From Azospirillum sp. 47_25 (GTDB lineage: Bacteria > Pseudomonadota > Alphaproteobacteria > RF32 > CAG-239): 64,000 nt of DNA. The stretch covers positions 1-64,000 of the forward strand of contig MNTU01000016.1 of assembly GCA_001917125.1 (NCBI GenBank), read 5' to 3'. A program made the translations under genes and the position numbers. Of the stretch, positions 1 to 64,000 are shown one piece after another (the first letter of the stretch is position 1; each line of letters begins with the position of its first letter). The notes beneath the pieces were generated by a model. The model did not search any database, was not told the origin of the DNA, and saw only the letters and a list, made by a program, of their open reading frames with translations.

Positions 1-75
1 CCAAACGCAACAATAAAAGAAACAGAAAAACATTCAGCTATCACAAAGGTAAAGAGATATAAATTGAAAACAAAA

Positions 76-105
76 CCCCGCCGGATGAAAACGGCGGGGT
101 TTCTT
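76..105 (+). terminator. Intrinsic terminator
   Basis: An 8-bp GC-rich stem (CCCCGCCG / CGGCGGGG) with an 8-nt loop is followed by TTTCTT. It would end transcription of a plus-strand gene lying before the window. The A-rich 5' flank means it could also work on the minus strand, downstream of the small gene at 239-454. Confidence 0.8.
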
Positions 106-238
106 AAAGCGGAAGACCAAACCTTCATCTTATTGCTCAAAGATATCATCATTGGTCTAACCGCCGCTGCCGCGAAACAGAATAAGAGGTTTTAGATCTT
201 TCCTGAAGTCGGGACAGCTTTTTCCAACTGGCTTTTCC
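106..238. other. Imperfect inverted repeat, no gene
   Basis: The only structure seen is an imperfect inverted repeat: GCGGAAGACCAA at about 108-119 is mirrored by TTGGTCTAACCGC at about 152-164. It sits just past the 3' end of the small minus-strand gene at 239-454. No coding capacity is evident. It may be a weak structured 3' end or a decayed repeat. Confidence 0.3.
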
Positions 239-454
239 TTAATTGTCCGGAGAATTTATCGTCAGCCGCACGTCAATCCCGTAATAATTCAGCAGTTTGC
301 CTATATCGTGGTTTGCCAGGGTCGTTTTGCCGGTTTCTATGTTGTTCAGATTTTTGATATGAATGCCGGTCTTTTCATACAAACTCAAAATCCGCATAAT
401 GTTCACGGACATGTTATCGTCTCCCTCAAAAGAGATGGTTATTGATTCAAACAT
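239..454 (-). CDS. Small XRE-like helix-turn-helix protein (copy 1 of RNA-leader unit)
   Basis: This is a 71-residue protein with no confident family match. Residues about 18-62 read as a minimal helix-turn-helix of XRE type: a helix ending LSLYEKTGI, a short turn, the recognition-like stretch IKNLNNIETGK, then a helix with LLNYYGIDV and a final beta-like VRLTI. The start is supported by the SD ACAGGAG, 7-8 nt before ATG. Upstream lies a structured RNA ending in a terminator. The same arrangement with the same SD occurs at 30599-31022, where the protein is a different XRE-like sequence. Expression probably depends on reading through the leader terminator. It could be an orphan antitoxin or a small DNA-binding regulator; no toxin gene is adjacent. 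Confidence 0.6.
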   Translation of the reverse strand: MFESITISFEGDDNMSVNIMRILSLYEKTGIHIKNLNNIETGKTTLANHDIGKLLNYYGIDVRLTINSPDN

Positions 455-484
455 TTATAGCTCCTGTTTTGTTATTAGTAAAAC

Positions 485-643
485 AAAACCACCTTTTTAG
501 CAAAAGGTGGAGGAGCTGAAAAACTGCCAAGTAAACAGTCAGTCTTATTCGTCCGCAAGCGGCTTAGTTCGACCACTCCTCCTCAACGGAGGATATTTAC
601 ACTTGCGATGTTTTTCAGACACCACAACCGGTCTCCCGGCTGC
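485..643 (-). ncRNA. Structured leader or small RNA, copy 1
   Basis: This is a roughly 159-nt element homologous to 30599-30757. In RNA sense it has a 5' hairpin (GCAGCCGG / CCGGTTGT), then a strand CTGAAAAAC that pairs with a distal GTTTTTCAG, a CCTC...GAGG hairpin, the conserved GGACGAATAAGAC, a small ACTGT / GCAGT hairpin, and a terminator stem CCACCTTTT / AAAAGGTGG followed by TTTTGTTTT. A -35 TTGCAA (673-678) and a weak -10 lie upstream. Compared with copy 2, the long-range helix carries a paired G/C swap and the terminator stem also covaries, so a conserved structure is under selection. It may be a cis-regulatory attenuator for the small gene behind it, or a free sRNA. Confidence 0.7.
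486..512 (-). terminator. Terminator at the 3' end of RNA copy 1
   Basis: The stem CCACCTTTT / AAAAGGTGG with a 4-nt loop is followed on the minus strand by TTTTGTTTT. It lies between the structured RNA and the SD of the small XRE-like gene, so it would block that gene unless it is read through. Confidence 0.75.
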
Positions 644-764
644 GAGAACTATCTTAAAAGATAATTTTTATTTTGCAAGTTAAATATTCCGAATGCATAA
701 ATTACCTCATGCTCCGGCTTTTTTCCGCTATTATTGCCTTTTTGTTTCTGTCATGCTCCTGCAC

Positions 765-1120
765 CTTTTTTTTCCCTGTCATACTCCGGCTTGACCGGAG
801 CATCCGGAGGAATGGAAGCTGCGACAAAGGGATTTGCCCGATCAAGTCGGGCAATGACTGAAAGGGGAAAATGTCAGAAAATGATATTCCACCCAGTCAT
901 ACTCCGGCTTGACCGGAGTATCCTAAAACGAGATAGAAAATAATGGATTATCCGGTCAAGCCGGATAATGACAGAGAGAGGAGAGCGTCGGGCAATGACG
1001 TTGAGGGATGCGGGCAATGACATAAATAGTGTAATGACAGAGAGACCTCTGCCATCTATTGCCTCACCTGCCAGGTGCGGCTTAACCGGGGCATCCGGAG
1101 GAATGGAAGCAGAACAGCCT
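765..1120. repeat. Cluster of short CCGG-centred palindromic repeats
   Basis: No gene is supported here. Several degenerate units share the pattern ATACTCCGGCTTGACCGGAG followed by YATCC: about 780-806, 898-925, 943-973 (inverted), 832-858 (diverged, GCCCGATCAAGTCGGGC) and 1072-1098 (diverged). The phrase GCATCCGGAGGAATGGAAGC occurs at about 804 and again at about 1092. The unit resembles short dispersed palindromic repeats common in alphaproteobacterial intergenic DNA. Short open frames through it are artefacts of repeated GC-rich words. It lies directly downstream of rodA. Confidence 0.65.
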
Positions 1121-2263
1121 TTAATCTTTACCGATTTGAACATTCCGGTTAATATGCACCGACAAAATAATGCCGAACGATGCCATAATCGACAGCATAA
1201 CCGTTCCGCCGTAAGAAATCAGCGGCAAAGGAATGCCGACCACCGGAATAAGCCCGAGAACCATTGAAATATTGATAAAGACATACATAAAATAGTTGGT
1301 TGCCAAACCGATAGCCACCAGTTTACCGAAATAGCTGGTGCTTTTGAGGGCAAAAGAATAACTGTAAGCCAAAATCAAAAAGTTCAGCACCACAATCAGC
1401 ACCGCCCCCATCATGCCGAATTCTTCGGACAACATGGTAAAAATAAAGTCAGTATGTTTTTCCGGCAGAAAATTCAAATGGCTCTGCGTACCTTTGAGAA
1501 AACCTTTGCCAAACACGCCGCCGGAACCCAGCGCAATTTTGGACTGAATAATATGATAACCGGCCCCCAGGGGATCCCGCTCCGGGTCCAGGAAAGTCAA
1601 CACCCGGTTGCGCTGATAATCATGCAGAAAAGCCCAGGCAATCGGCATGGAAACCAAACCGCCGATGAACACCACCGCAAACTTCCAAACCTGAACCCCC
1701 ACCGCAAAGAAAATCGCCCCGGTGGTAAACAGCAGCATCAGCGCCGTTCCCAAATCCGGCTGTAAGATAATCAGGGCAGCCGGAAACAAAGCCATCAACA
1801 GCGGCGGAATAATCCCTTTGGTGCTCTCAATCGTTTGCAGCGAAGAGGTATGAAAATAACGCGCCAAAACCAGCACCATGGCAATTTTCATCAGCTCGGA
1901 AGGCTGCAATTTAAAAAAGCCGAAATTAATCCAGCGCTGCGCCCCCATGCCGATATGCCCGGTAATATCAACAATCACCAGCAGCACCAGCGTCCCGAAA
2001 TAAAAAAGATAAGCATAGCGCATCAGCCACCGGATGTCTATCAGCGCCAGAAACAGCATCAAACCGAAACCGATGGTAAAACGAACCAGTTGGTTAACCG
2101 CCCAAGGCTGCCAGTTGCCGTTGGCCGCCGAATAAAGCATAATGACGCCGATAGCCGCCAGCGTAATAATCAGCAGCAAATAAGTAAAGCTCAGGTTTGC
2201 CAGTTTTTCGCGAATGGTCAGCGTCTGATTGCGAAAGGTTGTTTCATAAGGCTTATACATCAT
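1121..2263 (-). CDS. rodA: Rod-shape SEDS glycosyltransferase RodA
   Basis: RodA polymerises peptidoglycan glycan strands in the inner membrane together with PBP2 during cell elongation. The 380 residues carry about ten hydrophobic segments. SEDS hallmarks are visible: QPDLGTA near residue 170, the long conserved stretch with KGTQSHLNFLPE near residue 270, and LISYGGT near residue 350. The start ATG overlaps the stop of mrdA in an ATGA junction, so the two are translationally coupled. Length is normal for RodA, and the mre context separates it from the paralogue FtsW. The operon ends here in repeat DNA without a clear terminator. Confidence 0.95.
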   Translation of the reverse strand: MMYKPYETTFRNQTLTIREKLANLSFTYLLLIITLAAIGVIMLYSAANGNWQPWAVNQLVRFTIGFGLMLFLALIDIRWLMRYAYLFYFGTLVLLVIVDITGHIGMGAQRWINFGFFKLQPSELMKIAMVLVLARYFHTSSLQTIESTKGIIPPLLMALFPAALIILQPDLGTALMLLFTTGAIFFAVGVQVWKFAVVFIGGLVSMPIAWAFLHDYQRNRVLTFLDPERDPLGAGYHIIQSKIALGSGGVFGKGFLKGTQSHLNFLPEKHTDFIFTMLSEEFGMMGAVLIVVLNFLILAYSYSFALKSTSYFGKLVAIGLATNYFMYVFINISMVLGLIPVVGIPLPLISYGGTVMLSIMASFGIILSVHINRNVQIGKD

Positions 2264-4104
2264 TCAACCGTCCTAACTTTCTCATTAACCGGGTCAAGCT
2301 TCAGCGTCTCCAGCAGCAGTTTGGAGGCAATCGGCGCCGCCGCCGAAGAACCGCCGCCGCCGTGTTCGACCAAAACAGCTACCGCGTAACGGGGATTGTC
2401 ATGCGGCGCATAGGCAATAAACAAACCATGATCCCTGTATTTCCAGGGAAGCTCGTTTTGTTTCAGCACCCGTGTCTGCCGCTCTTTCATCGTAATCCGG
2501 CGCACCTGGGTCGAACCGGTTTTACCGCTCATCATCTGCCCGTTATAGTCAAAATGCGACCGGTAAGCCGTACTGCCCGGAATATTGACCACGGCAAACA
2601 TGCCGTCTTTAACCAGCTTGATATTTTCATCGGCAACATCAATTTTTCGGATAGTGCTTTTATCCTTAACTTTGGTAAACGTCGGTTTAACCTCATAACC
2701 GCCGTTGGCAATCCGGGCAACCATGGTTGCCAGCTGCAGCGGGGTGGTCAGAATATAGCCCTGCCCGATACCGGAAATCACGCTTTCTCCCTGCTGCCAG
2801 GGCTCGCCGAAACGTCTCAGTTTCCATTCTTTGTCCGGAATCAAACCGGCCTTTTCGTTTTCAAGACCAACGTCAATTCTGCTCCCCAGCCCGAAACGGC
2901 GCGCCATATCGGCAATTTTTTCGATTCCCAGCCGCAAAGCCACTTCATAAAAGAAAATATCGCAGGAATGCGCCAAAGCCTCCACCACATTCAAACTGCC
3001 GTGACCGCCGCGTTTCCAGTCATGGAAAATATGGTTGCCCAAAGTCATCTGCCCCGAGCAGTAAAAATGCGTATCCGGCTTGATGACTCCGGACTCCAGA
3101 GCCGCCAATGCTACCAAAACCTTAAACGTCGAACCCGGAGAATATTGTCCGGAAATTGCCTTGTCGGTCAGCGGGCGCTTTTCATTATTCAGCCAGGCTT
3201 TCCAGTCCGTATTGCTGACACCTTTGGTCATCAAATTCGGATCAAAGGACGGCGCCGACACAAAAGCCAGAATTTCGCCGGTATTTACATCCAGCAGAAC
3301 CGCCGCGCCGCTTTCCTCGCCAAACAGCTCAAAAGCCTTCTGCTGCAAACGCGAATCAATCGTTAAGGTCAGCGGCTGGCCGGGAATACCGTCATTTTTT
3401 TCGATTTCTTTCATAATGCGCCCATAGGCGTTGACTTCCAGCTTCAGGCTTCCGCCTTTGCCGCGCAGTTCTTTTTCATAGCGCTTTTCAATGCCTGACT
3501 TGCCGATTTTGAATCCCGGAACCTGCAGCAGCGGGTCATCGTCCTGTTTGGCTTCCTTCTCATTGACGGCCGCCACATAGCCCAGAATATGCGCCATGCT
3601 CGGCCCGAAAGGATAATCCCGGCTTAACCCTTCGTCAATATATATCCCCGGCAAATCGGCCGCATTCAGCTGAATGCGCGACACTTCCTCCCAGGTCAGG
3701 TTTTCCTTAATCTTAATCGGCACAAAACTGCGGTTGCGTTTCATGTCTCTTTTGATTTTTTCCTCTTCGTCCGCCGACAAAGGCATAATCTTCTTAAACG
3801 CATCCAGCGTTTCCTGCACGTTCGGCGTCTGCTCGGCCACAATCAAAGCCTGAAAATTCTGCGTATTGGTGGCAATCATTACGCCGTTGCGGTCATAAAT
3901 CACTCCCCGCGGCGGAATCAGCAGACGGGTTGAAATCCGGTTTTCGTCCGCCAGCGTTTTATAGCGGTCGGCCTGATACACCTGCAGGTAATAAAGCCGT
4001 CCGACAATCACCAACAGCAAAAAAAACTTTCCCAGCGCCATAATCAGCGAACGCCGGATTAAAACCTTTCCCTTGTCGTTGTCGCGGTTCATCTCAGCCC
4101 TCAT
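2260..4104 (-). CDS. mrdA: Penicillin-binding protein 2 (elongation transpeptidase)
   Basis: This class B PBP cross-links peptidoglycan in the elongasome with RodA. It has 614 residues. An N-terminal transmembrane anchor (about residues 17-37) is followed by the dimerisation or pedestal region with the RLLIPPRGVIYDRNG motif. The transpeptidase domain shows the nucleophile motif S-T-F-K (in SPGSTFKVL, near residue 328), an SCD motif in HSCDIFF in place of the SxN box, and KTGST near residue 530. It overlaps the end of mreD by 11 nt and its own stop overlaps rodA, which fits a tightly coupled mreD-mrdA-rodA unit. Confidence 0.95.
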   Translation of the reverse strand: MRAEMNRDNDKGKVLIRRSLIMALGKFFLLLVIVGRLYYLQVYQADRYKTLADENRISTRLLIPPRGVIYDRNGVMIATNTQNFQALIVAEQTPNVQETLDAFKKIMPLSADEEEKIKRDMKRNRSFVPIKIKENLTWEEVSRIQLNAADLPGIYIDEGLSRDYPFGPSMAHILGYVAAVNEKEAKQDDDPLLQVPGFKIGKSGIEKRYEKELRGKGGSLKLEVNAYGRIMKEIEKNDGIPGQPLTLTIDSRLQQKAFELFGEESGAAVLLDVNTGEILAFVSAPSFDPNLMTKGVSNTDWKAWLNNEKRPLTDKAISGQYSPGSTFKVLVALAALESGVIKPDTHFYCSGQMTLGNHIFHDWKRGGHGSLNVVEALAHSCDIFFYEVALRLGIEKIADMARRFGLGSRIDVGLENEKAGLIPDKEWKLRRFGEPWQQGESVISGIGQGYILTTPLQLATMVARIANGGYEVKPTFTKVKDKSTIRKIDVADENIKLVKDGMFAVVNIPGSTAYRSHFDYNGQMMSGKTGSTQVRRITMKERQTRVLKQNELPWKYRDHGLFIAYAPHDNPRYAVAVLVEHGGGGSSAAAPIASKLLLETLKLDPVNEKVRTVE

Positions 4105-4612
4105 CTTTCATCAGCTTGTTCTGCACAAAAGCGTTGACTAAGCCGATAACCGGATAAAAAGCGATTGTAAACAAGAGGTTGAACATCAACATCGACAGCG
4201 GCAGAAACTGGCTGTAATAAACCGAAACCAACAGCCAGCGGCTGAACATCGTAATCAGGCAGAACACGGCAAAACCGTACCAGGTAACCACAAAAGGTTT
4301 GCCGTTCAAATAAACCGCCAGATTGCTCACCAGCAAATACATAATCAGACAGGAAAAAATATTGGCGCCGAAAGGTGCCGAGGTGACAATATCCTCAACC
4401 AGTCCCAGAAAATAAACCGAAAACAGATTAAAAACATCCGGACGATGCAGCATCCAGAAAAAAACGCACATCAGTCCCACTGCCGGCCGCAGATTGTTCG
4501 CCGCGGCAAAATTCAGCGGCACATAAGACATCAAAACCAAAATGATTGACGTCAGCAGCGGCAGAAGCTTCTGCAAAGATGCGGCAAGATTTTCACGTAA
4601 TTCCTCACTCAT
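4094..4612 (-). CDS. mreD: Rod shape-determining membrane protein MreD
   Basis: This is a 172-residue polytopic membrane protein with about five hydrophobic helices, the usual size and shape of MreD. MreD links cytoplasmic MreB to periplasmic MreC and PBP2. Sequence conservation in MreD is low; features seen are an ILVLMSYVPL helix near residue 20, a DIVTSAPFGAN loop near residue 73 that matches the conserved D-x-x-x-G-x-P/F-G-x-x region, and a C-terminal hydrophobic helix. It lies 3 nt after mreC and overlaps mrdA. Identification rests mainly on position. Confidence 0.88.
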   Translation of the reverse strand: MSEELRENLAASLQKLLPLLTSIILVLMSYVPLNFAAANNLRPAVGLMCVFFWMLHRPDVFNLFSVYFLGLVEDIVTSAPFGANIFSCLIMYLLVSNLAVYLNGKPFVVTWYGFAVFCLITMFSRWLLVSVYYSQFLPLSMLMFNLLFTIAFYPVIGLVNAFVQNKLMKDEG

Positions 4613-4615
4613 GCC

Positions 4616-5494
4616 TCATTCTCCGGTCTGCTCCGGCTGGATGATTTCCTCCTGCTGCAACATATCCGCCAAACCATAATCGACGATTTTGACATATTCC
4701 AAACGGTCAAGATTGCCGAATGTTTTGATTTTAATATTGTTCTTTTCAACCGAACTTACCTTGCCGATGGGCAGGCCAGGCGGAAAAACGCCCGCAACGC
4801 CGGAAGTAACCACCCGGTCGCCGATAGACAGTTCGGCATCCAGCGGAATAAACACCAGTTTGGGAATTGACGTATTGTCGCCGGAAAGAATACCCCGCAC
4901 CCTCGTCCGTTCGACAATAACCGGAATTTTCGAGTTAATATCGGTAATCAGGATAATTTTGGAATACATCTTGCCGACCTGTTCGATACGCCCGATAACC
5001 CCGTTGTCGCTCAGAACCACCTGCCCCTTTTTCACGTTTTTGCTGCCGCCGGTATAGGCAATCAACGAATGCGAAAAGGCGTTCCCCTCCTCGGCAATAA
5101 CCCGCGCCGTAACATAAGTCGCTTCCGGCGGCGGCGTATAATTCAGCAGATTGGAAAGCAGTTTGTTTTCAATTTCCAGCGCCCGGGCATGGTTGCTCAT
5201 CATAACCAGCTGGCGGTTTTCTTCCCGCAGGCGGTTGTTGTCTTCATGAATTTGCTTAAGTTCGCGAAAATAATCATAAACTCCGGCCAAAGCCCGCGCC
5301 GGAATAACCAAAACATCAATCAGCGGGCTGACCACGTCTGTTGCAACCGATGACGTCTTTTCAATAATCACCGTATCGGTTTTATTCACCAGCATCATCA
5401 CAAAAGCGGATAAAAAGAGCAGCACAATCGCAAACTTCTTTACCAGAAGCCGGATGTTGCTCAAATGCATAAATAAAACTTTCCGCCTTTTCAT
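4616..5494 (-). CDS. mreC: Rod shape-determining protein MreC
   Basis: MreC is a bitopic inner-membrane scaffold of the elongasome. Of its 292 residues, about 20-37 form the membrane anchor (FAIVLLFLSAFVMMLVN). Residues about 70-105 are a charged coiled coil, and the rest is the periplasmic double beta-barrel domain with the typical VVLSDNGVIGRIEQVG and GDRVVTSG stretches. The gene is preceded by a 146-nt spacer after mreB and followed by mreD after 3 nt. No strong SD is seen at the first ATG, and an internal ATG at codon 9 is possible. Confidence 0.93.
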   Translation of the reverse strand: MKRRKVLFMHLSNIRLLVKKFAIVLLFLSAFVMMLVNKTDTVIIEKTSSVATDVVSPLIDVLVIPARALAGVYDYFRELKQIHEDNNRLREENRQLVMMSNHARALEIENKLLSNLLNYTPPPEATYVTARVIAEEGNAFSHSLIAYTGGSKNVKKGQVVLSDNGVIGRIEQVGKMYSKIILITDINSKIPVIVERTRVRGILSGDNTSIPKLVFIPLDAELSIGDRVVTSGVAGVFPPGLPIGKVSSVEKNNIKIKTFGNLDRLEYVKIVDYGLADMLQQEEIIQPEQTGE

Positions 5495-5640
5495 TAATCA
5501 ATCCGCAACAGAAAATTAAGAATTAAAAATAGATAAAAACCTGATAAAGGGGGCTGCCGTTCCTTCATTTTTCACAGTATATAATCAGATACCTAAGAAA
5601 AAAATTTAAAAGAACGCCTCCCCCTTTGGCAAGTTTTCAT
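5495..5640 (-). promoter_or_regulatory. mreB-mreC spacer with possible promoter
   Basis: This 146-nt spacer separates mreB from mreC. On the minus strand a TATACT hexamer at about 5578-5583 in a T-rich context could be a -10 for mreCD-mrdA-rodA. Only a weak GCC...GGC hairpin followed by T-rich sequence (about 5600-5635) is seen behind mreB, so readthrough from mreB is likely as well. Confidence 0.3.
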
Positions 5641-6681
<1,041 letters not shown>

Positions 6682-6753
6682 TTATTATATCTCCGGATTA
6701 TTTGAATTTACTATTATTTGAGTTTTATAACCCTTTACGTTATTGTGCAACCC

Positions 6754-7698
6754 TTATAATCGTTTTTTAACATCAAAAATGACTTTTTCCCGCTCTTCCG
6801 GACTCCCCTTATAACAGGAGTCGAGCACAATATCGGCGGCAAGTTTATTCTTAAACCAGGTCATCTGTCTTTTGGCATATTGCCGGGTGTGCAGCTTAGC
6901 CTGCGCCGAGGCTTCGTCCAGCGAGCATTTTCCTTCGACAAAAGCCAGCAGTTCCGGCACGCCGAGCGCCTTCATCGCCGGCAGGCGGCTGTCCAGCTTT
7001 CTGGCCGCAAGCTCCGCTGCCTCTTTAAGCGCTCCGGCTGCCAGCATTTGTTCCCAGCGCCGGTAACAGCGGCTGTCCAGCTCCTCACGTCCGGGAATGA
7101 TTTTAATAACCACAAACGAGGCTTCGGGCAGCTTTTTAACCATCGGTTTCCGGTGCCACACACTCAGAGGCACGCCTGTATCCCGCCAGACTTCATAAGC
7201 CCGGCGTACCCTGGTAGTATCATTCGGGCTCAGCCTTTTCGCCGTCGCCGGATCGTATTCCCGCAGCTTTTCATGCAGAGCCTGCACGCCGTATTCCCGC
7301 AGCAATGCTGCCACTTCCTGTCTAACCGCCGCCGAAGTTTCGGGTATGGGCGTGGTTCCGTTAATCAGATTGTCCAGATACAAACCGGTACCGCCCGCCA
7401 CCACCGGCAGCTTCTGCGCCAGCCAGGCGCTGCGGATTTCCGCCGCTGCCAAATTCAGCCAATCCACCACCGAACCGTTGACATCCGCCGGAAAAATCTC
7501 ATACAGCCGATGTGGTACCCGTGCCTTGTCGGCAGCAGAAGGAACCGCTGAAATTATCGGCGTATCCTGATAAATCTGCATGGAATCCGCATTAATCACC
7601 ACGCCGTTTAAAGCCTCGGCCAAATCCAGCGCCAAACCGGACTTGCCGGAAGCCGTCGGACCGGCAATTACCACCACCGGATGCTTCAAAACCGTCAT
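6754..7698 (-). CDS. miaA: tRNA dimethylallyltransferase MiaA
   Basis: MiaA transfers a dimethylallyl group to A37 of tRNAs that read UNN codons. The 314 residues begin with the P-loop GPTASGKSG (residues 13-21), then the DSMQIY substrate-binding motif near residue 39, AGGTGLY near residue 101, and the RVRRAYEV region near residue 163. Length and motif order are normal. A possible promoter for mreB overlaps the end of this gene (minus strand, TTGCAC then TATAAA with short spacing, about 6730-6750). The plus-strand gene at 7786 is divergent from it. Confidence 0.96.
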   Translation of the reverse strand: MTVLKHPVVVIAGPTASGKSGLALDLAEALNGVVINADSMQIYQDTPIISAVPSAADKARVPHRLYEIFPADVNGSVVDWLNLAAAEIRSAWLAQKLPVVAGGTGLYLDNLINGTTPIPETSAAVRQEVAALLREYGVQALHEKLREYDPATAKRLSPNDTTRVRRAYEVWRDTGVPLSVWHRKPMVKKLPEASFVVIKIIPGREELDSRCYRRWEQMLAAGALKEAAELAARKLDSRLPAMKALGVPELLAFVEGKCSLDEASAQAKLHTRQYAKRQMTWFKNKLAADIVLDSCYKGSPEEREKVIFDVKKRL

Positions 7699-7785
7699 TG
7701 CGCAACAAAATCCTTTATTTAAACTAATTTTATGTTATTGTAGCCCTCAAGTTTTGATATTTTATTAAGAAAGCTCTGCAACACA

Positions 7786-8565
7786 ATGAAAAAAACTCTG
7801 TTTACGTTATTCTCCCTGCTGTGCCTGTGCCGGGAAGCCGGCGCTTTCAGCGTCACGCATGACTTCACCGTTTTCATCGGCCCTTTTAATGCCAGTCAAA
7901 CATCCTTTACCTACGCGCTCAGCCCTGACAGTTATGCCGTTGCCTCCAAAGTCAAAACTTTCGGCTTGTTCGACACCCTTTACCCCTTTGAAGCACGCTA
8001 TGCTACCACCGGACACATTAAAAACGGCAAACTTGAAACCACCAGCTACAAATATCAATCACAGTCGCGTTTCACCAAACGCAAAAAAGAACTGATTTAT
8101 AATGAACAGGGCGTACCGGTTTACCGCATCAGCTCCAAAAACGACAAAGAAAAAAAGGTTGAAATCACACCCGATCCTAAAAACAACGAAACGACCGACC
8201 TTCAAACTGTTTTTGCCGAACTTGCCCGTCAATACAATCAGGTTAAATTCTGCGATTCCCGCATGGAGGTTTTTGACGGCAAACGCCGCTTTGACGTTAT
8301 CTTCAAAGACGAGGGTAAAGAAGAACTGGCGCCCAACCAGTTTTCGCCGCTGACCGGAACAGCAAGCAAATGTTCCATGTATATTGACAAGCTCGGCTCC
8401 GAAGGCGACGACCTGCTTTGGCAGTTTACCTCCGACCGCCCGATTTATTTTTGGATTCTTGCCGATGAAAAAACCGGCATTCCGTTTATTGCCCGCATAG
8501 AGGTCGAAGAAACCCCGCTCGGCAAAATGAATGTTTACACTCACAACATAACCATTGAGGAATAA
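7786..8565 (+). CDS. Secreted DUF3108-family protein
   Basis: This 259-residue protein has a classical signal peptide (residues 1-20, ending REAGAFS). The mature part matches the pattern of DUF3108 periplasmic proteins: a beta-rich start with tyrosines (DFTVFIGPFNASQTSFTYAL), a central K/R-rich stretch, and a C-terminal strand pattern ending IARIEVEETPLGKMNVY. The function of the family is not established; a periplasmic or outer-membrane-associated role is inferred. It is followed after 3 nt by the U32 gene, whose SD GAGGAA overlaps the stop of this one, so the two are co-expressed. Confidence 0.75.
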   Translation: MKKTLFTLFSLLCLCREAGAFSVTHDFTVFIGPFNASQTSFTYALSPDSYAVASKVKTFGLFDTLYPFEARYATTGHIKNGKLETTSYKYQSQSRFTKRKKELIYNEQGVPVYRISSKNDKEKKVEITPDPKNNETTDLQTVFAELARQYNQVKFCDSRMEVFDGKRRFDVIFKDEGKEELAPNQFSPLTGTASKCSMYIDKLGSEGDDLLWQFTSDRPIYFWILADEKTGIPFIARIEVEETPLGKMNVYTHNITIEE

Positions 8566-8568
8566 AAA

Positions 8569-10017
8569 ATGTTAGATAAAGCGGAACTTCTGCTTCCGGC
8601 CGGTTCACTGGTCAAACTCAAAACCGCAATTCTTTACGGCGCCGATGCCGTTTACGCCGGAACACCGGACATGTGCCTCCGCGCCCAGTCCAAAATGACG
8701 TTGGAAGACTTGGAAGAAGGCATCAGGTTTGTTCACCAAAACGGCAAAAAAATCTACCTGACCTTAAACCTGTTTATGCATAACCGTGACGTCGCCAAGC
8801 TGCCGCAATTTGTCGAAACCCTGCGTCATTTGCAGCCGGACGGCGTTCTCATTGCCGACCCCGGCGTTTTCATGTATGTTAAAGAACACGCCCCGGAATT
8901 AAACCTTTTCGTTTCCACTCAGGCCAACATCTGCTCCTCTCTGGCCGTCAAGTTCTGGCAACAGCAGGGAGCCAAACTCTGTGTGCTCGGACGGGAAGTC
9001 ACCTTTGAGGAGATGCAGGAAATCCGCCGGCAATGTCCTGACATTCTGCTCGAATGTTTTATGCATGGCGCCATGTGCATGTCTTACTCCGGCCGCTGTC
9101 TGATTTCCAATTATCTTGCCGACCGCAGCGCCAACCAGGGCAAATGCGCCCACTGCTGCCGCTGGCATTATAAGCTTCATCTCCGGCTGAAAGACGGCTC
9201 TGTTAAAGAAATCGAAATCAACGACCAGAACAAAGACGCCTTTGAATTTCTGCTGGAAGAAGAATTCCGCCCCGGCGAACTGTACGAAGTCGTCGAAGAC
9301 GAACACGGCGGCTATATGCTTAACTCCAAAGATATGTGTCTGCTGCCGCGCCTGCCTGATTTGCTGAACCTCGGCATGGATTCGCTCAAAGTCGAAGGCC
9401 GCAATAAAACCGAATACTATGCGGCTGTTGTCGCCCGCACTTACCGCCAGGCAATCGACGATTATTACAGCGATCCCCGACATTGGGATTTCCGCCGCTA
9501 TATGGATGACCTCTACACCTTGCAGAACCGCGGTTATTGCCTCGGTTTTCACGACGGAAAACTGACCAACATCAGCCAAAACTATGAATACACCCGCACA
9601 TTGGGCGATTGGCTGTTTGCCGGTTCAATTGTTGAATGGCAGGGCAACCAAGCAATTTTTGAAATCCGCAACTACATTGACAAAGGCGAATTCATTGAAT
9701 TTCTCCTTCCCGGAACACTGGATAATCTGCGAATAACTTTTGACGAATTTGAAGACGCCGACAGCGGCGAAATCACCGCCAAAGTTTCCGCCGGACAAGG
9801 CAAAAAAATCCGCATAGATTTTAACAAATGCAAAATCCAATATTGTCGCAACGAAAAAGAAGAACCAAAAACAGCCCCTGAGCTGAACATTGAAAACATA
9901 AAAGAACTGTTGCCGCAATATTGCATTGCCCGCAAACCGGCACCGCTCACCGGCGAAAACCGAACCATGCTCGATCACAAAAAGGCCGAATTCACCCAAC
10001 TCTGCAACAGAGAATAA
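8569..10017 (+). CDS. U32 peptidase-family protein (TrhP/RlhA-like)
   Basis: The 482-residue protein belongs to the U32 group, whose characterised members (TrhP/YegQ, RlhA, UbiU/UbiV) catalyse hydroxylation of RNA or ubiquinone precursors and bind an Fe-S cluster. The start LLLPAGSLVKLKTAILYGADAVYAG is the family N-terminal motif. The signature region FMHGAMCMSYSGRC lies near residue 165, and further cysteines (CAHCC near 196) could complete a cluster. LNLGMDSLKVEGR near residue 265 and a C-terminal beta domain (about 390-440) resemble TrhP most, which would mean tRNA U34 5-hydroxylation. The exact subfamily is not proven. Confidence 0.85.
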   Translation: MLDKAELLLPAGSLVKLKTAILYGADAVYAGTPDMCLRAQSKMTLEDLEEGIRFVHQNGKKIYLTLNLFMHNRDVAKLPQFVETLRHLQPDGVLIADPGVFMYVKEHAPELNLFVSTQANICSSLAVKFWQQQGAKLCVLGREVTFEEMQEIRRQCPDILLECFMHGAMCMSYSGRCLISNYLADRSANQGKCAHCCRWHYKLHLRLKDGSVKEIEINDQNKDAFEFLLEEEFRPGELYEVVEDEHGGYMLNSKDMCLLPRLPDLLNLGMDSLKVEGRNKTEYYAAVVARTYRQAIDDYYSDPRHWDFRRYMDDLYTLQNRGYCLGFHDGKLTNISQNYEYTRTLGDWLFAGSIVEWQGNQAIFEIRNYIDKGEFIEFLLPGTLDNLRITFDEFEDADSGEITAKVSAGQGKKIRIDFNKCKIQYCRNEKEEPKTAPELNIENIKELLPQYCIARKPAPLTGENRTMLDHKKAEFTQLCNRE

Positions 10018-10020
10018 AAA

Positions 10021-10048
10021 AGAGGCAGGAAATTTCCTGCCTCTTTCT
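10021..10048. terminator. Bidirectional terminator between convergent genes
   Basis: A perfect 24-bp palindrome (arm AGAGGCAGGAAA at 10021-10032 and its complement at 10033-10044) is flanked by A5 on the left and TTTCTT on the right. It can end transcription of both the U32 gene (plus) and the RTX gene (minus). Confidence 0.85.
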
Positions 10049-10061
10049 TCCGTTAAATATC

Positions 10062-11954
10062 TTAAGCGGATAAAAGTTTCTTTAAATCTTCTTCCTCAGG
10101 TTCGCCGTCTCCATATGCAGGGTAACGGATACCTGTATCAATATATTGCGAACTATGGGTAATACCGTCTGCATCTGTATAGGCCTCGCACCAGCAATAT
10201 ACTTTACCATCTGCGTCATATATTAAAGGAACATTATCACCGGTCGTTTGGAAATTTATAGAATTTCCTTTAAATCCCCAAAGAGGACTATAGTATCCTA
10301 GACTTCTGGAAAAATCGAACCCACCGACGCAACAAATAATATCTTGAGCCGTGACATGATAAATAATATCTCCTCCATTTGCATCATTATTGATAACAAT
10401 AATATCACGACAACCATCATTATGGCCACATTCAATCTCACTGACTCCCGGCCCAGAATAGATAATATCACATCCGCCATCACCAAGCAGTTTATCTCCC
10501 ATATAATAATCATTTGCTCCGTATCCATGAATCACATCATCACCATCACCACCTGATATAATATCATAATGAGTCCCACCAGAAATCCAATCATCTCCGG
10601 ACCCTCCAAACAGCTCATTTTTACCTTCGCCTGCAGGACTATCTCCTCCGTAAATGATATCATTTCCTTCTTCACCATAAATAATATCTTTACCGTCTCC
10701 GCCAAAATAAACATCATTTCCAGCACCCAGATTAACATAATTAACCGCATTTTCATCATCTGCCATCGATTCGGTCGTCACGCCGCTGTCAATAAACTGC
10801 GGCAAAGCTTGTAAACGAGTTAAATCTCCTGAACCACCGTCAACAATATCCACCCCCTTGCCACCATAAAAAGTATCACTGCCTGCTCCGAGAAAAACAT
10901 GATTAACATTATTCTCATTGGCAACCGAGCCACTGTTATCAGTCCCCGCATTAACCTCATCCGCGGCCGCCCCGCCGACATATAGATTGTCACCGCCGCC
11001 AAGGTTAACATATTTTGCGACTGCTATTTCACCTTCCCCCGCACCGGCATCAATTATATCATCTCCATCTCCGGCTATAATTGTTTCTGACGCACCTTTT
11101 CCGGCAACAATATAGCTTCCGCCCGGCGTATTATCCTCAAAATAGTGGCCGTCTTGAACATAACTATTAACCACGTCACAATCAAATAAATAATTGCGCA
11201 CTCTATCACTAATCCGCGTGACAAATCCGACCGGCTCCATAGAATTGGAATAATGTTTGACATCCTCAAGCGTAATTGACAGATTATCAAAATTAAAATC
11301 TGTACTATACAACTCAAAAAACTTGCGGCTAACATCTTCAATAATTTTGCAATCCCGCAAATCATCGCCACTTGTTGAATTAATGAAAGTTTTATCCTTT
11401 CCGGGATACCAACCGCCACCCAACTTATCAAACACACTCTGACTGCCCTTAATGTAAGTCAAATCAATATAATTCGTCCATGTATTGCAATTAGGTGCAT
11501 TAACATCATAATCGGTTAGACCGTTACTGACCATAGACAAGGCATTTCGGTATTTAGCATCAAAAACAATCCAATCAAAAACATGTTTAGCTACATCCCC
11601 GGTTAAAACTGTCGCTGTTTTAAAATCATATTTTTCCGCGCCTTCTTGAGTAACCGTAAAATTTGGCCTCTCATTATCTGCAGTAACCTCTCCGATATGA
11701 ATCTTTTTCGGCCAGATTTGCTTTTTATTGTTAAGTTCAATTTCTATATAATTATCTAAATCGTTATCTTCTACAAAAACCATATAGATTCTTCCGTTTC
11801 TGGTCGTTAAATCCACACTGTTAATGAAACTTGGTTCACCATTATCATTTAATGTAACTAAATCATAGCCGGTATGCCGGGCAATCCCGGTTGAAGGCGG
11901 AACCAACGGCAAATCCAGATATCTTGAATGCACTTGTAAAATATAACTTGTCAT
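10062..11954 (-). CDS. RTX-type calcium-binding repeat protein
   Basis: This large, probably secreted protein has at least eight glycine- and aspartate-rich nonapeptide repeats of the GGxGxDxUx type between about residues 290 and 510 (for example GGSGDD, GGDGDDVIHGYG, GEEGNDIIYGG). Such repeats bind calcium and form a beta-roll after type I secretion. The N-terminal 270 residues resemble nothing I recognise. Start: the first ATG (12011) has no SD, whereas an internal ATG at 11954 is preceded by GGGGAG 7 nt upstream, giving 630 residues. There is no signal peptide, as expected for a type I substrate, but no ABC exporter or membrane-fusion gene is adjacent. The gene is clearly more AT-rich than its neighbours, suggesting acquisition. 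Confidence 0.82.
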   Translation of the reverse strand: MTSYILQVHSRYLDLPLVPPSTGIARHTGYDLVTLNDNGEPSFINSVDLTTRNGRIYMVFVEDNDLDNYIEIELNNKKQIWPKKIHIGEVTADNERPNFTVTQEGAEKYDFKTATVLTGDVAKHVFDWIVFDAKYRNALSMVSNGLTDYDVNAPNCNTWTNYIDLTYIKGSQSVFDKLGGGWYPGKDKTFINSTSGDDLRDCKIIEDVSRKFFELYSTDFNFDNLSITLEDVKHYSNSMEPVGFVTRISDRVRNYLFDCDVVNSYVQDGHYFEDNTPGGSYIVAGKGASETIIAGDGDDIIDAGAGEGEIAVAKYVNLGGGDNLYVGGAAADEVNAGTDNSGSVANENNVNHVFLGAGSDTFYGGKGVDIVDGGSGDLTRLQALPQFIDSGVTTESMADDENAVNYVNLGAGNDVYFGGDGKDIIYGEEGNDIIYGGDSPAGEGKNELFGGSGDDWISGGTHYDIISGGDGDDVIHGYGANDYYMGDKLLGDGGCDIIYSGPGVSEIECGHNDGCRDIIVINNDANGGDIIYHVTAQDIICCVGGFDFSRSLGYYSPLWGFKGNSINFQTTGDNVPLIYDADGKVYCWCEAYTDADGITHSSQYIDTGIRYPAYGDGEPEEEDLKKLLSA

Positions 11955-12218
11955 AAAATTTCTCCCCAAAAAAGTATAAAAGTTTCCTTCTGATACAACA
12001 CCTGTCGTCATCAGCTTGTTATTGTTAAAAATTAAAAGGATTGTTTTCTTAAATTAAGTTTATAGTATCATGTATAAATATCTGTAGTTTTCAATGCAGT
12101 TTCAGCAAAAATTACCCCACCGTAGAACATATATAACTTAACTTTTCTCAGATAAATTCTTTTAAGCTTCTTAAATTTTACCTCAGCCCAGTAAAACATT
12201 AAGAATAAATTCACATAA

Positions 12219-13184
12219 CTACTTTTTTCCCTCACCTCCTTTCAAATTAATTTCATAAATATCTTTCCCTAACTTAATATAAGCTTTCGTTGGATTAACC
12301 CGCTTATCCAAGCTCAATGCCAAAGTTTTTTCAGCCTCTTTAATATTTCCTACCACCCAAAACACATAACCATAACATACTGGATAGAAATTCTTTGAGC
12401 CAGTATACACTCGAGCCTTCTCGCTCACTTGTTTATAATATCTTGTTCCTCTAACGCGCACATACCCTTCTTCTTCAGGATTTTTATTGCAAAAGTCAAT
12501 GACTTGTATTCCTAATAAGTCTTTGCCGCCATCCAGCCTGACTCCTTCTGCGCTAACCGTAAAAAACTGCAACCGTTTATTCGTCTCCGCCAACACAAGG
12601 TCTTTTCTCGGTATTTTCCGGCTGCGCAAAAAATAATACGGATTTGTTAATCCTGAAAAATCGCCTAAACGACCATTAACGTTATTAATCATTTCTATGG
12701 AATAACCATGCGCAATCCCGACTTCCCGCCCGCCATATATATCCATCGTATAAGGAAAAAGCTTGCCGTTAATATCAACCTGACATTTATTTCCGCAGGT
12801 ATTCAAACCTTCAAACTCATATATTTTATCATAAGGAAAGGTTCTTCCGTAAATATCACCATGACATTTTTCCCCACACTCATGTAAACTTTTAAATTCG
12901 CTTACCTTCCGATAAGGAACATTTTCCTCAAAATGGTTCTGACGATTTCGATCTTCCAGCCCATGCAGCTTAAACATTCTGATACGTCTAGGCTCATACA
13001 ACTTATCCATAAAAGCAAATTTATCTTCCACGCATCGTAACAATTCATTCATCGGTAAATTGGCATCGCAATTCACCACCGGCCCATATGGATCGTCTGT
13101 TACGCCCAGATAAGAACATCCCATCTGGCTCATAACCATCAATGATAATATAATTGCAAAAACAGATTGATAAAAAATTCCCAT
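12219..13184 (-). CDS. Putative lipoprotein with tandem cysteine repeat
   Basis: This 321-residue protein of unknown function has an N-terminal hydrophobic helix followed by the lipobox-like MSQMGC (Cys23), so it is probably an outer-membrane or periplasmic lipoprotein. Residues about 92-145 hold two copies of a roughly 26-residue unit: (Y/S)EF(K/E)(S/G)L, then a C-G-x-K-C pair, then D-I-(Y/N)-G-(R/K)-x-F-P-Y. Four cysteines in the two copies could form disulfides. The C-terminal half contains a CYGYVFWVVGNIKEAEKTLALS stretch that could be TPR-like. A strong SD (GGGGGGGAG) lies before the ATG. It is AT-rich and has no recognised family. Confidence 0.65.
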   Translation of the reverse strand: MGIFYQSVFAIILSLMVMSQMGCSYLGVTDDPYGPVVNCDANLPMNELLRCVEDKFAFMDKLYEPRRIRMFKLHGLEDRNRQNHFEENVPYRKVSEFKSLHECGEKCHGDIYGRTFPYDKIYEFEGLNTCGNKCQVDINGKLFPYTMDIYGGREVGIAHGYSIEMINNVNGRLGDFSGLTNPYYFLRSRKIPRKDLVLAETNKRLQFFTVSAEGVRLDGGKDLLGIQVIDFCNKNPEEEGYVRVRGTRYYKQVSEKARVYTGSKNFYPVCYGYVFWVVGNIKEAEKTLALSLDKRVNPTKAYIKLGKDIYEINLKGGEGKK

Positions 13185-13343
13185 ACTCCCCCCCCAACAC
13201 GATAGATTATATTCCTAGGAAAATAATCTTTCAATAAAAATTTTATAGATATTAATATAATTAAATTTTAAATTGCAAATGTTTCTCTGCCCAAAACCAT
13301 AATAAAATTATATTATCCAATAAACTATTTAATACGATATTGT

Positions 13344-14417
13344 TTATAGCTCCTTCAAGCGAACATCCGGTTTTAATAATTTGTTCAACTCTATTTGCGG
13401 AGCTTCAGACTTATAGATAAAAGTTCCGGGATAAACGATATACCAAGGGAAAACAAAAGGCATTTGATAAATTTCTCTAATTCTCCATGCTATAATATAA
13501 GAGGAAAGATCATTAACATTGCCCAAAACAAATTGCCTAACAGGAATACGATACACACAATCTGCTTTATACTCCGTCCGATTATCTTTAAAAGGGAATT
13601 GGCACAAAGTCGAATTAACCCGATAAAAAAGAATATAATAATTATTATATAAATCATCCGGATTATCTTTATACTTCCGGTAAAATAAACCTATTTTCTC
13701 TACCAGATAAACAAAATGTTCATCCTCTATCTTCCCATCATAAAATTTAATTCGGGGAACAAGTTCACCCGTCGGCGTCTTTTGAGAAAAATTTAAAATA
13801 TCCTTTGTATCAAAACTATTTTGCCGGAGTTTATCTTCCGTAAGCTTATAAAAAAATTCAGAAGATAAAATTTGCGGCTTATAATACAGTTTTTCCAATT
13901 GTTCACTGCGAGCATTAAACATCTTATACTGAAGTTCGATTTGAGCGATAAAAAACAATGGAAACGTCCAAATAACTGCCAAATAGAGGGATTTATTTTT
14001 TAGTTTATGAAAAGCGATGCGAGCTATAATATAAAAAGGAATAAAATAAAAAGGATTGTAAAATCCCCAAAGACAAAAGCTCATTTCAGCAAAGCTCAGA
14101 TAAAAAGACAAAAACAGAAAAAAAACCGCAACCTTCAAAATTAGAAATGATTTTTCCTGCAAGACGATACCTTTAAGTTTTTGCTTTTTATAGTGCAGAA
14201 AAACAACTAAAAGATAAACAAAAAACAAACAATAATAAATCAAAATTTTCCAAACGAAAAGAGGAGTTCCCGCTCTCTGACTAATAGAAAAAATTTTTGT
14301 AAATAAATCTTCAGGCATAACACCCAAAAAAATAATAAGACCTACCAGCTTAACAATTTGAGCAGCTGAAATCTGCTTAACCTTTATTACCTGTTCCATA
14401 ATAAAATTACGATTCAT
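13344..14417 (-). CDS. Unknown membrane protein
   Basis: The 357-residue product is unrecognised. The N-terminal half carries about five hydrophobic helices (near residues 19-37, 56-75, 88-112, 115-133 and 143-162). The C-terminal 190 residues are soluble, rich in Tyr, Phe and Lys, and predicted to lie on one side of the membrane. Only a weak SD (AGG) precedes the first ATG. The DNA is the most AT-rich of the window, like the two genes downstream of it, so the three may be one acquired block. No motif suggests an enzymatic role. Confidence 0.6.
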   Translation of the reverse strand: MNRNFIMEQVIKVKQISAAQIVKLVGLIIFLGVMPEDLFTKIFSISQRAGTPLFVWKILIYYCLFFVYLLVVFLHYKKQKLKGIVLQEKSFLILKVAVFFLFLSFYLSFAEMSFCLWGFYNPFYFIPFYIIARIAFHKLKNKSLYLAVIWTFPLFFIAQIELQYKMFNARSEQLEKLYYKPQILSSEFFYKLTEDKLRQNSFDTKDILNFSQKTPTGELVPRIKFYDGKIEDEHFVYLVEKIGLFYRKYKDNPDDLYNNYYILFYRVNSTLCQFPFKDNRTEYKADCVYRIPVRQFVLGNVNDLSSYIIAWRIREIYQMPFVFPWYIVYPGTFIYKSEAPQIELNKLLKPDVRLKEL

Positions 14418-14500
14418 ATCTGCCTATCCGGTTAAAATTCACAACTAATGCTGACAATCAAGTTCTATACTATCTATTAGTTGTTAAAATAAAATAAAAA

Positions 14501-14522
14501 AAAGAACCCCGAAGGGCTCTTC
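14501..14522 (-). terminator. Intrinsic terminator
   Basis: On the minus strand the stem GAGCCC / GGGTTC closes a TTCG tetraloop and is followed by eight or more T. It ends the cysteine-rich/TPR operon (16418 to 14530). Confidence 0.85.
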
Positions 14523-14529
14523 TGTAATC

Positions 14530-15111
14530 TCAGCCGATACGTTCTTTCAGAACGGCGACAATTCCGTCACGTATATTCGGTGCTGCCGCCATAAACGAAG
14601 CATATTTTAATGCCAGCCGATAATAACTGCGCTGCGCTTCGCCATCTGCCGTTTCCCGCGCAATATCCATATAAATCCGGGTCTTATCCTTATCCGAAAG
14701 CAATTCCGCCTGTTGCAGCCGTACCCGACACCAATTCTGCATTTGGTCCAAATTCCAAAACATCGAAGCCGCACCATCCAGCGAACTGAGTTTGGTTCCG
14801 CTGTCCGGAGCTTTGTCAAACGCTTTCAAATAATAATCTGCCGCCATTTCATAGTTTTTGGCATCATAAGGATAACCTGACCCCAACAGATTTTTATTCT
14901 TATAGCAGCGTGCAATCGAACGATAGGCCTCATAAATGATGTTGCGGTCATTGGCATTATTGGCTCGGTCTCCCGTTTTGCTGATAAGCAGTTTGTTCAA
15001 AGCAATCAAACCGTCAATATCCTTGGGGTTTTCTTTGCCGTAAATATAAACCAGCCGATAAGCTTCATTAATATCACCGGCTTTTTCCACTCGTTCTGCA
15101 GTTTCATTCAT
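14530..15111 (-). CDS. TPR-like helical protein (third gene of cysteine-rich/TPR operon)
   Basis: This 193-residue all-helical protein has spacing and residue choice suggesting two to four degenerate TPR units (for example YEMAADYYLKAFDKAP near residue 95 and RSYYRLALKYASF near 165). No catalytic motif is seen. The start was placed at 15111, where GGGAG precedes ATG at good distance; an upstream ATG at 15153 has no SD. The gene lies 77 nt after another TPR-like gene, and both share phrases such as DxxxRxYM/Y, so they may be distant paralogues. The role is probably protein-protein interaction; function unknown. Confidence 0.6.
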   Translation of the reverse strand: MNETAERVEKAGDINEAYRLVYIYGKENPKDIDGLIALNKLLISKTGDRANNANDRNIIYEAYRSIARCYKNKNLLGSGYPYDAKNYEMAADYYLKAFDKAPDSGTKLSSLDGAASMFWNLDQMQNWCRVRLQQAELLSDKDKTRIYMDIARETADGEAQRSYYRLALKYASFMAAAPNIRDGIVAVLKERIG

Positions 15112-15188
15112 CGGGTTGTCTCCCTTTCTCCTTTCTGTTAAGGGTACAACCATTCACTATCGCTGTCCAGATGCTTTATCTTAAAAAT

Positions 15189-16067
15189 TTATATTTTCCG
15201 CAACATTTTATCAATAATTTTACGACTGTATTTTGTTCCGTCCAAATGCCAGACTTCTCCTTCCGCCAATTCACTTTTCAGCAGCTGTAAAATCTGAACC
15301 TTCCACAACCTGTCATCTTCCAAATAATGATTTCCCAACCTCATAAGCTCATCATAAAGGACATATTTCCGCCTGCTGTCCGTCTCACGGATTATTTTAT
15401 TTTCAAGCGCCGACATCAACAGTCGGACGGTCTTTCGTTTAAGTTCCAGCAGACGCGTCCGGTTGCGCCCGTCCTTTAAACGACGATACAGTTTTTCCAG
15501 CCTGGAGCAAATATCCAGCAAGTTCCGGAATTTCTGCCGCAGCGACACCGTTTCCGCCAAAACATAGTCAAGCGCCTTTTCCGTCAACGCTGCCGCCAGA
15601 GACAAGTCATCCGCCTGTTCCGCCAGTTTCAAATAAGCCGGGCGCTTAAATGAATCTGCCAGATTTTCAATCACTTTCTCTTCCGTCTTAATCCAGTTTT
15701 CTTTGTCCCCCATCAATCGATAAGTCTGCGCCATTTTATTCAGCGTAGAAATCTTCTCCGCCGCATCACGAGCCGAATGCAGCGCTTGATCATAACTGTG
15801 CAAAACTTCGGCATAATTTTTAGACGCAGCCTTAAAACCCAACAGGCTGCGCCCTTTTTTCAACAACGCATCGCCGATGTTGTTGTAAGACCAAAACATG
15901 ACCGAATTGCGTTTAATGCTGTCATCCAGCCGGCAAACCCGGCTGTCCTCGCAAAAATCGACCACCTGACGATAGGCCGCAACCTCTTCTTCCGGAGTCT
16001 GTGCCAAAGCGGCCTGCTGGCTTGCCAGACGATAATAATGCAGAATATCGTTAGGATGCTGCGGCAT
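15189..16067 (-). CDS. TPR-like helical protein (second gene of operon)
   Basis: The 292-residue product is rich in helices, with TPR-like segments (YYRLASQQAALAQTPEEEVAAYRQVVDFC at the start, then SYNNIGDALLKKG near residue 60 and ISTLNKMAQTYRLMGDKENW near 107). The C-terminal third is basic and leucine-rich. It begins 12 nt after the stop of the small cysteine-rich gene and is followed by another TPR-like gene. Nothing indicates an enzyme. Function unknown; probably a scaffold for the cysteine-rich partner. Confidence 0.6.
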   Translation of the reverse strand: MPQHPNDILHYYRLASQQAALAQTPEEEVAAYRQVVDFCEDSRVCRLDDSIKRNSVMFWSYNNIGDALLKKGRSLLGFKAASKNYAEVLHSYDQALHSARDAAEKISTLNKMAQTYRLMGDKENWIKTEEKVIENLADSFKRPAYLKLAEQADDLSLAAALTEKALDYVLAETVSLRQKFRNLLDICSRLEKLYRRLKDGRNRTRLLELKRKTVRLLMSALENKIIRETDSRRKYVLYDELMRLGNHYLEDDRLWKVQILQLLKSELAEGEVWHLDGTKYSRKIIDKMLRKI

Positions 16068-16079
16068 TTCGCTCTCGAC

Positions 16080-16418
16080 CTAATGTCTCAGCCGTTCTTG
16101 TTCAATATGATTTTGATAAGCCTCTGCCGCCTCGGGTTCGGTCAATCCGCCGGTTTTCAGACAATAGTCCTCACGGTTCAAATGATACTGGGCGTGAACC
16201 GGACATTGCTCACACAAACAGCCGCGGTCTTCCTCGATACACCGGCTTTTCTCAAAAGCGCAATACAAAGCTTCAAAATGTTCGACGTCATTCAAATCGC
16301 CCATCAGCTTATAGACATTTCCCGGCATATTTTTAACTTTGCAGCCCAGCGTATATGACGGGCAGTCCATACAGCGGCAATGCTCAAGATTTTCTTTGGT
16401 TCTGGCTACTTCGCTCAT
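16080..16418 (-). CDS. Small cysteine-rich protein (DUF2769-like)
   Basis: This 112-residue protein carries ten cysteines, mostly in CxxC-type groups: CRCMDC near residue 14, a lone Cys near 26, two around 53-60, then CLCEQC near 68 and one near 86. The spacing C-x-x-C-P-S at the start resembles DUF2769, a family of presumed metal-binding proteins. A zinc or Fe-S site is likely, but the function is unknown. A perfect SD (AAGGAG) precedes the ATG. It leads an operon with two TPR-like genes that ends at the terminator at 14501-14522. Confidence 0.6.
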   Translation of the reverse strand: MSEVARTKENLEHCRCMDCPSYTLGCKVKNMPGNVYKLMGDLNDVEHFEALYCAFEKSRCIEEDRGCLCEQCPVHAQYHLNREDYCLKTGGLTEPEAAEAYQNHIEQERLRH

Positions 16419-16556
16419 AATCTTCTCTCCTTAAAGCTTATAAATTTACCTTCAAGAAGTATGAAGCAATCCCTTAAATGCAACCCTAAACCTTGGTATT
16501 AATCAGCGCAACTTTCCGTTCGAAAAAAACGCCTTAGTCGGCCATATCAACAACGC

Positions 16557-16664
16557 TAAAAGTTTGGAGAATGTGTCGAATAACAGTCATCAAAAGTACC
16601 GCAGCGTACACAGAAGTAGGTAAGGACACTTTTAACCCACAGAGAAAGCCCTGGATTTCAAACT
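16557..16664 (-). repeat. Palindromic 3'-end element A (after acyP)
   Basis: Core GTACACAGAAGTAGG at 16606-16620 lies between inner arms AAAAGT (16592-16597) and ACTTTT. The outer arm AAAAGTTTG at 16558-16566 mirrors the end of acyP (gene-sense AAAAGAGTTTG, which includes the final codons and part of the stop). This copy is more degenerate than the others in the family. Confidence 0.6.
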
Positions 16665-16948
16665 CTTTTGAATACACCTGCCACAATCGGCGGCAAAAAT
16701 CCCGACCGCCGCCCGACAATAAAATTCACGCTGTCCACACGAGCCAGCGGCGGTCCTGCATGGCAGGCCAAAATCATCCGGTCAATATTATCTTCTTCGC
16801 CGCTCATCAGAATTTCAACCGACCCGTCTGCCGCATTATGAACCCAGCCGGAAATGCCGCCGATTTCCTCTGCCGTTTTAACTGCCCACCAGCGAAAACC
16901 GATTCCTTGCACCCGACCTTTGATTTTCAGATAGACTTCCTTTTCCAT
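16658..16948 (-). CDS. acyP: Acylphosphatase
   Basis: This small enzyme hydrolyses carboxyl-phosphate bonds of acyl phosphates. The 96 residues match the family length. The signature G-R-V-Q-G-I-G-F-R at residues about 11-19 contains the catalytic Arg (Arg19 by position), and GWVHNAADGSVEI near residue 34 contains the catalytic Asn. ATG at 16948 overlaps the upstream stop as TGATG; a GTG one codon earlier is less likely. It is the last gene of rluC-asmA-ATP12-acyP, and its final codons form one arm of palindromic element A. Confidence 0.92.
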   Translation of the reverse strand: MEKEVYLKIKGRVQGIGFRWWAVKTAEEIGGISGWVHNAADGSVEILMSGEEDNIDRMILACHAGPPLARVDSVNFIVGRRSGFLPPIVAGVFKRV

Positions 16949-17448
16949 CACTCGGCCAAAAACTTCTCGACGTCAATCAGTTCCTGCCGGATGACTTCCC
17001 GTCTCTGATCTGCTTCGGCATCATGTCCCCATTTGTCGGCCTGCCAGATTTCTTCCAGAAAAGCAGCGCGAAAAGCCTCATCGGCCGTAATCTGCTTTTT
17101 GACCAGCGCCGCGGCCAGCAAAACCGACTTTGTAATTTTTCCGGTCTGATAAAAAGCCGCCAGTTCTTTATCGGAAAGCTTTTCTAAAAAAACCTGCAAA
17201 CGAGGCAGCGATGCATTATTTTCCATCGGAACTTCCAAACTCTCGCTGGTCTTAAAATCGGCGTCCATGTTTTTTTTCGCCCACTCGACAATCGGATCCC
17301 AAACCTGACGTTCTTCGGCGATCAGGTCTTCTGCATCAGGATTGCGGAACAACAAAGTATCCGTCAGGGAAAAATTAACCATCCGCTCAATAATTTCGTC
17401 GCGATGCTGAGCCACATCCTTTGCCATCGCTTTCAAGTCTGCTGTCAT
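16948..17448 (-). CDS. ATP12-family F1-ATPase assembly chaperone, short form
   Basis: ATP12 proteins help assemble the alpha subunit of F1-ATP synthase. The 166 residues match the C-terminal part of the family: TDTLLFR near residue 29, then WDPIVEWA near 51, the hydrophobic T-x-S-x-x-L-A-A-A-L stretch near 108, and W-Q-x-x-x-W-G-x-D-A-E-A near 136. The first 80-90 residues found in ordinary ATP12 are absent, and there is no room for them because asmA ends only 12 nt upstream. The rluC-ATP12 neighbourhood is typical of Alphaproteobacteria and supports the call. Confidence 0.78.
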   Translation of the reverse strand: MTADLKAMAKDVAQHRDEIIERMVNFSLTDTLLFRNPDAEDLIAEERQVWDPIVEWAKKNMDADFKTSESLEVPMENNASLPRLQVFLEKLSDKELAAFYQTGKITKSVLLAAALVKKQITADEAFRAAFLEEIWQADKWGHDAEADQRREVIRQELIDVEKFLAE

Positions 17449-17460
17449 TGTGTCCTTATC

Positions 17461-19599
17461 CTAAAATGATTTAAACAAGTCTTTAACTCCGTCGCGAATT
17501 CCCCGGACGCTCTTTTCAATCGCCTTTCCGGTATCCTTAACGGCATTTTTGGTACCGCTGACCACATCATTGGTCACGGTTGAGGTTTTGCTCGGCGCCT
17601 TAAACCGGGTCGAATAAGGCGTCCCCTGCAAAGCCGTCCAGCAAGGCGCCGAATTCGATTCCGAAACCAGCTGCGCTCCCAGAAAAGCCGGCCCCGTCGT
17701 CGCAACACCGACAATCGTTTGCAGCGCCTGCTTTTCATCAAGGGCAATTTTCGGATTTTCCAATGTTCCGCCCACCTTGATAAATGAAGATAATGCCTGA
17801 GCAACATTGGCATCTTTAATGCTCAGGGTCGGCGTTACCGTAAAATCGATTTTGTCGCTGACCAAATTAAGCGCACCATTGCTCACCAACGTAATCTGAT
17901 TGGACTGAACGGCAATACTCTGCGGAAAATTAGCCTTGCCGTTGGCAAAATCGGCTCGAACTACTGCACAGGCAAGATTGATTTCCGGATTTTTGACGAC
18001 ATTAAGATTGATCATGTTCAAAATCTGGGTCAGAACATTGCCGGTCATAAATTTCAGCGCACCGGTTTTAATAACCGATTTGTCAACAATTGCCACCAGC
18101 TGGCCGTTCAAATGCTGAACCAGCTGCCGATAGGTTGCACCTCCGGTTGTCAAATCTGCCGAAACCAAAGTCTGTCCGCCGGATTCGATACCAAAGTCCC
18201 CTTTTCCTTCAATCTGAAATTCCTTGTGCATGTTTTGCAGCAGAATATTCTTACTGTTCAGCTTCAAAGCCACTGTCTGAGCCGGAGCATTAACCGTCAG
18301 CGACGCATCGATATCTCCTCCGCCGAAATCCAGCTTCAGAGGATTAACCGTCAAAACACCGTTGTTCAGTTTGGCTGTCAGCACCACATTTTCAGCCGTC
18401 ATCGCCGGATTGATAATCAACTGTTTAACCCGAACCGCGGCATTGGCATTCACACTGTTTAAAGCACTGTAAGGAACCGGCGTGTTCGGCACCAGCTGCG
18501 AAGCCTGCGCTTCGCCGATAATGCCGGGAAAATTCCATGCCAGCGGCTGAGCCCGGTTCAAACTGGTTAAGTCAAAGCGGTCACTGCTCAAATTGGCATT
18601 AATCAACGGTTTTTTGCCGTTTAAATCGGCAGTTACCGTTCCGGTTATCAGATTGTTGGCAACATTCAGGGTCGAAATATCCGCTTTCACCTTTTTAATG
18701 TCACCGCTTATTTTGGCTGCCAGCGTTGTCTCCGGAGCGTCGAAATTTCCGGCCGGATTATAAATATTGGCATTAAAATCGAAAACAGGATTCTTCATCA
18801 TATCGGCAACGGTTCCGTCCGCATTGACGTTTACCCCGTAGGCACCGGCCGTCAGCTTAACCGGAAAAGGCTCGGCGGCTGCCAAAAACTGATTAATGGA
18901 TCCCAAAACGGTATTCCCTTTTATCGGCTGATTGTCATACAGCAAATCAAAATCTGCCGTTATCGGAGCATCCATCCCATCGGCGGAAAAATTAAAGCTG
19001 TTAATCTGCAAATTAACCGTCTGCTTGGCCTTCTGGTCGGAAAAACGGACCAAACCATTTTCAATCGAAACGTTTTTTGCGGCAAAACCGGCCAACACCG
19101 CCGCTGCGGGACCGGCTTTTTCCGCCGTTTTAACCCGTTCTGCCGCCTGAGGAAGCTCCGCTTCGGCAGCCTTTACCGCAGCTGTCTCGCCGTCTGCCGG
19201 TTTGCTGAACTCCCAGTTTGCCTGCCCGGCGGCATTCTGTTCCAGATAAATTTCCGGCGCCACCAGGTTGATGTTGTTAATCATAATTTCTTTGTGCAGC
19301 AGCGGCAAAACAGCAAAGCTGATTTCCAGTTGTTTGACTTTCAGCATTTGCGGCTGAGACGCCCAAGAAGCATTAGACAGCGAAACATCATTCAAAACCA
19401 AAGTCGGCACCAGCGAAATTCCCAAATCGGCCTCGCCATTCAGAGCCAGTTTCCGTCCGGTTTCTTTATAAACCAAATCTTCGGCATAGCTTTTATATTT
19501 ATTAAGGTCAAAATTCTTGATAAAATAATAGCCGCCGCCGACAAGTGCGACAATTAAAACCAAAAACAAAATACCGATAAACTTAAAAAACTTTTTCAT
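17461..19599 (-). CDS. AsmA-family envelope protein
   Basis: This 712-residue AsmA-like protein has one N-terminal membrane anchor (residues 5-28) and a long periplasmic part. The AsmA N-terminal pattern is clear (YKETGRKLALNGEADLGISLVPTLVLNDVSLSNA, residues about 44-78), and a C-terminal AsmA domain (about 400-640) is rich in beta strands. AsmA-like proteins take part in phospholipid transport or outer-membrane biogenesis. An Ala-rich linker lies near residues 135-170. A good SD (AAGGGG) lies in the 6-nt gap after rluC, so it is co-translated with it. Confidence 0.88.
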   Translation of the reverse strand: MKKFFKFIGILFLVLIVALVGGGYYFIKNFDLNKYKSYAEDLVYKETGRKLALNGEADLGISLVPTLVLNDVSLSNASWASQPQMLKVKQLEISFAVLPLLHKEIMINNINLVAPEIYLEQNAAGQANWEFSKPADGETAAVKAAEAELPQAAERVKTAEKAGPAAAVLAGFAAKNVSIENGLVRFSDQKAKQTVNLQINSFNFSADGMDAPITADFDLLYDNQPIKGNTVLGSINQFLAAAEPFPVKLTAGAYGVNVNADGTVADMMKNPVFDFNANIYNPAGNFDAPETTLAAKISGDIKKVKADISTLNVANNLITGTVTADLNGKKPLINANLSSDRFDLTSLNRAQPLAWNFPGIIGEAQASQLVPNTPVPYSALNSVNANAAVRVKQLIINPAMTAENVVLTAKLNNGVLTVNPLKLDFGGGDIDASLTVNAPAQTVALKLNSKNILLQNMHKEFQIEGKGDFGIESGGQTLVSADLTTGGATYRQLVQHLNGQLVAIVDKSVIKTGALKFMTGNVLTQILNMINLNVVKNPEINLACAVVRADFANGKANFPQSIAVQSNQITLVSNGALNLVSDKIDFTVTPTLSIKDANVAQALSSFIKVGGTLENPKIALDEKQALQTIVGVATTGPAFLGAQLVSESNSAPCWTALQGTPYSTRFKAPSKTSTVTNDVVSGTKNAVKDTGKAIEKSVRGIRDGVKDLFKSF

Positions 19600-19605
19600 T
19601 CTGTC

Positions 19606-20541
19606 TTACCCCTTAAATTCAATTCCGAGCGCAGCCAAAGCTTTTTTAAAATGCTCCGGCAAAGCCGCTTTGATAACTGTTTTCTTATTATATAAGGCAG
19701 ATAAATCGATTTTGTATGCATGCAAATAGAGTTTATCCGGAATTGAGGCGTATTTTTGCCGTTTTTCGCCGCCGAAATATTTATCGTCTCCCACAATCGG
19801 ACAACCGATATATTCCATATGCGCGCGAATTTGATGCGTCCGTCCGGTCAAAGGCGAAGCCTCGACCAAAGCAAACTTGCTGCCCACCTCATCCAGCGTT
19901 TTATAGACCGTTGCTGCCGGCTTGCCGTCCGGGCTGACCAAACTCTTTTCGCCACATTTTTCCAACGGAGCCTTAATCTCCCCGGCCGGATTTTTCGGAC
20001 AGGAATTAACCAGTGCCAGATAAGTCTTCGGCAGCGTATGCTCCCGAAAAGCCTTAGTCAGCCTGTCCGCCCATGTCCGGTTGCGCGCCAGCACCAAAAC
20101 CCCGCTGGTATCTTTATCAATCCGGTGCACCAGTTTGGGCTTTTCATTCAATTCAAACCGCAATGCCTCCAACATACCGTCAACATGGCGGCTGGTGTTG
20201 GTACCGCCCTGCACCGCCAAACCGGAGGGTTTGTTCAAAACAATGATATTGTCGTCTTTATAAATAACCAGAGAGAGAATAAACTCCGCATCACGGCGGG
20301 AAATTTCCGAACGATTCGCTCCGGTTTCCGGCTGTTCATCCATCGGCGGTACTCTCACTTCACTGCCTGCCGCCAGTTTCAGCGATGTTTCGGCCCGTTT
20401 GCCGTCAACTTTGATTTGCTTCGTCCGCAACAGTTTTTGCAGCCGCCCCAGCGTCAGATTGGGATAATATTTCATAAACCAGCGGTTCAGACGCATTCCG
20501 TCATCTTCCGCTTTCACCTTTTTTATTTCCACTCCCGGCAT
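19606..20541 (-). CDS. rluC: RluC/RluA-family 23S rRNA pseudouridine synthase
   Basis: The enzyme isomerises uridines in 23S rRNA. The 311 residues start with an S4 RNA-binding domain (RLNRWFMKYYPNLTLGRLQKLL, then KVDGKR, residues 17-56). The catalytic motif HRIDKDTSGVLVLAR is at about 139-153, with the essential Asp in RIDKDT. GRTHQIRAHM near residue 236 is also typical. Alphaproteobacterial RluC paralogues beside crcB and ATP12 fit this gene. SD GAGAGGAA precedes the ATG. It is the first gene of rluC-asmA-ATP12-acyP. Confidence 0.92.
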   Translation of the reverse strand: MPGVEIKKVKAEDDGMRLNRWFMKYYPNLTLGRLQKLLRTKQIKVDGKRAETSLKLAAGSEVRVPPMDEQPETGANRSEISRRDAEFILSLVIYKDDNIIVLNKPSGLAVQGGTNTSRHVDGMLEALRFELNEKPKLVHRIDKDTSGVLVLARNRTWADRLTKAFREHTLPKTYLALVNSCPKNPAGEIKAPLEKCGEKSLVSPDGKPAATVYKTLDEVGSKFALVEASPLTGRTHQIRAHMEYIGCPIVGDDKYFGGEKRQKYASIPDKLYLHAYKIDLSALYNKKTVIKAALPEHFKKALAALGIEFKG

Positions 20542-20597
20542 TTTATTCCTCTCTTAAACTTCCGCCAGTTTAAATTAATCTTTGCTGATTTACAAAT

Positions 20598-20640
20598 TTA
20601 AAAAACAAACAGCCATAACTTTTTTGTTACGGCCATTGGT
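20598..20640 (-). terminator. Intrinsic terminator
   Basis: On the minus strand the stem GCCGTAAC / GTTATGGC closes a 6-nt A-rich loop and is followed by TGTTTGTTTTTT. It ends the small L12-like gene upstream of rluC. Confidence 0.8.
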
Positions 20641-20646
20641 TTAAAA

Positions 20647-21066
20647 TCATCTTTTCTTCGGGCGGCTGTTGACCTTTCCCAGCTTTTTCGGAACATAATG
20701 GTTCTGCTTTCGGCGGAGCACCGGCACGGTTTGCTGCCGTTTCCCGTCCGCCGGATGCGGAGACTCTTCGATAATCAGGGGTTCCGCAGGCACAATACCG
20801 TACTCTTCTTTCAAAATCTCGGCCAAAGCACGAACTTCCTTTGTCGTCAGATTAACCAGCTCCTGTGCAAAAGCTTTCAGACTGCCTCTGCTTCCGCCGG
20901 AAAAGTCCGGCCTCTCGGCTGCTGAAACATCCGTCAGGTTATCCTCTCTTTGCCGCACCGGAACAACAGCCCCGGCCGCAATCAGCAAAACTTTCCGGCC
21001 GCCGTGAACAACCGCTGCTTTGGCAGTTTCCCTCACGATTTCACCGTCTTTTTTGACTTTTTCCAT
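20647..21066 (-). CDS. Small basic protein with L7/L12-like segment
   Basis: This 139-residue protein is not recognised as a whole. Residues about 70-97 ([20 protein letters not shown], continuing [12 protein letters not shown]) resemble the N-terminal dimerisation domain of ribosomal protein bL12, including LTxxE and the EEYGIxPA end. The C-terminal tail is very basic ([13 protein letters not shown]), suggesting nucleic-acid or ribosome contact. The N-terminal part is short and hydrophobic at residues 25-35. No good SD is seen. It sits between crcB and rluC, with a terminator directly behind it. It may be a diverged L12-like accessory protein; the function is inferred only. Confidence 0.55.
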
Positions 21067-21141
21067 ATAATTATAATTTTAGTAAAACAAAATAACTTAT
21101 AACATGGCCGAAATATAAGTTACTTTTAACCCGGCGTCAAG

Positions 21142-21498
21142 CTACAGAAACAGTTTCATCAGTCTGGATCCGGCAAGCAAAAAAGCAAAACCGACCACAA
21201 TCGATCCCGCCAGATAAATGCCGGCTTCCGACCATTTTTCATGACTGAGCAAATGATTAAAATCAAGCAAATAAGTCGAAAAAGTCGTAAAACCGCCTAA
21301 AAAACCGGTAACAATAAAACTGCGCACCTCCGGCCGCAAATCCGCCCGGCTTAAAAAATATTCCGATGCCATGCCGATAAGCATCGCCCCGAAAACATTG
21401 GTCAGCATAACGCCCCAATGCGAAGCTATTCTCGAGGTTACCAGCCAGCGTAAAACCGAGCCGATTCCTCCGCCTAAAAAAACACTGAAAACAGTCAT
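21142..21498 (-). CDS. crcB: Fluoride channel CrcB/FluC
   Basis: This dual-topology fluoride exporter has 118 residues and four membrane helices. Family hallmarks: GGGIGSVLRWLV at residues 9-20, TNVFGAMLIG near residue 33, and GFLGGFTTFSTY near 67, which contains the Phe-box and Thr/Ser residues of the pore. A SD AAGGA precedes ATG by about 9 nt. It lies between rarA and the L12-like gene, the usual alphaproteobacterial setting upstream of rluC. No fluoride riboswitch was recognised in the short spacer, which instead holds palindromic element B. Confidence 0.93.
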   Translation of the reverse strand: MTVFSVFLGGGIGSVLRWLVTSRIASHWGVMLTNVFGAMLIGMASEYFLSRADLRPEVRSFIVTGFLGGFTTFSTYLLDFNHLLSHEKWSEAGIYLAGSIVVGFAFLLAGSRLMKLFL

Positions 21499-21529
21499 TT
21501 GTGCTTGTCCTTAAAATCCCTCATGTCGA

Positions 21530-21632
21530 TAGGCGAGGAAAATAATAAGATTTCAGAGAGACAACACCGCAGCGTACACAGAAGTACGTGAGGCTGTTGG
21601 CTGCTCGCAAAATCTGTATTAGTTTTCCGCCT
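21530..21632 (-). repeat. Palindromic 3'-end element B (after rarA)
   Basis: The distal arm on the plus strand, AGGCGAGGAAAATAATAAGA continuing TTTCAG, aligns with the gene-sense end of rarA (AGGCGGAAAACTAATACAGA continuing TTTTGC). The inverted copy therefore includes the last four codons and stop of rarA. The inner stem is CAACA / TGTTG and the core is GTACACAGAAGTACGTGAGG. There is no T-tract, so it is not an ordinary terminator. Confidence 0.75.
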
Positions 21633-22935
21633 TGCGACTTTGCTTTTCCTTCCGGAGTTTATCAAAATACTCCACCCTCTTCTTAATCTCCCGTTCAAAG
21701 CCGCGGTCAACCGGAAAATAAATCTTAACCCGACTCATGCCGTCGGGAAAGTAATTGGCACCGGAAAAGCCGTCTTCGCAATCGGGATCATATTCATATC
21801 CTTCGCTGTAACCCAATTGCTTCATCAGTTTGGTCGGCGCGTTCAGAATATTTTTCGGCGGCATCAGCGAACCGGTCTTGCGGGCAAGTTCCCGGGCTTT
21901 ATACATCGCTTTGTAAACGCCCACGGATTTCGGCGCCGTCGCCAGATAAGCCACCAACTGCATAATCGCCAAATCGCCTTCCGGCGAACCAAGCCGCTCG
22001 TATGTCTCCCAGCAGGCAATGGCCTGAGTTACGGCATTAGGCTCTGCCAACGAAACGTCTTCAACGGCAAAACGGGTCAGCCGCCGCAGCAGATATTTCG
22101 GATCCTCTCCCGCCTCCAGCATACGCGCTGCCCAATATAACGCCGCATCGACATCGGAACCTCGCAGCGATTTATGCACTGCCGAAATCAGGTTATAGTG
22201 ACCGTCACGCCCCTTGTCATAAATCGGTGCCCGTGAACGGATGACTTTCAGAATGCTGTCTTTGTCAAAAACCTCTCCTTCTTTGGCATAAGCCCAGACA
22301 CTTTCCGCCAAATTAAGGATATACCGACCGTCCCCGTCGGCGGTCGATTTCATAATCTGCCGCGCTTCTTCGTCAACCGGAAGCTTCCGTCCGGTCTCCC
22401 GTTCTGCCCGCGCCAGCAGTTCTTCAAAATTATCTTCGTTCAGACGGTTCAAAACAAAAACCTGACACCGCGACAGCAACGCCGCGTTAAGTTCAAAAGA
22501 AGGATTCTCCGTCGTTGCTCCGACCAGAATAATCGTGCCGTCTTCCACATAGGGCAGAAAGCCGTCCTGCTGCGATTTGTTAAACCTGTGAATTTCATCG
22601 ACAAACAGCAAAGTGCCTTTTCCCTGCGTGGCCCGACGTTCCTGCGCATACTGAAACACCCGTTTCAAATCGGCTACGCCGGAAAAAACAGCGGAAATCT
22701 GCTCAAAATATAAATTTGTATTCTCGGCAATCAAACGGGCGATTGTTGTTTTTCCGCAGCCGGGAGGCCCCCAGAGAATAAAGGAGGTAATCTTGCCGCT
22801 TTTAATCATTCGTCCCAACGGCGCATCATCGCCGACAATATGTTCCTGTCCCACAACCTCTTTAAGGCTTTGCGGACGCAGGCGGTCAGCCAAAGGACGT
22901 TTGACGTTATTTGAAAAAAGGGTCTCTTCCATCAT
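21619..22935 (-). CDS. rarA: Replication-associated recombination ATPase RarA (MgsA)
   Basis: RarA is a clamp-loader-like AAA+ ATPase acting at stalled forks. It has 438 residues. The N-terminal RPLADRLRP...VVGQEH is the family signature. Walker A is GPPGCGKTT (residues about 57-65), Walker B FVDEIHRFNKSQQD near 110, sensor-1 GATTENPSF near 133. The C-terminal MgsA domain has MPPKNILNAPTKLMKQLGY and YFPDGM. The final codons (KAEN, stop) are part of palindromic element B. The gene is followed by crcB at 121 nt and preceded by the VirD4-like gene at 60 nt. Confidence 0.95.
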   Translation of the reverse strand: MMEETLFSNNVKRPLADRLRPQSLKEVVGQEHIVGDDAPLGRMIKSGKITSFILWGPPGCGKTTIARLIAENTNLYFEQISAVFSGVADLKRVFQYAQERRATQGKGTLLFVDEIHRFNKSQQDGFLPYVEDGTIILVGATTENPSFELNAALLSRCQVFVLNRLNEDNFEELLARAERETGRKLPVDEEARQIMKSTADGDGRYILNLAESVWAYAKEGEVFDKDSILKVIRSRAPIYDKGRDGHYNLISAVHKSLRGSDVDAALYWAARMLEAGEDPKYLLRRLTRFAVEDVSLAEPNAVTQAIACWETYERLGSPEGDLAIMQLVAYLATAPKSVGVYKAMYKARELARKTGSLMPPKNILNAPTKLMKQLGYSEGYEYDPDCEDGFSGANYFPDGMSRVKIYFPVDRGFEREIKKRVEYFDKLRKEKQSRKAEN

Positions 22936-22995
22936 CTTTCGATTCGTATTTTTTTAACGCTTTATCTTAACAGATTATTTGCAAAATAACAGCTT

Positions 22996-25365
22996 TTAAT
23001 TCTTTTCGTTCAAGCTTTCAAAAGGATTCGCATTATCGCTGTCCGCCGTTTTAAAAGCCTCCTCGTCCAGCCACCAGTCATCATTCTTCACCCTCAGATC
23101 CTGCGGATTTTCTGCTGCCGAGGGCGCCGAATTCCACCGGTTTGAAATTTCCTCCGCCCACACCGTCTGCACGTCGGAATCTTCCTCCAGCGTTTCGACC
23201 ACCTCGTCATACTTGTCTTCCAGATAAATATCGACGTCTTCCTCTTTTTCAATATTGATGCCGCCCTCCTGCAAAACCGCAATCAAATCCGGCGCATCCA
23301 CATCCTGCACATTGCGCTGCGCCGCCAGCGTTTCATCAAGAATATAACAGGCACCGCAGGCAGCCTTGCTTTTCAGCTTGCCGTCGCGAAGAAAATTATT
23401 GGAAGAAATATTTACCGGCAGATGATAAAAACCTTCCACCAAAAGCAGATAATGCGATTTGTCAAAGGATACCGTCTTCGGATGATTCATCAAATCTCTG
23501 GCAATTCGGTGATAATAATTGGCATCGGCCAACCCTTTCTTAACCTTGTAAAAGGCTCCCGCATCCACCGCCGGAATCTGAACCGAACGGGTTCCGTAAA
23601 CCGCCAGTTTATTAAAATGCTCGCTCATCCGACGCTTGTCTTCGGCCATCATCAGCTTGACCGAACTGTTGCCGATAATATCTTCCAGCTCTTCCATGCC
23701 GTATTTGTTCTGAATCAGGTGCAGCCCGTCCGTCAGCATCAGGAAAGACATTCTGAGTTCGGGCCCTTGTGTCAGTCCTGCCGCCAGCTTTGAAAGTTTC
23801 GGCAAACGTTCGAAATCATCCAGAACAAAAGCCAGCGCAAAAGGCCCTTCCTCCGAACGCGGGCGCAGATTATGCGCAATAAGCATATCAATCAGAAAGC
23901 GGCTCATAAACCCGGAAGATTTCACCGCATCCGCCACGGTGTAGAGCGTGGTAACCCGCCAACTGCCGTCTTCACAAATACCGCGCAGCTGGTTCAGGGA
24001 AAAATCGCTCAAACTGGTGCGCGACCGGATGGTGCTCTTGCGGAAAACCGTCAGCGGAGCCATCAGCATGGTAAAGATAATCCGCCGCTGTTTGCGGGTC
24101 ATATAGTACAACTGCTGCATAACCTGAATGGCGCGGCGGTCATAACCGAAAACCTGCGCTTCTTTGATAAACTCGCCCAGCATAACCTTAAATCCGCCGA
24201 CCGCGGCTTTTTCTTCGTCTTCCTGTGTAATTGCAAAATAACGCTGCATCAGGCAGTCGGCAAACATCGGCAGACAAAACTCCTTTCCCCGCCAGGATTC
24301 GGAAACATTTTCCCAACTGCCCACCGGCAGATAATTGTCCAGCGTCAGTTTCCCGCTCTCCAAAGCTTTCAGCGCCGGCGCCGCCAATTCCGGATTCATT
24401 GCCCGGTAATAGCTCTGCAAAAGTTCTCTGTCTTCTTTGGCTATCCGGCCTTTTTCAAGCAAACCGCTGAGAAAATAGTCATTGGCCATGGCCTGTTCGA
24501 TTTTGGAAACATAAAACAGCAGCAATCCTTCCAAAGCAGTCTGACTGATTTTTTCCCAAAAATTATGCTTTTCGGAAGGGAAAAGGCAGGAAACCAACAT
24601 TTTGATATAAGCCAGACGCCCCTCGCCGCGAACCGGCAGATCCTTAGGCGACACCGGATTCCAACGCGGCCAGAATTCGCCCTTTTCCGGCACATCGGTC
24701 AAACCCCAGTTAAAATAAAAAACCTTACCCAACCGCGACCGGTAACCGCTTGAATATTTTGCCAGAATTCCCGTGCTGTCGGCCACCGCCAGACAGGTAT
24801 CATCAGATTCGAGAACCGACGGAAGGGAAACGCAGCTGCTTTTGCCTAACCCCTCACCGCCCCAGACAAAAACCGACAGCGGACGACACAACCGCAGCAC
24901 CTGATTCTGAAAACGCCCCAAGGCAAACAGAGTTCCGTTCAAAATGCCCATTTTCTGAACATCTTCAAATTTGGCATAATGATTTTTCAGTCGATACCAC
25001 AGCTTAAACGAACTCGGACTCTTGACATAAGCCCACACCGTTGCGCCGATAAACAGCAGCGGCCCCAGCAAAGGCATAAAGCTGGCCGGCACAAGCTTGT
25101 GATAAGCCGCCGCCAGCCGGAAAACGTAAAACCACTCGGCATAAGCCTCCCACAGCCTTTGCGGACGGGTCAGACAACTCAGCCAGAAATACCCCAAATC
25201 TGCCAGCGACTGTTCATTGAAACCATAAAACATCACATGGGAAAGGCTCAGAAAAACCACCGCCGACAGGACAAAACCGACCACCATCAGCAAAACGATA
25301 ATCGGCAGCAGCACAAAACGTCTGAAAAAAGAACTCTCGGATTCCAGATAAAGTTTTTCTCTCAT
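22996..25365 (-). CDS. VirD4/TraG-like coupling-protein ATPase
   Basis: The 789-residue protein resembles the type IV coupling proteins that feed substrates to conjugation or secretion channels. Two N-terminal membrane helices (about residues 17-43 and 95-115) precede the ATPase domain. Walker A is GGEGLGKSS near residue 169, and AVADSTGILAKYSSGYRSRLGKVFYFNW follows as in TraG/VirD4. Walker B reads FVLDDFERLP near residue 525, DD rather than the usual DE. Later, ELRMSFLMLTDGLHLIQNKYG matches the region after Walker B. The C-terminal 130 residues are acidic. No relaxase or other conjugation gene is nearby. It starts 6 nt after a pentapeptide-repeat gene, so the two probably work together. The substrate is unknown. 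Confidence 0.8.
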   Translation of the reverse strand: MREKLYLESESSFFRRFVLLPIIVLLMVVGFVLSAVVFLSLSHVMFYGFNEQSLADLGYFWLSCLTRPQRLWEAYAEWFYVFRLAAAYHKLVPASFMPLLGPLLFIGATVWAYVKSPSSFKLWYRLKNHYAKFEDVQKMGILNGTLFALGRFQNQVLRLCRPLSVFVWGGEGLGKSSCVSLPSVLESDDTCLAVADSTGILAKYSSGYRSRLGKVFYFNWGLTDVPEKGEFWPRWNPVSPKDLPVRGEGRLAYIKMLVSCLFPSEKHNFWEKISQTALEGLLLFYVSKIEQAMANDYFLSGLLEKGRIAKEDRELLQSYYRAMNPELAAPALKALESGKLTLDNYLPVGSWENVSESWRGKEFCLPMFADCLMQRYFAITQEDEEKAAVGGFKVMLGEFIKEAQVFGYDRRAIQVMQQLYYMTRKQRRIIFTMLMAPLTVFRKSTIRSRTSLSDFSLNQLRGICEDGSWRVTTLYTVADAVKSSGFMSRFLIDMLIAHNLRPRSEEGPFALAFVLDDFERLPKLSKLAAGLTQGPELRMSFLMLTDGLHLIQNKYGMEELEDIIGNSSVKLMMAEDKRRMSEHFNKLAVYGTRSVQIPAVDAGAFYKVKKGLADANYYHRIARDLMNHPKTVSFDKSHYLLLVEGFYHLPVNISSNNFLRDGKLKSKAACGACYILDETLAAQRNVQDVDAPDLIAVLQEGGINIEKEEDVDIYLEDKYDEVVETLEEDSDVQTVWAEEISNRWNSAPSAAENPQDLRVKNDDWWLDEEAFKTADSDNANPFESLNEKN

Positions 25366-25371
25366 TGCCGG

Positions 25372-26631
25372 CTAATCTCTTGAACGGTCGCGGAACGACG
25401 CAATCCGCTCCGCCGTCAACGGCCTGATTTTCGGCTGTTCGGTTTTTTCGGGCGCTTTTTCCTGTTCGTTTTCCCGGGCCAGCGCCTGTTCCAGCTCCAT
25501 TTTTTTGTTCCGGCGGGCTTCCAGTTCCTCCCGCTTATGTTTCTCAATCAGCGCCCTTTTGTTTTCTTCCAAAACTTTCTTGAGTTCTTCATTGGAGTTG
25601 GATGCCTGAGCTTCTTTGCGTTCGGCGCTTTCTTTGGCCGCCGCTTCAAACCTGTTCCCTTCCGGACGCTTAACCACCCGGCGATAAACCTTGTGCCCTG
25701 CCTTGATCATGTCCACAATCTTCGCGGTGGAAATACCTTTGTCTTTCGCAGTTTCCCAAACACCGGCTTCTTTGCCGTTGTCAAAAAACAAATCGGTCAG
25801 GTCAATACCCTGCGACTTCGGCCCTTTCGGCTTAACCTTCGGCGCCATAATCCGCCGCAGTTCCTCGGCATTCGGCACCCGCCCCAAAGCCTGAGCTATC
25901 TGCTGCGGCGTAATAATACACTCGCTTAAATCAAGCTCCATGATATTAACGCCGGTAAAATCGCAGCCGGTAAAATCAACCCCGCGCAAATTAAGATTCT
26001 TCAGATCGATTTTGGCCAAATTGAGCATCGTCAGATTCATTTTGGCCAGATTAAGCTTATGCGGCGCATATTTAGCCAGATATTCAACCAGTTCCTGCAA
26101 ATCTTCCAATGCAATGGCGTCAATCGTAATATCCAGCAAAATGGCATTATCCAGATCGGCATCGGTCAGAACCACTCCGTTCAGAACCGCCCCGCTGAAA
26201 TTCGTATGCTTCAGAACCGCATTGGAAAGCACGGCACCGCTCAAATCGGCACCGGAAAGATTGGCATCGCTCAAATCGGCACCGGAAAAATCGACGCCTT
26301 TCAGGTTTGCACCGGAAAAATCGACACCTTTCAGGTTTGCCACCGAAAAATTGGCATTTTCAAAATTTTCATTGGCAAATTTGCCGTTTTCAAGATTCTT
26401 ACCGCCGAATTCTATCCGGTTAGACATAAAATTATCCGGTCCCAGCGCCGCGGCATTCGCCGCACTGTCCCGATGAGCCACCGCACTCCAGGAAAACCCT
26501 GTATCAACGCCGTCATTCTCGTCCCATTCCGGCATTTTGCTGCGGACGGCATAATCGGAACGCTTCTTTTCTGCCGTTTTTTCTCTGTGAGACGGACTTC
26601 CGTCAAAATTATTCTTCTCGTCCTCAGCCAT
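25372..26631 (-). CDS. Pentapeptide-repeat protein with coiled-coil tail
   Basis: This 419-residue protein is soluble and has no signal peptide. Residues about 74-165 are consecutive pentapeptide repeats A(D/N)LSG or A(D/N)FSG (for example VDFSGANLKGVDFSGADLSD), and a second, looser block lies at about 195-245. Such repeats form a right-handed quadrilateral beta-helix. Residues about 330-400 are highly charged and predicted coiled coil (EELKKVLEENKRALIEKHKREE). It is directly upstream of the VirD4-like ATPase with a 6-nt gap. It may be an adaptor for that ATPase; no experimental function is known to me. Confidence 0.85.
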   Translation of the reverse strand: MAEDEKNNFDGSPSHREKTAEKKRSDYAVRSKMPEWDENDGVDTGFSWSAVAHRDSAANAAALGPDNFMSNRIEFGGKNLENGKFANENFENANFSVANLKGVDFSGANLKGVDFSGADLSDANLSGADLSGAVLSNAVLKHTNFSGAVLNGVVLTDADLDNAILLDITIDAIALEDLQELVEYLAKYAPHKLNLAKMNLTMLNLAKIDLKNLNLRGVDFTGCDFTGVNIMELDLSECIITPQQIAQALGRVPNAEELRRIMAPKVKPKGPKSQGIDLTDLFFDNGKEAGVWETAKDKGISTAKIVDMIKAGHKVYRRVVKRPEGNRFEAAAKESAERKEAQASNSNEELKKVLEENKRALIEKHKREELEARRNKKMELEQALARENEQEKAPEKTEQPKIRPLTAERIASFRDRSRD

Positions 26632-26705
26632 CTTACCGCGCCAGCTCCCTAATTTACAGACTAACCGCCATTTTAACTTATCTGCCGCCTTTTGACAAAT
26701 ATTTT

Positions 26706-28487
26706 TTAACGCAGCAGACAGTCCGTTTTATCTGCCCGCAGCTTATTGCACAAATCCATCAGACCTCCGTTTTCCTGTCTGATAATCAGGCGATACATCG
26801 GCGCGCCCTTGACTTGTGCCTTTTCCACCACCGGACTGTATGCCCGCAGTTCGGGATAAAGCTCTTTCAGCATCTTCCAGTCCATATCCGCATTTTCCTT
26901 TTGCCGGTAAGAGCCCAGCTGCATAATCTTGCGCTTGTTATAGACCGCCCCTTCATAAAGATCGAAATTACCGACATAACGCCGTATATTGACCGATTCG
27001 CTCTGCGGTTTGTCTTTTCCTTCCAGCAGTTTTTCCAGCCAGTTGTCCTGCTTGGCCCAGTCGTTTTTCTCCGTTTTCAGCGGAGTCTCCGGCTGCGGAA
27101 CCTTTTTCGCCAGCATTTCGACCACGTCTTTGTTAAAACCGACCTTCAAATTGCCGCTGATATCCTTGACCGGCGCTTCCGTCAGCTTGGGTGTAAACGG
27201 ATTAAATCCGGCATAAAAATACAGGGCGCGGATAGCCATTGCCTTTTCGGCCAAAATCTGGCTGGCCTGCCGTTCCAAATTAATCAGAGCCGTTTTCTGC
27301 TCCAGCAGGTCTATTTTCTGATTAACGCCCGGACGATAGCGTTTTTCGCCTTCCGCTATCGTTTTTTTCAGCTCGGCAATTCTTTTGTTGACCGCCTCAT
27401 CATCCAAATCTGCCCGCATAACCACATTATAGGCCACTTCATTCTGCGTCATGATCGCCGTCGCCATCTCTTCAAAGGCCTCCTGCCGCAGTGCCCGTCT
27501 GGCACCGCCGTTGCCGGCTTCCATATACTGTCTGACCTTGTCTGCCAGATAATTGGACTGAAAATCGGCCCGTTGCTGCAATTCTTTCAAATAAACCGGA
27601 TCCTCAATGTCAAAGCCGTTGATTTCCAGACGTTCCACCTGCGGATACTCATGCCGCAGCATGGTGCGTACCTGCTCATAACTGTATTGCCTGTTCAGCT
27701 CGTCCGCCAATTTGAATTCCTGTCGGTTTGCAAATGCCGAAGCCTGAAAATCACCGGCCTTAAGCCCGGCGTCCAAATCGTCCATTTCATAAAAGCGGCG
27801 TCCTTCCAGCGTCAGCTTATCACTGTCAATCCTTGTAACCTGGCGGTAAAGGACAACTTCTTCCTCCAGCTTTTTCTTAATTTCCGACAATTTATAGATA
27901 ACAACCTCCAACCCTTTTTTATAGGCCTCGTCATCACTGTTCAGCACACCCAGGCGGTCTTGCTTGGCTTTCAGCGTATCGACCTCGCGCTGCTCCCGCT
28001 TAACCATGCGCTCGATTTCCTTAATCTTTCGCTGTGCAAACAAAGCGTCCTTGTGCGCCTTAATCGCAGCCAGAGCCGCAGTCTGCGAAGCCTTGGCATT
28101 CAAATAGGCGCTGGTAAAATGCTCGTCGTCGCTCAAATTAACCGCAGCATAAATAATCGCAAAGTCAAGCGCGCGCAAACTGTCATACAGCGGATTCTGA
28201 TTAAGGTTCTTCATTTTAAGGATATTGTTGACAATGCTGCGCGGATTGGTGTTTTTGTCATAGACCACCTTCTTCCGCAGCTCGCGCAGGGTGGCGCCGG
28301 TATTGTACTTGACGCTGCGCGCCATTGATTCGTAAACATCCACCCGCCCCTTGACCGGCTCGGGATTGATAACGGCCGTTTCCTGCTCAATGACCGCTTC
28401 GCCGGTTTGCGCTACGGGAGCAGAACGGCACGAAGCCAAAATTACCAAAAATGAAACACTTAGAACTTTTTTAATCATATCCGCCAT
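26706..28487 (-). CDS. TolC-like lipoprotein with C-terminal SPOR domain
   Basis: This protein of about 593 residues has a lipoprotein signal (lipobox LVILASC). Its middle (about 110-440) is long alpha-helical coiled coil of the TolC/outer-membrane efflux type, with the recurrent pattern of INLERQASQILAEKAMAIRALYFYAGF near residue 420. The last 75 residues (KIMQLGSYRQKENADMDW, then PMYRLIIR) are a SPOR domain, which binds denuded septal peptidoglycan. Start: the open frame begins with a TTG, but ATG at 28487 has AAGG 9 nt upstream and was preferred; ATG at 28478 is a third option. It lies 74 nt upstream of the pentapeptide gene and may belong to the same unit. Confidence 0.75.
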   Translation of the reverse strand: MADMIKKVLSVSFLVILASCRSAPVAQTGEAVIEQETAVINPEPVKGRVDVYESMARSVKYNTGATLRELRKKVVYDKNTNPRSIVNNILKMKNLNQNPLYDSLRALDFAIIYAAVNLSDDEHFTSAYLNAKASQTAALAAIKAHKDALFAQRKIKEIERMVKREQREVDTLKAKQDRLGVLNSDDEAYKKGLEVVIYKLSEIKKKLEEEVVLYRQVTRIDSDKLTLEGRRFYEMDDLDAGLKAGDFQASAFANRQEFKLADELNRQYSYEQVRTMLRHEYPQVERLEINGFDIEDPVYLKELQQRADFQSNYLADKVRQYMEAGNGGARRALRQEAFEEMATAIMTQNEVAYNVVMRADLDDEAVNKRIAELKKTIAEGEKRYRPGVNQKIDLLEQKTALINLERQASQILAEKAMAIRALYFYAGFNPFTPKLTEAPVKDISGNLKVGFNKDVVEMLAKKVPQPETPLKTEKNDWAKQDNWLEKLLEGKDKPQSESVNIRRYVGNFDLYEGAVYNKRKIMQLGSYRQKENADMDWKMLKELYPELRAYSPVVEKAQVKGAPMYRLIIRQENGGLMDLCNKLRADKTDCLLR

Positions 28488-28646
28488 CAGCGTAAACCTT
28501 ATCAAAAGCTAACAGAACCAGGGGTTACGGGTAAATGCTGCATTTTGTAACAATATGTAACATCTTTTTAAGAGCTTTTTAGCAAGAAATTTGCTATTAG
28601 TAAACCAAATAATTTCAGCATAAACTTAACTTTAGAGGTAAAATTC

Positions 28647-29666
28647 ATGTCAAACAACATTAAAGTTGCTGTTATCGGCGCCGGTATGATGGGTAAAAAC
28701 CACCTGAAAACATACAAATCTCTGCCGGGAGTCGATTTGGTCGGCGTTTATGACATTTTCTCCGACGCCGCCAAAGCAGCTGCCGAAACCTTCGGCATCA
28801 AAGCTTTTTCTTCTATGGAAGAAGTTGCCGCCAGCGTTGACGCCGTCAGCGTGGTTACCACATCGGTCACCCACTGCAACGTCGGCAGCTTTTTCCTCAA
28901 CAAAGGCATTCACTGCCTGATGGAAAAACCGTTGGCCTGCTCTGAAGAAGAATGCCGCATTCTGATTGATGCCGCCCGGAAGAACAATGTTGTTTTGCTT
29001 GTCGGCCACATCGAACAGTTTAACCCCGCGGTTGAACAGATGCACAAAATCCTCTCCGACAGCACCCGCATCCGCTCGCTGACGGCACAGAGAATGTCTG
29101 CCGCTTCCGGCCGTATTACCGACGTTGACGTTTCAATGGATTTGATGATTCACGATATTGAAGTTATTCAGTCGCTGGTTAAATCTCCGGTTGCCAACGT
29201 TCAGGCTTCTGCGGTTAAAACGCCTGACCAGCCGGACGGCAAAAACTACATCACCGCACTGGTTGAATTTGAAAACGGCGTAACCGCCAACCTCACGGCC
29301 AGCCGCATTACTCAGGCACGTGTCCGCACCCTGACGGTCACCACCGACACCAACTATATCGACATGGATTTCATCAACCAGAGCATCAACGTTCACTCAC
29401 AGGGACGCATGCCCTATGTCAATCAGGAAGAAATCCCCGAATGGATGCATTACGGTCTGAAAGGCAGCGTTGAACAGCTGTTTATTCCGACCAACCAGCC
29501 GTTGTCTGCCGAACTCGGCCACTTCCTGGCCTGCATCCGCGGTGAAGCCACCCCGCGCATTACCGGCGAAATGGCTTTGAACGCCCTGAAAGTTATCTGG
29601 GAGGTTCAGGAAAAACTCGGGTTTCTGAACAACAGCAGCAATTCTGCAATTGCCGCCGCCGAGTAA
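28647..29666 (+). CDS. Gfo/Idh/MocA-family sugar oxidoreductase
   Basis: This NAD(P)-dependent dehydrogenase has 339 residues. The Rossmann motif is VIGAGMMGKNH (residues 9-19), the MEKPLA motif with catalytic Lys is near residue 93, and GHIEQFNPAV near 116 is characteristic of nucleotide-sugar 3-dehydrogenases. MDLMIHDIEV near 158 contains the catalytic His/Asp pair. A role in lipid A or surface glycan precursor synthesis, such as UDP-GlcNAc 3-dehydrogenation, is possible but not shown. The SD AGAGGT precedes ATG. A 12-bp hairpin follows the stop. Confidence 0.85.
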   Translation: MSNNIKVAVIGAGMMGKNHLKTYKSLPGVDLVGVYDIFSDAAKAAAETFGIKAFSSMEEVAASVDAVSVVTTSVTHCNVGSFFLNKGIHCLMEKPLACSEEECRILIDAARKNNVVLLVGHIEQFNPAVEQMHKILSDSTRIRSLTAQRMSAASGRITDVDVSMDLMIHDIEVIQSLVKSPVANVQASAVKTPDQPDGKNYITALVEFENGVTANLTASRITQARVRTLTVTTDTNYIDMDFINQSINVHSQGRMPYVNQEEIPEWMHYGLKGSVEQLFIPTNQPLSAELGHFLACIRGEATPRITGEMALNALKVIWEVQEKLGFLNNSSNSAIAAAE

Positions 29667-29693
29667 GTATTGATTAATCTCTGAAATTAAGTT

Positions 29694-29727
29694 ATCAATA
29701 GGGGCAGTAAAGCCCCTATTGATTTAT
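29694..29727 (+). terminator. Strong hairpin between oxidoreductase and truA
   Basis: A perfect 12-bp stem (ATCAATAGGGGC / GCCCCTATTGAT) with a 6-nt loop is followed by TTAT but no long T-tract, and it lies just before the truA start. It is probably a weak terminator or mRNA-stabilising 3' structure. Confidence 0.6.
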
Positions 29728-29737
29728 ACGGAACAAA

Positions 29738-30556
29738 ATGCGCTACAAAATAACAATCGAATATGACGGAACCAGCCTCCTCGGCTGGCAGGAACAACTG
29801 GACGGCCCCTCGGTGCAGGACTATCTGCAAAGAGCCTTGAGCTGCTTTACGCCGCTGGAAGAAACAAATGATGCTCCCCTCTCAGATGAAGAATATGAGG
29901 ACGCGGGCACCGGAAGACGCCTGCAGAAGACCGATAAAATCATTGTTTCCGGAGCAGGAAGAACAGACGCCGGCGTCCATGCCACAGCTCAGGTTGCACA
30001 TTTCGACTTAAAAGAAGATTTGATCGATTGGAAGTTACGGGAAGCGATAAACGCCCGTTTGCGCGAAATGGAAGCTCCGGTCAGCGTTATTGCGGTTGAA
30101 AAAGTCGGAAATGATTTCCATGCCCGTTTCAGCGCCAGAGGACGCGGTTACCTCTACCGGATTCTTAACCGCCGGGCTCCGGCCGTATTGGAAAAAAACC
30201 GGGTTTGGTGGGTTCCGGTGCCTTTGGATGTTGAAAAAATGCGTGAGGGAGCCGGTTATCTTATCGGACACCATGATTTCAGTTCTTTCCGCGCCGCGGC
30301 ATGCCAGGCCAAATCCCCGGTTAAAACGCTGGACAGACTGGATATTGAGGTCAGAGGAGAAGAAATTCATTTCATTGTCGAAGCCCGCTCTTTCCTGCAC
30401 CACCAAGTGCGTAATATGGTTGGCACGCTGAAGATGGTCGGCGACGGACATTTGCACCCCGAAGATGTCAAACGGATATTAGAGGCGAAAAACCGTGCCG
30501 CCGCCGGGGTCAACGCCCCTGCCTGCGGATTATACTTAACCAAAGTCGTTTATTAA
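29738..30556 (+). CDS. truA: tRNA pseudouridine(38-40) synthase TruA
   Basis: TruA converts U38-U40 in the anticodon arm. The 272 residues contain the N-terminal YDGTSLLGWQ, the catalytic GAGRTDAGVHA (Asp in RTDAG, near residue 77), FHARFSARGRGYLYRI near 126, and SFLHHQVRNMVG near 225. Relative to E. coli TruA there is an acidic insertion of about 25 residues (about 38-64) just before the catalytic strand. The rest of the fold is intact, so activity is expected. Confidence 0.95.
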   Translation: MRYKITIEYDGTSLLGWQEQLDGPSVQDYLQRALSCFTPLEETNDAPLSDEEYEDAGTGRRLQKTDKIIVSGAGRTDAGVHATAQVAHFDLKEDLIDWKLREAINARLREMEAPVSVIAVEKVGNDFHARFSARGRGYLYRILNRRAPAVLEKNRVWWVPVPLDVEKMREGAGYLIGHHDFSSFRAAACQAKSPVKTLDRLDIEVRGEEIHFIVEARSFLHHQVRNMVGTLKMVGDGHLHPEDVKRILEAKNRAAAGVNAPACGLYLTKVVY

Positions 30557-30564
30557 CATTTTAA

Positions 30565-30592
30565 TTGCTTTTTAACCTGAAACCGCTATCAT
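30565..30592 (+). promoter_or_regulatory. Promoter of RNA copy 2
   Basis: A -35 TTGCTT (30565-30570), 16-nt spacer and -10 TATCAT (30587-30592) would start RNA near 30599, exactly where homology between the two RNA copies begins. Confidence 0.5.
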
Positions 30593-30598
30593 AACCCT

Positions 30599-30757
30599 GC
30601 AGCTGCCAGAACGGCTGTGGTGTCTCAAAAACATCTCGAATTTAAAGCAATCCTCTTCGGAGGAGTGGTTGAACTAAGCCCTCGCGGACGAATAAGACCG
30701 ACTGTAATTCGACAGTTTTTGAGCTCCTCCGCCTTATTTCTTTAAGGCGGTTTTGTT
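30599..30757 (+). ncRNA. Structured leader or small RNA, copy 2
   Basis: This is the same element as at 485-643. A 5' hairpin GCAGCTG / CGGCTGT is followed by CTCAAAAAC (30624-30632), which pairs perfectly with GTTTTTGAG (30715-30723). The interval holds CCTCTTCGGAGG, a hairpin with a TTCG tetraloop, then conserved GGACGAATAAGAC and the hairpin ACTGT / ACAGT. A CTCCTCC stretch after the long helix could pair with GGAGGAG upstream, which would form a pseudoknot. The terminator CCGCCTTA / TAAGGCGG then TTTTGTTTT closes the RNA. Base-pair swaps relative to copy 1 keep the helices intact. Likely a regulatory leader for the small XRE gene at 30783. Confidence 0.72.
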
Positions 30758-30758
30758 T
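30729..30758 (+). terminator. Terminator at the 3' end of RNA copy 2
   Basis: The stem CCGCCTTA / TAAGGCGG with a short T-rich loop is followed by TTTTGTTTT. It lies 25 nt before the SD-ATG of the small gene, so the gene should be silent unless termination is avoided. Confidence 0.8.
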
Positions 30759-30782
30759 TAACAAACGAACAGGAGCTTAATT

Positions 30783-31022
30783 ATGATAGAAAAAAACCAA
30801 CGTTTAAGAAATCTCAAACAACTCCGCCGAGAATTTGGCGATGCCTGCCGACAGCAGCGACAGAAACAAGGTTTGGAATTGCACCTTTGGGAAAGCATGA
30901 CCGATATTCCCTCGTCTTTCATCAATGCCATCGAAGAAGGACGAGCCAATCCCGACCTTGCCCAGTGCAATTATATCGCTTCCTGTCTGGATAAAAAATT
31001 AAAAATCGAATGGATTGACTAA
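30783..31022 (+). CDS. Small XRE-like helix-turn-helix protein (copy 2 of RNA-leader unit)
   Basis: The 79-residue protein resembles an XRE/Cro helix-turn-helix: helix 1 in REFGDACRQQRQKQGLELH, the turn, DIPSSFINAIEEGRANPDL with the family-like I-x-x-x-E-x-G-x-x-x-P, and the final IASCLDKKLKIEW. It is about the same size as the product of 239-454 and also ends in a short beta strand, but sequence identity is low. The SD ACAGGAGCT is identical to that of copy 1. It sits alone between the structured RNA and convergent recX. A regulator or orphan antitoxin is possible. Confidence 0.65.
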   Translation: MIEKNQRLRNLKQLRREFGDACRQQRQKQGLELHLWESMTDIPSSFINAIEEGRANPDLAQCNYIASCLDKKLKIEWID

Positions 31023-31046
31023 CCGCTAACGGAGACTGGTTAACAA

Positions 31047-31613
31047 TCAGTCTCCATAATATTCTTCTTCCGAATAATCGCTTCCCAGAACTTTTTGCGC
31101 CACCGCATAATCAAAACCCGCACGCACCAAAACGGCCAAATCCTTACGGCGATTCTCACGCCGGGTTTCTTCATCTGCCCGAAAAGGACCGATTTTTTTC
31201 TTCTTTGCCAGCCTCAGCGCCAGTTCTTCCGGGTTATAATCCTGCTCGGCAAGCAAACGTTCCGCCTCGTCTTCCCCAATGCCTTTCTGCAACAGTTTCC
31301 CTTTAATATAGCGGGCAGACTTTCCGGCTGCCAGATAATCGCGAATTTTCAGTTCGGCATAGCGGCTGTCATTCAGATATCCGTAACGTTCAAAATCAGC
31401 CAGCAGTTCTTCAATCCACTCCAAGGCTTCGCTCTTGTCATAACCGGGATTCTGAAAAGCATAGTCATTCACCCGCTTGGTCAGCACCTGCCGCAGATTG
31501 TCAACCGATGATTCAAAGCGCTCCAAGTAATAAAGGCCTATGTTTTTTAACCTTGTCTTGGTCACTTTTTTAGCCGGACGGCGCTGAATTTTTTTGGCTT
31601 CGTCTTCTACCAC
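31047..31613 (-). CDS. recX: Regulatory protein RecX
   Basis: RecX binds RecA filaments and modulates recombination. The 188 residues are basic and all-helical with RecX-type three-helix repeats: YLERFESSVDNLRQVL near residue 28, WIEELLADFERYGYLNDSRYAELKIRD near 66, and KGIGEDEAERLL near 109. The tail RRKDLAVLVRAGFDYAVAQKVLG is typical. The start was set at GTG 31613 because GGGAG lies 9 nt upstream; the TTG at 31619 is too close to that SD. recA is not in the window. Confidence 0.87.
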   Translation of the reverse strand: MVEDEAKKIQRRPAKKVTKTRLKNIGLYYLERFESSVDNLRQVLTKRVNDYAFQNPGYDKSEALEWIEELLADFERYGYLNDSRYAELKIRDYLAAGKSARYIKGKLLQKGIGEDEAERLLAEQDYNPEELALRLAKKKKIGPFRADEETRRENRRKDLAVLVRAGFDYAVAQKVLGSDYSEEEYYGD

Positions 31614-31679
31614 TTGCAAAATCTCCCGAAAGAAACTACATATTGCTTAGTTTAATTCAGTATATAAAGGAACAATCCG

Positions 31680-32603
31680 GTGGTTAACAATAATTTTGAC
31701 AATTGCACATCTTTTCATATTGACAACGGCGCTTTCATGGGACGTCTGGTCCGTTTGGACAAGGTCGTCAACACCATTCTCGACCGCCACCAATATCCCC
31801 GTCAGGTTTCGGCCGTCGTTGCCGAAAGCACCGCCCTCGGCGCCCTGCTTTCCAGCACCATTAAATATAACGGCCTGTTCACGCTGCAAACCCAAAGCAG
31901 CGGACCGGTAACCATGGTGGTGGTTGACGTCACTTCCGAGGGCAGAATACGCGCTTGCGCCAACGTTAACCAAGAAATGCTTTATAAAGCGCTGGAATTA
32001 AGGAAAAGCGACACCGACGAACTGCTTGCTGCGCCGCACTACATGGGTAACGGACATCTGGCTTTCACCGTTGACCAAGGGCCGGAAACCGATCTTTATC
32101 AGGGCATTGTCGATTTGCAGGGCAAAAACTTAAGCGAATGCGCTTTGCGCTATTTCAAACAATCGGAACAAATTGAAACCTATCTGCAGCTTTTTCTTCA
32201 GGCGCCCGACAAAGACGGCGAAAGCTGGAAAGCGGCCGGCATTCTGTTGCAAAAACTGCCTGACAACGGCGGCAAAATCTCTGACGACACCGAAGCTTTA
32301 AACGAAGCCTGGAACGAAGCCGTCATTTTCGCCCAAAGCCTGAAAGCTGAAGAAGTTTTTGACGAGAAGCTCTCCGCCGAAGAAATTCTTACCCGCCTGT
32401 TTCATGCCAACAAGCTGGAAATTACCAAAACCAAAGAATATCATTTCGGCTGCCGCTGCAGCCGCGACAAGCTGTTTAACACACTGCACGCCATGGCCGA
32501 CAAAGACATTGAAGACATGTGCGAAAATAACAAGATTACCGCCACCTGCCATTTCTGCGGCGAAGTTTACAGCTTCGACAAAGGAGAGCTTCTCTCCCAT
32601 TAA
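31680..32603 (+). CDS. hslO: Redox-regulated chaperone Hsp33
   Basis: Hsp33 is a holdase activated by oxidation. The 307 residues show the N-terminal domain (RLVRLDKVVNTILDRHQYP, QTQSSGPV) and the C-terminal zinc site with CRC near residue 258 and CHFC near 290 (a CxC plus CxxC arrangement). The start codon is GTG with AAGGA 8 nt upstream. It is divergent from recX, with a 66-nt spacer that probably holds both promoters. Confidence 0.93.
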   Translation: MVNNNFDNCTSFHIDNGAFMGRLVRLDKVVNTILDRHQYPRQVSAVVAESTALGALLSSTIKYNGLFTLQTQSSGPVTMVVVDVTSEGRIRACANVNQEMLYKALELRKSDTDELLAAPHYMGNGHLAFTVDQGPETDLYQGIVDLQGKNLSECALRYFKQSEQIETYLQLFLQAPDKDGESWKAAGILLQKLPDNGGKISDDTEALNEAWNEAVIFAQSLKAEEVFDEKLSAEEILTRLFHANKLEITKTKEYHFGCRCSRDKLFNTLHAMADKDIEDMCENNKITATCHFCGEVYSFDKGELLSH

Positions 32604-32698
32604 AAGCCCGCGGCTATAACAAAAGTTTAAGCAGACTTGATATTAAGGCGGCAGCGATTACATCATTCCCGTAATCAAAAAAATTAAGGAGAATCGGA

Positions 32699-32992
32699 AT
32701 GAACAAAACCTTTGCCGCCTTAGCCGTTTCGGCTTTTGCCCTCATGGGCTGCGATTCGGGAACCGCCAATGCGCAGAACCCGTCAGCCATGCCGGCCATG
32801 TCTGCCGAAATGCAGCAACAGCATGACAATATGCAAAAAGAAATCAAACAAATCAGGGATCAGCATGCCCAAATCATGGACGAACACAAAACCATGAAAA
32901 GTGACATCCGAAACCTGCAGGACAACCAGAAAAAAATTATGGATGAACACCGCCGGATTATGGACGACCATCAAAAAATGATGAATAACTGA
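32699..32992 (+). CDS. Small Met/His-rich lipoprotein
   Basis: The 97-residue product has a lipobox (FALMGC, Cys18). The mature part is a single predicted helix or coiled coil with recurring M-D-E-H and D-H-x-K units (HAQIMDEHKTMK, KKIMDEHRRIMDDHQKMM), making it rich in Met and His. Metal binding, for example of copper, or an Lpp-like structural role are both possible; neither is shown. A strong SD (AAGGAG) precedes the ATG and an intrinsic terminator follows, so it is probably a single-gene transcript. Confidence 0.7.
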   Translation: MNKTFAALAVSAFALMGCDSGTANAQNPSAMPAMSAEMQQQHDNMQKEIKQIRDQHAQIMDEHKTMKSDIRNLQDNQKKIMDEHRRIMDDHQKMMNN

Positions 32993-33009
32993 AAAACTTT
33001 TTCTTTCTC

Positions 33010-33042
33010 CGGGCAGGACAGAATTTCCTGCCTTTTTCTTTT
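33010..33042 (+). terminator. Intrinsic terminator after small lipoprotein
   Basis: The stem GGCAGGA / TCCTGCC is followed by TTTTTCTTTT on the plus strand. Confidence 0.85.
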
Positions 33043-33118
33043 CTTCGCGGCGGCGAGTCCATTAAGCAAATCTTAAACTTCCGGCGATATATTAGGGCAA
33101 AAGAATAACTGCAGAGAG

Positions 33119-33748
33119 ATGAAAGCTATGTTCTCAATCCGAAAAATTTTATTTACAGTCCTGTTAATCGGCCTGACCGGCGGCTGCTCCGCGATTTTCG
33201 GCAGCTATGAAGGCGACGAGCCGGCCCGCTACACCGAACTGCGTTTTGAAGACCAGAAACCGATTAAGCTCAAAGTCAGCAAAGTTGACGTTATCTCCGA
33301 ATTTACGCCGTCTTTCCGCCGGCCGAACGTTGAACACCTGTTCCCCATTTCAATCGAAAAGACTGCTAAGACCTGGGCTCGCGACAGACTGGAAGCGGTT
33401 GACTTCTCTTCCGACAAAGTTGCCCAGTTCATCATCAAAGATGCCAGCGTAACCGAAGAGCTGGAAACCACCGATAAGGTTTTTGAAAGAGACCGCATGA
33501 AATACCGTGCAACGCTGAATGTTGTCATCCGCATCAGCGATCCGCAGAAACTATCCAACGCCGAAACCGAAATCCAGGCCTGGCGCGAACTGATTATTCC
33601 CGCCGACACCGATATTGCCGAAAAGGAAAAATATTGGAACGGCATGGTGACCAAACTGTTTGATGAATTCAACCTTCGCATGGAACGCAACATTCATCAA
33701 TATCTGAACATGTACGTTCAAGACAGTAACTATATTCAGGAATATTAA
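33119..33748 (+). CDS. Conserved-type lipoprotein of unknown function
   Basis: This 209-residue lipoprotein has lipobox LTGGC (Cys23). The mature part has a pattern of strands and helices with FTPSFRRPNVEHLFPISIEKTAKTWA near residue 61 and a conserved-looking RDRLEAVD, then VVIRISDPQKL and a final amphipathic helix. No enzyme motif is recognised. The ATG at codon 4 has slightly better SD spacing (GAGAG) and may be the true start. Shared terminator with convergent apaG. Confidence 0.65.
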   Translation: MKAMFSIRKILFTVLLIGLTGGCSAIFGSYEGDEPARYTELRFEDQKPIKLKVSKVDVISEFTPSFRRPNVEHLFPISIEKTAKTWARDRLEAVDFSSDKVAQFIIKDASVTEELETTDKVFERDRMKYRATLNVVIRISDPQKLSNAETEIQAWRELIIPADTDIAEKEKYWNGMVTKLFDEFNLRMERNIHQYLNMYVQDSNYIQEY

Positions 33749-33753
33749 AAAAC

Positions 33754-33779
33754 AAAGGCTCCGAAAACGGAGCCTTTTT
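33754..33779. terminator. Bidirectional terminator
   Basis: A perfect 10-bp stem AAAGGCTCCG / CGGAGCCTTT with an AAAA loop has T or A runs on both sides, ending the lipoprotein gene (plus) and apaG (minus). Confidence 0.88.
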
Positions 33780-34199
33780 CTAATTCAAACAAGCCGACTG
33801 CTGTAGAGGTACCGACATCGTAAACGTCGGAATCTTAATGTCTTTGGATTCGGTACGGCCTTCTTTGCGGATTCGGCAGCTGCCGTAAAAAACCGCATGC
33901 GGCGATGTCAGCGGCGCCAGACTGGTGAACTCAAAACTTTCGCCGGGCTCCAGCTCGGGAATCTCGCCTTTGAAACCGGCCGAATCATCACAAAAACGGT
34001 TGCCTTTGTCATCGGTAATGTTCCAGCTTTTGCCCACCAGCTGAATACGCTCGGAAGAATTGTTTTCAATACAGAAATAATAACCCCACAAAAACTCCTG
34101 CGTCACTCTGTTTTCCTCGACCAAAGTCGGACAGGCCGTAATTACGATATCATCGCTGGAAGCAACAACCGGCTCATTCTCTTCAAACATCATCTTCAT
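33780..34199 (-). CDS. apaG: ApaG-domain protein
   Basis: The 139 residues match ApaG (DUF525), a fibronectin-III-like fold of uncertain cellular role sometimes linked to diadenosine-polyphosphate metabolism. Family landmarks: YYFCIENNSSERIQLVGKSWNITDDKG near residue 40, LEPGESFEFTSLAPL near 85, and GSCRIRKE near 106. The GxGVVGEQP loop of typical ApaG is altered here (SAGFKGEIPEL). The ATG cluster at the start leaves two or three possible starts. Confidence 0.85.
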   Translation of the reverse strand: MKMMFEENEPVVASSDDIVITACPTLVEENRVTQEFLWGYYFCIENNSSERIQLVGKSWNITDDKGNRFCDDSAGFKGEIPELEPGESFEFTSLAPLTSPHAVFYGSCRIRKEGRTESKDIKIPTFTMSVPLQQSACLN

Positions 34200-34348
34200 C
34201 CCGTTTGCAATTAATTAATAATTTATTAATAAATAAGCCGACACTGATTCGCAAACTGAGTCTTTACTTGTTCACAGCATTATCCCCACCTATTTTGAGG
34301 AGCAAAATTTTTCTTGCAATTTGAGTCTTTTCTTAATCGGAGTCGCAA
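34200..34348. other. apaG upstream region, no gene
   Basis: AT-rich upstream region of apaG (reading minus). No open frame or structure beyond possible promoter hexamers was recognised. Confidence 0.4.
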
Positions 34349-34380
34349 AAAAAAGAGTCCCGATTTAGGGACTCTTTTTT
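34349..34380. terminator. Bidirectional-type terminator after carD
   Basis: The stem AAAAAAGAGTCCC / GGGACTCTTTTTT has a 6-nt loop. On the minus strand it lies beyond element C and would end the carD transcript. Confidence 0.85.
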
Positions 34381-34389
34381 ATATATTTC

Positions 34390-34518
34390 TTCTAAAAATA
34401 ATTTGGAGAATGAGGCAAATAATAAGAAATAAAAGTGGAAGTACCGGAGCATACACTTTAGTACGTGAGGACACTTCCGCCCTGATATTTCTGTATTAGT
34501 TACCCTTTATACAAATTA
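34390..34518 (-). repeat. Palindromic 3'-end element C (after carD)
   Basis: The distal arm AAAAATAATTTG (34394-34405) repeats, in inverted orientation, the carD end (gene sense CAAAATAATTTG, which includes the stop TAA). Further inward, AAATAATAAGAAAT mirrors ACTAATACAGAAAT, then the inner stem GGAAGT / ACTTCC and core ATACACTTTAGTACGTGAGG. The whole inverted repeat spans about 125 nt and is followed by a separate T-tract terminator. Confidence 0.78.
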
Positions 34519-35022
34519 TTTTGCGAGGATGGAAAGCAGCTTTTTAGTAGCCTCTTCCGAAGTAATATTGTCGCAAACGGCAACTTCGTTGGCCAAGCGG
34601 TCAAGCGCCTGCTCATAGATTTGACGTTCGCTGTAAGATTGTTCGGCCAGATTTTCATTGCGGTACAAATCGCGGACAACCTCCGCAATGGCAACCGGAT
34701 TGCCGGAATTGATTTTGTTCTCGTATTCCTGGGCGCGGCGTGACCACATAATCTTTTTAACTTTGGCCTTGCCTTTCAAAACGTTTAAGGCGTCATTCAT
34801 GGTCGAAGCTTCAGAGATTTTGCGTAATCCGACATTCTCGGCTTTGGCCATCGGAATACGCAAAGTCATTTTGTCTTTGGCAAAATTAACAACGATCAAT
34901 TCCAACTCCGAACCGGCAATTTTCTGTTTGGAAATATCGGCAACTTTACCGACGCCGTGTGCCGGATAAACAACATAATCACCGGAGTTGAATGCAATAG
35001 CAGATGAAGTTTTTTTATTCAT
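34516..35022 (-). CDS. carD: CarD-family transcriptional regulator
   Basis: CarD-like proteins bind RNA polymerase beta and stabilise open complexes. The 168 residues have the N-terminal RNAP-interacting Tudor-like domain (FNSGDYVVYPAHGVGKVADI, residues 10-29; KMTLRIPMAK near 50) and a helical DNA-binding C-terminal domain including the W-S-R-R-A-Q-E-Y motif near residue 91. SD AGGA precedes ATG. It is a monocistronic-looking gene ending in palindromic element C and a terminator. Confidence 0.94.
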   Translation of the reverse strand: MNKKTSSAIAFNSGDYVVYPAHGVGKVADISKQKIAGSELELIVVNFAKDKMTLRIPMAKAENVGLRKISEASTMNDALNVLKGKAKVKKIMWSRRAQEYENKINSGNPVAIAEVVRDLYRNENLAEQSYSERQIYEQALDRLANEVAVCDNITSEEATKKLLSILAK

Positions 35023-35150
35023 TTATCTGTCCTGTTCTGTTTATTTGAAGCTGATTGATTGTGAACATATCGTTCTGACTACGGGAGGGACTATACCACA
35101 TTTTTGAGGTCATTGCTAGTCTAAAAATCAAAAATTTTTGTCAAATAAAG

Positions 35151-35206
35151 AAAAGCCTCCCGAAACAAATTCAGAGAGGCTTTTATCCTTCGGCTCAAAA
35201 GAGCCG
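35151..35206 (-). terminator. Tandem hairpins after thyA
   Basis: Two hairpins lie just past the thyA stop. CGGCTC AAAA GAGCCG (35191-35206) has no T-tract, while AAAAGCCTC / GAGGCTTTT (35151-35184) is followed on the minus strand by T-rich sequence and is the likelier terminator. Confidence 0.7.
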
Positions 35207-35217
35207 CTATACAAACG

Positions 35218-36003
35218 CTAAACCGCAACCGGCGCCTTTATCGTCGGCCAGGGATCGTATCCTTCCAAATGAAAATCTTCATACACAAAATCTTCCAGAT
35301 TTCTGACTTCAGAATTAAGGGTCATCGTCGGAAGCGGGCACGGAGTCCGGCTTAACTGCTCCTTAACCTGCTCAAAGTGATTGGAATAAATATGCGTATC
35401 GCCGAAAGTATGAATAAACTCATAAGCTTCCAACCCGCACACCTGTGCCAGCATCATTGTCAACAAAGCATAAGATGCAATATTAAAGGGCACCCCGAGA
35501 AAACTGTCACAGCTACGTTGATATAACATCAGCGACAACCGGCCCTCGGCAACATAACACTGATACATCATATGACAGGGCGGCAGCTGCATCTGCCCGA
35601 GCTGAGACGGATTCCACGCCGTCACAATCATACGGCGGCTGTCAGGATTATGCTTCAGCTGATTAACCAGGTCTTTCAGCTGATCGATTCCCTCACCGTT
35701 CCAATTCCGCCATTGTGCACCGTAAACCGGACCGAGATCTCCGTTTTCATCTGCCCATTCATCCCAGATGGTCACGTTATTGTCATGCAGATACTTAATA
35801 TTCGTATCCCCTTTGATAAACCATAACAACTCATGAATAATCGCCCGGGTATAAAGCTTTTTGGTCGTCAGCAAAGGAAAACCTTTGGTTAAGTCAAATC
35901 GCAGCTGGCGGCCGAAAACCGAACGGGTTCCTGTACCGGTACGGTCACTTTTATCGATACCATGCTCCATGATATCCGACAGCAAATCTAAATACTGTTT
36001 CAT
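35218..36003 (-). CDS. thyA: Thymidylate synthase ThyA
   Basis: ThyA methylates dUMP to dTMP with methylenetetrahydrofolate. The 261-residue product starts [15 protein letters not shown], aligning with the E. coli start, so an upstream in-frame TTG at 36087 was not used. Motifs: [12 protein letters not shown] (residues 20-31), the catalytic Cys in [12 protein letters not shown] near residue 145, [17 protein letters not shown] near 166, and HIYSNH near 207. No clear SD precedes the ATG. The gene is monocistronic, and folA is not adjacent. Confidence 0.96.
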
Positions 36004-36133
36004 AAAAATTAGTTTTTTAGTTGATAATAAAAACAAAATAACTTGATTTTGTTTTGTCATATCATACCGGTACAAAGAATCAATCAAAAAAAAGCAGTAT
36101 CAGCTACCCGCAGAGACCAAGACATACGGATTT

Positions 36134-36290
36134 TCATATACGAGGTAAATAATAAGATTGAAGGGAAAAAGAACTTTTGGGATTTTCTTATATGAGAGGA
36201 GTAATAAGATTTTAGAGAGGAGAAAGCGGAGTGTACACCTTAGTACACGAGCATTTCCCCACTCGCAAAATCTGTATTAATCCTCCATAG
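36134..36290 (-). repeat. Palindromic 3'-end element D (after trmL), with duplicated distal arm
   Basis: The near arm runs from the last codons of trmL (gene-sense CTATGGAGGATTAATACAGA then TTTTGCGAG). The distal arm at 36190-36216 (TATGAGAGGAGTAATAAGAT then TTTAGAG) copies it inverted. A second, older-looking distal arm, CATATACGAGGTAAATAATA then AGATTG, lies at 36135-36160. Inner stem GAAA / TTTC; core GTGTACACCTTAGTACACGA. Confidence 0.75.
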
Positions 36291-36753
36291 CAGGAAAACC
36301 GTTTACTTGGCGAAGACACTCCCCCACCACCATCACCGCCGACACGGCCACATTGATTGACCGTGCATTGTGATTCATCGGAATCAGCAGGCGGGCATCG
36401 GCGGTTTGATGTACTTCCTCCGTCACGCCGGCCGATTCGCGTCCCATCAGGATAATATCGTTCGGCCGAAATTCAAAATTATAATAAGGCTCGCTGGCAT
36501 GTGTTGTCAAAAGCACGATTCGTCCGTATTCTTCCGGATGCTCGGCCCGATATTGCAAAAAATGCTCCCAGGAATGGTGACGACGGTATCTCACCATGTC
36601 CAGATAATCCATTCCCGCCCGTTTTAAGGTCCTCTCGGAGAAAATAAACCCGCACGGCTCTATGATATCAAGCTCAATGTCCAAACATGCTCCAAGACGC
36701 AATAATGTGCCGGTATTTTGCGGAATGTCAGGTTGAAACAACGCCAGACGCAT
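36277..36753 (-). CDS. trmL: tRNA (cytidine(34)-2'-O)-methyltransferase TrmL
   Basis: This SPOUT-fold enzyme methylates the wobble nucleotide of leucine tRNAs. With the start at 36753 (SD AGGAG 8 nt upstream) it has 158 residues, the normal TrmL size; 16 additional upstream codons were rejected. Motifs: LFQPDIPQNTGTLLRLGACL at the N-terminus, LTTHASEPYYNFEF near residue 78, ILMGRESAGV near 101, and the C-terminal MNHNARSINVAVSAVMVVGE with the SAM-binding knot. Its last codons belong to element D. Confidence 0.95.
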   Translation of the reverse strand: MRLALFQPDIPQNTGTLLRLGACLDIELDIIEPCGFIFSERTLKRAGMDYLDMVRYRRHHSWEHFLQYRAEHPEEYGRIVLLTTHASEPYYNFEFRPNDIILMGRESAGVTEEVHQTADARLLIPMNHNARSINVAVSAVMVVGECLRQVNGFPAMED

Positions 36754-36873
36754 TTTAAATCTCCTCTCCAGAATGGTTTTCTTTCTCCATAGCTCCAAAT
36801 CATCTTCAGCGCAAGCTTTTAAAACAGCAAAAGGAGCACCGTTAAAGATGCTCCCTCAATAAGCCCGGCCGTA

Positions 36874-37395
36874 TCAGAACTTGCCGCGGCGATAATATAA
36901 ATCAATCATATCCCGCAGCTTCCGACACTTTTCCAATGCAGAAACCGGCGGATAATAAGCCCAGTGCCTGCCCTTCAAACCGTTAGCCCATGCCGTGTAA
37001 ACCTTATTGGCCTGCACAAAATAACGGCATTGCTCGGAAAGATAGGCATTGGTTCCGTGATGTTCCTCCCGAGGACGCAACTCGGCATATAAGTCGTCCT
37101 CAAGGGTCAAAGCATTGTTTCCGGTCATCTGTCGGGCAATTTCCAAGCCTTTCTGAAAGAAAGCCGTACGCTTGTCTTCCTCTTTCTCCACATAACCGGC
37201 AAAATCAGCGACGGTAACCAAACCGTAAGATGATCTCAGCCGCAAATCGGGAAGCACATTGCGTAGCAACTGCTTAAACGGTTCGCGCTTTTGCGGAAAA
37301 ACCTCCAGATTCAACAGTTGATTTTCATCTTTAACAACAACACCAGTAAAGTTTCTGAACTGATTCGCAACCAGTTCCTCTATTCTCTTGCACAT
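36874..37395 (-). CDS. Hypothetical protein
   Basis: The 173-residue soluble protein has no family I recognise. It is mixed alpha/beta at first (VVVKDENQLLNLEVFPQK) and helical later, with many charged and aromatic residues. A stretch near residues 110-145 (EEHHGTNAYLSEQCRYFVQANKVYTAWANG) has several His, Tyr and Trp. No signal or membrane segment is present. Only a weak SD is seen. It stands alone between trmL and element E. Confidence 0.55.
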   Translation of the reverse strand: MCKRIEELVANQFRNFTGVVVKDENQLLNLEVFPQKREPFKQLLRNVLPDLRLRSSYGLVTVADFAGYVEKEEDKRTAFFQKGLEIARQMTGNNALTLEDDLYAELRPREEHHGTNAYLSEQCRYFVQANKVYTAWANGLKGRHWAYYPPVSALEKCRKLRDMIDLYYRRGKF

Positions 37396-37530
37396 AATCT
37401 TAGGTATTTGGGTTTATAATAATTTAATCTTGACCGCTAAAATAACACAACTTACGACAAGAGTCAAATTTTTGTCCAAAAAAATTTTTTCCGGCATTTC
37501 GTAAAATTGTTCCAATCACCGACAGAACAA

Positions 37531-37750
37531 ACTTTTAAACGTTGATTTCAATAAAGGCTTATGCTGCGAAGTAACTTCTGAACAACGTGTACATCCAGCT
37601 ACACGAATAAAAATTACAAGTATGGCAAGCTTTTAAACGTTGATTTTGATAAAGGCTTGTGCTGCGAAGTAACTTTTGAACGACGTGTACATCCAGCTAC
37701 ACGAGTGAAAAAATTACAAGCATGACAAGCCTTTAGCAAAATCAAACATT
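37531..37750 (-). repeat. Palindromic 3'-end element E (after ychF), tandem duplicated
   Basis: Two direct copies of a roughly 99-nt unit (about 37532-37629 and 37631-37730) share about 85-90 per cent of positions. Each has core CGTGTACATCCAGCTACACG with an inner stem GTAACTTTT / AAAAAATTAC. The copy next to ychF has outer arms AAAGGCTTGT / ACAAGCCTTT extended by GTTGATTTTG / CAAAATCAAAC, which reaches the ychF stop codon (gene sense GTT TGA). This is the most diverged core of the family. Confidence 0.75.
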
Positions 37751-38851
37751 GAAGAGGAAATTCATCATATCCCCGTCTTTTACAACATAATCTTTGCCTT
37801 CCGAACGCATTTTACCGGCATCTTTACAGGCCTGTTCGGAACCGTATTTGACAAAGTCTTCGTATGAAATCGTTTCCGCACGAATAAAACCGCGTTCAAA
37901 ATCGGAGTGAATGATACCGGCACAAACCGGCGCTTTTGAACCTTTCAGAAATGTCCAGGCACGCACTTCTTTCGGCCCGGCGGTAAAATAGGTTTCCAGC
38001 CCCAAAAGCTTGTAACCTGCCCGGATGATTTTTGCCAGACCGGTTTCTTCCAGCCCCAGAGAGGCAAGAAATTCCTTCTTCTCTTCTTCCGATTCCAGCT
38101 GCGCCACTTCCGATTCGATTTCGGCGGAAATGATAACCGCACCCGCCCCTTCGGCAGCAGCTTTGGTCATAACCATATCTGAAAATTTATTGCCCGTAGC
38201 GGCGGAATCTTCATCAACGTTGCAAACATACAAAACCGGCTTGGCCGTCAGCAACTGCAGCATTTTATATTCTTTGCAGGCATCTTTTTCCGTTGGCGCC
38301 GGCGCAGCGGTACGAGCCGGTTTTCCGGCTTTCAGCGCCTCAATGACCGGACGCATGACCGCCTCACGCACCACATATTCCTTTTCTCCGGTTTTGGCTT
38401 TTTTCTGTACTTGGTCATAGCGTTTTTCCAACGATTCCAAATCGGCAATCATCAATTCGGTTTCAACGATTTCCGCATCACGGATAGGATCAACCGACCC
38501 CTCGACATGGGTAATATTATCATTCTCAAAACAGCGCAAAACGTGAATAATCGCATCAACCTCGCGGATATTGGCCAAGAATTGGTTGCCCAGTCCCTCA
38601 CCTTTGGAAGCTCCCTTCACCAAACCGGCAATATCGACAAATTCCAGCTGTGTCGGAGTCACCATCCGCGGTTTGACAATCTCAGCCAGTTTATCCAGCC
38701 GGGCATCGGGAACGGCCACCCGTCCGGTGTTCGGCTCAATCGTACAAAAGGGAAAATTGGCCGCCTGCGCTGCAATGGTCTGCGTCAGGGCATTAAACAA
38801 AGTTGATTTTCCCACATTCGGCAAACCGACGATTCCGCAATTAAAACCCAT
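37742..38851 (-). CDS. ychF: Redox-regulated ATPase YchF (EngD/OLA1 family)
   Basis: This P-loop protein of the Obg superfamily prefers ATP and binds ribosomes. The 369 residues contain Walker [15 protein letters not shown] (residues 8-21), the switch [20 protein letters not shown] near residue 73, NVDE as a diverged N-K-x-D motif, and a C-terminal TGS domain (VRAWTFLKG, then [16 protein letters not shown]). The SD AAGGAG lies 8 nt before ATG but is wholly inside a 12-bp hairpin (38859-38890), so translation initiation is likely controlled. Confidence 0.96.
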
Positions 38852-38858
38852 AATAAAA

Positions 38859-38890
38859 ACTCCTTAATTTTCAATCTCAAATTAAGGAGT
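38859..38890 (-). promoter_or_regulatory. Hairpin sequestering the ychF SD (also terminator-like)
   Basis: A perfect 12-bp inverted repeat (minus-strand ACTCCTTAATTT / AAATTAAGGAGT) has an 8-nt loop. The 3' arm contains the SD AAGGAG at 38860-38865, and TTTTTATT leads directly to ATG at 38851. It can act as terminator of the upstream glycosyltransferase gene, and if read through would hide the ychF ribosome-binding site. Confidence 0.7.
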
Positions 38891-38934
38891 CTTATACCTG
38901 ATAGAGTCAGAGATTTCAAGCCTATTCTGGCACT

Positions 38935-40005
38935 CTACAGCTTAAACCCGAACAAAACCGTTCTTTCACCTTTAGCTTTGTGAAACAGCGTCAGCCCCAA
39001 CAGCGCAATATGTGTTTTGCGCCCGATTTTCAAACGCAACAGAGACTTGCGCAGCCCTTTGACCGCTTTTTTAACCTTGCAACAGGTTTCGCAGCGGCAA
39101 TAGCTCTTATAATCGGCGCTTTCCATCAACCCTTTCAACAGTTCGTTCCTGGCCATATCGTCATAAGAAACGCCGAGCTTATGCAGCAAAGCTTTAACCT
39201 GCTCATAATAAGCTGCCGGATTTTCATTATTGGTAAATCCCGTCACCAAAATACGCCCTGGCAAATCAAATTTACCCAGCCAGTGCTGCTCTTTATAATA
39301 GTCAAAAATGCGCTGGAAAATAACCAGATTATCTTTGCCGCTGCGCAGTTTTCGGCTGCTCATAATCGAATTGTCCCGCTGGCGGTAATAATAGGCACCG
39401 CCGTCACTGATGACGATTTTTTTCAAGTGCGGCAGCAACACATGGTGAAAATACTCATCTTCATAAATATATCCCTCGGGAAACTTCATCCCCAGATCAA
39501 GCAGCGTCTGGCGGCGGTAAAGCTTTCCCCAGGCCACCACCCACAATTGTTTAAGTATTTCGTTGGTAATTTCAAAAGTGCCGGACTCATGCCCGGAAAG
39601 CATCCGCTGCCGATCGATTCGCTTCGGCTGATAATAAGACCAAATATCATGAACACAAGCAATGTCGGCCTTGCTCCGCAACATATCCTTAACCAAATTT
39701 TCAATACAATCCAAACTCAGCCAATCGTCGGAATCAAGAAAAAAGACATATTCCCCCTGAGCAACCGGCAAAGCGGCATTCCGCGCCGAAGACAAACCGC
39801 CGTTGACTTTGTTAATCACTTTAATCCGGCGGTCAAGCATGGCATAATCTTTAAGAATGTCTTCGCAACGGTCCGGCGAACCGTCATTGACACAGATAAT
39901 TTCCAAATCGCTGTATGTCTGATGAATGACCGATTCCAAACAATCCGGCAGAAACACTTCAACTTTGTAAATGGGAATGATAACTGAAACTAAGGGCTGG
40001 GACAT
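38935..40005 (-). CDS. Family 2 glycosyltransferase
   Basis: This GT-A fold glycosyltransferase has 356 residues. The N-terminal VSVIIPIYKVEVFLPDCLES (residues 6-25), ICVNDGSPD near 38 and the DXD-like LDSDDWLS near 91 are typical of GT2 enzymes using nucleotide sugars. The C-terminal 130 residues are basic and include RCETCCKVKK. Start: ATG 40005 was preferred because GAGGAG is 6 nt upstream; the ATG at 40011 abuts the SD. It is similar in plan to the next gene upstream, so the two are paralogues that probably decorate a surface polysaccharide. Confidence 0.88.
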   Translation of the reverse strand: MSQPLVSVIIPIYKVEVFLPDCLESVIHQTYSDLEIICVNDGSPDRCEDILKDYAMLDRRIKVINKVNGGLSSARNAALPVAQGEYVFFLDSDDWLSLDCIENLVKDMLRSKADIACVHDIWSYYQPKRIDRQRMLSGHESGTFEITNEILKQLWVVAWGKLYRRQTLLDLGMKFPEGYIYEDEYFHHVLLPHLKKIVISDGGAYYYRQRDNSIMSSRKLRSGKDNLVIFQRIFDYYKEQHWLGKFDLPGRILVTGFTNNENPAAYYEQVKALLHKLGVSYDDMARNELLKGLMESADYKSYCRCETCCKVKKAVKGLRKSLLRLKIGRKTHIALLGLTLFHKAKGERTVLFGFKL

Positions 40006-40147
40006 AATCATCTCCTCGGAACAAGACTCTGTAGAGGAGATAATAACTAAATTATTTTAAATTAAAACCTTTTATTGTTGTTTCGGTTTATTTTGTCCGA
40101 AACCGCATAAATCGCCTGCCGCGCCAAACGCCGCAAAACTGCCGGAG

Positions 40148-41152
40148 CTATCTTTTTATTTTAAACGTCAGCCCCAGAAAACGAATAATTTTAAACTTCT
40201 TGCAGTGAGAATTTTTGACGCTGAAAATTTTCTCTGCCAGTTTCAGCTTCTTAAAATGCGTCATTTTCTCTATAACCGAAGAACCATAAGCTTTTTTCAG
40301 ATAAGCAACAAAATCATCTCTGATTTTCATATATTCTTCGTTGCCCCATAGAGCAAAACGATTAAGATGCCCTTCCAAACCGCTCAGAAACTTATGAACA
40401 ATTTTCAACTTAACCGTCTGAGGCTGACACTGATAAATCGGCATTTTCTCCAAATATTTAAAAGCAACAACTTCTCCTTGAACACAGCCCAAATCAGCTG
40501 TTGCAGAATCTTTCCGATTCATCCGGTAATTATAGAAATGCTCGGGAATATACCGACAGACAGGGTTGCTAAAATAACAAACCATACTGAAAATCGTATC
40601 TTCGGCAATTTTAATCCCGACGGGAAAAACAATGTCATTAGCCAGAATAAAATCCCTGCGATACAGTTTATTCCAGATAACCGCAGAAAAAGCATAAATG
40701 GCAGCTTCGTCATTTAAATCCATTTCCCCGCAAATACCTTCAAGCAAGGGATTATCCCAGATAATCTTTTGATCATTTTCCCATAGATTATGCGCAAAAA
40801 TCACGATATCGGAATGATTATGCTCGGCTTCCTGATAAATCTTTGCCAGACAATCCGCCTCCCAAAAGTCATCCCCGTCCAAAAACGCGAGATATTCACC
40901 TTTTGCGGCGGCAATTCCGTCATTCCGGGCGGCCGAAACTCCTGCATTTTTCTTGTCTATAATAACAATCCGGCTGTCTTTGCCGGCATATTCTTCCAGA
41001 ATTCGCAGAGAAGCATCTTTCGAACCGTCATTGATACAAATAATTTCCATATCGTTAAAATTCTGGCTGATAACGCTGTCCAAACATCGGGAAAGATATT
41101 GTTCAACATTATAAACCGGAATAATAACCGATACTTTCGGCTGTTTTTCCAT
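40148..41152 (-). CDS. Family 2 glycosyltransferase (paralogue)
   Basis: This 334-residue GT2 enzyme has VSVIIPVYNVEQYLSRCLDS at residues 7-26, ICINDGSKD near 39 and the metal-binding LDGDDFW near 92. The KMTHFKKLKLAEKIFSVKN tail is basic, suggesting peripheral membrane attachment. It shares architecture with the 38935-40005 gene and lies 142 nt upstream of it. The SD GGGAG precedes ATG. The acceptor is unknown; no polymerase or flippase gene accompanies the pair. Confidence 0.88.
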   Translation of the reverse strand: MEKQPKVSVIIPVYNVEQYLSRCLDSVISQNFNDMEIICINDGSKDASLRILEEYAGKDSRIVIIDKKNAGVSAARNDGIAAAKGEYLAFLDGDDFWEADCLAKIYQEAEHNHSDIVIFAHNLWENDQKIIWDNPLLEGICGEMDLNDEAAIYAFSAVIWNKLYRRDFILANDIVFPVGIKIAEDTIFSMVCYFSNPVCRYIPEHFYNYRMNRKDSATADLGCVQGEVVAFKYLEKMPIYQCQPQTVKLKIVHKFLSGLEGHLNRFALWGNEEYMKIRDDFVAYLKKAYGSSVIEKMTHFKKLKLAEKIFSVKNSHCKKFKIIRFLGLTFKIKR

Positions 41153-41218
41153 GATTATTCTCCCTGTTTAATTGCAAAATTGCCTGTTCAGGCTATTAGC
41201 TGGCAGGAGAAAAGTCAA

Positions 41219-41806
41219 CTATTTCAGGGTAGATTTATTCAGATTTCCGATTCGATTTGAAAAGGCGGCGACACCGTCCTTCAAAAGCAGGCCGATATTC
41301 TCGGTTACCAATAAAATATTATGCTCCAAAACCGCCTGATCGGCTTTTGAAAAACCCGCCAAAACATGATTAACCACCGCAGACGGCGGCAAACCGTTAT
41401 CCGGATGACCGATGCCCAGACGAACACGGTTATAATTCGGACCAATCGCCGCATCAATGCTTTTCAAACCGTTATGCCCGCCGGCACCGCCGCCGAGCTT
41501 GGCCTTTATCTGAGTAATTTTCAAATCCATGTCATCATGGATAACGACAATATTCTGCGGCAGAATTTTATAAAAGGCAGCCGCTTTGACCACCGAATTG
41601 CCGGAAAGGTTCATATAAGTCTGCGGTTTAAGCAAATAAACTTTCTCACCGTCAATTTTTCCCTCGCTGATCAAACCGTCAAACTTTACCTTATAAGGCG
41701 CAAAACCATACTTGTCATGAATGGCGTCCGCCACCATAAAACCGACATTATGACGGGTCTTGGCATATTCTGCCCCGGGATTACCCAAACCGACAATTAA
41801 AAACAT
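41219..41806 (-). CDS. pth: Peptidyl-tRNA hydrolase
   Basis: Pth releases tRNA from drop-off peptidyl-tRNAs. The 195 residues have GLGNPGAEYAKTRHNVGFMV (residues 6-25) including Asn and the catalytic His, then LKPQTYMNLSG near 59, VIHDDMDL near 87 and the GGGAGGHNGLKSI loop near 103. Length and motif order are normal. A SD AGGGAG precedes ATG. It follows rplY (bL25), a common bacterial pairing, across palindromic element F. Confidence 0.96.
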   Translation of the reverse strand: MFLIVGLGNPGAEYAKTRHNVGFMVADAIHDKYGFAPYKVKFDGLISEGKIDGEKVYLLKPQTYMNLSGNSVVKAAAFYKILPQNIVVIHDDMDLKITQIKAKLGGGAGGHNGLKSIDAAIGPNYNRVRLGIGHPDNGLPPSAVVNHVLAGFSKADQAVLEHNILLVTENIGLLLKDGVAAFSNRIGNLNKSTLK

Positions 41807-41822
41807 TTTCTCTCCCTATTTG

Positions 41823-41952
41823 AAAAAACGGTTTTAGAGACATAAATAAGGCGATTTCTAACGGCAAGAAAAATTTCAGCGCACAAGAAGTACGTAAATT
41901 TTGAGTCCGCGTAAAATCGCCTTAGATAGTCTATAAAACTATTTTCTGAGGA
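41823..41952 (-). repeat. Palindromic 3'-end element F (after rplY)
   Basis: A nearly continuous inverted repeat: GAAAAAACGGTTTTAGAGAC (41822-41841) matches gene-sense AGAAAATAGTTTTATAGAC, which contains the last codons and stop TAG of rplY. Further inward TAAGGCGATTT pairs perfectly with AAATCGCCTTA, then AAAATTT / AAATTTT around core GCACAAGAAGTACG. The distal arm reaches the SD region of pth. Confidence 0.78.
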
Positions 41953-42229
41953 AATCGACGTGCAACGGCATATCGCTTACCGGATGAAACTGAACATCCT
42001 GGCAAACAACCTTATGTTTTTTGCCGTCAACATTGATTTCGATATCGGCGTCATAGAAACCGACCATGTCCAAAGCTTTTTCCAGCTGAACCGGATCCAA
42101 GCTGATCATCAGGGCTTCTTTGTTACCGCCATAAATAACCGCGGGAACGCGGCCTTCACGACGACATGCACGAGCTGCCCCCTTACCTGCTTTTTCACGC
42201 AGTTTTGCGTCAAAAGTAATATCTGCCAT
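41939..42229 (-). CDS. rplY: 50S ribosomal protein bL25, short form
   Basis: bL25 binds 5S rRNA. The 96-residue product begins MADITFDAKLREKAGKGAAR; the start at 42229 has SD AAGGAA, and 19 upstream codons without SD were dropped. REGRVPAVIYGG near residue 23, ALDMVGFYDADIEINVDGKKHKV near 50 and the ending HPVSDMPLHVDFLR match the family. The C-terminal TL5/CTC domain found in longer alphaproteobacterial homologues is missing, so this is the short, E. coli-like form. The final codons are mirrored in element F. Confidence 0.93.
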   Translation of the reverse strand: MADITFDAKLREKAGKGAARACRREGRVPAVIYGGNKEALMISLDPVQLEKALDMVGFYDADIEINVDGKKHKVVCQDVQFHPVSDMPLHVDFLRK

Positions 42230-42340
42230 CTTTGTATTCCTTAAATAAATTAAACAAATCCCCGTGCACCTCCAGGGGTGTTGCACAGGTAAGAATGCTT
42301 TTACAACTTTATTTCAGATATTTCAAGCGCTTTTTTAAAA

Positions 42341-42369
42341 ACCGAAGAGGGGAGAAAACCTCCCCTCTT
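42341..42369. terminator. Intrinsic terminator
   Basis: The stem AAGAGGGGAG / CTCCCCTCTT has a 5-nt loop, with TTTT on the plus side and a TTCGGTTTTT run on the minus side. It ends the small membrane-protein group (43865 to 42371). Confidence 0.8.
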
Positions 42370-42370
42370 T

Positions 42371-42673
42371 TCAGGCGCGCAAAGAATAAAACTCCCGATC
42401 TCCTTCCGGCTTCCCCACGACGACCGCAGGAAGCGACACGCCGGAGCGGCCTTGTCCTTCACTCAAATTAACAAAAACGCCGTGGCACAAAACGCTGCCG
42501 TTATAAAACGTGGCATGCCAGCCGGTCGCTTCGGAAAAATAATCCAGTTTGGCCGTAACTTCCTGCTCTTCGGGCCTTTGCCCGGCAGAAACGGAAACGT
42601 CGTTTTTAACATTTTTCCAATACACCAAAGCAATCAATGCGGCAATAACCGCAAGCATAATAATCATTTCCAT
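42371..42673 (-). CDS. Small membrane-anchored protein, unknown
   Basis: The 100-residue product has one N-terminal membrane helix (residues 3-19) and a soluble 80-residue domain with several glycines and predicted strands (TGWHATFYNGSVLCHGVFVNL). No family is recognised. It lies 26 nt after the next membrane-protein gene and shares its transcript. Expected to sit in the inner membrane. Confidence 0.5.
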   Translation of the reverse strand: MEMIIMLAVIAALIALVYWKNVKNDVSVSAGQRPEEQEVTAKLDYFSEATGWHATFYNGSVLCHGVFVNLSEGQGRSGVSLPAVVVGKPEGDREFYSLRA

Positions 42674-42699
42674 AACTATGTTTTTTGAAGATTAACAAA

Positions 42700-43212
42700 C
42701 TAAGCCAGCCCCAGATTTCTCAGCTTTCGGCTGACCAGAAACTTTTCCTTTTCTCCCCAGTCCATTTTTTCCAAAAGCTCTACTTCCACCCGGGCGGACC
42801 AAAACGAATACCGAACAACCCGGCACCAGTAATATTCGCCTTCCTGCGGATAATGGCTCAGCATCTGCACCGCAATAACCGGAATGTTGCTGACATGTGT
42901 CACCATCATCCCTCTGACAATACCGTCGCCTTTCTGCAGCAAAAGACAAGGATAACGGAGCCCGCTTTTTGCCCGCCGCCACAAACGGATATCTATCCAG
43001 AATTTATAGACTGCCGCCGCGGCAAAACAGAACAACCCCGGCCAAGCCGACAACTGCTGCGAATAGAGCATAACAACAACCCACAATCCGAATAGCATAA
43101 TCTGCATCTGAATATCCTGCAGGCGGGACATTGCTTTAAAGGCCCAAAGCTTGTTCGCATATCTCACCATAAAAAAAGCCAGCAAGACATACATTAAAAC
43201 AACAAGTTTCAT
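42700..43212 (-). CDS. Membrane protein with C-terminal soluble domain, unknown
   Basis: The 170-residue product has an N-terminal helix (residues 3-17) and two more near 37-52 and 57-72, then a soluble region of about 95 residues with GDGIVRGMMVTHVSNIPVIAV and a basic end. Layout and length resemble the next gene upstream (43341-43865), suggesting a diverged pair, but primary-sequence similarity is weak. Function unknown. Confidence 0.5.
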   Translation of the reverse strand: MKLVVLMYVLLAFFMVRYANKLWAFKAMSRLQDIQMQIMLFGLWVVVMLYSQQLSAWPGLFCFAAAAVYKFWIDIRLWRRAKSGLRYPCLLLQKGDGIVRGMMVTHVSNIPVIAVQMLSHYPQEGEYYWCRVVRYSFWSARVEVELLEKMDWGEKEKFLVSRKLRNLGLA

Positions 43213-43303
43213 AGTTTATAGTTTTTAAGATTAATAATTCAGAAAATAAATGATTTTGCCGTTATTATAAACATTAGAAACGCATTGTCAATTAAACAAG
43301 CAA

Positions 43304-43334
43304 AAACCTCCGCCGCAGACGGGGAGGTTCTTGC
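43304..43334 (-). terminator. Intrinsic terminator
   Basis: The stem AACCTCC / GGAGGTT is followed on the minus strand by TTTG, just beyond the 43341-43865 gene. It is weak, so partial readthrough to the next membrane-protein gene is plausible. Confidence 0.55.
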
Positions 43335-43340
43335 AAAATG

Positions 43341-43865
43341 TCAGCCGTAAGGAACGACAATTATCGTACTTTCCGTCAGGCCGAAAAAATCGAACGGATC
43401 ATAAGAACAATAACTGACCGCCACCGACAACGTATCTCCGATTTTGTAACGGTCTTTGTTTTTCACATCCAACTCCGCCGACAGCGGTCTGCGGCTGACC
43501 GCCGTGTCAAATTCGCCAAACAGCCGGGTCGGACGATAGCTCTTGTCCGTAATTTTAAATGTATAAACGCCGCCTTCCAGGGCCCTGACAAACTGCTGAC
43601 GCAAAACGATTATCGAAAAGCACGAAAAAACAACGCTTGCCCCGCCTGTAATCAGCCAGAGATATTTATCGGGCCGTTCCGACAATAATTCAAAAACCGA
43701 CAGCACTCCGATAAAGGCTTCAAACATCAGCGTCAGCATCACATAAAATGCCCAAAGACGCTGTTTGGCAATACTCATCACCGAAATTCGGAATTCGGCA
43801 TACAAAAAGTTCGCAAAATTGAGGAAAATCATTGTTCCTCCAATCCATAACCAATAATCTTTCAT
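43341..43865 (-). CDS. Membrane protein, unknown
   Basis: The 174-residue product has three hydrophobic segments (near residues 6-22, 41-60 and 70-88) and a C-terminal soluble domain with predicted strands (VYTFKITDKSYRPTRLFGEFDTAVSRRPL, SVAVSYCSYDPFDFFG). No family is recognised. With the two genes downstream it forms a small group between pnp and rplY. SD is poor. Confidence 0.5.
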   Translation of the reverse strand: MKDYWLWIGGTMIFLNFANFLYAEFRISVMSIAKQRLWAFYVMLTLMFEAFIGVLSVFELLSERPDKYLWLITGGASVVFSCFSIIVLRQQFVRALEGGVYTFKITDKSYRPTRLFGEFDTAVSRRPLSAELDVKNKDRYKIGDTLSVAVSYCSYDPFDFFGLTESTIIVVPYG

Positions 43866-43933
43866 AAAAATAAATTTAAACAGTAATTAAAATTTACTCT
43901 TTTTATAATCCCGGACCTTTCTGACGTCAAATA

Positions 43934-43963
43934 AAAAAAGGTTTGGAAATCCAAACCTTTTTT
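43934..43963. terminator. Intrinsic terminator after pnp
   Basis: A perfect 13-bp stem AAAAAAGGTTTGG / CCAAACCTTTTTT with an AAAT loop and T-runs on both strands ends the rpsO-pnp transcript. Confidence 0.9.
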
Positions 43964-43981
43964 ATTTTCGTTAGCAGCCGG

Positions 43982-46102
43982 TTATTTCTCCAGGTCTTCG
44001 CCGGTTTCCTGATTAACTCTCTTGGCCGAGAGTTTAATCTTGCCCCGGTTATCCTGGCCGATGCATTTAACCCACATGGTATCGCCTTCTTTATAGAAGT
44101 CGGAAACCGAAGCGATTCGTTCATTTTTGACTTCGGAAATGTGGACCAGACCCTCAGTCGTTCCCAAGAAACGAACAAATGCGCCGAAATCCATAATTTT
44201 GGTAATGACACCTTTATAGATTTTGCCTTCTTCCGGTTCGGCCACAATGCCCATAATCCATTCCAAAGCGGCATCGCCGTCTTCTTTTTTCAAAGTGGCA
44301 ATGCGGATAATGCCGTCATCGGAAATATCGATTTTGGAATTGGTTTTCTCGGTAATTTCACGAATAACCTTACCGCCGGAACCGATAACTTCACGGATTT
44401 TATCAACCGGAATTTTAATCGCGATAATTCGCGGAGCCTTGTCGGAAACATGCGGACGCGGCGCCTCAATTGCTTTAGCCATTTCACCCAGAATATGGAT
44501 ACGGCCTTCATGAGCCTGAGCCAAAGCCTTTTCCATAATTTCTTTGGTAATGGAAGTGATTTTAATATCCATCTGCAAAGCGGTAACGCCGTCTCTAGTA
44601 CCGGCAACCTTAAAGTCCATGTCGCCCAGATGGTCTTCATCACCGAGAATATCGGTCAGAATGGCAACCCGGCCGTCATCTTCCTTGATCAGCCCCATGG
44701 CAATACCGGCAACCGGTTTGGCCATCGGTACGCCGGCGGCCATTAACGACATGGTCGTTCCGCAAACGGTAGCCATTGAAGACGAACCGTTCGATTCCAT
44801 AATTTCCGAAACTACGCGAATAGTATAAGGGAAACTGTCCTTGTCTTTCGGCAGCATCGGATGAACCGCACGCCAGGCCAATTTTCCGTGACCGATTTCA
44901 CGACGTCCCGGGCTGCCGATACGGCCGCACTCGCCGACGGAAAACGGCGGGAAGTTATAGTTCAGCATAAAGTCTTCTTTATACTCGTCCATCAAACCGT
45001 CAACAATCTGCGCATCTTCGCCGGTTCCCAATGTGGTAACCACCAGAGCCTGGGTTTCGCCGCGGGTGAAAATAGCCGAACCGTGTGCCATCGGCAAAAC
45101 GTCAACTTCGCACTGAATCGGGCGTACGGTTTTGGTATCGCGGCCGTCAATACGGTGTCCGGTCGTCAAAACGCTTTCGCGCATAACATGATGCATCAGC
45201 TTTTCAATCGCATCTTGAGCATAACGCTGTTCAAACTCGTTTTCCGGATCCAAAGTCGCTTTGAATTTTTCCGAAGCGGCAGCAATCAAATCACCGCGTT
45301 TCAGCTTGTCGGTCTCTTTGAAAGCGGCTTCAAACTCTGCGGTATAACCGTCGGCCAGCTTTTTGTAAAGCTCGTCAAATTCCGGCGGAAAGACCGGAGC
45401 TTCCCAAGCTTCTTTACCGGCTTCGGCTTTCAACTCTTCAATCAGTTTAATAACCGGCTGAAAGTTTTCAAAACCGAACATAACGGCACCGAGCATCGTC
45501 TCTTCGGAAAGTTCCTGCGCCTCGGACTCAACCATCAGCACGCCTTCCTTGGTACCGGCCACAACCAGTTCCAAATCAGACTCTTTAATCTGGGAAACCG
45601 TCGGGTTCAAAATATAATTTCCGTCTTTGTAACCGACTTTGGCAGAAGCAATCGGCCCCAAAAACGGAATGCCGGAAATGCTCAAAGCGGCAGAAGCGGC
45701 AATCATCGCCGGAATGTCTGAATCGGTGTTTTGGTCATGCGACAAAACCGTGCAGATAACCTGAACTTCATTTTTGAAAGCATCGGGAAACAGCGGACGG
45801 ATCGGACGGTCAATCAAACGGGAAAGCAAAACTTCGCGCTCGCTGGGTTTGCCTTCGCGTTTCATAAAACCGCCGGGAACTTTACCCGTTGCATAGTATT
45901 TTTCCTGATAATTGACAGTCAAAGGAAAGAAATCCTGATCAGCCTTTGCCTCTTTTGCTGCACATACCGTTGCAATTACTTCTGTTTCGCCATAGGTAAC
46001 CACAACCGCGCCCTGCGCCTGGCGTGCTAACTTACCCGTTTCCAATACCAACTTGCGTCCGCCCCATTCCATTTCCTTGCGGACAACTTTAAAATCGATC
46101 AT
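43982..46102 (-). CDS. pnp: Polyribonucleotide nucleotidyltransferase (PNPase)
   Basis: PNPase degrades RNA phosphorolytically from the 3' end and is part of RNA turnover. The 706 residues hold two RNase PH domains ([20 protein letters not shown] at the start; [38 protein letters not shown] near 317), then a KH domain ([15 protein letters not shown] near 558) and a C-terminal S1 domain ([18 protein letters not shown] near 622). The start at ATG 46102 has SD AAAGGAAAG; 12 upstream codons lack SD. Its leader contains several strong hairpins typical of autoregulated pnp. Confidence 0.97.
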
Positions 46103-46146
46103 AAAATCTTTCCTTTCATATTCTCTTACAATCATCAACCGGCGCA

Positions 46147-46222
46147 GGCCCTCCCGCTCCGGCCACCTGCCCGAAAGCAGGATTTTTTTACAAAGAATGC
46201 GGAACGCACCCGCCCCGCATTC
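46147..46222 (-). promoter_or_regulatory. pnp leader hairpins
   Basis: Reading minus: GAATGCGG / CCGCATTC (46195-46222), CCTGC / GCAGG around CTTTCGG (46166-46181) and GGCC / GGCC (46147-46164) are stacked within 75 nt between rpsO and pnp. In known bacteria an RNase III-processed double-stranded leader mediates PNPase autocontrol, and these hairpins could serve that purpose here. The A/T-run after the second hairpin also gives partial terminator character. Confidence 0.55.
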
Positions 46223-46287
46223 AAAAATTTTCTCAAACCATAAAACGAATTACTTTAAGGTTTGATTTAGGCTGAACACCTAAACCC

Positions 46288-46418
46288 CCGAAGATTGATT
46301 TTAGGGGAGTAGATAAAGTGAAAAACAGAGACGAAAAAATTTTAATGTACATAAAAGTACATGAATTTTTTCGTACTCGCATTTTTTGCTTTAGATACCG
46401 CATAAAATCAATCTTATT
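46288..46418 (-). repeat. Palindromic 3'-end element G (after rpsO)
   Basis: The outer arms AGATTGATTTTA / TAAAATCAATCT are perfect over 12 bp and the near arm begins right at the rpsO stop. Further in, TAGATAAAGTGAAAAACAGA mirrors gene-sense TATCTAAAGCAAAAAATGCGA, and the inner stem CGAAAAAATT / AATTTTTTCG surrounds core ATGTACATAAAAGTACATGA. Confidence 0.78.
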
Positions 46419-46683
46419 TACGGAGGTCGAGCTTCTTAATCAGATCCTGATACCGACTTTCGCTTTTTGATTTCAGGTGATCCAACAGGTGACGACGACG
46501 GCTGACCATCTTCATCAAGCCCAAACGGGAGTGCAGATCTTTCTGATGCGTATTGAAGTGCTCAATCAGAGAGTTGATTCTGTAGGTCCAGATGGCAATC
46601 TGAACTTCCGGAGAACCGGTGTCACCCGGGGTCTGGCCGAATTCTTTAATTAATTCCTGTTTTTTTTCATTTGTAATCGACAT
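46414..46683 (-). CDS. rpsO: 30S ribosomal protein uS15
   Basis: uS15 binds 16S rRNA early in small-subunit assembly. The 89 residues are standard: [34 protein letters not shown] near 18, LTxHxxxHxKD-type [17 protein letters not shown] near 32 and [17 protein letters not shown] near 50. It lies between truB and pnp, the usual operon order. Downstream it runs into element G and the pnp leader. Confidence 0.98.
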
Positions 46684-46704
46684 CTATTTTTCCTTTTCGT
46701 TTAT

Positions 46705-47613
46705 TCACAAATTAAAAACCCGAAGCGGGGAAATTCTTTTTTCCTCGATTCGCACGATTGCAATCAAACTGCCGTTGCAAAACGCCGCCGCCTCCCGGCC
46801 GATGAGCTTATCAATGTCATAAGCCCGGGGCGAAACGCCTTGTCCTTTTTTCAGCTTGTCTGCATCAACTTCCGAAACAGCAATCTCCGCGATGTCGCGC
46901 AGGGATGTTTCTAACGGAAGCAAAATTTCTTTTAGGGCATCACTATGCACTATATTTTTTATATTTTCCAGTAAAATTTTTGACTCAAGGCCAAATTGAC
47001 CGCATTTTGTCCGCCGCAGCTCCTGCAAAAAGCCGCAGGTTCCCAGTTTTTCAGCCAAATCGCGACCCAGACTGCGCACATAAGTTCCTTTCGAACATTC
47101 CACCCGGAATCTGGCCTGTCCTTCCGGCAGTTCCTCCAGCAGCTCCAGGGCATAAACTTCCACCGTCCGCTCGGGAATGCTGACTTCTTCGCCGCTGCGC
47201 GCCAAAGCATAAGCCCGCCGGCCGTTGATTTTAATGGCCGAATAAGCCGGCGGCACCTGATTGATCTGCCCCACAAACTGCGGGATAACCGCCAAAATTT
47301 CTTCCCGGTCGGGAATTTTATCCGATTCGCTGACAATTTTTCCTTCGGAATCTCCCGTATCGGTCGCTTTTCCCCACTGCACGACAAATTCATATTCTTT
47401 GCGGCCGTCCGTCACATAAGGCAGCAGCTTGGTTGCCTCACCGAAAGCAATCGGCAGAATTCCGGTGGCAAACGGATCCAATGTGCCCGCATGTCCGTTC
47501 TTTTTGGCATTAAACAGCCGCCGGGTCAGGTTCACCACTTGGGTTGACCCGATGTCCCGCGGTTTATCGACTATCAGCCAGCCGTTAATGTCTTCGCCTT
47601 TTTTTCGTCTCAT
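46705..47613 (-). CDS. truB: tRNA pseudouridine(55) synthase TruB
   Basis: TruB makes Psi55 in the T-loop of tRNAs. The 302 residues have DKPRDIGST near residue 16, GHAGTLDPFATGILPIAFGEATKL near 35 (catalytic Asp in TLDP), YEFVVQWGKATDTGDSEG near 68 and RFRVECSKGTYVRSLGRDL near 168. The rpsO start is 21 nt downstream. Upstream is a spacer and the 47694-48698 gene, ending in its own terminator. Confidence 0.96.
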   Translation of the reverse strand: MRRKKGEDINGWLIVDKPRDIGSTQVVNLTRRLFNAKKNGHAGTLDPFATGILPIAFGEATKLLPYVTDGRKEYEFVVQWGKATDTGDSEGKIVSESDKIPDREEILAVIPQFVGQINQVPPAYSAIKINGRRAYALARSGEEVSIPERTVEVYALELLEELPEGQARFRVECSKGTYVRSLGRDLAEKLGTCGFLQELRRTKCGQFGLESKILLENIKNIVHSDALKEILLPLETSLRDIAEIAVSEVDADKLKKGQGVSPRAYDIDKLIGREAAAFCNGSLIAIVRIEEKRISPLRVFNL

Positions 47614-47666
47614 CTTCTTTTCCTTTTATTACTTTCTTAACGGATATCTCTGCCTCTGGCAACAAA

Positions 47667-47692
47667 AAAAGCGCTTCCTGAGAAGCGCTTTT
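47667..47692. terminator. Intrinsic terminator
   Basis: The stem AAAAGCGCTTC / GAAGCGCTTTT with a CTGA loop lies directly after the 47694-48698 gene, with a T run on the minus strand. Confidence 0.88.
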
Positions 47693-47693
47693 A

Positions 47694-48698
47694 TCATTCG
47701 ATTAACTGCAATTTAGCTCCTATCACCATCGGTTGACAAACAACTTTATGCACTTTGTTGCCATAGTGGACATAAAGACAGTCTTTCCCATCAAACTGCC
47801 CCATTTCAACCTCATCGGCATCCTGCTTATAAAACACGTCCTTAGCCAGCACCTGATAAATGCCCTGTGTTTCTCCTTCAAAAATCCTGCGCGTCCGGGC
47901 AATAACCTTAACGCCGAAACTTTCACCGCAACTGCCGAATAACGGCAGTAAGACCACATCAAAGAAAGGATCCTTGCCCTCCCACAGAGCATCAGCAAAT
48001 TTTTCTTCAAAATCCGCAATCCAGCCAAAACCGGACTTGCTGCTTTGAAATGTCTCCACAAAATGATGATAGTCCGCCCAAGAAGCCATCGGCTTCTCAC
48101 TCATAACGACCTTTTGCTCAACGCCGTATTCCGGAGCTTTCATCCCCGGACAATGGCACCATTTTCTTCGCGAAAAGATATTGAGAAAACGCCAAACACC
48201 TTCAATTTTAAATTTGGCAATATCAGCTTGCAGACAGGGAATGCTTTTCCCTTCAGTCTTCTGATAATCGCTGCACCTGACTTGACACAGCCGGTTTTCC
48301 TCAAAATAGCTGAGCAAATAAAGCCCGTTCCATGTTTTGCCTTCGAAAAGTTTACGGACAAATACCGTTTTTTTCTGATCAACGGATTCGCCCAGAAAAT
48401 GGAGCTGAAAATCTTCATCCCACAGCTGCCACATCATATTCTGCAAAAACAGAATTTTCTTACCGAGCCGGACATAATCGTCACAGCCTATTTTTGAACA
48501 AAGGCATCTGTTTTGCTTATCATAGCGGCATAAACAGAAAAATTTCTCATTGTAGCCGAGCACGAAAAAATCTTCCTTTTGCTCCACAATCTTATCGGCA
48601 GCAATAACCGTTCTCATCTCAAAATCAGGCGGGCATATCTGTCTCAAAACCAGTCTGCTTCCGACCTGACGCAGTTCAAAATCTTTCAATACATCCAT
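47694..48698 (-). CDS. Hypothetical protein
   Basis: The 334-residue soluble protein is unrecognised. It is rich in aromatic residues and cysteines (about twelve Cys, several in C-x-C spacing such as FCLCRYDKQNRCLCSKIGC near residue 53) and has many beta-like segments. It may be a multi-stranded or propeller-like fold, but that is inference. The start at ATG 48698 was chosen because upstream codons run into the promoter region of the divergent gene; no SD is clear. It ends in its own terminator. Confidence 0.55.
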   Translation of the reverse strand: MDVLKDFELRQVGSRLVLRQICPPDFEMRTVIAADKIVEQKEDFFVLGYNEKFFCLCRYDKQNRCLCSKIGCDDYVRLGKKILFLQNMMWQLWDEDFQLHFLGESVDQKKTVFVRKLFEGKTWNGLYLLSYFEENRLCQVRCSDYQKTEGKSIPCLQADIAKFKIEGVWRFLNIFSRRKWCHCPGMKAPEYGVEQKVVMSEKPMASWADYHHFVETFQSSKSGFGWIADFEEKFADALWEGKDPFFDVVLLPLFGSCGESFGVKVIARTRRIFEGETQGIYQVLAKDVFYKQDADEVEMGQFDGKDCLYVHYGNKVHKVVCQPMVIGAKLQLIE

Positions 48699-48781
48699 AA
48701 TTATCAAATATTTATAATAAAAACTATCGTCCCGATTATATACAAACTTATGTTTTTGGCAAGCCCTGTTCGACAAACATT

Positions 48782-48810
48782 TTGACAAAACACGCAATTA
48801 GTGCTATTTT
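48782..48810 (+). promoter_or_regulatory. Near-consensus sigma-70 promoter for the amidotransferase gene
   Basis: TTGACA (48782-48787), a 17-nt spacer and TATTTT (48805-48810) lie just before the gene at 48830. The leader would be only about 12 nt for the ATG at 48830, or about 33 nt for the ATG at 48851. Confidence 0.65.
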
Positions 48811-48829
48811 GAATGAAATTGCTATTTTT

Positions 48830-49753
48830 ATGAACCTAAAAAACAAACAAATGCAAACAAAACAAACTGTCTCGCTGCAATTCCTTCCGGAATACAATGC
48901 CTACGGCATCAGCGACAAAGAAGTAAAAAAATTGACAGACCGGAATATAATTCCGATTCTGGAGTTGAGTAACGAAGCACTGCAGGAACTGGCACCCGAT
49001 ACGGAAGTCCGCAAAGGAGAACCCGTGGTTGCATTCCTGATGGGACGGGAAAAAGGGCACTATACGGTTGATATGCCTTATCTGAAAGCAATGGCTCAGT
49101 CCGGAGCAAGCTTAAGATTTCTCACTTATAATGAGAATCTTGACCAGATGGACGGCATCAACGGTTTAATTCTGCCCGGCGGAGCTTTCGATTCGCCGAA
49201 CGAATTTTACACCGATCCGCTGAAACCGAACGGCAGCCGCCCGGGTACGCGCTCGCACGCTTACATCTCCTCAATCATGAAAGCCGAAAAAAACGGTCTG
49301 CCGATTTTGGGAATCTGCGCCGGCGCCCAGCTTTTGGGAAGCATGCACGGCATGCGTATGTATCGCAGCGTTAAGGAATACACCCAAACGCCGCTGGAAC
49401 ATAAAACCAAAGAACTGGCCGCGCACGATGTATTTGTTGCACCGTTTACGCCTCTGGCCGACATTATCGGCGAAGGACATATTCTGACCAATTCCCGCCA
49501 CCGGGAAGCAATGATGCCGAATGATACGATTTCCGATATGAAAATCTATGCAACGGCCTCGGACGGAACTCCCGAAGCTTGGGGAAACGCAGAAAAACAC
49601 CTGCTCTGCATTCAATGGCACCCCGAAGATTTTGCCGCCATCGGTGATAAACGGATGCAAAAAATCTATGACTGGATAGCCGAAGAAGCTTCCCGTCATC
49701 AGCAAAAATTATTTGAACAAATCTGTCTGCAACATAAGCAAAAAAGCTTGTAA
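48830..49753 (+). CDS. Class I glutamine amidotransferase-like (gamma-Glu-GABA hydrolase type)
   Basis: The 307-residue product has the triad of class I amidotransferases: the nucleophile Cys in GICAGAQLLG near residue 167, and the His/Glu pair in QWHPEDF near residue 262. GLILPGGAFDSPNEFY near residue 114 matches PuuD-like hydrolases. The N-terminal 50 residues are an extra, charged segment with no signal peptide. A TTG 48 nt upstream is part of the -35 promoter element and was rejected as a start; neither ATG (48830 or 48851) has a strong SD. The substrate is unknown. Confidence 0.8.
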   Translation: MNLKNKQMQTKQTVSLQFLPEYNAYGISDKEVKKLTDRNIIPILELSNEALQELAPDTEVRKGEPVVAFLMGREKGHYTVDMPYLKAMAQSGASLRFLTYNENLDQMDGINGLILPGGAFDSPNEFYTDPLKPNGSRPGTRSHAYISSIMKAEKNGLPILGICAGAQLLGSMHGMRMYRSVKEYTQTPLEHKTKELAAHDVFVAPFTPLADIIGEGHILTNSRHREAMMPNDTISDMKIYATASDGTPEAWGNAEKHLLCIQWHPEDFAAIGDKRMQKIYDWIAEEASRHQQKLFEQICLQHKQKSL

Positions 49754-49770
49754 AAGCAAACAGACGTATA

Positions 49771-49798
49771 AAAGAGCCTCCTTTCGGAGGCTTTTTTT
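49771..49798. terminator. Bidirectional terminator
   Basis: The stem GCCTCC TTTC GGAGGC is followed by seven T on the plus strand and preceded by AAAAGA. It serves the amidotransferase gene (plus) and rbfA (minus), whose stop codon it touches. Confidence 0.88.
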
Positions 49799-50186
49799 AT
49801 TCTTCATCGGGCTGCTGCAAATCATGAGCCACTTTAGGATCCCGCAGCAGCTTTTCGATCTTATCAACTTCCTCAAAAGTCTTATCAACTTTAAAGACCA
49901 GCTCCGGAGCGTAACGCAGCTGCATCTTTTCGGCAATTTGCTTGCGCAGATAGTTGGCCGCCAGCTGCAAACCGCCGACAACTTCCTGTAAATGAGCATT
50001 GTTCAGCGTCATCAGATAAACCGACGCATATTTCAAATCAGGAGACACCGTCACTTCGGTAATCGTCACAATCGTGTCAATTCCCTCCAGATTACGAATT
50101 TCCCCTTTTTGAATAAATCCGGCCAAAATCCGTTTGATTTCCTGCCCGACCCGCAGCTGTCTCTGCGATTGTTCTTTTACTGCCAT
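49797..50186 (-). CDS. rbfA: 30S ribosome-binding factor RbfA
   Basis: RbfA is a cold-shock-related factor for 16S maturation. The 129-residue KH-type protein has QRQLRVGQEIKRILAGFIQ near residue 7, ITITEVTVSPDLKYASVYL near 42 and LRYAPELVFKVDKTFEE near 92. It follows infB across a 290-nt spacer that contains two palindromic elements, so it may be separated from the infB transcript. Confidence 0.95.
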   Translation of the reverse strand: MAVKEQSQRQLRVGQEIKRILAGFIQKGEIRNLEGIDTIVTITEVTVSPDLKYASVYLMTLNNAHLQEVVGGLQLAANYLRKQIAEKMQLRYAPELVFKVDKTFEEVDKIEKLLRDPKVAHDLQQPDEE

Positions 50187-50261
50187 TTTCTTATTCCTTA
50201 TCCTAACTTGATATTCCTGACCTCAACCTGAAAATATGCCCGGCCGGGAAAACTAATTCTT

Positions 50262-50370
50262 AATTTTTGCCCCTGCTCTCACCGACGGTTCTGAGAAAGG
50301 AACATGCGGCACCGTTGCTTTTGAACGACATGCATATTCAACAAAATAACCGGCATAATGCCCCTCACTT
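50262..50370 (-). repeat. Degenerate 3'-end palindrome near element H
   Basis: The stretch GTTGCTTTTGAACGACATGC (about 50314-50333) with flank CAACAAAATAAC resembles the core and inner stem of element E (GTAACTTTTGAACGACGTGT). This looks like a decayed second copy placed in tandem with element H, as at ychF. Confidence 0.45.
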
Positions 50371-50492
50371 AAAATGTTGCAGGCTGGGAAAATAAAGGCG
50401 GAAGTACCGAAACATACACAAACGTACGGAAGGACACTTCCGTCCTGCAATTTCCCTGCCAGTTCCCGGTCAGAAACATTTACAGTTTGGCG
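50371..50492 (-). repeat. Palindromic 3'-end element H (after infB)
   Basis: The distal part ACTTAAAATGTT (50367-50378) resembles gene-sense ACTGTAAATGTTT at the infB stop, and GGCTGGGAAAA mirrors GGCAGGGAAAT. The inner stem GGAAGT / ACTTCC surrounds core ATACACAAACGTACGGAAGG. A short insertion interrupts the near arm. Confidence 0.7.
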
Positions 50493-52945
50493 GCAATAGC
50501 CTCTATCTCATAACATTCAATAAAGTCACCGACCTGAATGTCATTATAGTTTTCAAAGCTCATACCGCATTCATAGCCTTCTTTAACTTCCTTGACGTCT
50601 TCTTTGAAACGTTTGAGTTGGCCGAGATTGCCGTCATGGATAACGACGTTGTCACGCAGCAGGCGGACTTTTGCACCGCGTTTGACCAGCCCTTCGGTAA
50701 CCATACAGCCGGCAACTTTGCCCACCCCGGTAATATTAAAGACATTGCGGATTTCGGCATAACCGAGAATCTTCTCTTTGAGTTCGGGCGACAGCATGCC
50801 TTCCAAACCTTTCTTCACGTCATCGGCCACATCGTAGATAATTGAATAATAACGAATATCAACACCGTCGCGACGGGCCATATCCCGCGCCTGCGGAATG
50901 GCACGAACGTTAAACCCGATAACAAAAGCGTTTGAAGCTTTCGCCAGTGTAATGTCGGATTCGGAAATCGGACCGACCGCCGAGTGCAGAATTTGAACAC
51001 TGACTTCATCATTCGACAACTTGTTCAACGTTCCTTCAATTGCCTCAATCGACCCTTGAACGTCAGCTTTGATAATAACCGGCAAGTGTTTGATTTCGCC
51101 GGATTTAATTTTATCCAGCATCTGTTCCATCGCTGACTTGGCGCTTTTTACCAGTTTGGCGTCACGTTCTTTGCGGATACGATAATTGGTTACTTCACGA
51201 GCCTGATTTTCATCAGCAACAACCGTAAAATCGTCACCGGCCGCAGGTGTTCCCTGCAAACCGAGAACTTCTACCGGAGTTGCCGGACCGGCTTCCTGAA
51301 CTTTGTGCCCCATTTCATTAAACATGGCACGAACACGTCCCCATTCTTTGCCGGCAATACAAATGTCGCCGACCTTGAGCGTTCCGCGCTGAACCAAAAC
51401 CGTTGCCACCGAACCGCGACCTTTTTCCATTTTGGCTTCAATGACCGTACCGTCAGCCGTCCGGTTCGGATTCGCTTTCAAATCCAGAATCTCAGCCTGC
51501 AGCAAAATAGCTTCCAACAACTTATCGATATTGATGCGCTTCTTTGCCGAAACTTCCGCACAAAGCGATTCGCCGCCCAGTTCTTCCACCGCAATGCCGT
51601 GCTGCAGCAAAGCAGTCTTAACTTTCATCGGGTCGGCGCCCGGCAGGTCAATTTTGTTAATCGCCACGACAATCGGCACTTCCGCCGCCTGAGCATGGCG
51701 GATAGCTTCAATTGTCTGCGGCATAATGCCATCATTGGCAGCCACGACCAAAACCACAATATCGGTCACTTTGGCACCGCGCGCGCGCATTTCCGAAAAG
51801 GCCTCGTGACCCGGCGTATCAATAAAGGTAATCTTGTCACCTTTCGGCGTCACAATCTGATATGCACCGATATGCTGGGTAATACCGCCGGCTTCGCGTG
51901 CGGCAACGTTTGTCTCGCGCAAGGCATCCAGCAAAGAAGTCTTACCATGGTCAACGTGCCCCATAACCGTAACCACCGGTGCCCGCGGCAGCATCTGATC
52001 CGGCGTATCTTCCGCACCCTTGATAGCTTCTTCAACATCGCTGTCGGCCACGCGCTTAAACTTGTGTCCCAGTTCTTCGACCACGATTTGCGCCGTATCG
52101 GCATCAATCGGCTGGTTAATGGTTGCCATAACCCCCAGAGACATTAGCTTTTTGATAACATCGGCACTCTTCTCGGCCATACGGTTAGCCAACTCCTGAA
52201 CCGTAATAATTTCAGGAATAATAACTTCTTTAATAACCTTTTCCTGCGGCTGAACCGGTTGAACCGGTTTAGGCTGTTTTTTCTTAAAGCGGCGCCGCGG
52301 CCCGCCGAAACCATAATCGTCATCGTCGTCATCACCGCTGCCGATGCTGTGCAGATTAACTTTTCCGCCCCGGCGCTGCGGTTCAAAACTCCGCTTCATA
52401 ACTTTTTTGCGTTCCTGCTCAAATACGTCTTCGCGGCTTTTTTCAAGGTCGGAAGCTTTGCGGAATTTTTTCGAAGAATTTTCCTCTTCATCTTCGTCAT
52501 CATCATAATCTTTTGATTTTTTATCTTTGGTCTTAAAAGATTTTTCCTCGGCTTCGACTACCGGAGCTGTAATCTGGGCCGATTTGATTTCTTTCACCAT
52601 TTCCGCCTTTTTGGCTTCTTCCGCAGCCTGACGCGCCAAACGCTCTTTTTCTTCCTGTTCGCGTTCCTGACGGCGCAGACGTTCTTTCTCCTCTTCTTCC
52701 TGACGGCGGCGAGCCTCATGCTCTTTGGCTTCGGCAATCAGCTTCAGTTTCATAGCCGTTGCTTCGTCAATCTTAACATTGTTTTCGGCCGGCTGCGCAT
52801 TCGGATTAATCACTCTTTTTTTGCGTACTTCCACCTGCACAACTTTTTTGCCTTCGTGCGTATGAGCCTTATCACCCAGATTTTTGAGAGTAAGCGTCGA
52901 TTTTCCCGATAATGTTAATTTGCTCTTTGCATTATCTTCTGTCAT
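50480..52945 (-). CDS. infB: Translation initiation factor IF-2
   Basis: IF-2 delivers fMet-tRNA to the 30S subunit. The 821 residues consist of a lysine/glutamate-rich N-terminal region (1-240, with a long EERxRR helix near 85-120 and an acidic patch), the IF2_N linker near 245, and the G domain with [14 protein letters not shown] near 329, DTPGHEAF near 375 and [10 protein letters not shown] near 430. Domains II, III and the fMet-tRNA-binding IV follow. The start has SD GGAGATGG. It is part of rimP-nusA-ylxR-infB. Its 3' end forms element H. Confidence 0.98.
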
Positions 52946-52982
52946 ATATTTCCATCTCCGTAATTCAATATTCTTCTTCGTC

Positions 52983-53555
52983 TTAAGAATTTAAAAACTT
53001 GTCCAGTCTTTTAAACTCCGTATAAACCATGTCAGACATCCTGTTTTTCAAAAATGCCGCATGGACCGTATTAACCCGATCTAATGCCTTGTCCAACTCC
53101 TCAACATCATACAACGCGAAAACCTCAACCCCTTTGGCCAACGAAAGCATTTTGGCATGCCCGTCAGCCCCGGCGTCTTTAGCCTCGAGAATAAAAGCCG
53201 CTTTGTCCTTACGCAGCGCTTCGCTGACTTTTTCAAAACCGGTTACCAAATCCCCGGCTTTTTTGGCCAGACAAACAGCCTCCAAACCTTTTTTCCTTAA
53301 AATGGCCTCCACCATCGGAATAAGGCCGTCACTTACTTTTACATTCTTTTTAAGCGCTTTGGCAAATAGATTTTTCGCCGCAGCAACCTTTAATGCCGAC
53401 AAAGAACAGGCCACATAAATCCCTTTGCCGGGCAGCCGTTTCCTGAAATCAGGAATAACCTGATTGTCCGGCGTCACGGTAAAACGCAGCAAATCCTTGC
53501 TTTCCATTACCTTTCCGCTGACAATGTCTTTCCGTTCCTTATCTTCTTTAATCAT
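52983..53555 (-). CDS. YlxR (DUF448) plus L7Ae-like RNA-binding protein
   Basis: The 190-residue product joins two domains. Residues about 5-80 are YlxR/DUF448 ([30 protein letters not shown]), an RNA-binding and RNase P-linked domain. Residues about 85-190 resemble the L7Ae/eL8-type fold ([26 protein letters not shown]). Alphaproteobacteria often carry this arrangement between nusA and infB. The start was set at ATG 53555 since the codon at 53561 is TTG. It may regulate ribosome biogenesis. Confidence 0.9.
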
Positions 53556-53579
53556 AAACAAACCTGTTAATTAAAAAAC

Positions 53580-53707
53580 AAAATGGGTTATATGAGCCGG
53601 ATAGTAAGATTTCAGGGTGGGAAAAGCGGAGTGTACACAGAAGTACATGAGCATTTTCCCGACCCGCAAAATCTGTACTAGCCGGCCATAGAACGCGTTT
53701 TATTCAA
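53580..53707 (-). repeat. Palindromic 3'-end element I (after nusA)
   Basis: A very regular member: plus-strand distal arm AAAATGGGTTATATGAGCCG then GATAGTAAGATTT mirrors gene-sense AAAACGCGTTCTATGGCCGG then CTAGTACAGATTTT immediately behind the nusA stop. The inner stem GGGAAAA / TTTTCCC surrounds core GTGTACACAGAAGTACATGA. There is no T-tract, so it is not an ordinary terminator between nusA and ylxR. Confidence 0.8.
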
Positions 53708-55229
53708 ACCAGTGGGCGCGAGCCGCCATAATAATCCGATTAGCTTCTACTTCGGAAAGAACATTCTCCCCGAGCATTTCCATCAGTTCGTCTGCGGCTA
53801 AATCGCCCAAGTCATCAATGGTTTTAACACCTTTATCGGCCAGTGTCAAAATCATATCCTGATCCAGCCCTTCAATGCCTTTGAGTTTCTCGTCAATACC
53901 GAGAGTTTCGCTCTTCTTGGCAAATTCGGCATTGCGTTTTTCGATAAAGGCCTTGGCTCTGGACTGCAATTCGGAAGCAACATCTTCATCAAAACCTTCA
54001 ATTTCGGACAGTTCGCTCAGCGGAACCAATGCAACTTCGTCCACGGTAGAGAAACCTTCGGCAATCAACAGATGCGCAATCATCTCGTCAACGTCCAAGG
54101 CTTCCATAAAGCGTTGTGAACGAACTTTATTTTCATTTGAGCGGCGTTCCTGTTCCTGTTCTTCGGTCAAAACGTCAATATCGCAGCCCAGCAGCTGGGA
54201 AGCCAGTTTAACATTTTGTCCGCGGCGGCCGATGGCAATGGAGAACTGCTCCTGCGGAACAACCGCTTCAATACGGTTGTTTTCTTCATCCAAAACGACT
54301 TTGGTCACTTCGGCCGGAGCCAAAGCGCTGACAATGTACTGAGCCTTGTCTTCGGAATAAGGAACAATATCGATTTTTTCGCCCTGCAGTTCGGTAACCA
54401 CCGCCTGAACGCGAATACCGCGCAAACCGACGCAGGCACCAACGGCGTCAACCGTCATATCATCGGCTTTAACGGCAATTTTCGCTTTTGAACCCGGATC
54501 ACGGGCAACGCCCATAATTTTAACCACGCCGTCATAAATTTCCGGAACCTCCTGCGTAAACAGCTTGGCCAAGAATTCCGGACAAGTACGGGAAAGGAAA
54601 ATCTGCGGCCCTTTATTCTCGCGGCGAACATCAAGGACATAAGCGCGAACCCGGTCGCCGTTTTTGAATTTTTCCCGCGGAATAATTTCATCGCGGCGCA
54701 GAATGGCTTCCGCTTTGCCGATATCGAGAATAACATTGCCGAACTCGATTCGTTTGATGGTTCCGTTAATAATCGTACCGACTTTTTCTTTGTATTCTTC
54801 AAATTGTTTGTTACGTTCGGCATCGCGAACTTTCTGAACAATAACCTGCTTTGCGGTCTGGGCGGCAATGCGGCCGAAATCGATCGGCGGCAGCTCATCA
54901 ATGATAAAATCGCCGACTTTGGCATTTTCATCGTAAGCCAAAGCATCCTCCAGCAAAATTTTGGTTGCATTCTGACTGTCGTCTTCTTCGCCTTCCGCCG
55001 GAACAATCTCATCAACCACTTCACGGTAACGGGCCAGACTGATGGCGCCGGTTTTGCGGTCAATCGTCGCACGAATGTCGTGTTCGAAACCGTATTTGGA
55101 ACGGGCAGCCTTCTGAATGGCAATTTCCATTGCTTCAAAAACATCTTCTTTATCAATGTTTTTCTCACGGGCTACCGTATCGGCAACCAAAATAATTTCA
55201 GGTCTGGGCATATTTTCGATTCTTTGCAT
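53700..55229 (-). CDS. nusA: Transcription termination/antitermination factor NusA
   Basis: NusA binds RNA polymerase and nascent RNA. The 509 residues have an N-terminal RNAP-binding domain, an S1 domain (GTIINGTIKRIEFGNVILDIG near 140), two KH domains (GACVGLRGIRVQAVVTELQGEKIDIV near 268; IAIGRRGQNVKLASQL near 333) and C-terminal acidic repeats of AR2 type near 380-500. The start at 55229 has SD GAGGA; the upstream in-frame ATG was not used because it would overlap the end of rimP. It is transcribed from rimP. Confidence 0.96.
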   Translation of the reverse strand: MQRIENMPRPEIILVADTVAREKNIDKEDVFEAMEIAIQKAARSKYGFEHDIRATIDRKTGAISLARYREVVDEIVPAEGEEDDSQNATKILLEDALAYDENAKVGDFIIDELPPIDFGRIAAQTAKQVIVQKVRDAERNKQFEEYKEKVGTIINGTIKRIEFGNVILDIGKAEAILRRDEIIPREKFKNGDRVRAYVLDVRRENKGPQIFLSRTCPEFLAKLFTQEVPEIYDGVVKIMGVARDPGSKAKIAVKADDMTVDAVGACVGLRGIRVQAVVTELQGEKIDIVPYSEDKAQYIVSALAPAEVTKVVLDEENNRIEAVVPQEQFSIAIGRRGQNVKLASQLLGCDIDVLTEEQEQERRSNENKVRSQRFMEALDVDEMIAHLLIAEGFSTVDEVALVPLSELSEIEGFDEDVASELQSRAKAFIEKRNAEFAKKSETLGIDEKLKGIEGLDQDMILTLADKGVKTIDDLGDLAADELMEMLGENVLSEVEANRIIMAARAHWFE

Positions 55230-55269
55230 TTTATCCTCGTTAGTCCTAATTATTACAAAACGTTGTTGG

Positions 55270-55788
55270 TTATTCTTCAATCACATGTTCGCCGCACTCG
55301 AGATGCTCATCGACATACTTCTGCAGCAACTCGTCGGTAATCACGATTTTGGCTTTGCTGACCGCATCAAAGGGAATAACATATTCCCGGCCGTCCATTT
55401 CCAGATGAACTTTGTTTTCCTCGTCCAAACCGGTAATTTTGCCTTTAAACCTCTTGCGGTTTTCAATGGCTTCATCCGTCTCAACCTTGGCTTCATAACC
55501 GGCAAAACGGGCAAAATGCGCCGGCTTGGTCAACGGCCGGTCAAGCCCCGGAGAACTGACCTCCAGATTATATTTGTCTTTAATCGGATCATTGGCATCC
55601 AGCACTTCGGAAATTTTGCGACTGACCGTAGCACAGTCCTCCACCACAATATCGCTGCCGTCAAGCTTGTCGATCATAATCTGCAGGGTCGGATTCGCCT
55701 GACCGATCGTCAGAATACGGACAGTTTCGTATCCCAGCCCGCTGATGACCGGCTCCAGCATATCCTGTAAAACATGTTTTTTTTGCAT
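55270..55788 (-). CDS. rimP: Ribosome maturation factor RimP
   Basis: RimP assists 30S maturation. The 172 residues show LEPVISGLGYETVRILT near residue 11, DCATVSRKISEVLD near 46, YNLEVSSPGLDRPL near 67 and a C-terminal Sm-like domain (EYVIPFDAVSKAKI). The start at ATG 55788 has AGGA 8 nt before it; the upstream TTG at 55806 lies in terminator T-tract sequence. It is the first gene of rimP-nusA-ylxR-infB. Confidence 0.95.
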   Translation of the reverse strand: MQKKHVLQDMLEPVISGLGYETVRILTIGQANPTLQIMIDKLDGSDIVVEDCATVSRKISEVLDANDPIKDKYNLEVSSPGLDRPLTKPAHFARFAGYEAKVETDEAIENRKRFKGKITGLDEENKVHLEMDGREYVIPFDAVSKAKIVITDELLQKYVDEHLECGEHVIEE

Positions 55789-55803
55789 ATCGGTTTTTCC
55801 TAA

Positions 55804-55830
55804 CAAAAAAGCGGGGCTTTCGACCCCACT
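55804..55830 (-). terminator. Terminator between secB and rimP
   Basis: On the minus strand the stem AGTGGGG / CCCCGCT (one G-U) closes TCGAAAG and is followed by TTTTTTG. It ends secB, but because it lies just 15 nt before the rimP ATG it may also act as an attenuator for the rimP-nusA-infB operon. Confidence 0.75.
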
Positions 55831-55895
55831 TCCAATAATTCATTTAATATGTCAATATACCTAACACACTTCTTTTAAAAAATCCAGTCTTTTTT

Positions 55896-56354
55896 TTAGT
55901 GTGTCTGTTTCCGTTGCTGATACATTGCGACAAAATCAATCGGATTAATCATAAACGGCGGCAAACCGCCCTCAACCAGGCAATTGGTGATCACATTGCG
56001 GGCAAACGGAAAAATCAGCCGCGGAATTTCAATCAGCAAAACCGGCTCCAGATGTTCTTCCGGCACATTCAGCGCCACTACAGCAGAATAAACCAGTTCA
56101 AGGATAAACAGTTTTTTGTCCTTAATATCGCCGTCCATTTTAAAACTCAGACTGACATTATAAAAATTGTCATGCAGTTTCTGAGCATCGACATCAACGT
56201 GAATATCGACTTTCGGGGCTTCGGTCAGTTCGCGGAAAATCTCCGGCGCATGCGGAATTTCCAGGGACAGGTCCTTAATATACTGGGTATTAACCATAAT
56301 CGCCGGCTGCGGATTATTTTCGTTTCCGGCTTGTTTCTGCTGTTCTTCACTCAT
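55896..56354 (-). CDS. secB: Preprotein export chaperone SecB
   Basis: SecB keeps preproteins unfolded and hands them to SecA. The 152 residues start MSEEQQKQAG; AAGGA is 8 nt upstream and about 100 longer upstream codons were rejected. Family motifs: QYIKDLSLEIPHAP near residue 24, the FxVxL/LxFKMDG strands near 65, VYSAVVALNVPEEHLEPVLLIEIPRLIFPFARN near 88 and the C-terminal GGLPPFMINPIDFVAMY. It is divergent from the Tim44-like gene at 56493. Confidence 0.95.
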   Translation of the reverse strand: MSEEQQKQAGNENNPQPAIMVNTQYIKDLSLEIPHAPEIFRELTEAPKVDIHVDVDAQKLHDNFYNVSLSFKMDGDIKDKKLFILELVYSAVVALNVPEEHLEPVLLIEIPRLIFPFARNVITNCLVEGGLPPFMINPIDFVAMYQQRKQTH

Positions 56355-56492
56355 TTTAAACATCCTTTGTGCTATAATAACGGTTAGGCTCAGGCTACAA
56401 CAAATAAATTCCGAGGTCAAACATTTATGGTTGATAAATGCCTCATAAAAAGCTATATATGATAACAGATGACAAAATGAAAGGTATTGGAA

Positions 56493-57146
56493 ATGGGTTC
56501 TCTTGATATTATCATTCTCTTGGTTGCGGTTATTCTGATTTTTCAGAAACTCAGGAGTCTGCTCGGAACCCGTCCCGATACGGAAATTACCCGCACCAAA
56601 ATTTCCGAAGAAAGCGCGGCCAAAATTTTTGACATGATTGTCAAAGAAGCCGAGAAACAGCAACAGACGGCCGTTGAAAAAGATTCCGTCCCGGAAGAAA
56701 ACATGAGCGATTTGGATAAAACGCTGGTCAAAATTCCCGGTTTCAACAAAGAACGCTTTATTACCGGAGCCAAACGCGCCTTTGAAATCATTGTAACCGC
56801 TTTCAGCAAAGGCGACACCGAAACGCTGGAAAATCTGGTCAGCAAATCCCTGATAAAGAAATTTCAGGAAATTATCGAAAAGCGCCGGGCCGAAGGCATC
56901 AGCGCCGAAACCGACCTTATCGGCTTTGATCAGGCCGAAATCACTGCGGCTAAAATATCCAAAAACGATATTGCCAAAATCACCGTCAAATTCGTTTCCG
57001 AACAGGTTAACCTGTTAAAAAACAAAGATGACGAAATCATTGAAGGCGACGAAAATTTCATTCAGAATATTACCGATGTCTGGACGTTTGAACGCTGCCT
57101 GACTTCCACTAACCCCAACTGGCTACTGGTATCGACTAAAAAATAA
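56493..57146 (+). CDS. Tim44-like membrane protein
   Basis: The 217-residue product starts MGSLDIIILLVAVIL (one membrane helix, residues 3-20) and has a C-terminal Tim44-like domain (FNKERFITGAKRAFEIIVTAFSKGDTETLENLVSKSL near 82-120, ITAAKISKNDIAKITVKFVSEQ). The start was moved to ATG 56493 (SD AAAGG) from an upstream TTG. In Alphaproteobacteria Tim44-like genes often lie between secB and mltA; a membrane chaperone role is inferred. The stop overlaps the next ATG as TAATG. Confidence 0.88.
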   Translation: MGSLDIIILLVAVILIFQKLRSLLGTRPDTEITRTKISEESAAKIFDMIVKEAEKQQQTAVEKDSVPEENMSDLDKTLVKIPGFNKERFITGAKRAFEIIVTAFSKGDTETLENLVSKSLIKKFQEIIEKRRAEGISAETDLIGFDQAEITAAKISKNDIAKITVKFVSEQVNLLKNKDDEIIEGDENFIQNITDVWTFERCLTSTNPNWLLVSTKK

Positions 57147-58363
57147 TGAAAAAACTGTTTTCGCTGATAGTCCTCTCTCTGTTGCTGGCTTCCTGCGGCA
57201 AAGAGGAATCTTCCCCCAAACCGCAGCAGGTTGAAGAACTGCCACAGATTTCCATTGATAAAACACCGGTACCCGTCACACCGCCGCAGCCAAAAATAAA
57301 ACTGGAAGCCCGGCAATTTAAAGACCTTCCCAACTGGAAAAACGATAATCTGGTCGAAGCTTTGAGCGGCTTTAAACACAGCTGTCTTAAAATCTTGAAG
57401 GAAAAAGGCCCTTTCCTGTCGGATTCCGAATTAAGAATTCCGACTGCCGCTTACCAGCTGGCTTGTCAACGCCTGATAAATTCGGACATCTCCACCGCCG
57501 TGGAATTCAAATATTTTCTTGAAAGCAACTTTCTGCCGTTTTTGGTAATTGCCGACGGTTCCGATCAGGGAAAATTTACTTCTTATTACGAAGCGGCCAT
57601 TAACGCCTCGCCGATTCAAACCGGTATTTACAAATTTCCCATCTACGGCAAACCGCTGGATTTGATAGAATTTAACCCGCGCGATTTTGATCCTTCGCTG
57701 CCTTCCAAGCGTCTTATAGGCCGCGTAAAAGATCAGAAACTGATTCCTTATTATACCCGCGAAGAAATTGAAAAAAACAACATCTCCGCACCGGTTATCC
57801 TTTGGGGTGACAGCAATATCGACATCAACATCATGCAGATTCAGGGTTCTGCCGTTGCTACTCTGCCCGACGGAAGAACGGTTCGCATCAGCTATGCCGA
57901 CAATAACGGCCACCCGTTTAAAGGCATCGGCAGCATTTTGCTTGAAAAAGGCTACATCAAACCCGGCGAAGCCACCATGGGCAACATAAAAAAATGGCTG
58001 AAAGCCAATCCGGAAATTGCCGCCCGCGAAATGCGCGAAAACAAACGCTTTATCTTTCACCGCATCTCCCGGGCCGACGGCCCCATCGGTGCGCACGGCG
58101 TACCGCTCCATGCCGGCCGCAGCCTCGCCGTTGACCGCAGATACATTCCTCTCGGCAGTCTGATTTGGCTGGAAACGACCGGTCCCGACCGTGAAAAAAT
58201 TGAAAAGCTGGTCGTCGCCCAGGATATCGGCAGCGCCATCAAAGGACCGATTCGCGGCGATTATTTCTGGGGTTCCGGCAAAGACGACGTTCTTGAAAAA
58301 GCCGGAAAGATGAACTCCGCCGGCCGTTATTTTATTCTAATTCCGCAAAACAAGGCCAACTGA
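57146..58363 (+). CDS. mltA: Membrane-bound lytic murein transglycosylase A
   Basis: MltA cleaves glycan strands of peptidoglycan, giving 1,6-anhydro muropeptides. The 405 residues have a lipobox (LLLASC, Cys17). The MltA domain is shown by GKFTSYYEAAINASPIQTG near residue 137 and the 3D-like end, ending AQDIGSAIKGPIRGDYFWGSG near 350, with the catalytic Asp in QDIGSAIKG. Preceded by the Tim44-like gene and followed by two more genes after 1 nt spacing. An AmpG-like permease starts at 63675 in the same chromosomal area, which would import the products. Confidence 0.95.
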   Translation: MKKLFSLIVLSLLLASCGKEESSPKPQQVEELPQISIDKTPVPVTPPQPKIKLEARQFKDLPNWKNDNLVEALSGFKHSCLKILKEKGPFLSDSELRIPTAAYQLACQRLINSDISTAVEFKYFLESNFLPFLVIADGSDQGKFTSYYEAAINASPIQTGIYKFPIYGKPLDLIEFNPRDFDPSLPSKRLIGRVKDQKLIPYYTREEIEKNNISAPVILWGDSNIDINIMQIQGSAVATLPDGRTVRISYADNNGHPFKGIGSILLEKGYIKPGEATMGNIKKWLKANPEIAAREMRENKRFIFHRISRADGPIGAHGVPLHAGRSLAVDRRYIPLGSLIWLETTGPDREKIEKLVVAQDIGSAIKGPIRGDYFWGSGKDDVLEKAGKMNSAGRYFILIPQNKAN

Positions 58364-58364
58364 C

Positions 58365-58868
58365 ATGAGTAAACCCAGCAAAGCCGACCTCTTAATCTAT
58401 AAAGCGCTTAACAAGGCAATCGAAAAAGACCAGCTGCGCATTTATCTGGACTACGGCAAAATCAACCGCCCCGGCTCTCCCGTCTATGACGCCTGGGAAA
58501 ATCTGCTCCCGGTTCTCACCCCGGTTTTAACCGGGCTGATTTTAATTTTAAGCGTCAGCGTCATTTTCGGGCTGTCGTTTATGATTGCCATGATTATGAT
58601 TTATACTGCATATTTCAAAAAGAAAGTCGACCGCTGCCTTATTCAGCGAACCAAAGACTATTTTACCAGCAGCTATGACAACTGCGTCAAGCTTTGGGAA
58701 TTCGGCGGTATCGTTCTGGTCAATGCGCAGGATAAAAAATCAGGCTGTGTTTCGCCCGAAGGCGACTGGAAAGAATTTGTCGTCCGCAATTTTGCCGACT
58801 ATATGGTTGAAACGGAAAACACTCCTGCTGACAAGGCTGCCGACAATGAACAAGCCGCAGCCGAATGA
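58365..58868 (+). CDS. Membrane protein, unknown
   Basis: The 167-residue product has soluble N- and C-terminal parts and two central membrane helices (about residues 47-61 and 63-80, VLTGLILILSVSVIFGL and MIAMIMIYTAY). No family is recognised. It lies 1 nt after mltA and its end overlaps the Smr gene by about 23 nt, so the three are co-translated. Tentatively an envelope-associated helper. Confidence 0.6.
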   Translation: MSKPSKADLLIYKALNKAIEKDQLRIYLDYGKINRPGSPVYDAWENLLPVLTPVLTGLILILSVSVIFGLSFMIAMIMIYTAYFKKKVDRCLIQRTKDYFTSSYDNCVKLWEFGGIVLVNAQDKKSGCVSPEGDWKEFVVRNFADYMVETENTPADKAADNEQAAAE

Positions 58869-59385
58869 TTCCGAAGACAACGCCTTATGGGAGGAAATTA
58901 CCCGGGATATCCGCAAACTTCCCGCCCGGGAAATACCGCCGTCCAAACCGGTGATACTGCCCGAAATCAAACCAAGCGTCAACTTGGCGGCAGCCTACCG
59001 GGGTGAAATTCTTCCCGAACTTGCCGTCGGCGATACCGAAGGCATGGATGGCAGCATGGCCAAACGTTTTAAGCGCTGCGAATTTCCCGTCGAAGAGGTG
59101 CTTGATTTGCACGGTTACCGTGAAGACGACGCCTTTGAGGCCGTTTTCGGCTTTGTACAGAAAGCTTACCTGCAAAACAAACGTTGCATTATCATCATTA
59201 CCGGCAAAGGCCTCACCCGTTCCGAAGAGACAGACGTTTTTACGCCTAAAGGCAAGCTGAAAGAAAGTGTACCCCGTTGGCTCAACAGTCGCGAACTCCG
59301 CCCGTTGATTCTCGCTTTCAATCATCCTCCGGCCAAACTCGGAGGCTCCGGGGCCTTGTATATTTTACTGCGGCGGCACCGTTGA
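58846..59385 (+). CDS. Smr-domain protein
   Basis: The 179-residue product has a C-terminal Smr domain with the nicking-type motifs LDLHGY near residue 87 and IIIITGKGL near residue 116, followed by VPRWLNS. Smr domains cut branched or single-stranded nucleic acids or act in ribosome rescue. The start was placed at the ATG inside the end of the previous gene, since the longer upstream frame is an out-of-frame reading of the membrane protein. Typical neighbour of mltA in Alphaproteobacteria. Confidence 0.88.
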   Translation: MNKPQPNDSEDNALWEEITRDIRKLPAREIPPSKPVILPEIKPSVNLAAAYRGEILPELAVGDTEGMDGSMAKRFKRCEFPVEEVLDLHGYREDDAFEAVFGFVQKAYLQNKRCIIIITGKGLTRSEETDVFTPKGKLKESVPRWLNSRELRPLILAFNHPPAKLGGSGALYILLRRHR

Positions 59386-59389
59386 ATTT

Positions 59390-59854
59390 TCATTTCGGCA
59401 GTGACATCTCAATCATCAAATCTAACAGTTTACGACACAATTTCTCATTATTGATACGGGAATAGGCCTTAATAAGCCGGATAGATTCCTGCCGCAGCAT
59501 CGGATCATCGAAAGATTCCCCGATTTCCTGCCGGCTGCGGATTGTATTTTTTCTCAAACTGCGCGGGCTTTGTGCCTGAATGCTTTCGTTCATGCCGTCA
59601 AAAAAATATTCGACCTGAACTTTCAAAAGCTTGCTGATATCCCAGAGACGGCTGGCGCTGATGCGGTTAATGCCGTTTTCATATTTCTGCACCTGTTGAA
59701 AGGTAATCCCCAGTTTTTCAGCCATTTTTTTCTGCGAAATTCCTAAAATCAATCTCCTGAGTTTCAGTCTGCTGCCAACATAAATATCAACGGGATTAGG
59801 CTGACCGACGATATCTTCGTCTTTAGTATCCATAGCATAATTGTCCTTAACCAT
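59390..59854 (-). CDS. XRE-family regulator (PraR-like)
   Basis: The 154-residue DNA-binding protein carries an XRE helix-turn-helix: VGSRLKLRRLILGISQKKMAEKL near residue 26, GITFQQVQKYENGINRISASRLWDIS near 49. The C-terminal region EYFFDGM is typical of the alphaproteobacterial PraR/PhrR group. It is convergent with the Smr gene (4 nt apart). Starts at 59854 (SD GGGGA, 6 nt) or at ATG 59833 (SD AAGGA) are both possible. Confidence 0.88.
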   Translation of the reverse strand: MVKDNYAMDTKDEDIVGQPNPVDIYVGSRLKLRRLILGISQKKMAEKLGITFQQVQKYENGINRISASRLWDISKLLKVQVEYFFDGMNESIQAQSPRSLRKNTIRSRQEIGESFDDPMLRQESIRLIKAYSRINNEKLCRKLLDLMIEMSLPK

Positions 59855-60040
59855 TGCATTTCCCCAAACTATTAATGGAAAATTGTACCCCTCTGTTTAT
59901 TTAATAGAACATAAAAGAAAATTATGCAACTATAATCTAACTATTTATTGTTTTATAAATAAATAAAATACCAAAAATTGAGAAAAAGAATTTAAAATTC
60001 AACTTTAGTTCTATATTTATATACTTTTGATTTATAAACA
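59855..60040. other. Intergenic region, no gene
   Basis: AT-rich region between the XRE gene and the nrdB terminator. It probably holds the promoter of the XRE gene (reading minus); I see no additional structure. Confidence 0.3.
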
Positions 60041-60075
60041 AAAGCCCTGCTTTACGGAAACGAAAGCAAGGCTTT
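60041..60075 (-). terminator. Intrinsic terminator after nrdB
   Basis: On the minus strand the stem AAAGCCTTGCTTT / AAAGCAGGGCTTT (one mismatch) has a 9-nt loop and is followed by TGTTT. It ends nrdA-nrdB. Confidence 0.8.
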
Positions 60076-60103
60076 GCAAACAGAACACGTTTTTTTCGTA
60101 CAG

Positions 60104-61138
60104 TCAGATTTCCTCCCAACCCTCAATCGCCGTACTCTGGTTATAGGAAGAAACATTGGCCTCAAAGAAATTGCCTTTCACGCTGCCGGCTCCGTTCGTG
60201 TCGGCAATATTTTCCAGCTGCTTGTACGGATTGCTGTCAAATCCCTCAAATAACGGTTGCATTCCGATTTCTTTCAGACGTTTGTTAGCCATAAATTTGG
60301 TATATTGCTCAATCGTTTCCGGCGTAATGCCCATCACCCGATTGCCGATAATATGATTGCTCCAGTTGATTTCCTGCTCGGTTGCTTTGGCAAACATTTC
60401 ATAAATCTCGTCATCATTGAAAAAATCATGCCTTTCCTGGCGGATTTCTTTGATAATATTGGCAAAAATCACGCAGTGGGTCAGCTCGTCGCGGTTAATA
60501 TATTTAATTTCGTCGGCCGTTCCGATCATCAGCGAACGGGCAGCCAGATTATAAAAGAAATTAAATCCGTTATAAAAATACAGACCCTCCAACAGAAAAT
60601 TGGCCACCAGCACCCGGGCAAAATTTTTGTCATTACGGTTATCGATAAAATCCTGATAAATCTCGGCGATATATTTGTTGCGTTCCAGCAGAACCTTGTC
60701 TTCGCGCCATTTGTTATAGATTTCTTCCCGTTTTGCCGCCGGAATAATGCTTTCGATGATATAAGCATAACTCTGCGAGTGTACTGCTTCCTGATAAGTC
60801 TGGATGGCCAGAATCAGATTAACCTCCGGAGCGGTAATATAATCGCTGATATTCGGCAGATTATTGGTCTGAATACTGTCAAGAAAAACCAAAAAAGACA
60901 ATATGCCGTCATAAGCTTTTTGTTCGGCCGGCGTCAATTCGTCATAAGCCCGCTTGTCGTCAAACAGCGAAACCTTCTCCGGAATCCAAAAGTTTTCCAT
61001 CATCAGGCGATACAGCTTGTTGGCCCACTGATATTTGACGTTGTTCAGATTAAACAGATTGGTTACATTGCCGCCGACCATCCGCCGGTTGGTAATATCA
61101 TCGTTTCCGCTGACGTTAAAAAGTTTCTTTCTTTGCAT
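60104..61138 (-). CDS. nrdB: Ribonucleotide reductase class I small subunit NrdB
   Basis: NrdB carries the radical cofactor used by NrdA to make deoxyribonucleotides. The 344 residues contain VFLDSIQTNN near residue 86 (first Asp ligand), QTYQEAVHSQSYAYIIE near 115 (Glu and His ligands and the radical Tyr in SYAYII), FLLEGLYFYNGFNFFYNLA near 179 and DELTHCVIF near 217. Diiron ligands appear intact. It follows nrdA after 21 nt. Confidence 0.95.
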   Translation of the reverse strand: MQRKKLFNVSGNDDITNRRMVGGNVTNLFNLNNVKYQWANKLYRLMMENFWIPEKVSLFDDKRAYDELTPAEQKAYDGILSFLVFLDSIQTNNLPNISDYITAPEVNLILAIQTYQEAVHSQSYAYIIESIIPAAKREEIYNKWREDKVLLERNKYIAEIYQDFIDNRNDKNFARVLVANFLLEGLYFYNGFNFFYNLAARSLMIGTADEIKYINRDELTHCVIFANIIKEIRQERHDFFNDDEIYEMFAKATEQEINWSNHIIGNRVMGITPETIEQYTKFMANKRLKEIGMQPLFEGFDSNPYKQLENIADTNGAGSVKGNFFEANVSSYNQSTAIEGWEEI

Positions 61139-61159
61139 ATCGCTATCCTTTCTTTGCTG

Positions 61160-63445
61160 TTAACCGGCACAGCTGACACATTCGCTTTTTTCGGAAGCCG
61201 AACCGTCTTTCTGAATCGTCCGCGTATAATAAAGGGTTTTAATATCTTTTTTCCAGGCATCCATAATCGTTTCATAAATATCCCGCGCCCGGATATTGCG
61301 GTTAAGATTATACATCAGCTCAATTGAAATGCCGGTGTCAATCCACTTGTTAATCCGCGACATCACCTCAATCACCACCTTCTGGTTAATATTGCGGTTT
61401 TCCTGATAAAACCAGAATTTGTCCTTGATAAAAGGCGGACAGTTGGGAATGCTTCCTTTGCCGTGCGTCTCCACAAAAAACTTGCTGTAAACCGGCAGCA
61501 CCGAGGCGCTGCACCCTTGAATCAGCGACGAACTTGTATTCGGAGCAATCGCACTGATTTGCGAATTGCGAATGCCGTATTTCTGCAAGTCTCTGAAAAT
61601 GTCGTTCCAGGCCTCTTTATGTTTGGAATTGGCATTAAACCATAATTGGCGTTTGCCCATAATAATCCCTTTTTGCCAGTCAGAGCCCTCATAAGCCTCA
61701 AACGTTCCTTTTTCTCGTGCGGCCGCAATACTGGCACGAATATTGTAAATTGCCATTTTTTCAAACAGCTCATCAACATAATCGGCCGAATTGATATAAG
61801 GAATATTGTTCTTGGCCAAATGGTCGGCCAGCCCCATCGCCCCGACCCCGATGGTGCGATAGCGCAGATTATGCTGCCGCCCTTCCAAAATCGGCACTTC
61901 GGTAAAATCAATCGCATTATCCAAAATCCGCACCGAAGTCCGGCAAATGCTTTCCAGTTCTTCATCGCTGTCAACATTGGCCAGATTGATAGACACCAGA
62001 TTGCAGACATGAACCAAACCGCCGCTCATTTCGCGGATAATCTTGCCGTTTTCGATTCGCTCCGCATCAAACCGTGTCGGCTTGACGTTGCTGTGCGATT
62101 CCGTACACAGGTTTGTACCGACAATCACGCCGTCATGCTTGTTCGGATTATACTTGTTCAGCGTATCCTTGAAAGCGATATAAGGCATACCTGTTTCAAT
62201 CTGCGAGCGCATCACTTTTTTCAGCAGCTCCTTCGCCGAAATAAACTTAAACATCTCCAGCTTGCCGAACTGCGCATCCAAATAAAGCTGCTCATAGACC
62301 CGGTTAAATTCTTCCCCCCACAAATCGCCCAACTCAACCTGATATTTTGTCCGCACTTCCGAGGGGTCAACCACCAGCCAGTCTTCATCGGCTTCCACTT
62401 TCTTCATAAACAAATCCGGCACCACCACCTGCGGAAAGATATCATAGGCTTTCATTCGCTGGTCGCCGTTTTCCGTCCGCAGCTGAAGAAAATCTTCAAT
62501 ATCCATATGCCACATATCAAGTGAAACGGTAACAGCCCCTTTGCGTTTTCCCTGCTGATTGACCGCTACCGCCGTGTCGTTGATAATTCTGATCCAGGGA
62601 ATCACGCCGCCGGAGGAATTTTTAATCCCCTTAATACGCGCCCCTTTGCAGCGCACCCGGGAAATGTTGACACCGACACCGCCGCCAAACTTTGAAATGG
62701 CGGAAATTTGATCAATCACATAAAAAATCGATTCCCGGTTGTCATCCATAACCGTAATGAAACAGGAACTCAAATTGCCGTGCGGCCGCCGCAGATTCAT
62801 CAGCAGCGGCGTTGCCAGCGAAATTTTTCGGTTAGCCAGTTTTTCATAGGTATCTTTTACCTGCGCCATGCGTTTTTCCGGCTTTTCATTTTGCTCAATC
62901 AGCAGGGCAATCGTCAGAAACATTTCCTGCGGCAGCTCGGCGATCCGGTCGTTGTATTCGCACAAATAACGCTTAATCAGCAAATTGATGCCGGCATAAT
63001 CATACACCAAATCATACGCCGGTTTAATAAAGGTTCCGGCTTCGGCCAGTTCTTCCGCCGAATATTTCGCCTGCCATTCCCGGTCATAACAACCGTCCGC
63101 CCACATCTGCTGCAAAAAGACCGGATAATCGTACAGACGGTCATAACAATGATTGCAGTTCCTTGCCAAAGCCGTCTTCTTATACAGATCAAACAGTTTC
63201 AATCGCCCCGCAACGTTTTTCCAATCCGGATTTTCCACACTGGTCAAATTCAACGCCGTCAAAATCAGAAAATTCATCACTTCCTGGCTGCCGATACCCT
63301 CCTTGACATAATTGTTCACCGCGTCCAGTAGAGGAGAAACATCCAGCTCAAACCCGGCCGCAGCTCGGGCAACCACGGCCGCCACTTTTTTATTATCATA
63401 CGACTGCCGCCGACCATCTCTTTTAACTATTTGAATATCCGCCAT
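61160..63445 (-). CDS. nrdA: Ribonucleotide reductase class I large subunit NrdA
   Basis: NrdA reduces ribonucleoside diphosphates. The 761 residues have an N-terminal ATP-cone (VKRDGRRQSYDNKKVAAVVARAA, residues 7-29), the disulfide Cys in LSSCFITV near 226, the thiyl radical Cys in GTNLCTES near 443, the partner Cys in VHVCNLVSINL near 469, and a C-terminal CVSCAG redox pair near 757-760. Length is standard. The upstream 200 nt shows no NrdR box by eye. Confidence 0.96.
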   Translation of the reverse strand: MADIQIVKRDGRRQSYDNKKVAAVVARAAAGFELDVSPLLDAVNNYVKEGIGSQEVMNFLILTALNLTSVENPDWKNVAGRLKLFDLYKKTALARNCNHCYDRLYDYPVFLQQMWADGCYDREWQAKYSAEELAEAGTFIKPAYDLVYDYAGINLLIKRYLCEYNDRIAELPQEMFLTIALLIEQNEKPEKRMAQVKDTYEKLANRKISLATPLLMNLRRPHGNLSSCFITVMDDNRESIFYVIDQISAISKFGGGVGVNISRVRCKGARIKGIKNSSGGVIPWIRIINDTAVAVNQQGKRKGAVTVSLDMWHMDIEDFLQLRTENGDQRMKAYDIFPQVVVPDLFMKKVEADEDWLVVDPSEVRTKYQVELGDLWGEEFNRVYEQLYLDAQFGKLEMFKFISAKELLKKVMRSQIETGMPYIAFKDTLNKYNPNKHDGVIVGTNLCTESHSNVKPTRFDAERIENGKIIREMSGGLVHVCNLVSINLANVDSDEELESICRTSVRILDNAIDFTEVPILEGRQHNLRYRTIGVGAMGLADHLAKNNIPYINSADYVDELFEKMAIYNIRASIAAAREKGTFEAYEGSDWQKGIIMGKRQLWFNANSKHKEAWNDIFRDLQKYGIRNSQISAIAPNTSSSLIQGCSASVLPVYSKFFVETHGKGSIPNCPPFIKDKFWFYQENRNINQKVVIEVMSRINKWIDTGISIELMYNLNRNIRARDIYETIMDAWKKDIKTLYYTRTIQKDGSASEKSECVSCAG

Positions 63446-63674
63446 AATCTAAGTCCTTTTATCTTCCCGTGAAGTTAGTTTTTCTTGACAATAGCCGCTT
63501 CGAAACGCGGCGTAAACAGCAAATTTAAACTTTTCGCCAAACCTTTGTTTTTACGGGAACGACCTGTGCAAAACTGATAATAAGAATTACTTTTAAAATT
63601 TTATAAACTTATCCGCCGCTTATTAGATAAAATTTAACCTCTCTGCCCTAAAGTAAAAACACAGGGAGAATTAA
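63446..63674. other. Divergent promoter region of nrdA and ampG-like gene
   Basis: The spacer holds TTGACA at 63484-63489 on the plus strand, and a small inverted repeat GCCGC / GCGGC at about 63494-63512. It must contain promoters for both divergent genes. No gene and no NrdR-like paired boxes were recognised. Confidence 0.4.
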
Positions 63675-64000
63675 ATGCTTATGAAATGGATAAAAGCGCT
63701 GCGGGTTTACTTCAATCCCCGCATGCTCATCATGGTCGGACTGGGCTTTTCCAGCGGCTTTCCGCTTTTATTGGTTTTCAGCACGCTTAATCTCTGGCTG
63801 AAAGATGAAGGCATTTCCTATATTGCCATCGGGCTTTTTTCTCTCGTCAAACTTCCTTACAGTTTCAAATGGCTGTGGGCGCCGCTGCTCGACCGGCTGA
63901 AACTCCCCGGATTCGGCCTGCTCGGACGCCGCCGGGGCTGGGCTCTTTTTTTCCAACTGCTTTTGATGGCGGGCATCGCTCTCATTTCCACCGTTGACCC
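63675..64000 (+). CDS. AmpG-like muropeptide permease, 3' end outside window
   Basis: Open to the window edge, at least 108 residues. The start at ATG 63675 has SD GGGAG 7 nt upstream. The N-terminus (FNPRMLIMVGLGFSSGFPLLLVFSTLNLWLKD) is the conserved first helix region of AmpG, with the SSGFPLLL motif, then GISYIAIGLFSLVKLPYSFKWLWAPLLDR. AmpG imports anhydro-muropeptides for recycling. Its substrates would be made by mltA in this window. Confidence 0.88.
   Translation, partial: MLMKWIKALRVYFNPRMLIMVGLGFSSGFPLLLVFSTLNLWLKDEGISYIAIGLFSLVKLPYSFKWLWAPLLDRLKLPGFGLLGRRRGWALFFQLLLMAGIALISTVD

Follow-up and report, generated by a model that had tools for sequence, protein, structure and literature searches.

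Intergenic repeats of bacteria are treated as separate families, one bacterial group at a time, in the portions of the literature drawn on here (PMC1525189, PMC2267715, PMC5082802, PMC12306157, PMC2229807, PMC3733652, PMC2759123, PMC4666352). The closest known family to the elements described below is ERIC (also IRU or RU-1), a repeat of 127 bp. In Yersinia, ERIC is co-transcribed, contains an RNase E site and, in one orientation, lowers the stability of the upstream mRNA, according to a passage of PMC2229807 that cites De Gregorio 2005. REP sequences and BIMEs, including the GTAG- and CGTC-tagged REPs, resemble our elements in being palindromic, in lying mostly behind genes and in being thought to act as RNA (PMC3733652, in part); they differ in their size of 20-40 bp, in their unpaired GTAG or CGTC tag and in that many of their families are inversely paired. 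Rickettsia palindromic elements (RPE) are alphaproteobacterial hairpins of a similar length (105-146 bp) that can enter reading frames (PMC2229807, in part). By description, RPE stand out by inserting in frame within genes, whereas our family stands at stop codons.

In the window, by which we mean the whole 64-kb stretch of DNA analysed, from a probable gut bacterium, nine named genes (acyP, rarA, carD, trmL, ychF, rplY, rpsO, infB and nusA) are each followed by an element on the minus strand, sense to its gene (9/9), as the initial annotation had described. The common design is an imperfect hairpin of ~125 nt, mostly beginning at the stop codon, with a fixed tip, TCA-[YGTAC]-N6-[GTACR]-CTSC, around which every outer stem layer is variable yet complementary. 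Next to the tip lies a variable stem of 7 bp that a single extra base, mostly T, sets off, and fixed unpaired spots are kept within the hairpin. The initial annotation had correctly recognized a palindrome with a common core, for which the tip now stands, but the hairpin is far longer than that core, and the 13-mer that it quoted, GTGTACACTCCGC, occurs exactly only behind trmL and nusA (two matches within two mismatches, 0.59 expected). Eight of the nine elements fold significantly as RNA (z -3.8 to -8.5 against 200 shuffles), the exception being acyP. Among the other copies, the first paired base of the predicted fold lies +0 to +2 from the stop codon at rarA, carD, trmL, ychF, rplY and rpsO and +8 at nusA, where the fold was predicted from the stop codon on.

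The element behind acyP (element A, 16555-16660; 58.0 bits; stop codon TGA at 16658-16660) retains the tip and the 7-bp stem at 16588-16638 and has unpaired outer arms (z -0.1 and +0.4 for RNA folds against shuffles); it is a decayed copy whose outer arms have been lost. Behind rarA, the hairpin of element B (21543-21621; 67.0 bits; z -4.1) starts on the stop codon TAA (21619-21621), its first pair being at +0. Element C, behind carD (34399-34518; 64.2 bits; z -3.8; first pair +0), pairs the stop codon with the hairpin's 3' end and is followed by TTTTT, contrary to the earlier statement that no copy has a T-tract, while element D (36202-36279; 52.3 bits; z -6.2; first pair +0) includes the stop codon of trmL. 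Two tandem copies follow the putative ychF, a name taken from the first reading of the sequence. The first (element E copy 1, 37641-37744; z -8.5; first pair +0) bears the variant tip TCG-TGTAG-CTGGAT-GTACA-CGTC, and the second (37540-37640, with approximate ends set by eye; tip at 37583-37607) has its tip ~98 nt further downstream. The rplY element (F, 41831-41941; z -6.5; first pair +2) is a variant with the outer stem AAGGCGATTT/AAATCGCCTT. Element H, behind infB (50370-50482, outer ends by eye; 58.0 bits; z -4.2), forms its own hairpin from +22 in the predicted fold, although by eye its arms can be drawn out as far as the stop codon. At rpsO and nusA the hairpin stands between genes of one operon: element G between rpsO and pnp (46291-46416; 38.4 bits, E 1.2e-7; z -7.2; first pair +1) and element I between nusA and the next operon gene (53587-53702; 71.9 bits; z -8.1).

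The bit scores derive from a covariance model of 51 positions, built on a seed of 16 sequences, six of them window copies (elements A-D, H and I). In the window the model scores seven copies at 38-72 bits, six of which are its own seed sequences, element G being the non-seed copy; the next-best match, at 14.8 bits, is to the rpsO copy read on its other strand. The copies behind rplY and ychF have diverged too far to be matched. Among the upstream genes, L25, S15, IF-2 and NusA have NCBIfam matches above at least one curated cut-off each, the best matches to acylphosphatase, a RarA-type AAA ATPase and TrmL fall below the cut-offs, and the carD product matches Mfd weakly, as is to be expected for a CarD protein. 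Across the whole window, no Rfam family reached its gathering score; a search of 34300-54000 (a stretch outside which the acyP and rarA copies lie) that admitted E values up to 1 gave four weak matches, none covering an element and one abutting the carD copy.

Outside the window, 89 of the 126 genomes searched from a single family of Alphaproteobacteria have matches to the model. The remaining 37 are without a match at E 0.001, and the element is therefore not essential. Placement within this family is non-random: a sense stop codon lies at most 60 nt before the first core in 80-84 of 118 arrays (123 arrays, of which five duplicates were dropped), as against an antisense stop at most 60 nt after the last core in 1-4 of 118, the ranges reflecting ORF limits of 130 and 80 aa. 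The distances from stop to first core peak at 13, 24 and 34-40 nt. Across 80 nusA loci we found 31 matches, all 31 on the nusA strand. Neighbouring copies run head-to-tail (70 pairs on the same strand, 0 on opposite strands), most commonly at a spacing of 126-127 bp (25/70 pairs), as counted over all 193 model hits without de-duplication; all neighbours seen stand head-to-tail in units of ~125 nt, which departs from the REP/BIME pattern. In several of the MAGs, arrays are located at the ends of contigs. The fixed orientation behind stop codons also led us to consider integron attC sites. In attC sites the stem base carries the integrase core sites and the tip is variable, and they belong to gene cassettes; our family is the reverse, the tip being its conserved part.

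The initial annotation had proposed that the stems are specific to each locus, and the wider set bears this out. A core of 51 nt is present in 131 of the 193 model hits; three of these are cut, and the remaining 128 comprise 118 distinct elements; the 62 hits left out have other core lengths and include a variant with the AGAGGCATTT stem. Over all layers, 84.1% of cells in the 118 elements are Watson-Crick pairs, compared with 59.0% (at most 61.4%) after an exchange of 3' arms among elements, and each of the seven stem layers tested exceeds its own control. The stems are consequently not one conserved sequence, and their layers covary. The 16-sequence seed alone has 94.9% standard pairs, against 77.9% when shuffled and 37-61% when slid.

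The initial annotation had set ERIC aside as different in layout, an opinion that its sequence does not support. The ERIC copy at ybhI reads, in gene sense, CCCCAG-TCA-CTTAC-TTAT-GTAAG-CTCC-TGGGG inside a long imperfect hairpin, which follows the plan of our family. The two families share a length near 125-127, a single long imperfect hairpin and a very similar tip. In the central sequence, tip and internal loop are arranged alike, but the window model (R1) gives ERIC only 11.7 bits (E 0.15 over 6 kb). Both are intergenic, and ERIC is reported to be co-transcribed, with an orientation-dependent effect on upstream mRNA (PMC2229807, in part) that our family may share. The outer stems, on the other hand, show no resemblance by eye, and our family is strictly sense-placed in tandem arrays, whereas the ERIC copy in pgk-fbaA is antisense. 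ERIC carries the dinucleotide TA at each terminus, together with a duplication of TA. In our family, TA stands near both ends in 7/109 elements versus 5/116 control windows; there is no enrichment, and insertion at TA of the ERIC type was rejected on this ground. Because the TA termini are not seen here, we call the family ERIC-like rather than ERIC.

We hypothesize, with a probability of roughly 0.6, that the window elements are non-autonomous, mobile repeats of ~125 nt and of the ERIC kind, carried in the 3' end of mRNA; from the sequence we infer a function as RNA. The element would form the tail of the transcript of the upstream gene, and a ribosome terminating at the stop codon would open the base of the stem, its departure allowing the hairpin to close. 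The fixed tip may be read by a putative general host factor, such as an RNase, a part of the degradosome or an RNA-binding protein, while of the stem no more would be required than a double strand with its mismatches in fixed positions. At the 3' boundary of the message, the hairpin might then stop 3'-to-5' decay or mark a processing site between operon genes, for example in the operons of nusA and of rpsO-pnp. The repeat itself would spread and then grow by tandem duplication, and its complementary arms would be maintained by selection on pairing.

A selfish miniature element moving as folded single-stranded DNA, for which the fold serves mobility and the stop-codon sites are merely tolerated, would account for several of the same observations, and we consider it unlikely though worth serious attention. 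Copy number is patchy between relatives (0 to 40), near-identical copies occur at several loci within one genome, the fold is conserved across all layers, and orientation is loose outside the family, where 28 of 53 cases are sense and 12-14 antisense. Wobble pairs bear on the same question, and we counted them in those elements (81 of 118) whose outer half is at least 75% Watson-Crick paired. There, the outer half has no excess of G.U over A.C (23:20, 33:34, 43:38), and in the outermost stem of all 118 elements G.U falls below A.C (27:34 and 34:49); this lack of asymmetry suits a DNA element. The inner half of the wobble set gives G.U:A.C ratios of 25:9, 40:9 or 58:9, depending on clustering, and 17:8, 19:8 or 21:8 without two fixed pair columns, which is a weak test for RNA. 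The strong sense bias near stop codons within the family, however, is hard to obtain by DNA insertion alone. Furthermore, the Y1 transposase (PF01797), the usual enzyme of folded REP repeats, occurs in only 45/126 family genomes (6/12 in a smaller set) and was not found in the element-rich genomes G016 (37 element matches) and G030 (40), nor in G009-G011 (16-22), although these MAGs may be incomplete. RAYT-driven REPs were rejected on these counts of the cognate Y1 transposase.

The elements are improbable as unusually long intrinsic transcription terminators, in which gene ends would carry a run of A, a hairpin and a run of T. Many copies do have AAAA...TTTT at the base, the carD copy is followed by its T-run, and placement is sense-only at gene ends; against this, copies occur inside operons (nusA, infB, and rpsO before pnp), the T's at the base are mostly paired, and termination needs neither such a stem length nor a conserved tip. 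Ordinary short G+C hairpins with T-runs are found elsewhere in the window, one of them at 34349-34380, just after the carD element. A terminator scan of 34000-53999 for loops of 3-8, with the acyP and rarA copies lying outside the stretch, flagged no full element; its flag at 50443-50426 marks an inner part of the infB copy, and the others lie elsewhere.

Under the ERIC-like mRNA reading, pairing is kept by selection. The initial annotation had left a choice between selection on the fold, which fits better with the sequence comparisons, and regeneration of one arm from its partner. We compared elements in 30 disjoint close pairs. Of the changes at paired positions, 73 alter one side only (52 create or remove a mismatch, 20 create or remove a G.U pair, and 1 is of another kind), whereas 13 double changes keep Watson-Crick pairing (11 of them double transitions) and 3 are other doubles; we prefer selection because close pairs change mostly on one side, and arm regeneration would give the opposite. 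Copying of the second arm by template switching at the palindrome, which would make pairing an unselected mutational by-product, could explain why distant elements differ in both bases of a pair, with flips from A-T to T-A among the differences, but is disfavoured by the one-sided changes and would erase fixed mismatches such as TCA against CTSC (96/118 elements), and we regard it as very improbable.

The family does not stand alone, as had first been supposed, since its tip also occurs in many other Pseudomonadota genomes: the exact pattern is found in 40/398, with 0 for a backwards control. An element of Enterobacterales, found for instance between pheM and pheS in E. coli, has the exact tip pattern, CTCACGTAC-TTAA-GTACGCTCCG, in a long hairpin (z -4.8), with a different stem and antisense to transcription. 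A query from its branch (L246) matches 5375/5426 E. coli genomes at a median of 5 places, with a query coverage of at least 80% in 1750 genomes. Two names were rejected for this element: BoxC, described as a G/C-rich triplex motif in an excerpt of PMC4666352, and RU-3, whose sequence as printed in Table 1b of PMC2759123 lacks the tip. No description of our family or of a phylum-wide link to ERIC was found in the portions of the open-licence literature searched, and none of the matches listed for a query with the tip letters concerned bacterial repeats by title.

More tentatively, and as a possibility rather than an expectation, we propose an ancient, Pseudomonadota-wide superfamily of hairpin repeats of ~125 nt, with ERIC as its enterobacterial branch. 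Its stems would turn over completely, while the tip UCA-YGUAC-loop-GUACR-CUSC would be kept because a conserved host RNA-handling protein reads it; in gut-associated alphaproteobacteria, it would have become a stop-codon-anchored 3'-UTR module reused on housekeeping genes. A phylum-wide shared tip would connect bacterial repeat families, perhaps including ERIC, and would point to one host factor, for which a 25-nt hairpin could serve as bait in E. coli. A natural experiment is provided by the alphaproteobacterial branch, which combines many stems with one fixed tip and a stop-codon anchor and so makes the effect of ERIC-type hairpins on mRNA ends directly testable.

A phage collection searched with one relative gave no match, nor did a plasmid search with L253, and the nusA element gave two weak plasmid matches only. 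Two other tip-bearing elements (L214 and L233) have whole-element matches in Sphingobium, Shinella, Phyllobacterium, Agrobacterium, Mesorhizobium, Bosea and others. These palindromic repeats of Rhizobiales and Sphingomonadales plasmids share the tip of the window family on G+C-rich stems; RIME and Bru-RS are candidate names for them. Seven of the 35 records were inspected, one of them without annotation; in the other six, five places lie 5-28 nt behind a sense stop codon and one is antisense. As for the nusA locus, relatives without the element often carry another, simple hairpin there, as seen by eye and not counted.

The nine hairpins in the window, about 80-125 nt long and all on the minus strand, lie 3' of acyP, rarA, carD, trmL, ychF, rplY, rpsO, infB and nusA and follow a single common plan, as seen in an alignment made by eye and then by model. 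The literal core that the initial annotation had put forward as their shared motif is exact in only two of the nine. At the tip is a hexaloop, with T as its first base in 91 and as its last base in 115 of 118 elements from the alphaproteobacterial family of the host (the gut family), and directly below it is a 5-bp stem, YGTAC/GTACR. Next to this tip stem, an internal loop sets TCA opposite CTSC (96/118 elements); outward of it come two base pairs (mostly CC/GG or GC/GC), one extra base on the 5' side (mostly T), a 7-bp stem of variable sequence and three further pairs. The outer layers, which reach a base often reading AAA-N3-CG / CG-N3-TTT, hold an internal loop with TAT facing CTC in 56/118 elements and with the strands swapped (CTC facing TAT) in 8/118. 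Predicted folds were far better than those of shuffled sequences for eight of the nine window copies; the acyP copy had no such advantage in the same test.

The structure of the element is conserved, while its sequence is not. Among the 16 seed elements, 94.9% of pair cells were standard pairs, whereas shuffling gave 77.9% and sliding the structure 37-61%; covariation scored 0.597 against 0.252. This test leans towards the structure, which we had set from the same 16 sequences, and one of its five measures, further pair types, did not exceed the shuffles (21 vs 23.5). Among 118 distinct full-length elements recovered by searches, swapping 3' arms between elements lowered Watson-Crick cells from 84.1% to a mean of 59.0%, with decreases from 74.4 to 54.3% in the outermost stem and from 88.1 to 51.8% in the 7-bp stem. 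Their outer 5' arm occurs in 67 different versions and their 7-bp arm in 29.

Two explanations had been offered at the outset for such complementarity: regeneration of the second arm from the first, or selection on the fold. Thirty disjoint pairs of elements with 1 to 12 differences each bear on this choice. Their 172 differences comprised 67 in 38 unpaired columns, with the rest in 86 paired columns. One-sided changes to pairs led to or from a mismatch in 52 cases, to or from G.U in 20 and otherwise in one, and 13 double changes kept Watson-Crick pairing, with three other double changes. Instant arm copying does not explain these close pairs; stepwise change with later compensation, under selection on the fold, fits them.

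Placement relative to genes is not random. In 6/9 window copies, pairing in the predicted fold starts no more than two bases from the first base of the stop codon. The stop codons of rarA (21619-21621) and trmL (36277-36279) fall within the element, which allows the final codons of both genes to form part of its 5' arm; at a locus in another genome (L120, near 2023-2073), an ORF enters the left arm and terminates at the arm's own TAG. The 193 matches to the covariance model form 123 arrays, or 118 arrays with 187 elements once five repeats of the same place are dropped: 72 single, 30 double, 12 triple, three of four and one of seven. With genes taken as mechanical ORFs and the model's seed sequences included, a sense stop preceded the first core by at most 60 nt in 80/118 arrays (ORFs of at least 130 aa) or 84/118 (at least 80 aa), whereas an antisense stop followed the last core by no more than 60 nt in 1/118 and 4/118, respectively. 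Neighbors no more than 300 bp apart, counted without de-duplication of matches, were on the same strand in 70 cases and on opposite strands in none, and their spacing peaked at 126-127 (25/70) and 120 (7/70). Unit types are mixed within arrays, and at locus L113 units with an identical right arm carry differing left arms, which we read as recombination between units. In the first unit 3' of infB at locus L031, an insertion of about 110 nt, as judged by eye, interrupts the sequence close to the tip; the infB unit at L032 lacks this insertion, and the remainder of the unit agrees between both.

The closest known family is the 127-bp enterobacterial repeat ERIC. Four Escherichia coli regions, picked by what we take to be the 44-nt ERIC centre, represent two loci, ybhI-ybhJ and pgk-fbaA. 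Both carry, in one orientation, the tip TCA-CTTAC-TTAT-GTAAG-CTCC inside a long hairpin (fold z -4.25 and -3.55), and this orientation is gene sense at ybhI and antisense at pgk. The hairpin plan and the 127-bp length agree with our family. However, ERIC scores weakly against the covariance model, and the TA ends described for ERIC (PMC2229807) are not enriched in our family; we therefore call the element ERIC-like rather than ERIC itself. It probably works like ERIC and may share ancestry with it.

Wobble pairs could in principle reveal which strand folds. Among 81/118 elements picked for well-paired outer halves, an excess of G.U over A.C was clear in the inner half only, mostly from two pair columns, and was absent from the outer half. 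Orientation hints at RNA more strongly than the wobble pairs do. In Yersinia, according to the summary in PMC2229807, ERIC is co-transcribed, causes orientation-dependent loss of upstream mRNA and has an RNase E site made accessible through ribosomes, and E. coli REPs are reported to matter for translation when they lie no more than 15 nt from the stop codon (PMC12306157). Given these precedents and the fact that most copies begin at the stop codon or very near it, a role at the mRNA end is most likely, in which the tip would be the part recognised.

A NusA search, from which the best 80 of 219 loci (identity up to 94%) were kept, returned mostly MAGs titled as uncultured Alphaproteobacteria, proteobacterium, Azospirillum or Rhodospirillales, including Azospirillum sp. 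CAG:239, and several of these 80 records came from rumen, cecum, colon or feces. These titles suggest that the host group is gut-associated. One record (L066) is titled Lactobacillaceae, yet its NusA shares 81% identity with the NusA of the window, so the title is probably wrong. The covariance model, built from the 16 seed elements, matched in 12/12 relatives picked from the NusA loci and in 89/126 gut-family genomes, with up to 40 matches per genome. Several arrays sit at contig ends (e.g. the starts of contigs G012:C31 and G011:C76), and MAG copy numbers are thus probably too low. Many element-free relatives among the 80 loci have, by eye, a different simple hairpin directly 3' of nusA; hairpins seem to be frequent at this junction even though their sequence is not conserved.

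In wider searches, the exact tip pattern occurs in 40/398 genomes searched from the phylum Pseudomonadota and 30/385 from the class, with a maximum of 143 copies in one genome (G281), and in 25 stretches of 24 viral contigs; the pattern read backwards had no match among those listed for phylum and class. Relatives with a taxonomic name are found on plasmids of Rhizobiales and Sphingomonadales and, for another branch, in Enterobacterales and in 5375/5426 E. coli genomes. The 57 distinct tip places examined with flanks were long quasi-palindromes, and many of them are built on quite different stems. They form 55 arrays, and in the 53 outside the gut family a sense stop lay within 100 nt before the tip in 28 and an antisense stop after it in 12-14, which indicates that the strict orientation rule belongs to the gut family. 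In E. coli Nissle 1917, the pheM leader and pheS flank an exact-tip element (L290:1201-1311) that is oriented antisense to transcription, and similar places number about five per E. coli genome. The same tip, or one like it, also occurs in other kinds of hairpin with different stems, including TCGTGTAC...GTACACGTTG units resembling the ychF copies; these stand beside or among model matches at two other loci (L144:2000-2157 and L178 near 1400), and the family is therefore larger than the model detects.
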